IMG/VR virus record: IMGVR_UViG_3300037861_000077
Coordinates: 1 to 25,371 of that record
Length of the DNA: 25,371 bases
From: a virus
Reading direction: 5' to 3' (one strand)
A program made the translations under genes and the position numbers. Below the pieces are notes generated by a model that saw nothing but the letters and a program-made list of their open reading frames with translations, was not told the origin of the DNA and did no database searches. Positions within the stretch are counted from its first letter, which is position 1. The number at the start of each line of letters is the position of its first letter. Below are positions 1-25,371 of this stretch, piece by piece.

Positions 1-185
1 AGCGCCTTAGATCGGCATTGGATTCAACAACTGACGCAATAGAGCTACTGGCATTTACCGAGGGCTATGAAGCCGCCACACACGGGTTAGACGAACTGTC
101 AAACATTAAGCACAACTTTGACGAGCACATCTTTGCAGAGCATCTTCGTTGGGCTGCCAAGGAACTTCGTGGTGAGAATGCCTGA
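1..185 (+). CDS. Small phage protein, 5'-truncated by window edge
   Basis: An open frame enters from the left edge (codons in register from base 3) and ends at TGA 183-185, giving the last 60 residues. The visible part contains a segment reading EGYEAATHGLDEL and ends WAAKELRGENA. It is mainly acidic and helical in character, with no cysteines and no obvious membrane segment. The stop lies inside the start of the next gene (ATG at 178), an 8-base overlap typical of this crowded early region. I do not recognise a function. The GYxxxxxG pattern resembles the small genes at 178, 876 and 1129. Confidence 0.6.
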   Translation, partial: RLRSALDSTTDAIELLAFTEGYEAATHGLDELSNIKHNFDEHIFAEHLRWAAKELRGENA

Positions 186-369
186 GCTTAGACGCTGGAT
201 TGCAGAGCGCTTGTTTGAGCGTGAGCTAGACGAGGATTACCAGATGGGATGCCGAGCCGGACATGATCATGCAAAGGAAAACGCAAAGGCTCAGATTGAA
301 GCCGCTGGACTTCTGACCGCAAAAAAGAATCAACCAGGGCTTGCACTAGCGTTAGAGGCCCTGCAATGA
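178..369 (+). CDS. Small hypothetical phage protein (63 aa)
   Basis: The frame is open from a TTG at 118, but the ATG at 178 is the better start. It overlaps the stop of the preceding gene by 8 bases, and the region before it is already coding in another frame. GTG 172 with AAGGA 8 bases upstream is an alternative. The 63-residue product has a charged helical N-terminus (LRRWIAERLFERELDEDY) followed by a QMGCRAGHDHAKENAKAQIE segment. That G-x-x-x-G spacing followed by E/K and Q recurs in the genes at 876 and 1129. Its stop overlaps the next start as ATGA. Function unknown. Confidence 0.65.
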   Translation: MPELRRWIAERLFERELDEDYQMGCRAGHDHAKENAKAQIEAAGLLTAKKNQPGLALALEALQ

Positions 370-680
370 TGATGAAGATTACTGTCTGGCAACTGCCAAA
401 CTGCGTGCAGTGCGAGAACACTAAGCGCCAGCTAGACAAGCGAGGCATCGTTTATGAAGTCAGGGATTTACACCGCAACCCAAAGGCAGTCGAGCGGTTC
501 AAGGAACTTGACCTAATCTCAGCACCGATTATTGAAACTGATAACAAACGCTGGTCAGGCTTCCGGCTTGACAAAATCAACAGCCTTGACATTCACTTGC
601 GCACCGAGCGCATGAGAGGTATCAGCGTGCCACTAGAGCCTATGAAGCAAATAGCAGAGGACACAACAGATGATGAATAA
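366..680 (+). CDS. nrdH: NrdH-like glutaredoxin
   Basis: A thioredoxin-fold redoxin of 104 residues. It has the C13-V-Q-C16 active site right after the first beta strand, the cis-proline loop SAPII (P54) and a WSGFRLDKI segment (W63-I71). All three are characteristic of NrdH redoxins, which reduce class Ib ribonucleotide reductase using host thioredoxin reductase. The body is somewhat longer than the usual 75-80 residues because of a C-terminal acidic tail of about 25 residues. Three ATG codons stand in a row (366, 369, 372), so the exact start is ambiguous. The gene overlaps both neighbours, consistent with one early transcript. No ribonucleotide reductase is present here, so it would have to serve a host or off-window enzyme. 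Confidence 0.85.
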   Translation: MMMKITVWQLPNCVQCENTKRQLDKRGIVYEVRDLHRNPKAVERFKELDLISAPIIETDNKRWSGFRLDKINSLDIHLRTERMRGISVPLEPMKQIAEDTTDDE

Positions 681-879
681 ATGGAACATCGGCAATTTTG
701 CCCAAGTGCAACTGCTGCTTAGAGACAAGAATCTAGACTGGTCAGCCGACTTTGATTCAATTCGGCTAATGCTGGCAGACGTGATAGACGAACACGCTTT
801 GAGATCTGAATACTCTTACGGCACTCTCAACTATCTAGTCGAGAAGTTGCTCGAAGATGAAAACGACCTAACAGCATGA
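670..879 (+). CDS. Small acidic hypothetical protein (69 aa)
   Basis: This 69-residue protein starts inside the tail of the redoxin gene, with ATG at 670 or 673. It ends in an ATGA-type overlap with the next gene. It is acidic, with a hydrophobic/acidic helix (SIRLMLADVIDEHALR) and a C-terminal helix ending in LLEDENDLTA. It has no cysteines, signal peptide or membrane segment. Its reality rests on continuous overlap with neighbours on both sides. I do not recognise the family. Confidence 0.65.
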   Translation: MMNKWNIGNFAQVQLLLRDKNLDWSADFDSIRLMLADVIDEHALRSEYSYGTLNYLVEKLLEDENDLTA

Positions 880-1061
880 GCATCCAAGAGCTGATTGCTA
901 GTCAGGCGCATTTAGCTTTTCAACATGGTGTCAGGCACGAGCAAGAGCGCAATGTTGCACTAGCTAAGTCCCTAATTTGCTTTGACAATTTAGAGGGCAG
1001 AGGTTGCAACCATTCGGTTTGCTTCATGCTTACTGAGCTGATTGAAAAGATACAAGCATGA
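876..1061 (+). CDS. Small hypothetical protein, AFQxGxxxEQER type
   Basis: This 61-residue protein is coupled to the upstream gene (ATGA at 876-879). Residues LAFQHGVRHEQERN parallel YYQGFDAGIKAEQERI in the gene at 1129 and the QMGCRAGHDHAKE segment in the gene at 178. The three therefore look like members of one family of tiny helical proteins. Two cysteines and two histidines occur in the second half (C35, C44, H46, C49). The C-terminus, LTELIEKIQA, matches the position and style of DELIETIREG in the 1129 product. Function unknown. Confidence 0.65.
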   Translation: MSIQELIASQAHLAFQHGVRHEQERNVALAKSLICFDNLEGRGCNHSVCFMLTELIEKIQA

Positions 1062-1132
1062 GCCACAGCATTTATAACCAAAAACGAATAATCGCATTGT
1101 TGCTTATAGCAGCAATAGGAGAACAGAAATGA
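1058..1132 (+). CDS. Micro-ORF (24 aa), possible remnant of the next gene
   Basis: A 24-codon frame (MSHSIYNQKRIIALLLIAAI...) begins ATGA-coupled to the gene before it and ends ATGA-coupled to the gene after it. Its first 13 bases are identical to the start of the following gene (both encode MSHS). A KRIIALL segment parallels ERIITAL of that gene. I read it as either a genuine micro-protein or a copy of the 1129 gene collapsed by an internal deletion. There is no separate Shine-Dalgarno sequence. Confidence 0.4.
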   Translation: MSHSIYNQKRIIALLLIAAIGEQK

Positions 1133-1332
1133 GCCACAGCAAAGACTATGAGGACACCGGCCCGACTACTGCCTACTATCAAGGTTTTGATGCAGGCATT
1201 AAGGCGGAGCAGGAGCGAATAATAACTGCACTCCGGGACAAGGCAGCTACCAGAACAGTCCTTGAGACTTTGGCAGCACCCTTTTACATAGATGAACTAA
1301 TCGAGACAATAAGGGAGGGACAAGATGACTAA
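1129..1332 (+). CDS. Small hypothetical protein, YYQGFDAG...EQER type
   Basis: This 67-residue protein has a good Shine-Dalgarno (AGGAG at 1117-1121) before ATG 1129. The N-terminal half carries AYYQGFDAGIKAEQERI, a pattern I recall from many actinophage small early genes, followed by a helical C-terminal half with FYIDELIETIREG. It shares its first four residues and 13 bases of DNA with the micro-ORF just upstream. It is soluble and charged, with no metal motif. The function of this family is not known to me. Confidence 0.7.
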   Translation: MSHSKDYEDTGPTTAYYQGFDAGIKAEQERIITALRDKAATRTVLETLAAPFYIDELIETIREGQDD

Positions 1333-1378
1333 GCAACCGTTTGGAAATCCCGAACAGTTCAAAGAAGAGCAGAAATGA
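1325..1378 (+). CDS. Micro-ORF (17 aa), doubtful
   Basis: A 17-codon frame (MTKQPFGNPEQFKEEQK) overlaps the end of the preceding gene and finishes in ATGA at 1375-1378. Its end (GAGCAGAAATGAG) resembles the DNA just before the 1129 start (GAACAGAAATGAG), suggesting a duplicated start region. It may be only a translated leader that carries ribosomes across the gap to the gene at 1463. Low confidence. Confidence 0.25.
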   Translation: MTKQPFGNPEQFKEEQK

Positions 1379-1387
1379 GACAGAACT

Positions 1388-1405
1388 ATACCGATAACGG
1401 TATCC
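1388..1405. promoter_or_regulatory. Dyad element, copy A of a 13-bp shared motif
   Basis: Bases 1388-1403 form a perfect inverted repeat, ATACCG-ATAA-CGGTAT. Bases 1393-1405 (GATAACGGTATCC) are repeated exactly, in reverse complement, at 3772-3784. The core GATA-N4-TATC is itself a dyad. It sits directly upstream of a TTGACA-like -35 box, where an operator or activator site would be expected. No regulator gene is obvious beyond the small helix-turn-helix candidate at 1609. Confidence 0.4.
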
Positions 1406-1407
1406 TT

Positions 1408-1439
1408 TTGACATTCTGGAAAAACATGAAGTCTAGTAT
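1408..1439 (+). promoter_or_regulatory. Possible promoter
   Basis: A perfect TTGACA at 1408-1413 is followed after 20 bases by TAGTAT at 1434-1439 (4 of 6 to TATAAT). The spacing is longer than ideal. It lies in the only loosely coding stretch of the left region, ahead of a strong Shine-Dalgarno and the gene at 1463. It could therefore start transcription of the 1463-3576 genes. Confidence 0.35.
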
Positions 1440-1462
1440 CCCTAAAAACATGGAGGCACAAC

Positions 1463-1612
1463 ATGATCAAGTTTAGAAGCTACAGAGACTCAAGTTCTTT
1501 CAATGCCTATGTGTTCGGCATCAACTTGTACGACATGAGGACTCAACCGACCCTGGACATCATTATTGGCAAAAGAGTGTTGGTGTTCTTTATAACGAGA
1601 AAAGAGCGATGA
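1463..1612 (+). CDS. Small basic hypothetical protein (49 aa)
   Basis: A 49-residue frame preceded by GGAGG at 1452-1456, six bases before the ATG, the strongest ribosome-binding site in the left region. The product is basic at both ends (MIKFRSYRDSSS at the start and FFITRKER at the end) with beta-strand-like hydrophobic stretches (LDIIIGKRVLVFF). Its stop overlaps the next start as ATGA. The Shine-Dalgarno and the coupling are the evidence that it is real. Function unknown. Confidence 0.6.
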   Translation: MIKFRSYRDSSSFNAYVFGINLYDMRTQPTLDIIIGKRVLVFFITRKER

Positions 1613-1839
1613 TGCTCGAAAACCTACAGATACCACAGTCCACAATGCGTCACTGCAAGATCGGAGCGATAGTGGAAACGCTAGACGCAAAAGATAAAAC
1701 AATCCTTTTAGAAGCCATAGCTAATCCGGCGTGGGCAATCAAGACTCTATCCAGGGAGTTAGCCAAGTTAGGGATACACCTAAGCGATACACCGCTTACC
1801 AATCACCGCAAACGAACCTGCGCCTGCTTTAGGGCATAA
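1609..1839 (+). CDS. Small putative helix-turn-helix protein (76 aa)
   Basis: This 76-residue protein resembles a family I recall from actinophages. A CKIG start segment is followed by a long helix (DAKDKTILLEAIANP), then W and a helix-turn-helix-like pair (IKTLSRELAKLGIHLSDTPL), and finally a short basic HRKRTCAC tail. Residues 44-67 would be the DNA-contacting region. The family is sometimes labelled DNA-binding, and some members sit near terminase genes. Coupling to the upstream gene is by ATGA at 1609. It is a candidate regulator for the nearby dyad, but this is inference only. Confidence 0.6.
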   Translation: MMLENLQIPQSTMRHCKIGAIVETLDAKDKTILLEAIANPAWAIKTLSRELAKLGIHLSDTPLTNHRKRTCACFRA

Positions 1840-1848
1840 GGTTAAAGG

Positions 1849-2994
1849 ATGCTAGAGAATCTAGAGCCAGCGACCAAGATCACAGCACCAAAAGATTTTC
1901 GACCAGGAGTTGTCTTTGACGGCACTGAGGGAACAGCGACAACCGAGGGCATGGCAGAGCTGCCCAACTTCGATGACTTCCTATTAGAGCGTGGCTACCC
2001 ACCCGAGGAATACGAGATAGTCGGCACTCCTAGAACCTCACAGTGGCAGCAACGTGAAGGCGGAGGCTGGCTTACGAGCTATCGGTTTACCTTTAGGAAA
2101 AAGGTTGCCGATTTAGACCTACCTGCCCTATTTGCTCTGGCTCTAAAAGCAAAAGCACCCATAGTGAAAGTAAAAAGTAAGGAAAAAGCCTTACTTATCT
2201 GCCCTGCTGACTTACAGGTAGGCAAGGGAGCAAGTGGCGGTGGAACTCAAGAGCTGATAGACCGAGTTCTTATCAGCTACGACCTGATAGAGGCGAAGGT
2301 AAAGGCAGGCAAGTACGAGCACCTTTACATCCTTGATATGGGTGACATAATTGAAAGCTTTGCAAGCAAAGCAAACTTCGAGCAGCTCCAAAGCAATACG
2401 CTCAGCTTGATGCAGCAGGTGGATTTAGCATCATCGTTGATGTTTTTACTGATCAAGCGCATGAGCAAGTATGCACCGATTACCTACGGTTCAATCGCAT
2501 CAAATCACTGCCAGAACCGCTTTATGGGCCAGACTGTAGGAAAGCCGGGTCGGGACGATTGGGGCATAATGATCTTGCAACAGCTTCGAAGATTGACTAC
2601 AGAGATAGGCATGGACGTCACCTACCTAATACCGCAACCAGATGACGAAGGCTTCGCCTTTCAGTACGGCGTCAACACTATCGGTGTCATACACGGTCAC
2701 CAGGTGTCCCGTCCTTCTGGGATCAAGAAATGGTGGTCGGACGCTAGTTTTGGCAATCAATGGTGTAATGCCAGCGTGGATCTTCTTTTGAGTGCGCATT
2801 TTCACCACGTTTTTATAGAGGAACACGGTTCCAGGTTAGACGGGCGTGGCTCTAAGTTCCATGTCCAGTGCCCTACAAGCGATAACGGAAGCGATTGGTT
2901 TACACGCCGATCTGGAAGCTCGTCTACGACAGGTATCCTTACCATTGAACTTGATAAAAATGAACCCTTTAGCGGAACGGTGACAAAACACTAA
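1849..2994 (+). CDS. Calcineurin-like metallophosphoesterase
   Basis: A 381-residue soluble protein with metallophosphoesterase landmarks in order: PADLQ (D121), MGDIIE (G165-E169), a SNH segment (N219-H220), IHGH (H282, H284) and AHFHH (H317, H319). These would bind two metal ions and hydrolyse a phosphodiester or phosphomonoester. The first motif is DxQ rather than the usual DxH, so one metal ligand is changed. The N-terminal 110 residues are an extra domain with a WxxREGGGW segment. TAAGG lies 7 bases before the ATG. Similar genes are common next to HNH or terminase genes in actinophages; the substrate (nucleic acid or nucleotide) is unknown. Confidence 0.8.
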   Translation: MLENLEPATKITAPKDFRPGVVFDGTEGTATTEGMAELPNFDDFLLERGYPPEEYEIVGTPRTSQWQQREGGGWLTSYRFTFRKKVADLDLPALFALALKAKAPIVKVKSKEKALLICPADLQVGKGASGGGTQELIDRVLISYDLIEAKVKAGKYEHLYILDMGDIIESFASKANFEQLQSNTLSLMQQVDLASSLMFLLIKRMSKYAPITYGSIASNHCQNRFMGQTVGKPGRDDWGIMILQQLRRLTTEIGMDVTYLIPQPDDEGFAFQYGVNTIGVIHGHQVSRPSGIKKWWSDASFGNQWCNASVDLLLSAHFHHVFIEEHGSRLDGRGSKFHVQCPTSDNGSDWFTRRSGSSSTTGILTIELDKNEPFSGTVTKH

Positions 2995-3079
2995 GGGGGG
3001 GCATCATTCGGTTACATGCCTTGTGAAATAAAAAAAGAGGGGGGGGTATTACACACAATTCGGTTGGAGATTTACACAA

Positions 3080-3256
3080 ATGCCTAGCTACGACTACAAG
3101 TGCTTACAGTGCAGGATGACTGCAACTGAGCAGAGAAGTATAGACAATGTAGATACATTGCCAGCTTGCCCGATCTGCCTTCTTCCAATGAACCGTAGCT
3201 ACGAATTCGGTTCGGTTGTCTTTAAGGGCCACGGCTTTTATTCCACAGATAAATGA
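3080..3256 (+). CDS. FmdB-type zinc-ribbon protein (58 aa)
   Basis: This 58-residue gene has GGAGA about 10 bases before ATG 3080. It begins MPSYDYKC, a hallmark of the FmdB/CxxC regulatory-type zinc ribbon, with ligands C8-x2-C11 and C30-x2-C33. It ends VVFKGHGFYSTDK, as most members do (the FKGxGFYxTD tail). Such proteins bind one zinc. Their role is poorly defined, though they are often annotated as putative regulatory proteins. Its stop overlaps the HNH gene start (ATGA 3253-3256), so the two are co-translated. Confidence 0.85.
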   Translation: MPSYDYKCLQCRMTATEQRSIDNVDTLPACPICLLPMNRSYEFGSVVFKGHGFYSTDK

Positions 3257-3576
3257 AGGGTTACAACTTCCAAGCCCCGTGCTTAGTCTGCGGGAAGCTT
3301 ACACGAGGATCTAATAAGTGCGAGGAACATCAGAAGCCAAAGCGTGACTATTCGGTCAGAGACGCTAAGAAGCGTGCCACCGGACAATACTCAGGTGACT
3401 ACAAAAAACGAGCTAGGGTTATCAGAGACTTTGCCGTGCAATGTCACATCTGCAAGGGTGGTTACCGCCCGCACGATCCATGGCAAGCGGATCACCTTAT
3501 TCCAGGGAATCCAGCATCACCTTTGGCGGCAGCTCATAGATCTTGCAATGCAAGCCGTGGCAACAAGCCTTTGTAA
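3253..3576 (+). CDS. HNH endonuclease
   Basis: A 107-residue HNH nuclease. The N-terminal zinc finger has C10, C13, C23 and H26. The catalytic beta-beta-alpha-metal fold has C64-x2-C67, the D80-H81 pair (WQADHLIPG) and H95-x2-C98-N99 (AHRSCNASRG). HNH proteins encoded beside terminases assist cos cleavage and packaging in HK97-like phages, and this compact size fits that role. Here, however, it is separated from the small terminase by about 3.7 kb of unusual DNA. A homing nuclease is the alternative. Coupled by ATGA to the zinc-ribbon gene. Confidence 0.88.
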   Translation: MKGYNFQAPCLVCGKLTRGSNKCEEHQKPKRDYSVRDAKKRATGQYSGDYKKRARVIRDFAVQCHICKGGYRPHDPWQADHLIPGNPASPLAAAHRSCNASRGNKPL

Positions 3577-3581
3577 AAGAC

Positions 3582-3648
3582 AAAAATTCGGTCAGAACCT
3601 TTAACACGAAGCCATTCGGTCAAAAGCAAAAAATTCGGTCAGAACCTT
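3582..3648 (+). repeat. Direct repeat of 20 bp with a partial middle copy
   Basis: AAAAATTCGGTCAGAACCTT occurs exactly at 3582-3601 and 3629-3648. A shorter copy, ATTCGGTCA, lies between them at 3614-3622. The starts of TTCGGTCA are 28 and 19 bases apart, so this is a small irregular iteron-like cluster. The same 8-mer is scattered elsewhere on the + strand of the window. Confidence 0.8.
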
Positions 3649-3701
3649 ATATAGGCGGATCTTGACGTTCTCAGCCAAAAATGACCTCAAAAACGGCCTG
3701 G

Positions 3702-3715
3702 CGAACAAATGTTCG
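3702..3715. promoter_or_regulatory. LexA/SOS box 1
   Basis: CGAACAAATGTTCG matches every position of the Gram-positive/actinobacterial LexA consensus CGAAC-RNRY-GTTCG. It lies upstream of the ten-gene cassette, 41 bp (about four helical turns) centre to centre from box 2, so two LexA dimers would sit on the same DNA face. Confidence 0.75.
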
Positions 3716-3742
3716 AAAAATCGGCAAAAACCGAGGATCGTG

Positions 3743-3756
3743 CGAACAAACGTTCT
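3743..3756. promoter_or_regulatory. LexA/SOS box 2
   Basis: CGAACAAACGTTCT matches the same consensus except for the last base (T for G). It has the same AAA spacer start and the same leading G as box 1, and the shared string GCGAACAAA suggests the pair arose by duplication or is under common selection. Confidence 0.65.
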
Positions 3757-3771
3757 ATCAGGCAGCTCTCA

Positions 3772-3784
3772 GGATACCGTTATC
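3772..3784. promoter_or_regulatory. Dyad element, copy B of a 13-bp shared motif
   Basis: GGATACCGTTATC is the exact reverse complement of 1393-1405 and has the same GATA-N4-TATC symmetry. It lies 24 bases before a TATATG hexamer at 3809-3814. Copy A lies 28 bases before its TAGTAT hexamer, so the placement relative to a possible promoter is similar. Confidence 0.4.
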
Positions 3785-3862
3785 AAACCGTGACCTAGAA
3801 AACCTACCTATATGACACGGCGGGGCGTACTTTATTGGGGCGGGCAACTTTGCCCCGTAAAT

Positions 3863-3872
3863 GAGAGAGAGA
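3863..3872 (+). promoter_or_regulatory. (GA)5 ribosome-binding tract
   Basis: An alternating GAGAGAGAGA tract ends 7 bases before ATG 3880, replacing the AGGAG-type sites used by the structural genes. It is the first of five similar tracts confined to this cassette. Confidence 0.6.
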
Positions 3873-3879
3873 TCAAAAA

Positions 3880-4158
3880 ATGAACGAATTAGAAGCGCAA
3901 GCAGTTCTAGATATGGTGATTGGGCGGGGCTTCTTTGGCTCTTACGTAGAGCTAGTAGGGGGCGGAGATCTGGCAGTCACTGTAAAAGTGCCAATTGGAT
4001 CTGCCATTGTTAGCTATATGGGCGTGACGCTTTACCCCGAAGAGTGGGACGGTGAGGACGTGCCAATGTATAACTTTGATGACACGCTAGAAGCGCTAGA
4101 CATGTTGGATGTTGCTAAGGGCATTGAATGGCTAGATAAATTGGTATTTGTAGCATGA
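3880..4158 (+). CDS. Cassette protein 1 (92 aa), paralogue of cassette protein 2
   Basis: First gene of the cassette. The product is acidic, with 92 residues. An N-terminal helix (LEAQAVLDMVIGRGFF) is followed by beta-rich segments, an IGSAIVSYMGVTLYPEEW stretch, and a C-terminal helix ending GIEWLDKLVFVA. The architecture and the EWLDKL ending match the next gene (LEWLKNL), so the two are tandem paralogues. It has no cysteines or membrane segment. It follows the SOS-box region and has a (GA)n binding tract. I do not recognise the family. Confidence 0.75.
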   Translation: MNELEAQAVLDMVIGRGFFGSYVELVGGGDLAVTVKVPIGSAIVSYMGVTLYPEEWDGEDVPMYNFDDTLEALDMLDVAKGIEWLDKLVFVA

Positions 4159-4451
4159 GCGCCGATAGCAATTTGCAAGTTTGGGAAGAGCTAGAAGCCC
4201 TAGCGCACTCTAAGGGCTTTAGTTTGGCTTATATCAACTCTGACCTAGGGGGCGGGGTGACTGCCATAGAGATACCGCTAGGCGGTTACGCTAACGCCCT
4301 AATGACGCTCAATGGTGTGGGCTATTTTGCGGACGGGTGGCAAAATGACGAGGACGGCACTAACCCCGCCTTGAACTTTGACACCGCCCTAGATATAGCT
4401 CAAGAAGCTCTCAAGGGCTTGGAGTGGCTAAAGAACCTAGGGGGCAACTAA
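4155..4451 (+). CDS. Cassette protein 2 (98 aa), paralogue of cassette protein 1
   Basis: ATGA-coupled to the previous gene. The 98-residue acidic protein has an N-terminal helix (LQVWEELEALAHSKGF), a central IEIPLGGYANALMTLNGVGYF segment aligning with VKVPIGSAIVSYMGVTLY of its neighbour, and an NFDTALDIAQEALKGLEWLKNL end aligning with NFDDTLEALDMLDVAKGIEWLDKL. Duplication followed by divergence is the simple reading. Two copies of one fold side by side may form a heterodimer. Function unknown. Confidence 0.75.
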   Translation: MSADSNLQVWEELEALAHSKGFSLAYINSDLGGGVTAIEIPLGGYANALMTLNGVGYFADGWQNDEDGTNPALNFDTALDIAQEALKGLEWLKNLGGN

Positions 4452-4582
4452 TGCGCCGTATTGTCACTTTGGCAGTTCTGGCGATCACCGTGGGGGCGCT
4501 CATAGCCCTAGCAGACATACCTAGACACATAGCGGGCGCATTTTGGGCGCTTGCATTACTAATTGAGAGAGTAGGGAACTAA
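4451..4582 (+). CDS. Small membrane protein (43 aa)
   Basis: A 43-codon frame sits exactly between two real genes. Its ATG shares the last A of the previous TAA, and its own TAA shares the A of the next ATG. The product begins MRRIVTLAVLAITVGALIAL, a positive start followed by a hydrophobic helix, and has a second weaker hydrophobic stretch (AGAFWALALLIERV). It could be a one- or two-pass inner-membrane peptide. A holin-like or anti-host peptide is possible but unsupported. The tight junctions are the main evidence. Confidence 0.6.
   Translation: MRRIVTLAVLAITVGALIALADIPRHIAGAFWALALLIERVGN
4565..4571 (+). promoter_or_regulatory. GAGAGAG ribosome-binding tract
   Basis: A short GAGAGAG run, followed by TAGGG, lies 10 bases before ATG 4582 within the end of the membrane-peptide gene. 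It is a weaker member of the cassette's (GA)n series. Confidence 0.4.
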
Positions 4583-4818
4583 TGATTATCGGACAATTGA
4601 AAACCGCAAACTATGAATTTACAACACTGCAAAACACCGTTGACGATGCATTGAACGCCTTGAACATAGCGTGGGAGATTCACGCCTACGAGTCTGGCGC
4701 TAGTTATTCGTGGGAGTTTCTTTTAGATAGCGTGACGATGCAACCAATACGCCTAGGCGAAACCGTCAACGATTGCGAACGGTGTGAAAACGCCATTAGC
4801 CATAAGGGGGAAAAATGA
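4582..4818 (+). CDS. Cassette protein 4 (78 aa)
   Basis: This 78-residue protein starts on the shared A of the upstream stop and overlaps the next start as ATGA. It shows alternating strands and helices (TVDDALNALNIAWEIHAY) and a C-terminal C-x2-C pair (CERCENA) with a nearby histidine, which could bind metal with a partner chain. It is soluble and acidic. I do not recognise a family. Confidence 0.7.
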   Translation: MIIGQLKTANYEFTTLQNTVDDALNALNIAWEIHAYESGASYSWEFLLDSVTMQPIRLGETVNDCERCENAISHKGEK

Positions 4819-5006
4819 AGCCCCGCATTATTGGCTATGTGCTGCACTTGCAGGACGGGACACGTAAAAGCGTGGAGGGCTTTAGTGTGTGGGAGTCAAT
4901 GGCACGTTATGACAATTGGGAAAAGGCATGCGGGCGATACCCGCAAAACGTTAGCCACGCCGTGGCTATCTTGAACACCGATAAAGAGAGAGAGTTACAA
5001 CAATGA
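4815..5006 (+). CDS. Cassette protein 5 (63 aa)
   Basis: This 63-residue protein is preceded by AAGGGGG (4804-4810), a conventional purine-rich site, and is coupled by ATGA at both ends. Its sequence starts MKPRIIGYVLHLQDGTRKSV, suggesting a small beta-hairpin domain, then an aromatic-rich segment (WESMARYDNWEKACGRY). No membrane segment, and only one cysteine. Unknown function. The coupling makes it a solid gene call. Confidence 0.7.
   Translation: MKPRIIGYVLHLQDGTRKSVEGFSVWESMARYDNWEKACGRYPQNVSHAVAILNTDKERELQQ
4985..4994 (+). promoter_or_regulatory. (AG)5 ribosome-binding tract
   Basis: AGAGAGAGAG lies 8 bases before ATG 5003, inside the end of the preceding gene. It belongs to the same unusual series as the tracts at 3863, 5371 and 5650. 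Confidence 0.55.
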
Positions 5007-5368
5007 GAGTAGCGAATTACACCCGAAGCGATCACGCTAAAGAGCTAGGGCGCAAATACCTTGACCGCCTAAATGACGGCGGGATACTCGTAGTACAAGT
5101 GACGAGGACGAACCCGCAAAACACTACCTACCGATACAAGGTGTTTTTGGCTTACAACGAAAACGGCGCAACGCACTTAGAGCCAATTAGCTATTGGTTA
5201 GCTGCCGGATTAGGCGAAAAGCTAACCGACAAATACGAACTAAAGGGGAGTGGCGGAGGCTTTAGCCGTTATTTTCACGCCGTGCAGAACTTTATCTACG
5301 CCCTAGAAAAGCTAGGGATCGAAACACCTCCCCGCTATGTCTACGATGTCAAATACAGCGAACTATAA
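5003..5368 (+). CDS. Cassette protein 6 (121 aa)
   Basis: This 121-residue, mildly basic protein has an N-terminal helix (SDHAKELGRKYLDRLNDGG) followed by strands ILVVQVTRT and YRYKVFLAYN. A C-terminal half with GSGGGFSRYFHAVQNFIYAL looks like a loop before a helix. No cysteines and no membrane segment. The start at ATG 5003 is supported by the (AG)5 tract and by ATGA coupling. No family recognised. The compact alpha/beta arrangement would suit a small inhibitor or adaptor, but that is speculation. Confidence 0.72.
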   Translation: MRVANYTRSDHAKELGRKYLDRLNDGGILVVQVTRTNPQNTTYRYKVFLAYNENGATHLEPISYWLAAGLGEKLTDKYELKGSGGGFSRYFHAVQNFIYALEKLGIETPPRYVYDVKYSEL

Positions 5369-5370
5369 AA

Positions 5371-5384
5371 GAGAGAGAGAGAGA
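5371..5384 (+). promoter_or_regulatory. (GA)7 ribosome-binding tract
   Basis: Seven GA units end three bases before ATG 5388. This tract decides the start of the following gene, whose frame is open farther upstream from 5337. It is the longest of the cassette's GA tracts and could vary in length by slippage. Confidence 0.55.
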
Positions 5385-5387
5385 ATC

Positions 5388-5648
5388 ATGAATCTAATAA
5401 TGGAACACTTATGCGAGTGTGGAAACAACGCCGATAACTACTTAGCTACAGAAACACCCCTAAAGGGCTATCCCCCAAAATGCGGGGAATGCGCTCACGC
5501 CGAAGAGTGCAAGCCCAAAAAGAAAATGCGTTTTTACTCTGCACACTTTGGGGGTCACGGTGTAGCAAGTTGCAAGAACTGCACCTTTACCGCTGTTTAC
5601 TTTGAATGCGGTTGCGATCTATTGCACAACTGCAACGAATACAAATAA
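5388..5648 (+). CDS. Cysteine-rich, probable zinc-binding protein (86 aa)
   Basis: The frame is open from ATG 5337, but that start lies inside the previous gene. ATG 5388, directly after the (GA)7 tract, is preferred. The 86-residue product has ten cysteines (9, 11, 32, 35, 41, 62, 65, 74, 76, 82), including C32-x2-C35, C62-x2-C65 and C74-x-C76, plus several histidines. This is enough for two or three zinc sites. No known zinc-finger class fits clearly. A nucleic-acid-binding or protein-binding adaptor is a reasonable guess. Confidence 0.72.
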   Translation: MNLIMEHLCECGNNADNYLATETPLKGYPPKCGECAHAEECKPKKKMRFYSAHFGGHGVASCKNCTFTAVYFECGCDLLHNCNEYK

Positions 5649-5649
5649 A

Positions 5650-5659
5650 GAGAGAGAGA
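5650..5659 (+). promoter_or_regulatory. (GA)5 ribosome-binding tract
   Basis: GAGAGAGAGA followed by ATCAAAA and ATG 5667. The arrangement GA tract, then ATCAAAA-like spacer, is nearly the same as in front of 3880 (TCAAAAA). Confidence 0.6.
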
Positions 5660-5666
5660 ATCAAAA

Positions 5667-6386
5667 ATGAGCACGATAACCAACACGGCAACAACGGACA
5701 AACTAACCGCAATGTTTACCGAAAACACGGGGCGATCTTTTCTAGATAGTGGGGGAGAGAGCGGTAGAGCGTGGCAACGTAATCAAGGCATGACTACCGC
5801 CGATTACCTAAGCGCCCCAACTGCTACTTGGGAGAGAGCGGGCGGGGCAACTATCAACACCTACCAATACCTATTAGCCCGCCTGGAATTCTCTACCGCT
5901 GCCCTAGTTCTCAACCGCCTGATACGTGTATGGGAATTGGGAGACTACGAGAACCGGAATTTGTTTGACCTAGAAGATCAAGAGGATGCGCTCAGAGCAA
6001 TTGGGGCAACCCTAGGCGGGAGTGTCTGGAATACCTACAACTATGAGAGTGACCTAAGCACCGTTTTACAAGGATGGGATTTTACGCTCAACGGGCAGAC
6101 TTACACACTGCTACAAGTTCACGGGGGCGCTGACGTTAGGGGCGGGTACACACTGCCCGTAATCTTTGAGACACATTGCGACGGGTGGATTTATCAATGC
6201 GCTGATTACTCTCTATGGTGTGGGGGGTGTGAGTTCTCTTGGAGTATCTACGGGTCAGACATTACCGCCTATGGCAACTCAAAAGACTTTGAGCTTCCTA
6301 ATGGTCACGCCTATGAGATCTTCGGCGATGGTTGCCCTAAGTGCCACCTTGACCTAATAGCGGACGCCGAAAGCGAGTGCTACTAA
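5667..6386 (+). CDS. Conserved phage protein with LDSGG motif and zinc site (239 aa)
   Basis: The largest cassette protein, 239 residues. Near the N-terminus, FTENTGRSFLDSGGESGRAW (residues 17-36) corresponds to the LDSGG-x-GR-x-W motif I recall from conserved hypothetical proteins of many phages and plasmids. The C-terminal third has C185-x2-C188 (WCGGC) and C223-x2-C226 (GCPKCH), a likely zinc ribbon. The middle is alpha/beta with a WDFTLNG segment. Its ribosome-binding site is a (GA)5 tract. Its stop shares a base with the next start (TAATG). The biochemical role of the family is not known to me. Confidence 0.75.
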   Translation: MSTITNTATTDKLTAMFTENTGRSFLDSGGESGRAWQRNQGMTTADYLSAPTATWERAGGATINTYQYLLARLEFSTAALVLNRLIRVWELGDYENRNLFDLEDQEDALRAIGATLGGSVWNTYNYESDLSTVLQGWDFTLNGQTYTLLQVHGGADVRGGYTLPVIFETHCDGWIYQCADYSLWCGGCEFSWSIYGSDITAYGNSKDFELPNGHAYEIFGDGCPKCHLDLIADAESECY

Positions 6387-6553
6387 TGGGCGCTTATAAG
6401 AGCATAATCACCGACATACAGTGCGCCTTAGAGGACGGTAACCTAGAAGCTGCACTAGACACGCTTAGCGCCGTGAACGCTGAGAGAGAAGACAAAGCAC
6501 AACTGCTACTTACTGCCCTGGAATTGGCATTAGGACGGTACGGCGATGAGTAG
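6386..6553 (+). CDS. Small helical protein (55 aa)
   Basis: A 55-residue frame starts on the last base of the preceding TAA and overlaps the next gene by 8 bases. The product is all-helical and acidic (IQCALEDGNLEAALDTLSAV, then QLLLTALELALGRYG), like a two-helix hairpin. It has no own Shine-Dalgarno and is presumably translated by reinitiation. Function unknown. Confidence 0.6.
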   Translation: MGAYKSIITDIQCALEDGNLEAALDTLSAVNAEREDKAQLLLTALELALGRYGDE

Positions 6554-6737
6554 CCCCCGCCCCCGCCCTAGCTACGGGAAGCCTAAGCCCACGCCCCTAG
6601 GGGTCAAGCTGATAAAGATAATGTTATTTAGTATCGGCTTGCTCATAGCTCCCGCCCTAGCCGTAGTGCTCGTAGGCTTCGGCTTGCTCTTTGGGATCTT
6701 ATTCTCATGGATCAATCGAGCGCTTACTAAGCAATAG
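6546..6737 (+). CDS. Small membrane protein (63 aa), end of cassette
   Basis: This 63-residue protein has a proline- and lysine-rich N-terminus (SSPRPRPSYGKPKPTPLG) and then one long hydrophobic region, residues about 25-54 (IMLFSIGLLIAPALAVVLVG and onward), ending in a basic NRALTKQ tail. It is probably a single- or double-pass membrane protein with the N-terminus inside. It overlaps the previous gene by 8 bases and is followed within 25 bases by a terminator hairpin, so it closes the operon. Function unknown. Confidence 0.65.
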   Translation: MSSPRPRPSYGKPKPTPLGVKLIKIMLFSIGLLIAPALAVVLVGFGLLFGILFSWINRALTKQ

Positions 6738-6758
6738 CCCCGCCCCCTAGTCACCCCT

Positions 6759-6787
6759 AGCCCGCTACCCGCAACAGGTAGCGGGCT
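6759..6787 (+). terminator. Terminator hairpin after the cassette
   Basis: A perfect 11-bp stem, AGCCCGCTACC / GGTAGCGGGCT, with a 7-base loop, followed by only TTGG. The strong stem with almost no U tract is the type often seen in actinobacteria. It lies 21 bases after the last cassette gene. Confidence 0.7.
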
Positions 6788-6808
6788 TTGGCATGTCTGC
6801 AACAACAC

Positions 6809-6830
6809 ACACCGACACCGACACCGACAC
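6809..6830 (+). repeat. ACACCG tandem repeat
   Basis: Three full ACACCG units plus ACAC. Short, perfect and non-coding. Confidence 0.8.
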
Positions 6831-6878
6831 GCTAACAACGCTCACGCCCCCCGCCAGCGCCTATCTAAGCCCCGCTGC

Positions 6879-7048
6879 CCCGTAGGTGGCACGATTACAC
6901 CGCCAGACACCTTGACCGCCTAGGGCAACCATAGACGGGCTAAGGCGATAACATGCCCCGCCCCCGCCCGTAGAGCACTCTCTAACGCCACGGCACACCA
7001 AGGGGGCATACACAGACCCTAAGCGCCCCCGTGCCCGTAGGTGGCACG
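6879..7048 (+). repeat. 15-bp direct repeat pair
   Basis: CCCGTAGGTGGCACG occurs at 6879-6893 and again at 7034-7048, 155 bases apart, within the non-coding GC-rich region. Paired direct repeats upstream of the small terminase could be terminase-binding sites. Confidence 0.7.
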
Positions 7049-7094
7049 CTATGACCTAGCCCGGCAGCTGGCAACCACTCCCCCACCGCCCCTA

Positions 7095-7145
7095 GACACT
7101 AGATGTAGTGGTCTAACGCCCCCTTGACCACTACATGTAGGGGTC
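7095..7145. repeat. Imperfect inverted repeat with central palindrome
   Basis: The perfect core is ATGTAGTGGTC (7103-7113) against GACCACTACAT (7126-7136), with a 12-base loop. Allowing mismatches, the arms extend over 7095-7113 and 7126-7145. The right arm contains the palindrome CTACATGTAG (7131-7140), and the left arm contains the small hairpin CACTA-GATG-TAGTG. Confidence 0.75.
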
Positions 7146-7252
7146 ACCCCCCCCGTAGCCCCCCTGGGGTGGGGCACGCCCTGCACTGGGCAGCGACCCG
7201 ACACCCCGCTCGCCCCGTTCGCTTATTTTTACGCATTTGAAACTAAAAGTGC

Positions 7253-7264
7253 TACGCTCTACAC
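7253..7264 (+). promoter_or_regulatory. Possible leaderless promoter for small terminase
   Basis: An extended -10 element, TG-C-TACGCT (7250-7258), is followed by six bases and then ATG 7265, so transcription would begin at the start codon itself. No Shine-Dalgarno precedes the gene. TANNNT boxes 6-7 bases before the start codon mark leaderless genes in actinobacteria. Confidence 0.45.
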
Positions 7265-7693
7265 ATGCCGAACCCAGCAGTACCTAACGAGCTAAAGCGC
7301 CTGACGGGTAACCCAGGCAAGAGACCCCTGACAAAGATAGAAAACGTCATGCCTATTCAGGGGGGATACACCGAACCGCATCAGCCCCTAGAGTGGGCAG
7401 GCATGCAACTGTGGGATAGAACCTTCAAGGCAGCACGAACTTGGATAGGTCACACCGATGTCGAGGCATTGATGATTGTCTGCAAGCAACTTGATCGGCA
7501 GGTAAAGATTGAGTCGCTGTGGGCAGAGAACCCCGAAGACTTCCACATCATGCGCCAGTTGATTGAACTAGACAAAGCGATAATGTCTGGGCTTGGTCAG
7601 CTTGGCTTCACGGTTGACTCAAGAACTCGGCTGAACCTAGCGGAGATAAAAGCCGAGTCTGCTTTCCAGAAGTTGATGTCTGAGAGAAGCTAG
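7265..7693 (+). CDS. terS: Terminase small subunit, P27 family
   Basis: A 142-residue DNA-recognition subunit of the packaging motor. The N-terminal segment NELKRLTGNPGKRPL is the signature of P27-type small terminases, followed by P-x2-P-LEWAGMQLWDRTF and helical segments that build the oligomer. Normal length for the family. It lacks a Shine-Dalgarno and appears leaderless. Its TAG overlaps the GTG start of the large subunit (TAGTG), as expected for co-translated terminase genes. The GC-rich repeats just upstream are candidate binding sites. Confidence 0.92.
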   Translation: MPNPAVPNELKRLTGNPGKRPLTKIENVMPIQGGYTEPHQPLEWAGMQLWDRTFKAARTWIGHTDVEALMIVCKQLDRQVKIESLWAENPEDFHIMRQLIELDKAIMSGLGQLGFTVDSRTRLNLAEIKAESAFQKLMSERS

Positions 7694-9207
7694 TGTGGCC
7701 TCCGGCTTGGCTAACGCCAGTAGCACCTGAATCAATTGACCGTGGTGACGGTGACTTTATTATTCGGTTTGCAGATGCCTTTGGCTCTATAACTAAAGAC
7801 TCAATTGCAGGCAAGGCTGGCACAAAGCTGGTGCTCCGTGAATGGCAAAAAGAACTAATACGCCACATCTTTGCAAGAGACGAGGACGGCGGAATGTCGC
7901 ACCGTGTCTCACTCGCAGGGATTGCCAGAAAGAACGGGAAAAGCGCACTCGGTTCAATCATTGCTGCCTTCGGGCTAATGGATGTCAAGACTCAGGGCGC
8001 AGAGATTTACTCGGTAGCCGCTGATCGTAACCAGGCTCGCATTGTCTTTGAAGACACTAAGCGCATGATTGCTAACTCTGAACTAAACGAACACGTCAAG
8101 ATTTACAGAGACTCAATCTTTGTTCCGGCAACCAACAATGTCTACAGAGTGCTATCGGCGGACGCACCTAGACATGAAGGCTTGTCCCCTACTCTGGTGC
8201 TTTTTGACGAACTACACGCTCAGCCCAACAGACAGCTTTTTGATGTTATGTCGCTTGCTCAAGGAGCTAGAGGCAAGTCAGCAACGATGGTCGCTATCAC
8301 CACGGCGGGTGTAAAGACTGAGAGTCAGACTGGTAAGGATTCAATTGCTTACTCTCTTTACCAATACGGACAAAAAGTAGCACGGGGCGAAACCATTGAC
8401 CCCACGTTCTTTATGGCATGGTGGGAAGCCCCGCCCGAAGCAGATCACAGACTTGAAAGCTCATGGAGGTTAGCTAACCCTGGCTTCGATGACATTTGCG
8501 CTAAGACCGACTTCCAGTCAGCGGTACTGCGCACACCAGAGTCCGAGTTCCGCACAAAGCGTTGTAACCAATGGGTGTCTAGTCAGTCATCTTGGCTACC
8601 CGCTGGTTCGTGGGATGCTCTTGGGGGAGACTTTGAAATCTCTGTAGATGAAGACTACGTGCTTGGCTTTGACGGATCTTATGCTTCGGACTCAACTGCA
8701 CTTGTGGTTTGCACGATGCCGAAAGATGGAGAGCTACCTAAAATCAAGCTAGTCAGAACTTGGGAAAAAGACTTTGGCGTAGACGATGACTCATGGCGTG
8801 TACCTATGGACGAGGTAAGGGCAGAGATTGTCAGTTACCTACAGGCGTTTCCTAAGTGCCGTGAGGTGGCTTGTGACCCTTATCGCTGGGCGCAGATGAT
8901 GCAAGATCTAGACGAGCTTGGCTTTCCTATTGTTGAGTACAAAACAAACTTGCTAAACCTTATGATTCCTGCAACTCAAAAAGTGTTCGATGCTGTGATT
9001 GAGAAGAAATTAATACATGACGGCAACCCGGCACTCTCCCGACACATAGACAATTGTGTAATCAAGTCGGATCACCGAGGACAGCGTGTGACTAAAGAAC
9101 ATGCGAACTCAAAAAAGAAGATTGACAACGCTATAGCATTCATCATTGCTTACGATAGGGCAACTATCAGTAGAATGGATGAAGTAGTGCCACAAGTATT
9201 TGTATAG
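7693..9207 (+). CDS. terL: Terminase large subunit, HK97-like
   Basis: A 504-residue ATPase-nuclease that pumps and cuts phage DNA at the portal. The ATPase domain has GIARKNGKS (76-84) as the Walker A variant, LVLFDEL (168-174) as Walker B and coupling motif AITTAG (201-206). The RNase H-like nuclease has acidic residues in GFDGSYASDST (D327), ACDPYRW (D395) and KIDNAIA (D478). Full length for the Terminase_1 family. It starts at GTG 7693, sharing bases with the small-subunit stop. A membrane-protein gene and the portal follow directly. Confidence 0.96.
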   Translation: MWPPAWLTPVAPESIDRGDGDFIIRFADAFGSITKDSIAGKAGTKLVLREWQKELIRHIFARDEDGGMSHRVSLAGIARKNGKSALGSIIAAFGLMDVKTQGAEIYSVAADRNQARIVFEDTKRMIANSELNEHVKIYRDSIFVPATNNVYRVLSADAPRHEGLSPTLVLFDELHAQPNRQLFDVMSLAQGARGKSATMVAITTAGVKTESQTGKDSIAYSLYQYGQKVARGETIDPTFFMAWWEAPPEADHRLESSWRLANPGFDDICAKTDFQSAVLRTPESEFRTKRCNQWVSSQSSWLPAGSWDALGGDFEISVDEDYVLGFDGSYASDSTALVVCTMPKDGELPKIKLVRTWEKDFGVDDDSWRVPMDEVRAEIVSYLQAFPKCREVACDPYRWAQMMQDLDELGFPIVEYKTNLLNLMIPATQKVFDAVIEKKLIHDGNPALSRHIDNCVIKSDHRGQRVTKEHANSKKKIDNAIAFIIAYDRATISRMDEVVPQVFV

Positions 9208-9213
9208 GCGGTT

Positions 9214-9348
9214 ATGTTAGCTACAATTTTGCAAGTTTTAGGCGCAGTACTGGTTTCGGTTGGTATGGCCCTAGTTTGGCTGCCAGCAGGAGTGATACTG
9301 GCAGGGTTGTCTGCCCTAGCCTTTGGGATAGCTATGGAGCGTAAGTAA
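9214..9348 (+). CDS. Small two-helix membrane protein (44 aa)
   Basis: A 44-residue frame fits between terminase and portal; its TAA shares the A of the portal ATG. The product is almost entirely hydrophobic (LQVLGAVLVSVGMALVWLP, then AGVILAGLSALAFGIAM), with a PxG turn between two membrane helices and a basic MERK end. I recall similar tiny membrane proteins at this spot in other actinophages. The role is unknown. Confidence 0.65.
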   Translation: MLATILQVLGAVLVSVGMALVWLPAGVILAGLSALAFGIAMERK

Positions 9349-10700
9349 TGCTAAATAATCTTTTTGAGAAACGTCAGGTGTCATTCCAGACCCTATGGGG
9401 CGCAGGCGGAGACTTAGAGCTGAACAATCAGTCAGCCACATTCATTGACTCAACGACTGCCCTACAGATTAACGCCGTCTTCTCAGCAGTCTCACTAATA
9501 AGCGACACTATCGCCACACTGCCTACAGATGTCTTTATCCGTAGATCTGGCGCTCGCTATCCTTTCCGTCCACAGCCACAGTGGATTACCAAGCCAGATG
9601 TTGACACAACCAAGGAAGCCTTCTACGGCTCTGTCATTGTTTCTCTTTTGCTTGACGGCAATGCCTTTATTAGGGTCTACTCAAACCAACGTGGAGAAGT
9701 AGTCAACCTAAACGTTCTAAACCCCGTGGATTGCGAAATCCAGCGCAACGGGCTAGGCAACGTAATGTTCAAGGTCAAGGGCGAAAAGAAAATGCTTAGC
9801 TCTGACGAAATGATTTTTATACCTGATCTAGTAAGACCGGGTAACCTCCGTGGTGTTTCTCGCACCGATGCACTAAAGGAAAACCTTGGGCTTGCGAAGG
9901 CGCTAGAGAACTACGCAGCTCGCTTTTTCGGTCAGGGTACACAAACCTCGGGCGTGATAGAAGCGCCTGGAAGCCTAACTGGTGATCAAGCACGTGCAAT
10001 GCAAGAGGCTTTTGATTCACGTCACAGAGGTTGGAGCAAGGCACATAAGACCGCAATCATTTCAGGCGGGGCAACTTACAAAGCTACTAACGTGCCGAAT
10101 GATCAAGCTCAGTTTCTAGACTCTCGCCGTATGGCAGTTGAAGACATTGCCCGTGCATTCAACATCCCTCCACACCTGTTGGGACTGCCTGGCACTAACT
10201 CTTATGCTTCGGTTGAGCAAAATAACCTAGCTTGGGTAACTCACTGCCTTCGTCCAATAGTCCAGAAGATTGAGGGTGCTATGTCACCTTTGATGAATAG
10301 GTACTCTGGTGGCGATACAGCATTCTTGAGATTCAACCTAGACGGCTTACTACGTGCCGATGTCACTTCCCGTATGTCAGCTTTCTCAACGGGACTGCAA
10401 GCAGGATTTTTGACTATCAACGATGTTCGGCGATTAGAAGATCTGCCACCAATCAACGACCCTTCCGCTGACACTGTAAGAGTGCCTTTAGCTAATGTCA
10501 ACGTGGAGGCAGCGGACTTGTCAGCTCAGACTGAGCGTGTAGACATGGCTCAACGATTGATACAGGTTGGCTTTGATCCAGCAGAAGTCTTGGCCGCCTT
10601 GAAGCTGCCACCAATAGCTCACACCGGAGTACCATCGGTACAGCTACAGTCATCAGCACAAATCAATCCAGAAAACCCTGACGAAGTTTACGAAGTCTAA
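9348..10700 (+). CDS. Portal protein, HK97 family
   Basis: A 450-residue protein forming the dodecameric ring at the capsid vertex through which DNA enters and leaves. Family hallmarks are the N-terminal AVFSAVSLISDTIATLP helix, FRVxxNxxG-type loops (VYSNQRGEVVNLNVL), the DEMIFIPDLVRPG segment, and the C-terminal SRRMAVEDIARAFNIPPHLL followed by NSYASVEQNNLAWV, all typical of HK97-type portals. Length is normal for the family. The start shares a base with the stop of the small membrane-protein gene. Confidence 0.95.
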   Translation: MLNNLFEKRQVSFQTLWGAGGDLELNNQSATFIDSTTALQINAVFSAVSLISDTIATLPTDVFIRRSGARYPFRPQPQWITKPDVDTTKEAFYGSVIVSLLLDGNAFIRVYSNQRGEVVNLNVLNPVDCEIQRNGLGNVMFKVKGEKKMLSSDEMIFIPDLVRPGNLRGVSRTDALKENLGLAKALENYAARFFGQGTQTSGVIEAPGSLTGDQARAMQEAFDSRHRGWSKAHKTAIISGGATYKATNVPNDQAQFLDSRRMAVEDIARAFNIPPHLLGLPGTNSYASVEQNNLAWVTHCLRPIVQKIEGAMSPLMNRYSGGDTAFLRFNLDGLLRADVTSRMSAFSTGLQAGFLTINDVRRLEDLPPINDPSADTVRVPLANVNVEAADLSAQTERVDMAQRLIQVGFDPAEVLAALKLPPIAHTGVPSVQLQSSAQINPENPDEVYEV

Positions 10701-10719
10701 AGGCTATAAGGAGAACTGC

Positions 10720-10845
10720 ATGCTAGTACCTGACAGAAATGGCAACCCCGTATCTAATCTAAAGCCACCAGTCGTGGAGGCTGTAAAGCAAGCTCCTGTG
10801 ACAAAGCCTGCCCCTGCAAAGCCTGTTGCCAGTAAGAACAAGTAA
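10720..10845 (+). CDS. Proline/lysine-rich small protein (41 aa)
   Basis: A 41-residue frame with a clear AAGGAG (10709-10714) before ATG 10720. The C-terminal half is a low-complexity P/A/K/V tail (KQAPVTKPAPAKPVASKNK) with no fold apparent. Its position between portal and protease and its good ribosome-binding site suggest it is expressed. It could be a linker, or a scaffold- or portal-associated peptide. No family recognised. Confidence 0.6.
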   Translation: MLVPDRNGNPVSNLKPPVVEAVKQAPVTKPAPAKPVASKNK

Positions 10846-10850
10846 CTAAA

Positions 10851-11621
10851 TTGGCTGACAATAGTAAACTAGAAACACAAGAGCTGAAAGGCACTAATTT
10901 GTCAAAGATAGAACAACGCACTAACGTAGCTGAGTTTGAAGTCCGTGAAGAGAATGACGGTATGTCCTTTAGTGGATACGCAGCTCTATTTGACAGCCCT
11001 TCTGAGCCTCTGCCTTTCATAGAGCGCATCCAACGAGGTGCTTTTCGCAGATCACTCCGCACCCGCAACGACATCAAGTTCTTGTGGAATCACGACTCTG
11101 GCGAAATACTAGGTAGCACACGAGCAGGCACACTGACTCTTACTGAGGATGACCGTGGACTACGTGTAGACGGCATGTTACCAAACACGACACGAGGCCG
11201 TGATGTTGCAGAGCTGCTAAGGCGTGGAGATGTAGACGCAATGAGCTTTGGCTTTTCTGTCCCCCAAGGTGGGGATACCTGGTCTTCTGATGGTGGAGAA
11301 CGAACTCTGAAGTCAGTTCGGTTGCACGAAGTTTCGGTTGTGGCTTGGCCTGCTTATACGGCAACAGCCGGGACTGTTTCAGTCCGTAAGTTCGAGAAAA
11401 CCGCAGAGCGTAGCAATGTGGATGTAGATGCACTTGCTGGTGCACTAACAAAGCTAGAAGACGGTCTAGACATTACGGGTGACGAGAAAGACATGCTTGT
11501 ACGTGTAATTGATTCCCTGTCTCCTGCTGTTGAAGCAGTAGAGGCAGTAGAAGACAACGGCAACTTAGAGCTACTAGCTCTGAAAAAGAAAAAGCTTCAA
11601 CTACTATTGGATAGGATTTAA
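10851..11621 (+). CDS. Prohead (maturation) protease, HK97-like
   Basis: A 256-residue serine protease of the S78 type that cleaves scaffold and capsid delta domains during head maturation. Visible features are the FSGYAALFD strand, the catalytic histidine in LWNHD (H81), the nucleophile region DAMSFGF (S132) and LHEVSVVAWPAY with E160. The frame opens at TTG 10851 without a Shine-Dalgarno. TTG 10899, with AAAGG 7 bases upstream, is a plausible true start and would remove 16 residues. The charged C-terminal tail of about 80 residues may serve as an assembly or scaffold segment. Confidence 0.92.
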   Translation: MADNSKLETQELKGTNLSKIEQRTNVAEFEVREENDGMSFSGYAALFDSPSEPLPFIERIQRGAFRRSLRTRNDIKFLWNHDSGEILGSTRAGTLTLTEDDRGLRVDGMLPNTTRGRDVAELLRRGDVDAMSFGFSVPQGGDTWSSDGGERTLKSVRLHEVSVVAWPAYTATAGTVSVRKFEKTAERSNVDVDALAGALTKLEDGLDITGDEKDMLVRVIDSLSPAVEAVEAVEDNGNLELLALKKKKLQLLLDRI

Positions 11622-11623
11622 TC

Positions 11624-11860
11624 ATGGCTAATAAAGCAGAAATTAAAAAAGCAATTCTTTTGGTTGCAGGCAACCCTGACTCAGGCGTTATCTTTAGGCT
11701 TGCTGATCAGTTTGCAGAAGCAATCGTTGGTCTAGATGCAAAAGTACCTTCTAAAAGTGACGCACGAGACAGTGACACTGACGGTCTAGTGCAAGACGGT
11801 ACATCTTTCGAACGACCAGCCAAGGAAACTCGTACAACCAAGCCAGAAGAGAAGCGCTAA
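11624..11860 (+). CDS. Small conserved protein downstream of protease (78 aa)
   Basis: This 78-residue protein starts two bases after the protease stop. The N-terminal half is one helical domain (KAEIKKAILLVAGNPDSGVI, then LADQFAEAIVGLD). The C-terminal half is charged and disordered, ending FERPAKETRTTKPEEKR. I recall this architecture, including the KETR...KPEE end, in short genes between protease and capsid of actinophages. A scaffold or accessory head role is possible but unproven. A strong terminator follows. Confidence 0.75.
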   Translation: MANKAEIKKAILLVAGNPDSGVIFRLADQFAEAIVGLDAKVPSKSDARDSDTDGLVQDGTSFERPAKETRTTKPEEKR

Positions 11861-11887
11861 CTAACTCTCTGCCAAGCTACGAGTATC

Positions 11888-11926
11888 ACCCCCAGAGTCT
11901 TACCTCTTTCTACTCTGGGGGTTTTC
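11888..11926 (+). terminator. Rho-independent terminator before capsid gene
   Basis: An 11-bp stem, ACCCCCAGAGT / ACTCTGGGGGT (11888-11898 and 11912-11922), with a 13-base loop, followed by TTTTCC. It insulates the capsid gene from the upstream head genes. Confidence 0.8.
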
Positions 11927-11941
11927 CTTTGCCTAAAGCAC

Positions 11942-11970
11942 TTGTCCCCTAAGCTGTAAACTTTTACATA
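11942..11970 (+). promoter_or_regulatory. Possible capsid promoter
   Basis: TTGTCC (11942-11947), a 17-base spacer, then TACATA (11965-11970). Neither hexamer is strong. The location is apt, though: just after a terminator and about 80 bases before the most highly expressed structural gene. Two copies of GTGAGTCA (11976-11983 and 11992-11999) follow in the leader. Confidence 0.35.
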
Positions 11971-12048
11971 ACGATGTGAGTCAACTCGCTCGTGAGTCAG
12001 TTGAGCGTCAGCGCCACTGCATCCGTGTAAAACTAATAAGGAGACTAC

Positions 12049-13209
12049 ATGTCTGAGTTCATCAAATCTCAGCAAGAGCTTCGTGCAAACTTGACCGAGC
12101 AGATTCGTGATGTAATCGAATCAGTAGAGGCCGAAAAGCGTGGACTTGATGCTGCCGAAATAACCAAGATTGATCGCATCGAAGCTGACATTCGCTCAGC
12201 AGAGGAAGCAATTTCAATCGCTACCCGCAACGAAGAGCGTAAGTCACAGGCTTCTCTTGCAGCCCAGGGCTTTCAGGTCGCTCAGGTATCAGAAGAGCGT
12301 TCATCTTCTGCAATCCTTCGTGACATCGCTGCAACCCGTGGCAGTCACACCTTCGAAGAGCGTACCCTTGTTCCTTCGGCTAACACCGTTCCAAAGACTT
12401 TCTACGATGAAGTATTTGACGTTGCTCGCTTAGTTGGCCCAATGCTCGATGTCGGACAGAGAATCAACACCACTTCTGGTGAAGACATCACAATCCCAAT
12501 TCTCACTGCTTACAGTGTTGCAACTCAAAAGGCTGCTGGAACTGCTATTGACGAGTCTGAGCCAACTTACGCAAGTATTACCTTGGGCGCATACAAAATG
12601 GGCCTCTTGATTCCGGTCGCCGCCGAGCTAGTATCCGATGCTGGATTCAACATCAGCTCGCACCTTGCAGAGCAAGCTGGTAACGGTCTTGGCTTTGCAG
12701 TCAACGCTGCTCTAACCACTGGTACTGGAACTAATCAGCCAAATGGTCTTGTTACCGCTGCTGGCGCTGGCATCACAGGCTCAACTGGTGTCGCAGGTAA
12801 GTTCTCTGCTGACGACCTGATTGACCTACAGTACTCGCTTGATGGAGCAGCTAGGCGCTTGCCTGGTGTTGCTTACATGGCGAACACTCAGACCCTTGGG
12901 GCTATGCGCAAGCTAAAGGACGATGCGGGCCAGTACTTGTACCAGGTCAACGTTGGAACTCCTGACGCTTTCGCTGGATACACCGTAATCGAGAACCCAG
13001 CATTGGCAAACGTAGGAGTCGGCACAAAGTCGGTTCTATTTGGTCACATGCCAAGCTACAAGGTTCGTGTTGCTGGCGGCCTACAGGTTGCCACTTCGTC
13101 AGACTACGCATTCAACACCGACACAATCACATACCGTGTATTGCTAAGAGTTGACGGCGATCTGACTCACGCTGGTCACGTCAAGACATTCGTAGGCGCA
13201 GCTACCTAG
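12049..13209 (+). CDS. Major capsid protein, HK97 fold
   Basis: The 386-residue shell subunit. The first about 75 residues are a charged coiled coil (QELRANLTEQIRDVIESVEA onward), the delta domain that acts as internal scaffold and is removed by the protease. The HK97 core follows, with VGPMLDVGQRINT, GEDITIPIL and the P-domain/E-loop region, and a TNQPNGLVT segment typical of the family. AAGGAG with 6 bases of spacing precedes ATG 12049. It lies between a terminator on each side, so it is probably a separate, highly expressed transcript. Confidence 0.95.
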   Translation: MSEFIKSQQELRANLTEQIRDVIESVEAEKRGLDAAEITKIDRIEADIRSAEEAISIATRNEERKSQASLAAQGFQVAQVSEERSSSAILRDIAATRGSHTFEERTLVPSANTVPKTFYDEVFDVARLVGPMLDVGQRINTTSGEDITIPILTAYSVATQKAAGTAIDESEPTYASITLGAYKMGLLIPVAAELVSDAGFNISSHLAEQAGNGLGFAVNAALTTGTGTNQPNGLVTAAGAGITGSTGVAGKFSADDLIDLQYSLDGAARRLPGVAYMANTQTLGAMRKLKDDAGQYLYQVNVGTPDAFAGYTVIENPALANVGVGTKSVLFGHMPSYKVRVAGGLQVATSSDYAFNTDTITYRVLLRVDGDLTHAGHVKTFVGAAT

Positions 13210-13227
13210 TCCCAGACGCATAAGCTG

Positions 13228-13267
13228 AAAGACCACCCACTTGTAGGTTAGTGGGTGGTCTTTCTTT
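13228..13267 (+). terminator. Rho-independent terminator after capsid gene
   Basis: A 14-bp perfect stem, AAAGACCACCCACT / AGTGGGTGGTCTTT (13228-13241 and 13250-13263), with an 8-base loop, followed by CTTTG. It is the strongest hairpin in the window. Confidence 0.85.
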
Positions 13268-13286
13268 GTTTAGTGACCTTTGCGCA

Positions 13287-13321
13287 TGGTATAAAGGTAA
13301 AAGCGCTGAGAGAGCTAGAAT
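13287..13321 (+). promoter_or_regulatory. Possible promoter for connector genes
   Basis: An extended -10, TG-G-TATAAA (13287-13295), lies just after the capsid terminator with a weak TTGTTT 18 bases upstream. A second hexamer, TAGAAT (13316-13321), ends 7 bases before ATG 13329, which would give a leaderless message. Confidence 0.4.
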
Positions 13322-13328
13322 AGAGCCT

Positions 13329-13922
13329 ATGAGTATAACTAACGGGTATTGCTCTCTTGCAGACATCAAAAGCTCCCTTCGCATAGAAGACTCAGTTGAC
13401 GATGCAATGCTAGAGCTGGCAGTAGAGACGGCATCTCGGCAGATTGACGATCACTGCGAGAGGGTATTTTATTCGGTCACAAATACTCGCTACTTTATGC
13501 CTAGAGACTCTTACGTTTGTGAGATAGATGACATCTCTGTAATTACTTCGGTCAAGACTTCCTCGGCTGCCGACAATGTGTTTGACACTCATTGGGAAAC
13601 TACTGACTATCAGCTTGAGCCTCTCAACGGCATTGCGGGCGGAGTGCTAAGCCCCGCTACTCACCTAATAGCTATAGAGGACTACTTGTTCCCCGTAAAT
13701 GGCAGAGAAGCAACCGTACAAGTTATTGGCTCATTTGGTTGGACACAAATACCGACTGCAATCAAGTATGCAACCATTTTGCTAGGCGCTAGGCTGTTCA
13801 AGCGCATGGATAGCCCACTTGGTGTCGCTGGCATCGGTGACATCGGCGTTATCCGTGTAAGCCGGATTGACCCAGACATTGACTCTTTGATTGCACCATT
13901 CAAGAAACCAAGGTTTGCATAG
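13329..13922 (+). CDS. Head-tail connector (adaptor) protein
   Basis: The frame is open from GTG 13251, but that lies inside the capsid terminator, so ATG 13329 is chosen (197 residues). The N-terminus, YCSLADIKSSLRIEDSVDDA, followed by MLELAVETASRQIDDHCERVF, is the signature of HK97 gp6-like adaptor proteins that form the ring below the portal. C-terminal strands and helices (WTQIPTAIKYATILLGARLF) fit the same family. Its TAG overlaps the next GTG start. Confidence 0.85.
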   Translation: MSITNGYCSLADIKSSLRIEDSVDDAMLELAVETASRQIDDHCERVFYSVTNTRYFMPRDSYVCEIDDISVITSVKTSSAADNVFDTHWETTDYQLEPLNGIAGGVLSPATHLIAIEDYLFPVNGREATVQVIGSFGWTQIPTAIKYATILLGARLFKRMDSPLGVAGIGDIGVIRVSRIDPDIDSLIAPFKKPRFA

Positions 13923-14326
13923 TGCCTGACATTGCAGAAATAAGAGCGGGTCTAGTTGCTAACCTTGTGACCATCCCTAGGCTAAGGGCAGCAGCTGAGC
14001 TGGTGGACAACCCTACGCCACCAATAGCTCTCGTGAACCTAGACTCAGTTGAGTATGACTTGGCAATGAGTGGAGGTCTAACTCAGTACAACTTCATCAT
14101 TACCGTTGTAGTAGGTAGATCTGCCGAAAGAGAGCAACAGAGAAGACTTGATCTTTACTGCCAGCCCACAGGAGAACAGTCTGTCAAGCTTGCGGTAGAA
14201 TCAGATAGAAGTCTGTCGGGTATTATTCAAGATCTTAGGGTCGAGAGTAGTGGTTCAATTGGCTCAATTACAATCAATGACCAAACCTATCTGGCGGCTG
14301 AATTCACAGTCACCGTTTACGCATAA
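13922..14326 (+). CDS. Tail terminator / tail completion protein
   Basis: This 134-residue protein starts at GTG 13922, overlapping the previous stop. It has an N-terminal helix (DIAEIRAGLVANLVTI), then NPTPPIALVNLD, a YNFIITVVVGRSAEREQQRRLDLY-type strand-helix unit, and a final strand YLAAEFTVTVYA. This order is typical of tail terminator proteins that cap the tail tube at the neck. Position before the tail tube gene supports this. Confidence 0.75.
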   Translation: MPDIAEIRAGLVANLVTIPRLRAAAELVDNPTPPIALVNLDSVEYDLAMSGGLTQYNFIITVVVGRSAEREQQRRLDLYCQPTGEQSVKLAVESDRSLSGIIQDLRVESSGSIGSITINDQTYLAAEFTVTVYA

Positions 14327-14335
14327 GGAGATAAC

Positions 14336-14755
14336 GTGGGCAAGTTCGTAGTAACAGGAACACAAGTAACACTAAATGGTGAAAACATCTCAAGTTCCTG
14401 CGCTCGTGCAGAACTTGTAGTCAACGCTGCCGAAGTAGATGTAACAGACTTTGGCTCTGCTGGCTTTACCGAGCTAATTGGCGGGCTAAAGTCCGGTCAA
14501 GTATCTCTAGACTTCCACTCTGACTTTGCTGAGGGCGCAGTATCAACTCTGTTCCAGCCATTGGTCGGGACAGTAGCAGAGCTAACGCTGATTGCAGCAA
14601 ACGGAACTGCTGCAAGTGCCACGACCCCGCTTATTACTGTCTCGGTGTTGGTAAATAGCTTTACCCCAGTAAGCGGTGCTGTAGGAGATCTTTCTACTTT
14701 CTCAGTAACTTTCCCAACCACAGGAGCTGTGGTTTACACAAACACCCCAGCATAA
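14336..14755 (+). CDS. Major tail (tube) protein
   Basis: A 139-residue beta-rich protein with AAGGAG before GTG 14336. Segments such as GTQVTLNGENISSSCARAEL, AAEVDVTDFGSAGFTELIGG and GQVSLDFHSDF match small siphovirus tail tube subunits. The C-terminal strand FSVTFPTTGAVVYTNTPA is also typical. It is immediately upstream of the tail assembly chaperone, the usual order. Confidence 0.85.
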   Translation: MGKFVVTGTQVTLNGENISSSCARAELVVNAAEVDVTDFGSAGFTELIGGLKSGQVSLDFHSDFAEGAVSTLFQPLVGTVAELTLIAANGTAASATTPLITVSVLVNSFTPVSGAVGDLSTFSVTFPTTGAVVYTNTPA

Positions 14756-14764
14756 GGATAGACA

Positions 14765-15016
14765 ATGAAAATTAACCTACAAGTAGTTTTCGAAGGCGGA
14801 GTAACCAAGGAAGTAGTTTGTAATGCTGCTGACTTGGTTGCCTTTGAGGACAAGTTCGATGTGTCAATTGCAACAATCAGTGCCGAGACAAGACTAAGCC
14901 ACTTGCTTTTCTTGACCTGGCACTCTGAAAAGCGTACAGGCGGGACAAAGGACACTTTTGACAAGTGGCTTGAGACTATTGAATCTGTCGGTGATTCAGG
15001 TATAGACCCAAAATAA
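14765..15016 (+). CDS. Tail assembly chaperone, short form (G)
   Basis: The 83-residue zero-frame product (AAGGAT before ATG 14765). It begins with strands INLQVVFEGGVTKEVVC, has an AFEDKFDVSI segment, and a helix with HLLFLTWHSEKRTGG that matches the G-type chaperone of siphoviruses, which coats the tape measure during tail assembly. It ends at TAA 15014-15016 right after the heptamer C-CCA-AAA (15007-15013), where a fraction of ribosomes is expected to slip into the -1 frame. Confidence 0.88.
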   Translation: MKINLQVVFEGGVTKEVVCNAADLVAFEDKFDVSIATISAETRLSHLLFLTWHSEKRTGGTKDTFDKWLETIESVGDSGIDPK

Positions 15017-15165
15017 AAGGTCTTGGCGATTCTTCTGCCCACTGGTTCATAGCAGGTTTGGCCGTTGAGACTGGCATAGCACCGAGCGTGTTGATGCAAG
15101 AGTCTGAGCGAATGCTTTGGACAATGCAAAGGTGGCTCGTTGCCAGGACTATGCCCAGCAGATAG
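14765..15165 (+). CDS. Tail assembly chaperone, frameshifted long form (GT)
   Basis: Slippage by -1 at CCCAAAA (15007-15013) continues reading from base 15013 for 50 codons to TAG 15163-15165, giving 133 residues. The extension reads GLGDSSAHWFIAGLAVETGI and then a helix with VLMQESERMLWTMQRWL. The W-x-IAGLAxETGI pattern is what T domains of such chaperones look like. The T domain would recruit the tail tube protein to the tape measure. The segment has no start codon with a ribosome-binding site of its own. Confidence 0.85.
15007..15013 (+). other. Programmed -1 frameshift slippery site
   Basis: CCCAAAA in the zero frame as C CCA AAA is a textbook X-XXY-YYZ heptamer. It is followed directly by the zero-frame stop TAA, which favours pausing. 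No strong hairpin is evident within the next 20 bases. Confidence 0.8.
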
Positions 15166-15170
15166 TAGAG

Positions 15171-15194
15171 AACCGCTCCTTGGGGCGGTTTTTC
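15171..15194 (+). terminator. Rho-independent terminator after chaperone
   Basis: The stem AACCGCTC / GGGCGGTT (8 bp including one G-T pair) has a CTTG loop and is followed by TTTC. It lies 5 bases after the frameshifted stop. Confidence 0.75.
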
Positions 15195-15224
15195 TATTTG
15201 CGGTAAACTTATAGCAATAGATCG

Positions 15225-15926
15225 GTGGTTGTGGTGGCAGTGCTAAAAGCTTCTACTAGAATGCGCAGTACAGGCAGTTCAAACCTTGGCGGTGGTGGCG
15301 GTGTCCGCCTTGAAATCACTAACTGGAATGAAATCATGAAAGTTCTAGTCAAGCTTGATAAGACCTATGTAAAAGAGCTGCGCACAAGCTTTAGAGACAT
15401 TGCAAAGCCCGTGCAAGCAGAAGTAAAAAAAGCAATACCAAGCAAAGGTAAGCCTCCACTGTCTGGAATGAAGCAGGTTCACTTTGGTCGCTTAGCTTGG
15501 GGATCTGGCTACGGTAAGGGCGCTAAGCCTTCTAAGTCTGTACTAATACAAACACCAAACACTCGGTCAAGAAAATACAAGAACACTGACATTGCTATTG
15601 CAAGGCTTTTAGTACAATCGCCTGCCACGGTTCTTTCCGACATGGCGGGTAGAGCCAACAACACAAAAGCCCGCCGTGGCATGACTGTTGAATACGATTA
15701 CATGTACACAATCAACGGATCTAAAGTGCCAGGCAAGCGTCAGCACCGAGTCTCCCCATACAACTTTCTAAGTAGCATTACTAGAGGCGCAGGGACGCTA
15801 AAGAACTCAGCATCTAGATTTATTTGGCCTGCTGCCGAAAAAGCCTTACCAAAAGCTAGGGCGCAAATTGATGCAAAGATTAGTGAAGCAAACATTAAGG
15901 TCAACGCTCTTTTGAGGATGAAATAA
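15225..15926 (+). CDS. Neck-like structural protein upstream of tape measure (233 aa)
   Basis: A basic 233-residue protein. After a glycine-rich start, residues from about 29 read VRLEITNWNEIMKVLVKLDK and lead into a helix with FRDIAKPVQAEVKKAIP. Then come PLSGMKQVHFGRLAW, LVQSPATVLSDMAGRANN and a C-terminal RFIWPAAEKALPKARAQID helix. The order resembles proteins of HK97 gp10 type found at actinophage head-tail junctions. The start is uncertain: GTG 15225 has no Shine-Dalgarno, and GTG 15231 or ATG 15261 could serve. Its placement after the chaperone rather than before the tube gene is unusual. Confidence 0.7.
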   Translation: MVVVAVLKASTRMRSTGSSNLGGGGGVRLEITNWNEIMKVLVKLDKTYVKELRTSFRDIAKPVQAEVKKAIPSKGKPPLSGMKQVHFGRLAWGSGYGKGAKPSKSVLIQTPNTRSRKYKNTDIAIARLLVQSPATVLSDMAGRANNTKARRGMTVEYDYMYTINGSKVPGKRQHRVSPYNFLSSITRGAGTLKNSASRFIWPAAEKALPKARAQIDAKISEANIKVNALLRMK

Positions 15927-18900
15927 TGGCAGGTAAAGTCAGTGTACCAATTTCAGTTGCGGTACAGGGTATTGCAAAGACTCAAGCTCAGCTAGGTCAA
16001 CTTGGCAAGGGTCTAGGCAACATTGCTAAGACCGCCGGACTTGCCGCTATCGGATTCGCCGCATTTACTATTGGTGTCAAGAGCGCAGATTTTGCTGCCC
16101 AAGCAATCGCTGGTGCTCGTGATCTGGAACGTAACCTTGCAGGTCTAAAAAGTGTGTTTGAAGAGACCACTCCTCAGATGGAGGCGTTCTCACGCAATGC
16201 GGTAAGCATGGGACTATCGCTAACAGAAGCATCTAAGGCATCTACATTTATTGGTTCGGTTATAAAGCAGTCTGGTTTTAGCATTGCCGAAACCGCTGAT
16301 TTGACTGAGCGTCTAGTTGGCTTGGGAACTGACTTAGCTATTACATACGGTTACGATGTCCAGGAAGCCCTTATGGGTATGACTGCTTTGTTCCGTGGTG
16401 AGTATGACCCTATCGAGAAGTTCGGTGTTGCAATGAAGCAATCCGAAGTTAACTCGGAGCTGGCAGCTAAAGGTATGGGAAACCTTGAGGGAGCACAAAG
16501 GAGATTTGCAGAACAGCAAGTCCGTGTAGAGCTTCTATTCCAAAGAGCATCTGACGCTGCCGGGCAGTTTGGTAGGCAATCTGGGACTCTTGCAGTAGAG
16601 CAGCTAAAACTACAAGCCGCATTCTCAAACGTAAAAGACACTGTAGCTACTTCACTTCTGCCAGTTATTACCAATATGGTTATGACCCTAAAAGACCTTA
16701 TGGAATCAGTCGGGCCAGAACTGAAAATAGTCTTTGACGAACTTGCTCCGGTTCTAGGTACAGTATCAGAGGCACTACTTCCTGCTTTTGCAGAAGGTTT
16801 GTACACACTGATGGACATCTTTAAAGAAATCATCAACTTGATTGGTGACATGTTTGATGCAACCACGCCAGTCGGCGAGGCATTTACTTTCTTAGGTGAG
16901 CAGTTTGACGCTGTATTTTCAGCAATCTTTTCAACTAGCTTTACTACCGAAAACGTGTTTGAGCTAATTGGTGACTTTGTAGAAGTACTTGCGCTAAACC
17001 TTGGCAACATCCTTATGGTAATTGAGGAAGTAATCATTACCGCAAGAGCACTTTTAATTATGATTCAGGCTGTCTTTAATAGAGATCCAGCAATTCTTGA
17101 AAAGGGACTTGGCAGAATCAAGGATGAGATAAGAGAATCAATCACCCTTGCCAAAACTCTTGACTTATTGGAAAAAGCTAGAGATGGCCGAGCAAGAATA
17201 ACTGCGAATGCAACAGAAGCAATGTTTGACCGTGCCGATCAAGCAATGCTTAGGAGGGCACAAAACTCAGCAAAAGTAATTGTCGAAGAGGCAGAAACCA
17301 TTATCACAGATGGTCTTACTGGTGGCAAGGCAAAAAAGGTTGCCACTGATCACATCAAAGAGTTGTTTGATGCAATCCAGAGTGAAATTGCAAAGCAGAC
17401 TGTATCTATCAAGCTACGAGCAATGGGTGCTTCTGAGGGATTAGTAAGTCAAATCATTGGCTCTGACGGCATGATGAAAATAATGATTGCGCTGAAAAAG
17501 GGCACAATCAGCTTAGAGGATTTACAAAAGCAATTTAACAGGACAGCAACGGGGGCTAAGGAGCTTGCAGATGCAGCCAAGGAAGTTGATGATGCAATCC
17601 AAGCTTACGCAGATGCCATTGCAGAGATTGAAAATAAGCTTGCTGATGATTTAGCATCGATCGCAGAAAAGGCAGCCCAAGCTAAAAAAAGCTTCCAAGA
17701 TCTCACGTCAAGTTTTGACATCCTGCCTACAATCGCTCGGCAAATCGGTCAGTTTGAATCTGCCGTCACAAGCTACCTAGAGTCCATAGAATCCTCCCTA
17801 AAGTCAGCATTTGACAACGGTGACCTCTTGGACTCTGGTTACCAAGAGCTAGTCGCATACGCTCGCAAGGAGCTACAGATTCTTGCAGGTATACAGCAAC
17901 AGCGTGATGAACTGGCAAACCGATTTGACTTATCAGAAGCTCTTATCGCTAACTACCGGACTGCGCTTACTTCGGCACTAAGCCTTACAGCCATGATTGA
18001 TTCGGCTTCAAAAAAGACACAAGAGGTCACAGTCACCGAGATGAAGCGTGGCATTGTCAGGCTTGGCGGCGATTTACGAGAGTTTTCGGTCACACTTGCT
18101 CGTACATACACCGAAACAATAGAGGAAACTTCTACAGCCTCTGAAAAGCTTGTAGGCAACTTTAGGGACATGACGGCAAGGGTAAAGGCTTTTGCTGCCA
18201 ACCTGCGGTCACTTAAGGCTCTAGGACTAGATCCGCAACTGTTTGACCAGCTCGTGCAAGCAGGTGTCACCGCTGGTGGCGAAACTGCGCAGGCGCTTAT
18301 TGACGGCGGCGCTGCCACAATCAACGAAATCAACGGGCTATTCCAGGAGATTGACGCACTTGGCGCAGGCTTGGGCGAGGAAGTTGCAGCAACTCTCTAC
18401 GGATCAGGAGTTGACTTAGCTGACGGGCTACTTGCAGGAATTCGGTCAAAGCAAAGTGAAATAGAAAACCTTGCACGAAGCATGGCAGAAGCATTCAATG
18501 CCAACTTCTCGGCTGCGGTAAAAATACAAATAGATCAAGCTGCTGGTGTAGCGTCTGGTGCTGCTACTGCCGCTGCGGATGCTGCCAAGGCAGCTGTACC
18601 CGTGCCAGCTGCACTTTTACCTGTTGTAAACGTGGCAGATCAAGAAAAGCTGCGTCTGCTTATAGAGGGCGCTACTAGGTTCATTGGCAACGTTGCAGAC
18701 ACGGCACAAAAGGCAGGAGGGCAAGTAAAGCTTGACATCTTTAACTCCCTAGCTGCTGACATTGCGGCTGGTAAGTCTGTCAACCTCTCTGGCATCAAAT
18801 CAGGACTAAGTAGCGCAAATCTTGCATCAGCTGCTGCAAATGCAACTGGCACTACTCAAAACATAACTATCAACGTCAAGACTGACGCAACACAATCTAC

Positions 18901-18973
18901 AGCTATGGTCGGACAGACGCTTGGTACAATCATCACGAGCTACGCACAAACTGGTGGAAGGGTGTTGACCTAA
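15926..18973 (+). CDS. Tape measure protein
   Basis: The 1015-residue protein that sets tail length and is ejected with DNA. It has a hydrophobic N-terminal patch (residues about 37-50), the GARDLERNLAGLKSVFEETT region typical of siphovirus tape measures, long helical stretches, and alanine-rich coiled coils near residues 550-590 and 870-890. The C-terminal VKTDATQSTAMVGQTLGTII is also typical. At about 0.15 nm per residue the tail would be near 150 nm. Its ATG shares a base with the preceding stop (TAATG). No peptidase or muramidase domain is apparent. Confidence 0.93.
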   Translation: MAGKVSVPISVAVQGIAKTQAQLGQLGKGLGNIAKTAGLAAIGFAAFTIGVKSADFAAQAIAGARDLERNLAGLKSVFEETTPQMEAFSRNAVSMGLSLTEASKASTFIGSVIKQSGFSIAETADLTERLVGLGTDLAITYGYDVQEALMGMTALFRGEYDPIEKFGVAMKQSEVNSELAAKGMGNLEGAQRRFAEQQVRVELLFQRASDAAGQFGRQSGTLAVEQLKLQAAFSNVKDTVATSLLPVITNMVMTLKDLMESVGPELKIVFDELAPVLGTVSEALLPAFAEGLYTLMDIFKEIINLIGDMFDATTPVGEAFTFLGEQFDAVFSAIFSTSFTTENVFELIGDFVEVLALNLGNILMVIEEVIITARALLIMIQAVFNRDPAILEKGLGRIKDEIRESITLAKTLDLLEKARDGRARITANATEAMFDRADQAMLRRAQNSAKVIVEEAETIITDGLTGGKAKKVATDHIKELFDAIQSEIAKQTVSIKLRAMGASEGLVSQIIGSDGMMKIMIALKKGTISLEDLQKQFNRTATGAKELADAAKEVDDAIQAYADAIAEIENKLADDLASIAEKAAQAKKSFQDLTSSFDILPTIARQIGQFESAVTSYLESIESSLKSAFDNGDLLDSGYQELVAYARKELQILAGIQQQRDELANRFDLSEALIANYRTALTSALSLTAMIDSASKKTQEVTVTEMKRGIVRLGGDLREFSVTLARTYTETIEETSTASEKLVGNFRDMTARVKAFAANLRSLKALGLDPQLFDQLVQAGVTAGGETAQALIDGGAATINEINGLFQEIDALGAGLGEEVAATLYGSGVDLADGLLAGIRSKQSEIENLARSMAEAFNANFSAAVKIQIDQAAGVASGAATAAADAAKAAVPVPAALLPVVNVADQEKLRLLIEGATRFIGNVADTAQKAGGQVKLDIFNSLAADIAAGKSVNLSGIKSGLSSANLASAAANATGTTQNITINVKTDATQSTAMVGQTLGTIITSYAQTGGRVLT

Positions 18974-18975
18974 TA

Positions 18976-20202
18976 ATGACTTTCCCAGTGCAAAAGATTG
19001 AGATTGGCTTCAACCTAACAGGATCAAACGCACCGCTGTTTACACTAGACAACGCCGTAAAGGGAGTTCTCGATAACACAGAGTTCCCGCTATCAGGAAC
19101 AATCTTTTTTGATGTAACGGCAAAGGTAAAGAGTGTCGCAATACAGCGAGGTAAGAACAGGCAATTCGGTCAGTTTGACGCTGGACTAGCGAACGTAGTT
19201 TTCCTAAATAATGACAGAACCTTTGACCCTGAGTACGAGCAAAGCCCGTTCTTCGGTCAAATCATTCCAAAACGCTCAATCCGAATAAGCTCGGCTGGTA
19301 GGCGAACCTTTACCGGAATCATAGATGACTGGAATCTTTCCTACGACATCTCTGGCTTGTCAGAAGCTTCTGCGGCTTGCTCAGATGCGTTCTCAGTTTT
19401 TAACAATCAGGTTCTCTCAGCGCAGACATTTACAGCGCAAACTAGCGGTGAGCGTGTAAGCGCAGTTCTAAATGACCCCAACGTGAACTGGAATGCCGCC
19501 GACCGGAGTATTGAAACTGGACAGAGCTTATTTAGCACTGATTCGGTTGAGGAAAACACAAATGCACTTACATACTTAAGGCAAATCGAAGCTTCCGAGC
19601 CTGGTCAGTTGTTTGTTGGTAAGAATGGCAACTTGACGTTTAAGGATAGAAACCCCTCAGCGGGTTCTAGCTTCCTAACTTTCTCTGATAATGAGAACGG
19701 CATCGGCTACGAAACCATGCAAGTAGTTTATGGATCAGAGCTACTGCACAACGAAATCATTCTGACGAACTTGTCGGGCACAACTGTGACGGTTACTGAC
19801 GAAGAGTCAATAGCTGAGTATGGAAGATTTGTCTTTAACTATGACAAGTCCTTAGTGGACTCTGCCGAAACGCTGGCAAACATAGCACTGCTCTTGGCAA
19901 ACGCCTACTCTCAGCCCGAGTACAGGTTTGAGTCCCTAAGTATTACTCTAGATAAGTTTGACCTTGCCACACAAACGCAAATTCTAGATTTAGAAATCGG
20001 CATAGTAGTAGAGGTGCAGTTCACCCCAAATAAAATCCCACCTGCCATAATCAAGCTTGTAGAGATTACTCGAATAGATCACGCAATCTCACCTGCTAGT
20101 CACATAGTCACCTTTGGCTTCTCAACGATTGATAAAGGCCCTTGGACACTCTCTGACGCTGCCTTTGGTAGACTGTCAGCTAACAACGTATTGAGCTTTT
20201 AG
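18976..20202 (+). CDS. Minor tail / baseplate hub protein
   Basis: A 408-residue protein directly after the tape measure, where distal tail and hub proteins lie. The segment VKSVAIQRGKNRQFGQFDAG, then ANVVFLNNDRTFDPEYEQSP and FFGQIIPKRSIRI, is a pattern I recall from actinophage minor tail proteins. The later GQLFVGKNGNLTFKDRN segment is hub-like. It probably forms the tip ring that holds the fibres. The start is ATG 18976, two bases after the previous stop, with only a weak Shine-Dalgarno. Confidence 0.82.
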   Translation: MTFPVQKIEIGFNLTGSNAPLFTLDNAVKGVLDNTEFPLSGTIFFDVTAKVKSVAIQRGKNRQFGQFDAGLANVVFLNNDRTFDPEYEQSPFFGQIIPKRSIRISSAGRRTFTGIIDDWNLSYDISGLSEASAACSDAFSVFNNQVLSAQTFTAQTSGERVSAVLNDPNVNWNAADRSIETGQSLFSTDSVEENTNALTYLRQIEASEPGQLFVGKNGNLTFKDRNPSAGSSFLTFSDNENGIGYETMQVVYGSELLHNEIILTNLSGTTVTVTDEESIAEYGRFVFNYDKSLVDSAETLANIALLLANAYSQPEYRFESLSITLDKFDLATQTQILDLEIGIVVEVQFTPNKIPPAIIKLVEITRIDHAISPASHIVTFGFSTIDKGPWTLSDAAFGRLSANNVLSF

Positions 20203-20209
20203 GAGAGTC

Positions 20210-20884
20210 ATGTCAGGAAGAAAAGTCTTTGAGCCTGGCGATGTACTAAGCGCTGACGATGTTAACTCATTCTTAATGGATCAATCCGTAATGGTATTTG
20301 CTTCGGCAGCAGAGCGTGCAGCTGAAATTACAGAGCCTATTGAAGGCATGCTTACTTACAGGACTGACTCAAAAGTCCTTGAATCTTATAACGGAACTGC
20401 ATGGGTTGGCGTAGTGCCCGCAAGTGGGAATGTTCCCGCAGCATCCGTAGTCGGTGCTCTTGAGAATGCAACTATTGCCGGAAGCGCTATCACTGGAACA
20501 ATATCTGGAAGTGCTATCTCTGGGATAATTACAACAGCCACCACAGCCACAACGAGGGTAGCTCAAAGCACTCTAACCCTTACTGCCGTTGCAAACACTA
20601 ACGTTGTTAGCAGCCAGTCGGGGGTTCTTGTGATTATAAGCACTCAAACTACTAACTGCACAATAAGCTTTACAGTTAATACTGACTTTCCTATTGGTGG
20701 CAGATTAGACATAATTAAAACTGCTGGCTCGGGCACTCTGACTATACAAAGCACTACAGGTGCAACCATCTTTGGCGGTGGGCAAGCCTCTACCCAGTAT
20801 CTATTAGCCAACGACGATGCTTGCTCTGTCTTGTGTATAGCGACAGATACCTATCGAATAATCGGGAATGTGACGGCGGTTTAA
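20210..20884 (+). CDS. Tail tip/fibre protein A (224 aa)
   Basis: A 224-residue structural protein with AGGAG before ATG 20210. Residues 1-70 (FEPGDVLSADDVNSFLMDQS, MVFASAAERAAEI, SYNGTAWVGV) align by eye with the N-terminus of the next gene, giving a shared attachment domain. The rest is serine/threonine/alanine-rich beta structure ending in GNVTAV, suggesting a trimeric fibre or tip decoration. Some phages use such proteins as anchors for receptor-binding fibres. Confidence 0.75.
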   Translation: MSGRKVFEPGDVLSADDVNSFLMDQSVMVFASAAERAAEITEPIEGMLTYRTDSKVLESYNGTAWVGVVPASGNVPAASVVGALENATIAGSAITGTISGSAISGIITTATTATTRVAQSTLTLTAVANTNVVSSQSGVLVIISTQTTNCTISFTVNTDFPIGGRLDIIKTAGSGTLTIQSTTGATIFGGGQASTQYLLANDDACSVLCIATDTYRIIGNVTAV

Positions 20885-20885
20885 T

Positions 20886-21512
20886 ATGTCTTGGAGACAA
20901 TGGGCAATTGGTGAAGTAGTACTAGCCTCTGACTTTCAGTCGCTGGTGCAAAATCAGGTAATTCAGGTTTACGCTGATGCCGCCGCTAGGGACACTGCAC
21001 TAGGTTCTGCTGTTGAGGCGGGTATGTTTGCCCACCTACTAGACACAAGCGACACTCAGTACTACAACGACACGGCTTGGGTCAGCGTAAGCAACCCTGG
21101 TGACATAACAGAGGTAACCGCAGGGACTGCGCTGACAGGCGGTGGCACTAGCGGAGCTGTGACCCTAGGTGTAGATCTAGCCGCAATCACAATACCTACA
21201 GCGCAGATAAGCGATTTGACAGCGACTGCTACAGAGATAAACCACACTGACGGCGTCACATCAAATATACAAACTCAGCTTGACGCCAAGCAGGACGAAC
21301 TAACAGGACTTACTGCAACTGTCGCAGAAATAAACTTTGTTGACGGCGTGACCTCTGCAATTCAGTCACAAATTGACGGCAAAGTTGGGCGCACGAATGG
21401 TTCGGTCACAACGGCCTCTACAAGCCAGAATGTAGTCCGTAACATTACACTCTCTACTGCCGATCCTACAGGCGGTGCAGATGGTGATGTCTGGCTGAAG
21501 TACACAGCATAA
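20886..21512 (+). CDS. Tail tip/fibre protein B (208 aa), paralogue of A
   Basis: This 208-residue protein starts one base after the previous stop. The N-terminal 65 residues (WAIGEVVLASDFQSLVQNQV, QVYADAAARDTAL, YYNDTAWVSV) parallel protein A. It then has TALTGGGTSGAVTLGVD and two copies of the phage-fibre repeat EINHTDGVTSNIQTQLDAK / EINFVDGVTSAIQSQIDGK. Such repeats form the shaft of tail fibres. The C-terminus GGADGDVWLKYTA is a common fibre ending. Confidence 0.8.
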   Translation: MSWRQWAIGEVVLASDFQSLVQNQVIQVYADAAARDTALGSAVEAGMFAHLLDTSDTQYYNDTAWVSVSNPGDITEVTAGTALTGGGTSGAVTLGVDLAAITIPTAQISDLTATATEINHTDGVTSNIQTQLDAKQDELTGLTATVAEINFVDGVTSAIQSQIDGKVGRTNGSVTTASTSQNVVRNITLSTADPTGGADGDVWLKYTA

Positions 21513-21513
21513 G

Positions 21514-24045
21514 ATGACTGCACAAGCAAGAGTTTCTAATACCTATAAAGACATTGCTATAGTTCATGCCCGCATCGGCGGTAGCTGGAAAGAGGTAGCT
21601 GAGGGCTGGGCTAAAATCGGCGGTGACTGGAAGCTTTGGTATTCCGCAATCCCTGTAAACATGGAAGCAACAGGCGGGACTGTTACACAATCGGGCAACT
21701 TCCGGGTGCACACATTCACTAGCTCAGGAACGTTTACAGTAACTAGCGGTTCTGGAAATCTTGAGGTTTTAGTAGTTGCAGGCGGCGGCGGAAGTGGTTA
21801 TTTTAACAATGCTGGCGGCGGCGGCGGCGGCGGGTATCTAGAAGGGACTATAATTTCTTCAATCAAAAGCTACCCAATTACTCTAGGTGCAGGAGGGACC
21901 GGGGCTTACCCTAATTTTGCCTCAGGAACTAATGGAGTAAACTCCGTTTTTGATACTGCGACAAGCATTGGCGGTGGCCGTAGTGGCGGTGGGCCAAATT
22001 TGAATGGTGCTAACGGGGGGTCTGGTGGTGGCAGTGGCTATGATGGGACATCATATGGTTCTGGTGGTTCCGCAACACAGGGTTCATCTGGAGGACTCTC
22101 TGGATTTGGCGGTAATGGGCGCAGTGGGATAGCTGGCGGCGGCGGCGGCGGCGCAGGCGGTAATGCTACTGGCAATGAAGCATCAGGTTTTGGCCCAGGA
22201 AAAAGCTGGCTTAATGGTTCATTATACGCAGCAGGAGGGAGTAATGGAAAGTCTGTGGGAGCTGCAGCTTCTGCAAATACAGGAGATGGCGGCCCACAAG
22301 GCGGCAACGGTGGCTCAGGAATCGTAATCATTCGGTATCCCTTTACTCCAGTCAACATGCAAGCTACTGGTGGCACAATTACGCAATCGGGCAACTTTAG
22401 AATACACACGTTTAGTTCTTCAGGCACATTTACTGTTACAGCAAACCCAACTAATGTTGACTACCTTGTTATTGCAGGTGGTGCATCTGGCGGTGGCTCA
22501 GGTGGCGGCGGCGGCGGTGCTGGCGGCTACATTGCGAGTACAGCGTTGGTTGCAAGTACTTCCTACTCAATTACAATCGGTGGTGGTGGTGGAACTGTCT
22601 CAAGCGGAAGAGGTGTTTCTGGTACAAACTCTACCTTTATGTCTGAAGCCGCAATTGGCGGGGGAGCAGGCGGTGCAGCAGGTGGCGGTGATAATGGCCC
22701 AGCTCTAAGCGGAGGTTCTGGCGGTGGTGCTGGAATGAACTATGTAGGGAGAGGTCTAATACCAGGAGGATCTGGGACATCTGGTCAAGGAAATGCAGGG
22801 TCGAATTCCTTTTATTCAACCGATAACCCAAGAAGGACAGGAGGCGGAGGTGGAGCTGGTTCAAGTGCTCTCTCAAATACCGGTGCTCCAAATGGAGGTG
22901 CAGGTTCTTCCTGGCTAGATTCAGTAGTTAGAGCAGGTGGCGGTGGCGGTGGTCATCAAGGTACTGACAGGGGTGGGCCGGGTGGCGGCGCTGGTGGTTC
23001 TGGCGGGGGCGGTGCAGGTGCAACGACATCTGCAAACGGAGTGTCTGGTCTAAGCTCAACTGGCGGTGGCGGCGGCGGTGGTAACAACTTCAACGGATTC
23101 CCGTCCTCTGGCAACGGCGGCTCTGGCATCGTAATTATTCGGTATCCCTTTATCAATCCAAACATGGAAGCAACTGGCGGGACTGTTACAACTGCAAACG
23201 GATTCCGTACTCACGTATTTAGTTCTTCGAGCACATTTAATGTTACAGCAAACCCAACCAACGTTGAGTATCTAATAGTTGCAGGTGGCGGCGGTGGCTC
23301 AACTCGTCACGGCGGCGGCGGTGGAGCTGGTGGCCTTCTTACAAATTTGAACACATCGCCCATCCCAATTACCCTCCAAGGCTATTCAGTAATAGTAGGA
23401 GCAGGTGGCAACGGTTCTGGGAGTGGAGACGCTCCATCAAGTTCTTCTAATGGCCAAAACTCTTCCGCTTTTGGGTTGACTTCAATCGGCGGCGGTAGGG
23501 CGGGCGGGTTCAACATGAATAACAGCAATAACGGCTTAACGTCTGGCGCTAGTGGGGGTTCTGGCGGTGGCGGCGCTACCCCTTCGAGTGGGACAGGTTC
23601 AGGTGGCTCAGGAACTTCTGGCCAAGGTAACAGCGGAGGGTCAGCAATATTTAGACAGAACGCAGGGTGGCCAGGCGGTGGCGGTGGTGGTGCTGGCGGT
23701 GTAGGAGAGAATAGCGCCTCAGCGACTATTGGGGGAGAAGGTGGCACTGGAATTGACCTCTCAAGTTATTTTCCAGCTTCAGGCACTAACTCCACGAACG
23801 GAACGACTCAGCCTTTAGGTTGGTTTGCAGGTGGAGGCAGGGGCACAAACAACGCTTCGCCGAACTTTAGCCCAAACATTATACCAGGCGGTGGCGGTGG
23901 CTCATTCAATAACGAAGCAGTTAGCGGCGCTGGTTCGCCAGGACTAGTCAACACTGGCGGCGGCGGCGGTGGAGGTCGAGGCGCCAATCAAACTGGTGGA
24001 GCGGGCGGCTCGGGAATTGTAATCATTAGGTATCCTTATGTGTAA
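21514..24045 (+). CDS. Glycine-rich tail fibre with three internal repeats
   Basis: An 843-residue, extremely glycine-rich adhesin. Residues 1-49 are an attachment region (NTYKDIAIVHARIGGSWKEV). Three repeats follow: residues about 50-281, 282-550 and 551-843. Each opens with MEATGGTVTxxxxFRxHxFxSSGTF, proceeds through V(D/E)YLVIAGGG, and ends in GSGIVIIRYP. Between these lie long GGGGGxGG loops probably forming polyglycine-II sandwiches, as known in receptor-binding tips of other phages. Probably the receptor-binding protein. The repeated GGC/GGT tracts make it prone to recombination and length change. Its Shine-Dalgarno is weak. Confidence 0.85.
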   Translation: MTAQARVSNTYKDIAIVHARIGGSWKEVAEGWAKIGGDWKLWYSAIPVNMEATGGTVTQSGNFRVHTFTSSGTFTVTSGSGNLEVLVVAGGGGSGYFNNAGGGGGGGYLEGTIISSIKSYPITLGAGGTGAYPNFASGTNGVNSVFDTATSIGGGRSGGGPNLNGANGGSGGGSGYDGTSYGSGGSATQGSSGGLSGFGGNGRSGIAGGGGGGAGGNATGNEASGFGPGKSWLNGSLYAAGGSNGKSVGAAASANTGDGGPQGGNGGSGIVIIRYPFTPVNMQATGGTITQSGNFRIHTFSSSGTFTVTANPTNVDYLVIAGGASGGGSGGGGGGAGGYIASTALVASTSYSITIGGGGGTVSSGRGVSGTNSTFMSEAAIGGGAGGAAGGGDNGPALSGGSGGGAGMNYVGRGLIPGGSGTSGQGNAGSNSFYSTDNPRRTGGGGGAGSSALSNTGAPNGGAGSSWLDSVVRAGGGGGGHQGTDRGGPGGGAGGSGGGGAGATTSANGVSGLSSTGGGGGGGNNFNGFPSSGNGGSGIVIIRYPFINPNMEATGGTVTTANGFRTHVFSSSSTFNVTANPTNVEYLIVAGGGGGSTRHGGGGGAGGLLTNLNTSPIPITLQGYSVIVGAGGNGSGSGDAPSSSSNGQNSSAFGLTSIGGGRAGGFNMNNSNNGLTSGASGGSGGGGATPSSGTGSGGSGTSGQGNSGGSAIFRQNAGWPGGGGGGAGGVGENSASATIGGEGGTGIDLSSYFPASGTNSTNGTTQPLGWFAGGGRGTNNASPNFSPNIIPGGGGGSFNNEAVSGAGSPGLVNTGGGGGGGRGANQTGGAGGSGIVIIRYPYV

Positions 24046-24900
24046 ACAGAGAGGCAACCTATGATTCCCCTAGGCATACTTGCTGCATCAGGCGGTGCTG
24101 CTGGCATAGTCGCTACAGGCGGAACTATCACGACCATCTCTGGCTATAAAGTCCACACCTTTAACAGCTCAGGGACTTTTACGGTCACTAGCGGTTCAGG
24201 AAATGTTGAGTATCTAGTTATTGCAGGTGGCGGCGGCGGCGTTCTTGGGGGCGGCGGTGCTGGTGGTTACCGCTCTAGTGTTGTTGGTTCAAGTTCAGGA
24301 GCTAGTAGCAGTGCTGAACCTCTCTTGGCGGTAACAGCTATAAATTACTCAATAGCCATTGGGGCAGGTGGTACTGGAAGAACTACAGGAGCTGGCGTAA
24401 ATGAAACTAACGGCTCAAACACAGCGTTCTCGGGCATTATTGCGACCGGAGGCGCTAGAGGAGCTGGCTTTGGAGCTAGTGGATTAACTGGCGGTTCTGG
24501 CAGTGGGGCGGGAACTTTTGGCGGATCTGGCGGTAGCGGGACAGCAAATCAAGGAACTGCTGGCGGGCGTGGTAACGACTCAACAGACGGTGGTGGTGGT
24601 GGTGGTGGTTCTGGCGCTGTGGGCGGTAATTCAGTTGACGGCTCAGGAGGTACTGGCGGACTTGGTTTGGCATCACCAATAACTGGCGCTTCAGTAGTAA
24701 GAGGAGGTGGAGGCGGTGGAGGCGGAAACTTTAACAGCGGAGCTGGCACTGGCGGTGGAGGAAATGGTGCGGGTTCGGTTGCTCTTTCTTCTGGCGCAAG
24801 CAATACAGGCGGCGGCGGTGGCGGCACTACCTTTTCTAACAGCCCAGCCGGAACTCATAACGGGGGATCTGGCGTAGTAATAATTAGGTATCCTTATCAG
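21661..24900 (+). repeat. Four-copy glycine-rich domain array across two genes
   Basis: Copies start near 21661, 22357 and 23164 in the fibre gene and near 24106 in the next gene, with lengths of about 232, 269, 293 and 265 codons. All share the ATGGT(V/I) opening and the G(I/V)VIIRYP ending. Confidence 0.8.
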
Positions 24901-24903
24901 TAA
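24061..24903 (+). CDS. Second glycine-rich tail fibre, single repeat (280 aa)
   Basis: This 280-residue protein has a GAGAGG site before ATG 24061. After a short hydrophobic start (IPLGILAASGGAAGIV), it consists of one copy of the domain found three times in the previous gene: ATGGTITTISGYKVHTFNSS, then VEYLVIAGGGGG, glycine-rich loops, and GSGVVIIRYPYQ. It lacks the attachment region of the larger fibre and starts with a possible membrane-like segment. It may be a separate tip protein or a fragment split off by duplication. Confidence 0.8.
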   Translation: MIPLGILAASGGAAGIVATGGTITTISGYKVHTFNSSGTFTVTSGSGNVEYLVIAGGGGGVLGGGGAGGYRSSVVGSSSGASSSAEPLLAVTAINYSIAIGAGGTGRTTGAGVNETNGSNTAFSGIIATGGARGAGFGASGLTGGSGSGAGTFGGSGGSGTANQGTAGGRGNDSTDGGGGGGGSGAVGGNSVDGSGGTGGLGLASPITGASVVRGGGGGGGGNFNSGAGTGGGGNGAGSVALSSGASNTGGGGGGTTFSNSPAGTHNGGSGVVIIRYPYQ

Positions 24904-24917
24904 ACAGAAAGGCAACA

Positions 24918-25265
24918 ATGGCACACTTTGCAGAACTGGACAATAACAACATTGTCACTAGAGTTTTGGTCACAGATAACGATGCACCTAACGAGGGCTA
25001 CGACTGGTTAATCGATAACCTAGGCGGTACTTGGGTGCAGACTTCATACAACGCCACTATTCGCAAGAACTACGCTGGCATTGGCTTTACTTACGATGAA
25101 GAGCGTGATGCCTTTATACCGCCGAAACCTTATGACTCTTGGCTACTAGTCGAGGAAACTGCGCAGTGGGCAGCACCAGTGCCGTACCCTGAAGGCGATG
25201 TAATTTACACCTGGAACGAAGAACTTGTGGACTGGGAAGCAGTTCAGTACGAAGTCCAACCGTAG
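24918..25265 (+). CDS. Small conserved tail protein (115 aa), aquatic-phage type
   Basis: A 115-residue protein with AAAGG before ATG 24918. MAHFAELDNNNIVTRVLVTD, GTWVQTSYNATIRKNYAGIG and FTYDEERDAFIPPKPYDSW are segments I recall, nearly word for word, from virion-associated proteins of marine cyanophages and other aquatic phages. W-rich C-terminal motifs (WAAPVPYPEG, then YTWNEELVDWEAV) are also typical. It probably attaches to, or assists assembly of, the tail fibre. Its presence here fits a freshwater or marine host. Confidence 0.8.
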   Translation: MAHFAELDNNNIVTRVLVTDNDAPNEGYDWLIDNLGGTWVQTSYNATIRKNYAGIGFTYDEERDAFIPPKPYDSWLLVEETAQWAAPVPYPEGDVIYTWNEELVDWEAVQYEVQP

Positions 25266-25309
25266 GTAGACTAGTTGTATGGCTGACCAAACAAACTCTT
25301 TAGTTACTC

Positions 25310-25371
25310 ATGGATGAACCGCACGCTCGCATAACAATGCAGATGCTGTACAACAAGCAATTAGAAAACGA
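25310..25371 (+). CDS. Small gene cut by right window edge
   Basis: ATG 25310 opens a frame that runs off the window. The visible part is MDEPHARITMQMLYNKQLEN. It overlaps a 12-codon frame (25279-25317) as ATGGATGA, so it may be coupled to a short leader. Function cannot be judged. Genes at this place after the fibres often encode holins or small helical accessory proteins. Confidence 0.45.
   Translation, partial: MDEPHARITMQMLYNKQLEN

Follow-up and report, generated by a model that had tools for sequence, protein, structure and literature searches.

An oriented one-strand motif, an adjacent repeat array and a candidate HNH nicking enzyme in related phages

The short word (A)TTCGGT(Y) is conserved on one strand, inside and outside genes, in diverged relatives of a phage that we analysed over positions 1–25,371 of its record IMGVR_UViG_3300037861_000077 (the window); the lineage probably infects aquatic Microbacteriaceae. 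The motif occurs about once per kb on that strand and an array of copies adjoins the gene of a predicted nicking enzyme, which suggests that an enzyme encoded by the phage itself may mark or nick one strand of these genomes.

Motif excess in the window

A sequence-only reading had listed 12 copies of TTCGGTCA in the window. Each lies exactly where listed, on the + strand and in the reading frame assigned to it; the reverse complement TGACCGAA is absent from the window, and the skew claimed for the shorter TTCGGT is real (28 on + versus 4 on −). For TTCGGTY, the window counts are 25 (+) and 0 (−). What is conserved is (A)TTCGGT(T/C), here written (A)TTCGGT(Y), and TTCGGTCA is the commonest form of this core in the window phage and in its 99% relative. 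Copies other than those of the array described below are:

1013–1019, +: TTCGGTT
3007–3013, +: TTCGGTT, intergenic
3059–3065, +: TTCGGTT, intergenic
3206–3217, +: two overlapping copies TTCGGTTCGGTT, starting at 3206 and 3211, within the zinc-ribbon ORF
3351–3358, +: TTCGGTCA, within the HNH gene
7763–7769, +: TTCGGTT
9255–9261, +: TTCGGTT
9927–9934, +: TTCGGTCA
10208–10214, +: TTCGGTT
11317–11323, +: TTCGGTT
11333–11339, +: TTCGGTT
13472–13479, +: TTCGGTCA
13547–13554, +: TTCGGTCA
16255–16261, +: TTCGGTT
18085–18092, +: TTCGGTCA
18441–18448, +: TTCGGTCA
19165–19172, +: TTCGGTCA
19252–19259, +: TTCGGTCA
19542–19548, +: TTCGGTT
21401–21408, +: TTCGGTCA
24774–24780, +: TTCGGTT

Since the annotated genes are all on the + strand, strand bias is by itself expected, and the informative part is the excess over a codon null. 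Dinucleotide shuffles of the window gave a mean of 0.55 copies of TTCGGTCA and never reached 12. Codon preference had been discounted as the cause, and the excess indeed persists under shuffles that preserve amino acids and codon usage: coding copies of TTCGGTCA number 9 against 0.55 expected, with a maximum of 4 among 2,000 shuffles, and coding TTCGGT numbers 19 against 4.35. Ranked against this null, TTCGGTCA comes first among all 8-mers and TTCGGT first among all 6-mers.

The motif in related phages

In many related phages, no word is more over-represented than (A)TTCGGT(Y); the excess is confined to one strand, and the complement is at or below chance. Against the codon null, 14 phages together hold 172 copies of TTCGGTT (27 expected) and 70 of TTCGGTC (20 expected), while the reverse complements number 10 versus 17 and 8 versus 13, respectively; in 80 relatives, the motif is found 565 times versus 204 expected and its complement 141 times versus 141. 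Counts on the + and − strands of single genomes are 39/0 (G012), 34/0 (G008), 24/0 (G007) and 48/2 (G430). An unbiased scan of viral contigs for clustered copies, with figures from the matches listed, showed that among those matches the placeable contigs with a genome-wide skew belong to the same lineage.

Enrichment is seen in every reading frame (2.9-, 13.4- and 8.4-fold), which together with the codon-preserving shuffles excludes codon or peptide repeats as the source. UUCG tetraloop hairpins were also ruled out, since C is rare before TTCG and A is preferred. Placement is uniform within genes and spacing is exponential with a mean of 857 bp; 202 of 239 copies lie in coding DNA, the density being 1.29 per kb in non-coding and 1.04 per kb in coding DNA, and no relation of the motif to gene starts was found. 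Compact minus-strand ORFs, mostly whiB-like, carry four copies on the phage + strand and none on the − strand. Small as these numbers are, the motif keeps the phage's + polarity in such genes, which points to a DNA-level signal and not to gene sense. The codon null, the relatives, the enrichment in all frames and the minus-strand ORFs thus support the oriented DNA-level signal beyond codon choice that had been proposed.

A phased array beside an HNH gene

The sequence-only reading had mentioned neither this array nor the zinc-ribbon and HNH genes next to it, nor the relatives. It had counted three non-coding copies; these, at 3587, 3615 and 3634, are indeed non-coding and form one local array. 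The features of this region are:

1849–2994, +: exonuclease/phosphoesterase-like gene (phrog_284), a conserved neighbour of the HNH gene
3080–3256, +: 58-aa zinc-ribbon protein (Pfam Zn_ribbon_8, slightly under the cut-off); the end of the ORF, with its stop, overlaps the start of HNH
3253–3576, +: small HNH endonuclease of 107 aa (PHROG HNH families), the candidate motif reader
3587–3641, +: non-coding array of three direct ATTCGGTC copies, directly 3′ of the HNH gene
3702–3715: LexA-type (SOS) box CGAACAAATGTTCG, 3′ of the array
3743–3756: second LexA-type box CGAACAAACGTTCT

An array 3′ of the HNH gene is present in most HNH loci. Relatives carry one to eight direct copies at the same place, mostly 11 bp apart, which is the modal spacing, and in 42 loci selected for holding an array the 260 bp after HNH contain 223 copies on + versus 3 on −. 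Similar LexA-type boxes are found in relatives, and Geobacillus phage PK5.1 has its exonuclease/phosphoesterase-like and HNH genes in the same order.

The window HNH begins with a zinc-ribbon-like C-x2-C...C-x2-H, and in the alignment of HNH proteins the C, C, C and H of the zinc site and the DH/H/N of the HNH motif do not vary. An AF2 model reached a pLDDT of 85.5; its best PDB match, the HNH domain of Cas9, is weak, and no significant PDB match was found.

A terminal segment free of enrichment

Beyond the array, the window holds:

3642–7215: segment of small genes from the array to the cos-like end, with no + strand motif
7216–7239: match to the left contig end shared by relatives, the probable cos or physical left end
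7265–7693, +: terminase small subunit (phrog_83)
7693–9207, +: terminase large subunit (Pfam TerL domains)

Among the relatives, 27 of 60 contigs begin 470–500 bp 5′ of terL, and G005 starts at terS and ends about 170 bp after HNH, apparently complete between. Enrichment is confined to the arm running from cos/terS to the array. In relatives, the + orientation is found 169 times versus 12.4 expected under the codon null and the − orientation, in this main arm, 20 times versus 34; the bias therefore stems from a gain of + copies, not merely from a loss of − copies. In the terminal segment between array and cos/terS, the + motif is at chance level. An apparent flip of polarity there (3 + versus 46 −) was rejected as mostly local composition: the dinucleotide null expects 2.5 + and 29 −, the codon null 1.6 + and 24 − (42 − versus 24 in that comparison), and the residual − excess is only 1.6–1.7-fold. 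All that we claim for this segment is the absence of + enrichment.

HNH type and motif vary together

HNH type, array and dispersed motif vary together. Array and dispersed motif occur jointly at 50 HNH loci and are both lacking at 6, the discordant loci numbering 6 and 2; both are missing from phages with a divergent HNH. With types named by the residue preceding the conserved ADH (Q, V or T), TTCGGTY accompanies 47 of 56 Q-type loci, and 9 of 11 T-type loci are without the motif. Exceptions are the Q-type loci L401, L403 and L405, which lack it, and the T-type loci L342 and L343, which have it. V-clade phages carry TTTGGTY instead (+/−: G423 34/1, L271 38/2, G017 32/5), a link that counts as one event because it concerns a single clade. 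A 301-aa YqaJ-like exonuclease likewise tracks the motif, in few comparable genomes.

A candidate strand-specific nickase

The reading that we prefer, to which we give somewhat less than an even chance, is that the phage encodes an HNH endonuclease that is strand-specific and has (A)TTCGGT(Y) as its asymmetric recognition site. The HNH of phage Gamma nicks AC^CGR, the complement of which is YCGGT (PMC8845596, PMC5304195), and this site is contained in the motif. The two proteins share a PC..C..LTR..CEEH plus HNH layout, in an alignment that is remote (17.8 bits in a one-sequence search space); plain BLAST matched only phiPsal1. Like the HNH of Gamma and HNHE of GVE2, the candidate is a small zinc-ribbon and HNH protein near cos and terminase, (PMC8845596, PMC5304195); we see this location in G005 and in the window, where 3.6 kb separate the gene and the cos-like end. 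It differs in that the similarity is only remote and in that three phages with a Gamma-like HNH (PK5.1, Wanderer and phi105) do not carry YCGGT above its codon-null expectation.

HNH would bind the motif, perhaps with the adjacent zinc-ribbon protein, and nick one strand, by analogy with Gamma the bottom strand (RACCGAR). Late or virion DNA would then have nicks at intervals of some 0.9 kb, resembling the nicked DNA of T5, phiKMV and tf. In an array with 11-bp spacing, nicking could leave a small gap of single-stranded DNA at the border of the terminal early-gene segment, which may be kept site-free for intact entry or expression. Known one-strand nick motifs include TACTRTGMC in tf and WACTRTGAC in Rembedalsseter (PMC3517423, PMC11780129). 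As with the nicks of T5, phiKMV/phikF77, tf and Rembedalsseter, we find a short one-strand motif above chance, in and between genes, common to diverged relatives (PMC3517423, PMC11780129). Unlike the known nick motifs, which are sparser, ours has about one copy per kb and a 7-bp core, is accompanied by a phased array next to the HNH gene and leaves a terminal segment poor in copies; hosts and lineage also differ, and here the motif is known from sequence and the nicks are predicted.

A fuller version of the nickase reading, which we hold to be unlikely as a whole, would have HNH and its sites split the genome into a site-poor terminal segment, with small early genes possibly under SOS control, and a site-rich main arm, the array being cut into a gap that pauses or orders entry, packaging or recombination, the dispersed nicks marking one strand, and enzyme and site co-evolving (TTCGGTY, TTTGGTY, AYTCGGTY).

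Alternative explanations

A Chi-like role, in which a host nuclease of RecBCD, AddAB or AdnAB type that attacks linear phage DNA from its ends is tempered by the motif, its orientation matching the exposed end, seems to us rather unlikely, though the motif resembles Chi in being a short, oriented, gene-independent word of high one-strand copy number placed randomly within genes. The − orientation is moreover depleted in the main arm (20 versus 34) and slightly enriched terminally (42 versus 24), as if the ends were treated differently. The Chi words known so far are enriched in the genomes of their hosts. By contrast, in seven genomes sampled from the presumed host family, Microbacteriaceae, one of them the MAG in which relatives of the window phage occur, the motif is close to its codon-null level: six have 137 copies of TTCGGTY versus about 111 expected, and G020 has 28 of TTCGGTT versus 21.6 and 28 of TTCGGTC versus 27.1. 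Nor would a Chi-like role predict a phased array tied to a phage HNH gene or variation with HNH type. The suggestion that a Chi or KOPS word was copied from the host is therefore unsupported, and the motif is absent from the relatives G003 and phiPsal1. KOPS and architecture-imparting sequences share with our motif an oriented word and DNA-level polarity, but here the word lies in phages and no clear host replichore polarity was seen in the genomes checked. A strong host polarity, drawn from a partial site list, was withdrawn: the full list for G162 mixes both strands, G020 contigs are only mildly polarised, and host DNA shows no enrichment over codon nulls. A methylation target had also been proposed, but one read on both strands fits poorly because enrichment is confined to one strand; a packaging- or entry-related role is conceivable, since cos/terS and the array near HNH mark the limits of the enriched stretch.

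We likewise judge it improbable that the array serves as an origin of iteron type, or guides another phage protein (a replication initiator, TerS or a translocase) as a landmark, with dispersed copies marking direction like KOPS. Direct repeats spaced about one helical turn, an enriched arm between cos and array and a polarity that follows the genome and not the gene would suit it. However, with about 3.6 kb between it and the cos-like end in the window, the array is not a TerS cosB site, a GC-skew switch at the array was looked for and not found, and no host replichore polarity survived scrutiny.

There is a small chance that the copies act as stoperators of the kind found in cluster A mycobacteriophages, asymmetric sites at which a bound phage repressor blocks transcription elongation; the segment without sites would then be expressed while the rest is silenced. 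As in L5-type phages, many asymmetric sites share one orientation across the genome, aligned with most transcription, and the array adjoins LexA-type boxes with the motif-free segment beyond. Stoperators are 13-mers in short intergenic spaces (PMC9283540), whereas our 7-bp sites are mostly intragenic (202 of 239) and uniform, independent of gene direction, with a phased array; copies in minus-strand ORFs oppose transcription (4 versus 0), and a by-eye check of G005 from terS to HNH revealed no recognisable integrase.

An RNA-level signal, UUCGGUY acting on mRNA stability or translation, is slighter still: nearly all copies are gene-sense because nearly all genes are on +, but in minus-strand genes they are antisense (4 versus 0), non-coding density is equal or higher and gene starts are unrelated to motif position. 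Escape from type III restriction through a uniform orientation of the sites, T7's way of evading EcoP15I, we practically discount, as the single orientation and the somewhat low − count in the main arm fit, but a many-fold gain of + copies (169 versus 12.4) is unnecessary for escape and the array is unexplained.

Meaning for phage DNA nicking

To our knowledge, phage HNH nickases of known site have lacked a known genome-wide target. Although the localized nicks of phage DNA were described 50 years ago, no function for them is agreed on (PMC11780129). This lineage links an oriented, selected motif to one candidate enzyme, a conserved array, a sharp genome border and natural site variants. The question of what the nicks are for, and what makes them, can thereby be put to the test directly, with a single small protein and a 7-bp site.

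A strand-biased motif at the DNA level

The window, 25,371 bases long and recorded in IMG/VR, has all its genes on the + strand, among them those for terminase, portal, prohead protease and HK97-type capsid. Of the named phages, Pontimonas phage phiPsal1 is closest (TerL 55%), and the phiC31 group comes next. Relatives have been binned into a MAG of the Microbacteriaceae, which makes this the probable family of the host. The sequence-only reading had listed 12 copies of TTCGGTCA on + and none on −, each at a position that proved exact; TTCGGT occurs 28 times on + and 4 times on −. Since every gene is on +, such a bias must be judged against a codon null, here a shuffle of synonymous codons. 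Coding copies of TTCGGTCA numbered 9 against 0.55 in the shuffles, and those of TTCGGT 19 against 4.35, placing the two words first among the window's 8-mers and 6-mers, respectively, and bearing out the claim that codon preference is not the cause. Most other 8-mers of high raw count (GGCGGCGG and others) come from GGC/GGT repeats in two glycine-rich proteins (21514-24903).

The motif is an oriented DNA-level signal, as had been proposed. It is enriched in all reading frames (2.9, 13.4 and 8.4 times), occupies 28-45% of the positions at which the encoded amino acids permit it, and is uniformly positioned within genes (KS p 0.52) and randomly spaced (mean 857 bp), with a density of 1.29/kb between genes and 1.04/kb within them. 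Minus-strand ORFs with little or no plus-ORF overlap, mostly whiB-like, carry it 4 times on the phage + strand and never on −, which, in these small numbers, speaks against a signal read in mRNA or tied to the direction of transcription.

The skew recurs in many related phages. Among 80 TerL relatives, TTCGGT is the hexamer most over-represented against codon shuffles (565 versus 204), and its reverse complement lies exactly at expectation (141 versus 141). In 14 longer phages, TTCGGTT (172 versus 27 expected) and TTCGGTC (70 versus 20) are enriched, with A preferred before the core, T or C after it and other flanks little conserved; +/− counts in whole records reach 39/0, 34/0 and 24/0. A few relatives lack the motif, including phiPsal1 and G003, whose TerL is 82-87% identical to those of motif-bearing phages. 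Separately, coding DNA of relatives G001-G013 is strongly depleted in TTCGATC, which contains GATC (3 versus 25 and 5 versus 23 expected on the two strands), and in TTCGGCC (3 versus 17), likely through avoidance of restriction sites. Another oriented word, TGGAACT(G), is in excess on the + strand of G423 (L412), G003 and G004; in G423, TGGAACTG occurs 15 times versus 1.5 expected and its complement 0 times.

An array and a border

Two scans, one for clustered motif copies and one with the HNH family, revealed a conserved non-coding array which, among the matches listed, begins at most some tens of bases past the stop codon of HNH. It comprises up to 8 direct copies, mostly 11 bp apart; across the 260 bp that follow HNH, 42 loci selected for having an array total 223 + copies and 3 − copies.

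Features of the window
3587-3641, +, non-coding array of three copies
3702-3715 and 3743-3756, two LexA-type boxes, 3′ of the array
7216, equivalent of the relatives' probable cos end

The LexA-type boxes have the array on one side and a string of small genes on the other; together with similar repeated boxes in relatives, they suggest that the terminal early segment is under SOS-linked control. One phage, L271, has a second, different array of TTCGGTT/C (11484-11624) away from the HNH neighbourhood, its HNH array being TTTGGTY.

Between array and terS the + motif is absent from the window (3642-7762), and likewise from relatives. Over 34 non-redundant loci, this segment (96 kb) has 3 copies on + and 46 on −, where dinucleotide shuffles already give 2.5 and 29. 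Coding + copies number 169 versus 12.4 expected in the terS-to-array arm and 3 versus 1.6 beyond the array. What can safely be said is that the motif is enriched in that arm alone. The − orientation in the terminal segment exceeds the nulls 1.6-1.7 times (46 versus 29 for composition, 42 versus 24 for codons; 34 loci), a possible weak reversal of polarity. Since 27 of 60 contigs of relatives start 470-500 bp 5′ of terL, two of them (L018 and L019) with an apparent Illumina adapter remnant as their first 13 bases, followed by shared terminal sequence, a physical cos end probably lies immediately upstream of terS. G005 seems to be complete between terS and HNH, and its contig stops ~170 bp past the HNH gene.

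A candidate enzyme for the motif

Next to the array is a gene for a small HNH protein whose N-terminus bears a zinc-ribbon-like motif; in the window, a 58-aa zinc-ribbon protein precedes HNH. The family profile matches the HNH nickase of phage Gamma weakly, and the architecture agrees. Its nicking site is AC^CGR (PMC8845596), whose complement, YCGGT, is the core of the motif, and Geobacillus phage PK5.1 has the same order, phosphoesterase-HNH-end-terS-terL. In phiPsal1 (MG835450), the HNH match at 30545-30838, annotated only as a hypothetical protein, has neither array nor motif skew.

Array and dispersed motif occur together in 50 loci, are both absent from 6 and are discordant in 8. The residue before the conserved ADH of HNH varies with the motif: V goes with TTTGGTY (34/1 in G423, 38/2 in L271, 32/5 in G017), most loci with Q have TTCGGTY, most with T have no motif, and one HNH with H (G433) is accompanied by ACTCGGT and ATTCGGT in equal measure. 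On the tree of HNH proteins, 8 changes are required for the three motif classes versus 18.8 after label shuffling, and V/TTTGGTY forms a single clade. HNH type and motif class covary, which is not proof, and part of the covariation is shared descent. A YqaJ-like exonuclease likewise tracks the motif in the few genomes that allow comparison.

We favour one-strand nicking, in which the phage HNH enzyme would recognise the motif and nick one strand. The motif, its strand, the array, the border and the covariation are observed; binding, nicking, choice of strand and function are what we infer. Possibly a different protein reads the motif, as a landmark for replication or packaging. Chi-like action, one of the options in the sequence-only reading, perhaps copied from the host, is less likely: the seven Microbacteriaceae genomes sampled, from the probable host family, offer no support for it. 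Stoperators fail on both the position of the copies and their orientation relative to gene direction.

T5, phiKMV and tf have localized nicks with one-strand motifs, and a net one-strand motif count is reported for 61 related Pseudomonas phages (PMC3517423, PMC11780129). Three phages with a Gamma-like HNH show no comparable site enrichment, so genome-wide site selection would be this lineage's own feature. One-strand motifs in nicked phage genomes are already known, and the genomes of this lineage are probably nicked too; what is new is the anatomy, namely a phased array, a border and a candidate enzyme whose variants go with variants of the site.

Follow-up and report, generated by a model that had tools for sequence, protein, structure and literature searches.

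The ten small genes at positions 3880-6737 of a 25,371-bp IMG/VR contig (the whole stretch of DNA analysed, hereafter the window) are one version of an ever-changing right-end accessory set, found in a large group of aquatic actinobacterial phages. The contig encodes TerL, portal and major capsid proteins and derives from a siphophage of the HK97 type, and the block lies at the right end of this genome, which is related to that of Pontimonas phage phiPsal1. The favoured reading, to which a probability of about 0.6 is given, is that of a right-end accessory operon in a cos-type siphophage of aquatic Microbacteriaceae, derepressed from LexA and encoding small host-takeover or counter-defence proteins; the host, the timing of expression and the role of the proteins are what we infer from the evidence below.

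The ten genes and their place at the genome end

An ORF check of the window gave ten plus-strand reading frames between 3880 and 6737 (with the start of gene 3 set at 4451 and that of gene 7 at 5388), and without exception the junctions from gene 1 to gene 10 overlap or span at most about 20 nt. The contents listed in a preliminary description of this DNA were all recovered. Genes 1 (3880-4158; 92 aa, pI 4.1) and 2 (4155-4451; 98 aa, pI 4.1) are homologous and form its paralogous pair. Its two membrane peptides are the hydrophobic products of gene 3 (4451-4582; 43 aa, GRAVY 1.27) and gene 10 (6546-6737; 63 aa, basic), and its two cysteine-rich proteins are those of gene 7 (5388-5648; 86 aa, 10 Cys) and gene 8 (5667-6386; 239 aa, pI 4.3, 7 Cys), the latter with LDSGG and HGGxDVRGGYT motifs. 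The remaining genes are gene 4 (4582-4818; 78 aa), gene 5 (4815-5006; 63 aa), gene 6 (5003-5368; 121 aa) and gene 9 (6386-6553; 55 aa). The products of genes 1, 2, 4, 8 and 9 are strongly acidic. The SOS-type region before the block and the terminator after it, which had also been described, correspond to LexA-like boxes (see below) and to a terminator-like hairpin on the plus strand at 6759-6787, with a perfect 11-bp stem and a short T run, which was missed by the default terminator scan. Searches of the window for tRNA and Rfam RNA were negative.

The left border of the cassette is a plus-strand gene for an HNH protein (3253-3576), which belongs to the shared backbone and has homologues in L064, L018, L043, L081, phiPsal1 and others. 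Relatives identified through TerL have the common gene order metallophosphatase, Zn ribbon, HNH, cassette, cos, terS, terL. The position of the genome end was deduced from where contigs begin and stop. Many contigs of relatives start about 480 bp 5' of terL, of 40 contigs whose ends lie no more than a few kb from the HNH gene, 19 finish in GACAC-like bases, and these starts and stops coincide in independent contigs at a presumed cos site at 7200-7222, where the right end falls after CGACAC (7204) and the left end begins at about 7214-7222. A linear relative of 36,563 bp has terS as its first gene and ends immediately after its cassette. The joined ends are therefore placed inside the window, at about 7205-7216, which makes the block the right end of the DNA as packaged. 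Right-end and left-end contigs leave a gap of about 8-17 bases between them, a hint that the cos overhangs may be 3'. An inverted repeat with 15-nt arms, located by a repeat search at 7099-7140 beside the presumed cos site, is a possible terminase binding site.

Phage phiPsal1 (MG835450), whose TerL is 55% identical, shares the order metallophosphatase, HNH, end, terS, terL. Unlike in the window, its HNH gene is followed by no more than about 225 noncoding bases before the record ends; this stretch has neither a cassette nor a LexA-like box and is an empty version of the cassette locus.

Gene turnover and composition of the cassette

In 44 cassettes delimited from the HNH gene to the genome end, 423 genes were predicted (median 10), falling into 146 families, 84 of which are singletons. 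All 14 nearest relatives have gene 10, invariably as the final recognised family, and genes 1, 4, 6, 7, 8 and 9 recur in varied combinations. Homologues of gene 4 are found in several other cassettes (in G002 directly after a 44-aa hydrophobic peptide), those of gene 6 in L003, L175, L180 and L182, those of gene 7 in L064, L168, L171 and L091, and those of gene 9 in L003, L015 and L170; a search of relatives for gene 5 found none. One cassette (L088) resembles that of the window in having gene 1 first, then membrane peptides, and gene 8 last. The locus is thus fixed in the phage group, while its genes are replaced singly. Only genes 7-10 of the block could be compared with a close relative (L003), giving dN/dS values of 0.17, 0.25, 0.09 and 0.02, respectively (TerL and portal: at most 0.01); these four genes are under purifying selection.

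The block has a translation style of its own, as the preliminary description had it. Tracts of (GA)n lie just 5' of the start codons of genes 1, 4, 6, 7 and 8 (at 3863, 4565, 4986, 5371 and 5650), and the block has 15 copies of GAGAGA where dinucleotide shuffles give 1.06 (sd 1.06), whereas the structural genes mostly have AGGA or AAGGAG start sites. The reported counts of CTAG were reproduced on recounting, with 33 in 3880-7260 (18.0 in shuffles, sd 3.7) and 9 in the terminase genes. CTAG was considered as a selected signal and rejected, since a maximal-order Markov model predicts 28.5 occurrences in 3880-6737 and so covers the 27 seen; the content of CTA and TAG trinucleotides accounts for the excess.

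It had been proposed from such features that the block is a recently transferred foreign module. In favour of this, the codon usage of the block differs from that of the structural genes (chi2 213.6, df 41), with CAG/CTG depleted and CCC/GGG and CTA enriched. However, all 31 relatives compared have cassettes whose trinucleotide bias is correlated with that of the window's cassette (r 0.35-0.78), and the mean word-bias correlation is 0.57 for cassettes against -0.12 for a control stretch (25/25). The same bias in the relatives' cassettes therefore marks a class of locus and not a recent donor. The comparison with the flanks that had been recommended thus bears out a distinct composition but not its foreign origin. 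Neither of the searches for the same block elsewhere found a source; a nucleotide search of window positions 3000-8000 among phage records gave no match, and no encoded copy of gene 8 was found in plasmid records. The genes, moreover, do not recur as a block but swap singly at a fixed locus. The foreign-module reading is already largely contradicted, and it is regarded as highly improbable. Odd composition at this locus need not mean recent foreign origin, which corrects the earlier idea.

Control region and LexA-like boxes

Between the HNH gene and gene 1, three ATTCGGT(T) repeats come first (3586-3644, plus strand; found by repeat search), which are invariant in an alignment of ten relatives, followed by the LexA-like boxes. 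ATTCGGT(T) also occurs at 3058-3064 of the window, before the Zn-ribbon gene. The boxes are copies of the palindromic site CGAACNNNNGTTCG, exact at 3702-3715 (CGAACAAATGTTCG) and with one mismatch at 3743-3756 (CGAACAAACGTTCT), the second being aligned with relatives. The consensus of the relatives' boxes is TCGAACA[C/T]TTGTTCGA, and they occur in pairs or triplets. At 40-320 bp past the HNH gene, a box with at most one mismatch was found in 63 of 75 loci (0.45 in shuffles) and an exact box in 45 of 75 (0.05 in shuffles); the remaining 12 loci have no box in this interval. Exact boxes occur at 2.57 per kb in the interval and at 0.017 per kb elsewhere in the same loci. The box is thus conserved across loci. 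Exact LexA-like boxes were also seen in phiPsal1 (L083), at 8040, 8212 and 8245, around an insert with methyltransferase and glycosyltransferase genes among the head-tail genes and not at the right end.

A Microbacteriaceae metagenome-assembled genome (G001) holds three binned phage contigs with a 77% identical TerL. In it, the motif stands before lexA (TCGAACATATATTCGA, one mismatch), in the recA locus (TCGAACGAATATTCGA, one mismatch), before an imuB-like operon (named from its sequence and not by a profile) and also on a phage contig with a metallophosphatase gene; among genomes of this family, 47 of 60 carry it. LexA control of the cassette is strongly supported by these observations, binding by LexA itself being predicted from the sequence. 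It is quite unlikely that a phage-encoded repressor instead mimics the LexA operator and that the cassette is an ordinary early operon independent of SOS. Paired and triplet boxes do resemble phage operators, but the motif is that of the host sites ahead of lexA and the imuB-like operon and in the recA locus, and no common repressor gene was identified next to the cassettes.

According to the favoured reading, the cassette is a single operon, whose transcription would start between the HNH gene and gene 1 and run to the packaging site; a sigma-70 scan of this interval found no promoter. Host LexA on the boxes at 3702 and 3743 would be expected to silence the operon. DNA damage or cut phage DNA would activate RecA and lead to the cleavage of LexA, upon which ten small, mostly acidic or membrane proteins would be made that may subvert the host or block its defences. 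The presence of switch boxes of the host SOS system before the cassettes suggests takeover or counter-defence proteins that are used when the cell senses broken DNA. The boxes provide a testable switch for the timing of cassette use.

Host LexA is the direct repressor of phage GIL01, which is induced by the SOS response (PMC4551915). The predicted arrangement in the window is alike in using host LexA as a phage repressor. However, GIL01 is temperate and its LexA guards early promoters, whereas in the present group the boxes stand before a variable accessory cassette and no integrase was detected. It has been considered that these phages have a similar quiescence switch, in which an unintegrated episome or carrier state is maintained by host LexA silencing the right-end operon until SOS, and the cassette serves as a lytic switch or in exclusion or lysis timing. 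The host-type boxes at a fixed place, the precedent of GIL01, cI/cro-like HTH genes in phiPsal1 and the binning of the three phage contigs in one genome would agree with this. Against it, no tyrosine or serine integrase was found with profiles PF00589 and PF00239 in 13 records, most of them fragments, phiPsal1 was described as lytic and without signs of integration (PMC6106888), and turnover of content is commoner for accessory genes than for a core switch. The quiescence switch is accordingly thought somewhat unlikely. Accessory genes at the right end and phages under LexA control are both known, each on its own; what is unusual is a conserved SOS box of host type that would gate a hypervariable cassette in dozens of apparently non-integrating phages.

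A narrower form of the counter-defence reading, which is held to be unlikely, is that restriction or other cutting of the entering phage DNA sets off RecA and the cleavage of host LexA and thereby derepresses the cassette in order to neutralise restriction, so that a lytic phage would read the SOS repressor as a sensor of attack. The whole window contains no copy of the tetramer CGCG (66.8 expected), and hardly any occur in the near clade (L331, L332 and L165-L176); L186 and L197 lack CCGG instead, and L064 lacks both TTAA and CGCG. It is as if each clade fully avoided particular restriction tetramers. The complete absence of tetramers in several clades makes restriction pressure plausible and fits a counter-restriction role.

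Predicted proteins and their relatives

Searches with Pfam, PHROGs and PADLOC assigned no function to any protein of the block, and only gene 8 joins a family, namely phrog_11344, to which no function is assigned (E 1.7e-24, residues 5-171). Its homologues were found at 99 viral loci, some of them in right-end regions of Mycobacterium and Gordonia phages; a search of 40 genomes from the same host family, run without a positive control, did not find it. Fold searches with the good predicted model of gene 8 (pLDDT 86.3, pTM 0.86) brought up no solved relative (Foldseek E no better than 0.19, VIA Z not above 4). A search of PDB sequences with the gene 8 profile was likewise negative, and this profile did not match that of gene 1. 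The residues D27, R34, N122, H152, D156 and R158 are invariant and look like a functional site. Among 100 neighbours of gene 8 homologues elsewhere, Mom, DNA methylase and RadC genes each appeared a single time. The model of gene 1, of a predicted alpha-beta-alpha form (pLDDT 88), shows similarity only to a widespread alpha-beta arrangement (Z not above 7.4).

The block had been suggested to serve in host takeover, defence or anti-defence. The first and last of these are plausible in that the same slot of a relative (L173) encodes a weak ArdA-like match (Pfam E 0.009, below the curated cut-off; PHROG E 1.5e-5), while for defence PADLOC gave no convincing match, with negligible partial matches in the window and none in 80 cassette representatives. 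Among the window proteins themselves, no ArdA-type antirestriction match was found in Pfam or PHROGs. Small proteins resembling the sliding clamp (DNA polymerase III beta clamp) are encoded in two cassettes, as recognised by profile (L015, 285-884) and by similar sequence (L173, 5813-6421). Many DNA-mimic antirestriction proteins are acidic. The acidic proteins of the block, together with ArdA-like and clamp-like sister genes, support, without proving, a host-takeover or counter-defence role. The cassette slot, with 84 of its families seen only once, is a defined place in which aquatic actinobacterial phages can be mined for such proteins.

Mycobacterium phage Danforth and Gordonia phage Toniann also have many small genes near the right end, including a homologue of gene 8, which in Danforth adjoins an ArdA-like gene. 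Their right arm differs in that it is transcribed leftward, is larger and has other genes that were not matched to those of the window, and the stretch of Danforth that was read has no box of the window type within one mismatch. In about ten loci, an uncharacterised gene (10380-10883 in L204, with relatives) lies shortly 3' of a gene 8 homologue; it had been guessed to be ArdA, which on checking it proved not to be. A gene of this type is also present in the L165 cassette and is a recurrent partner.
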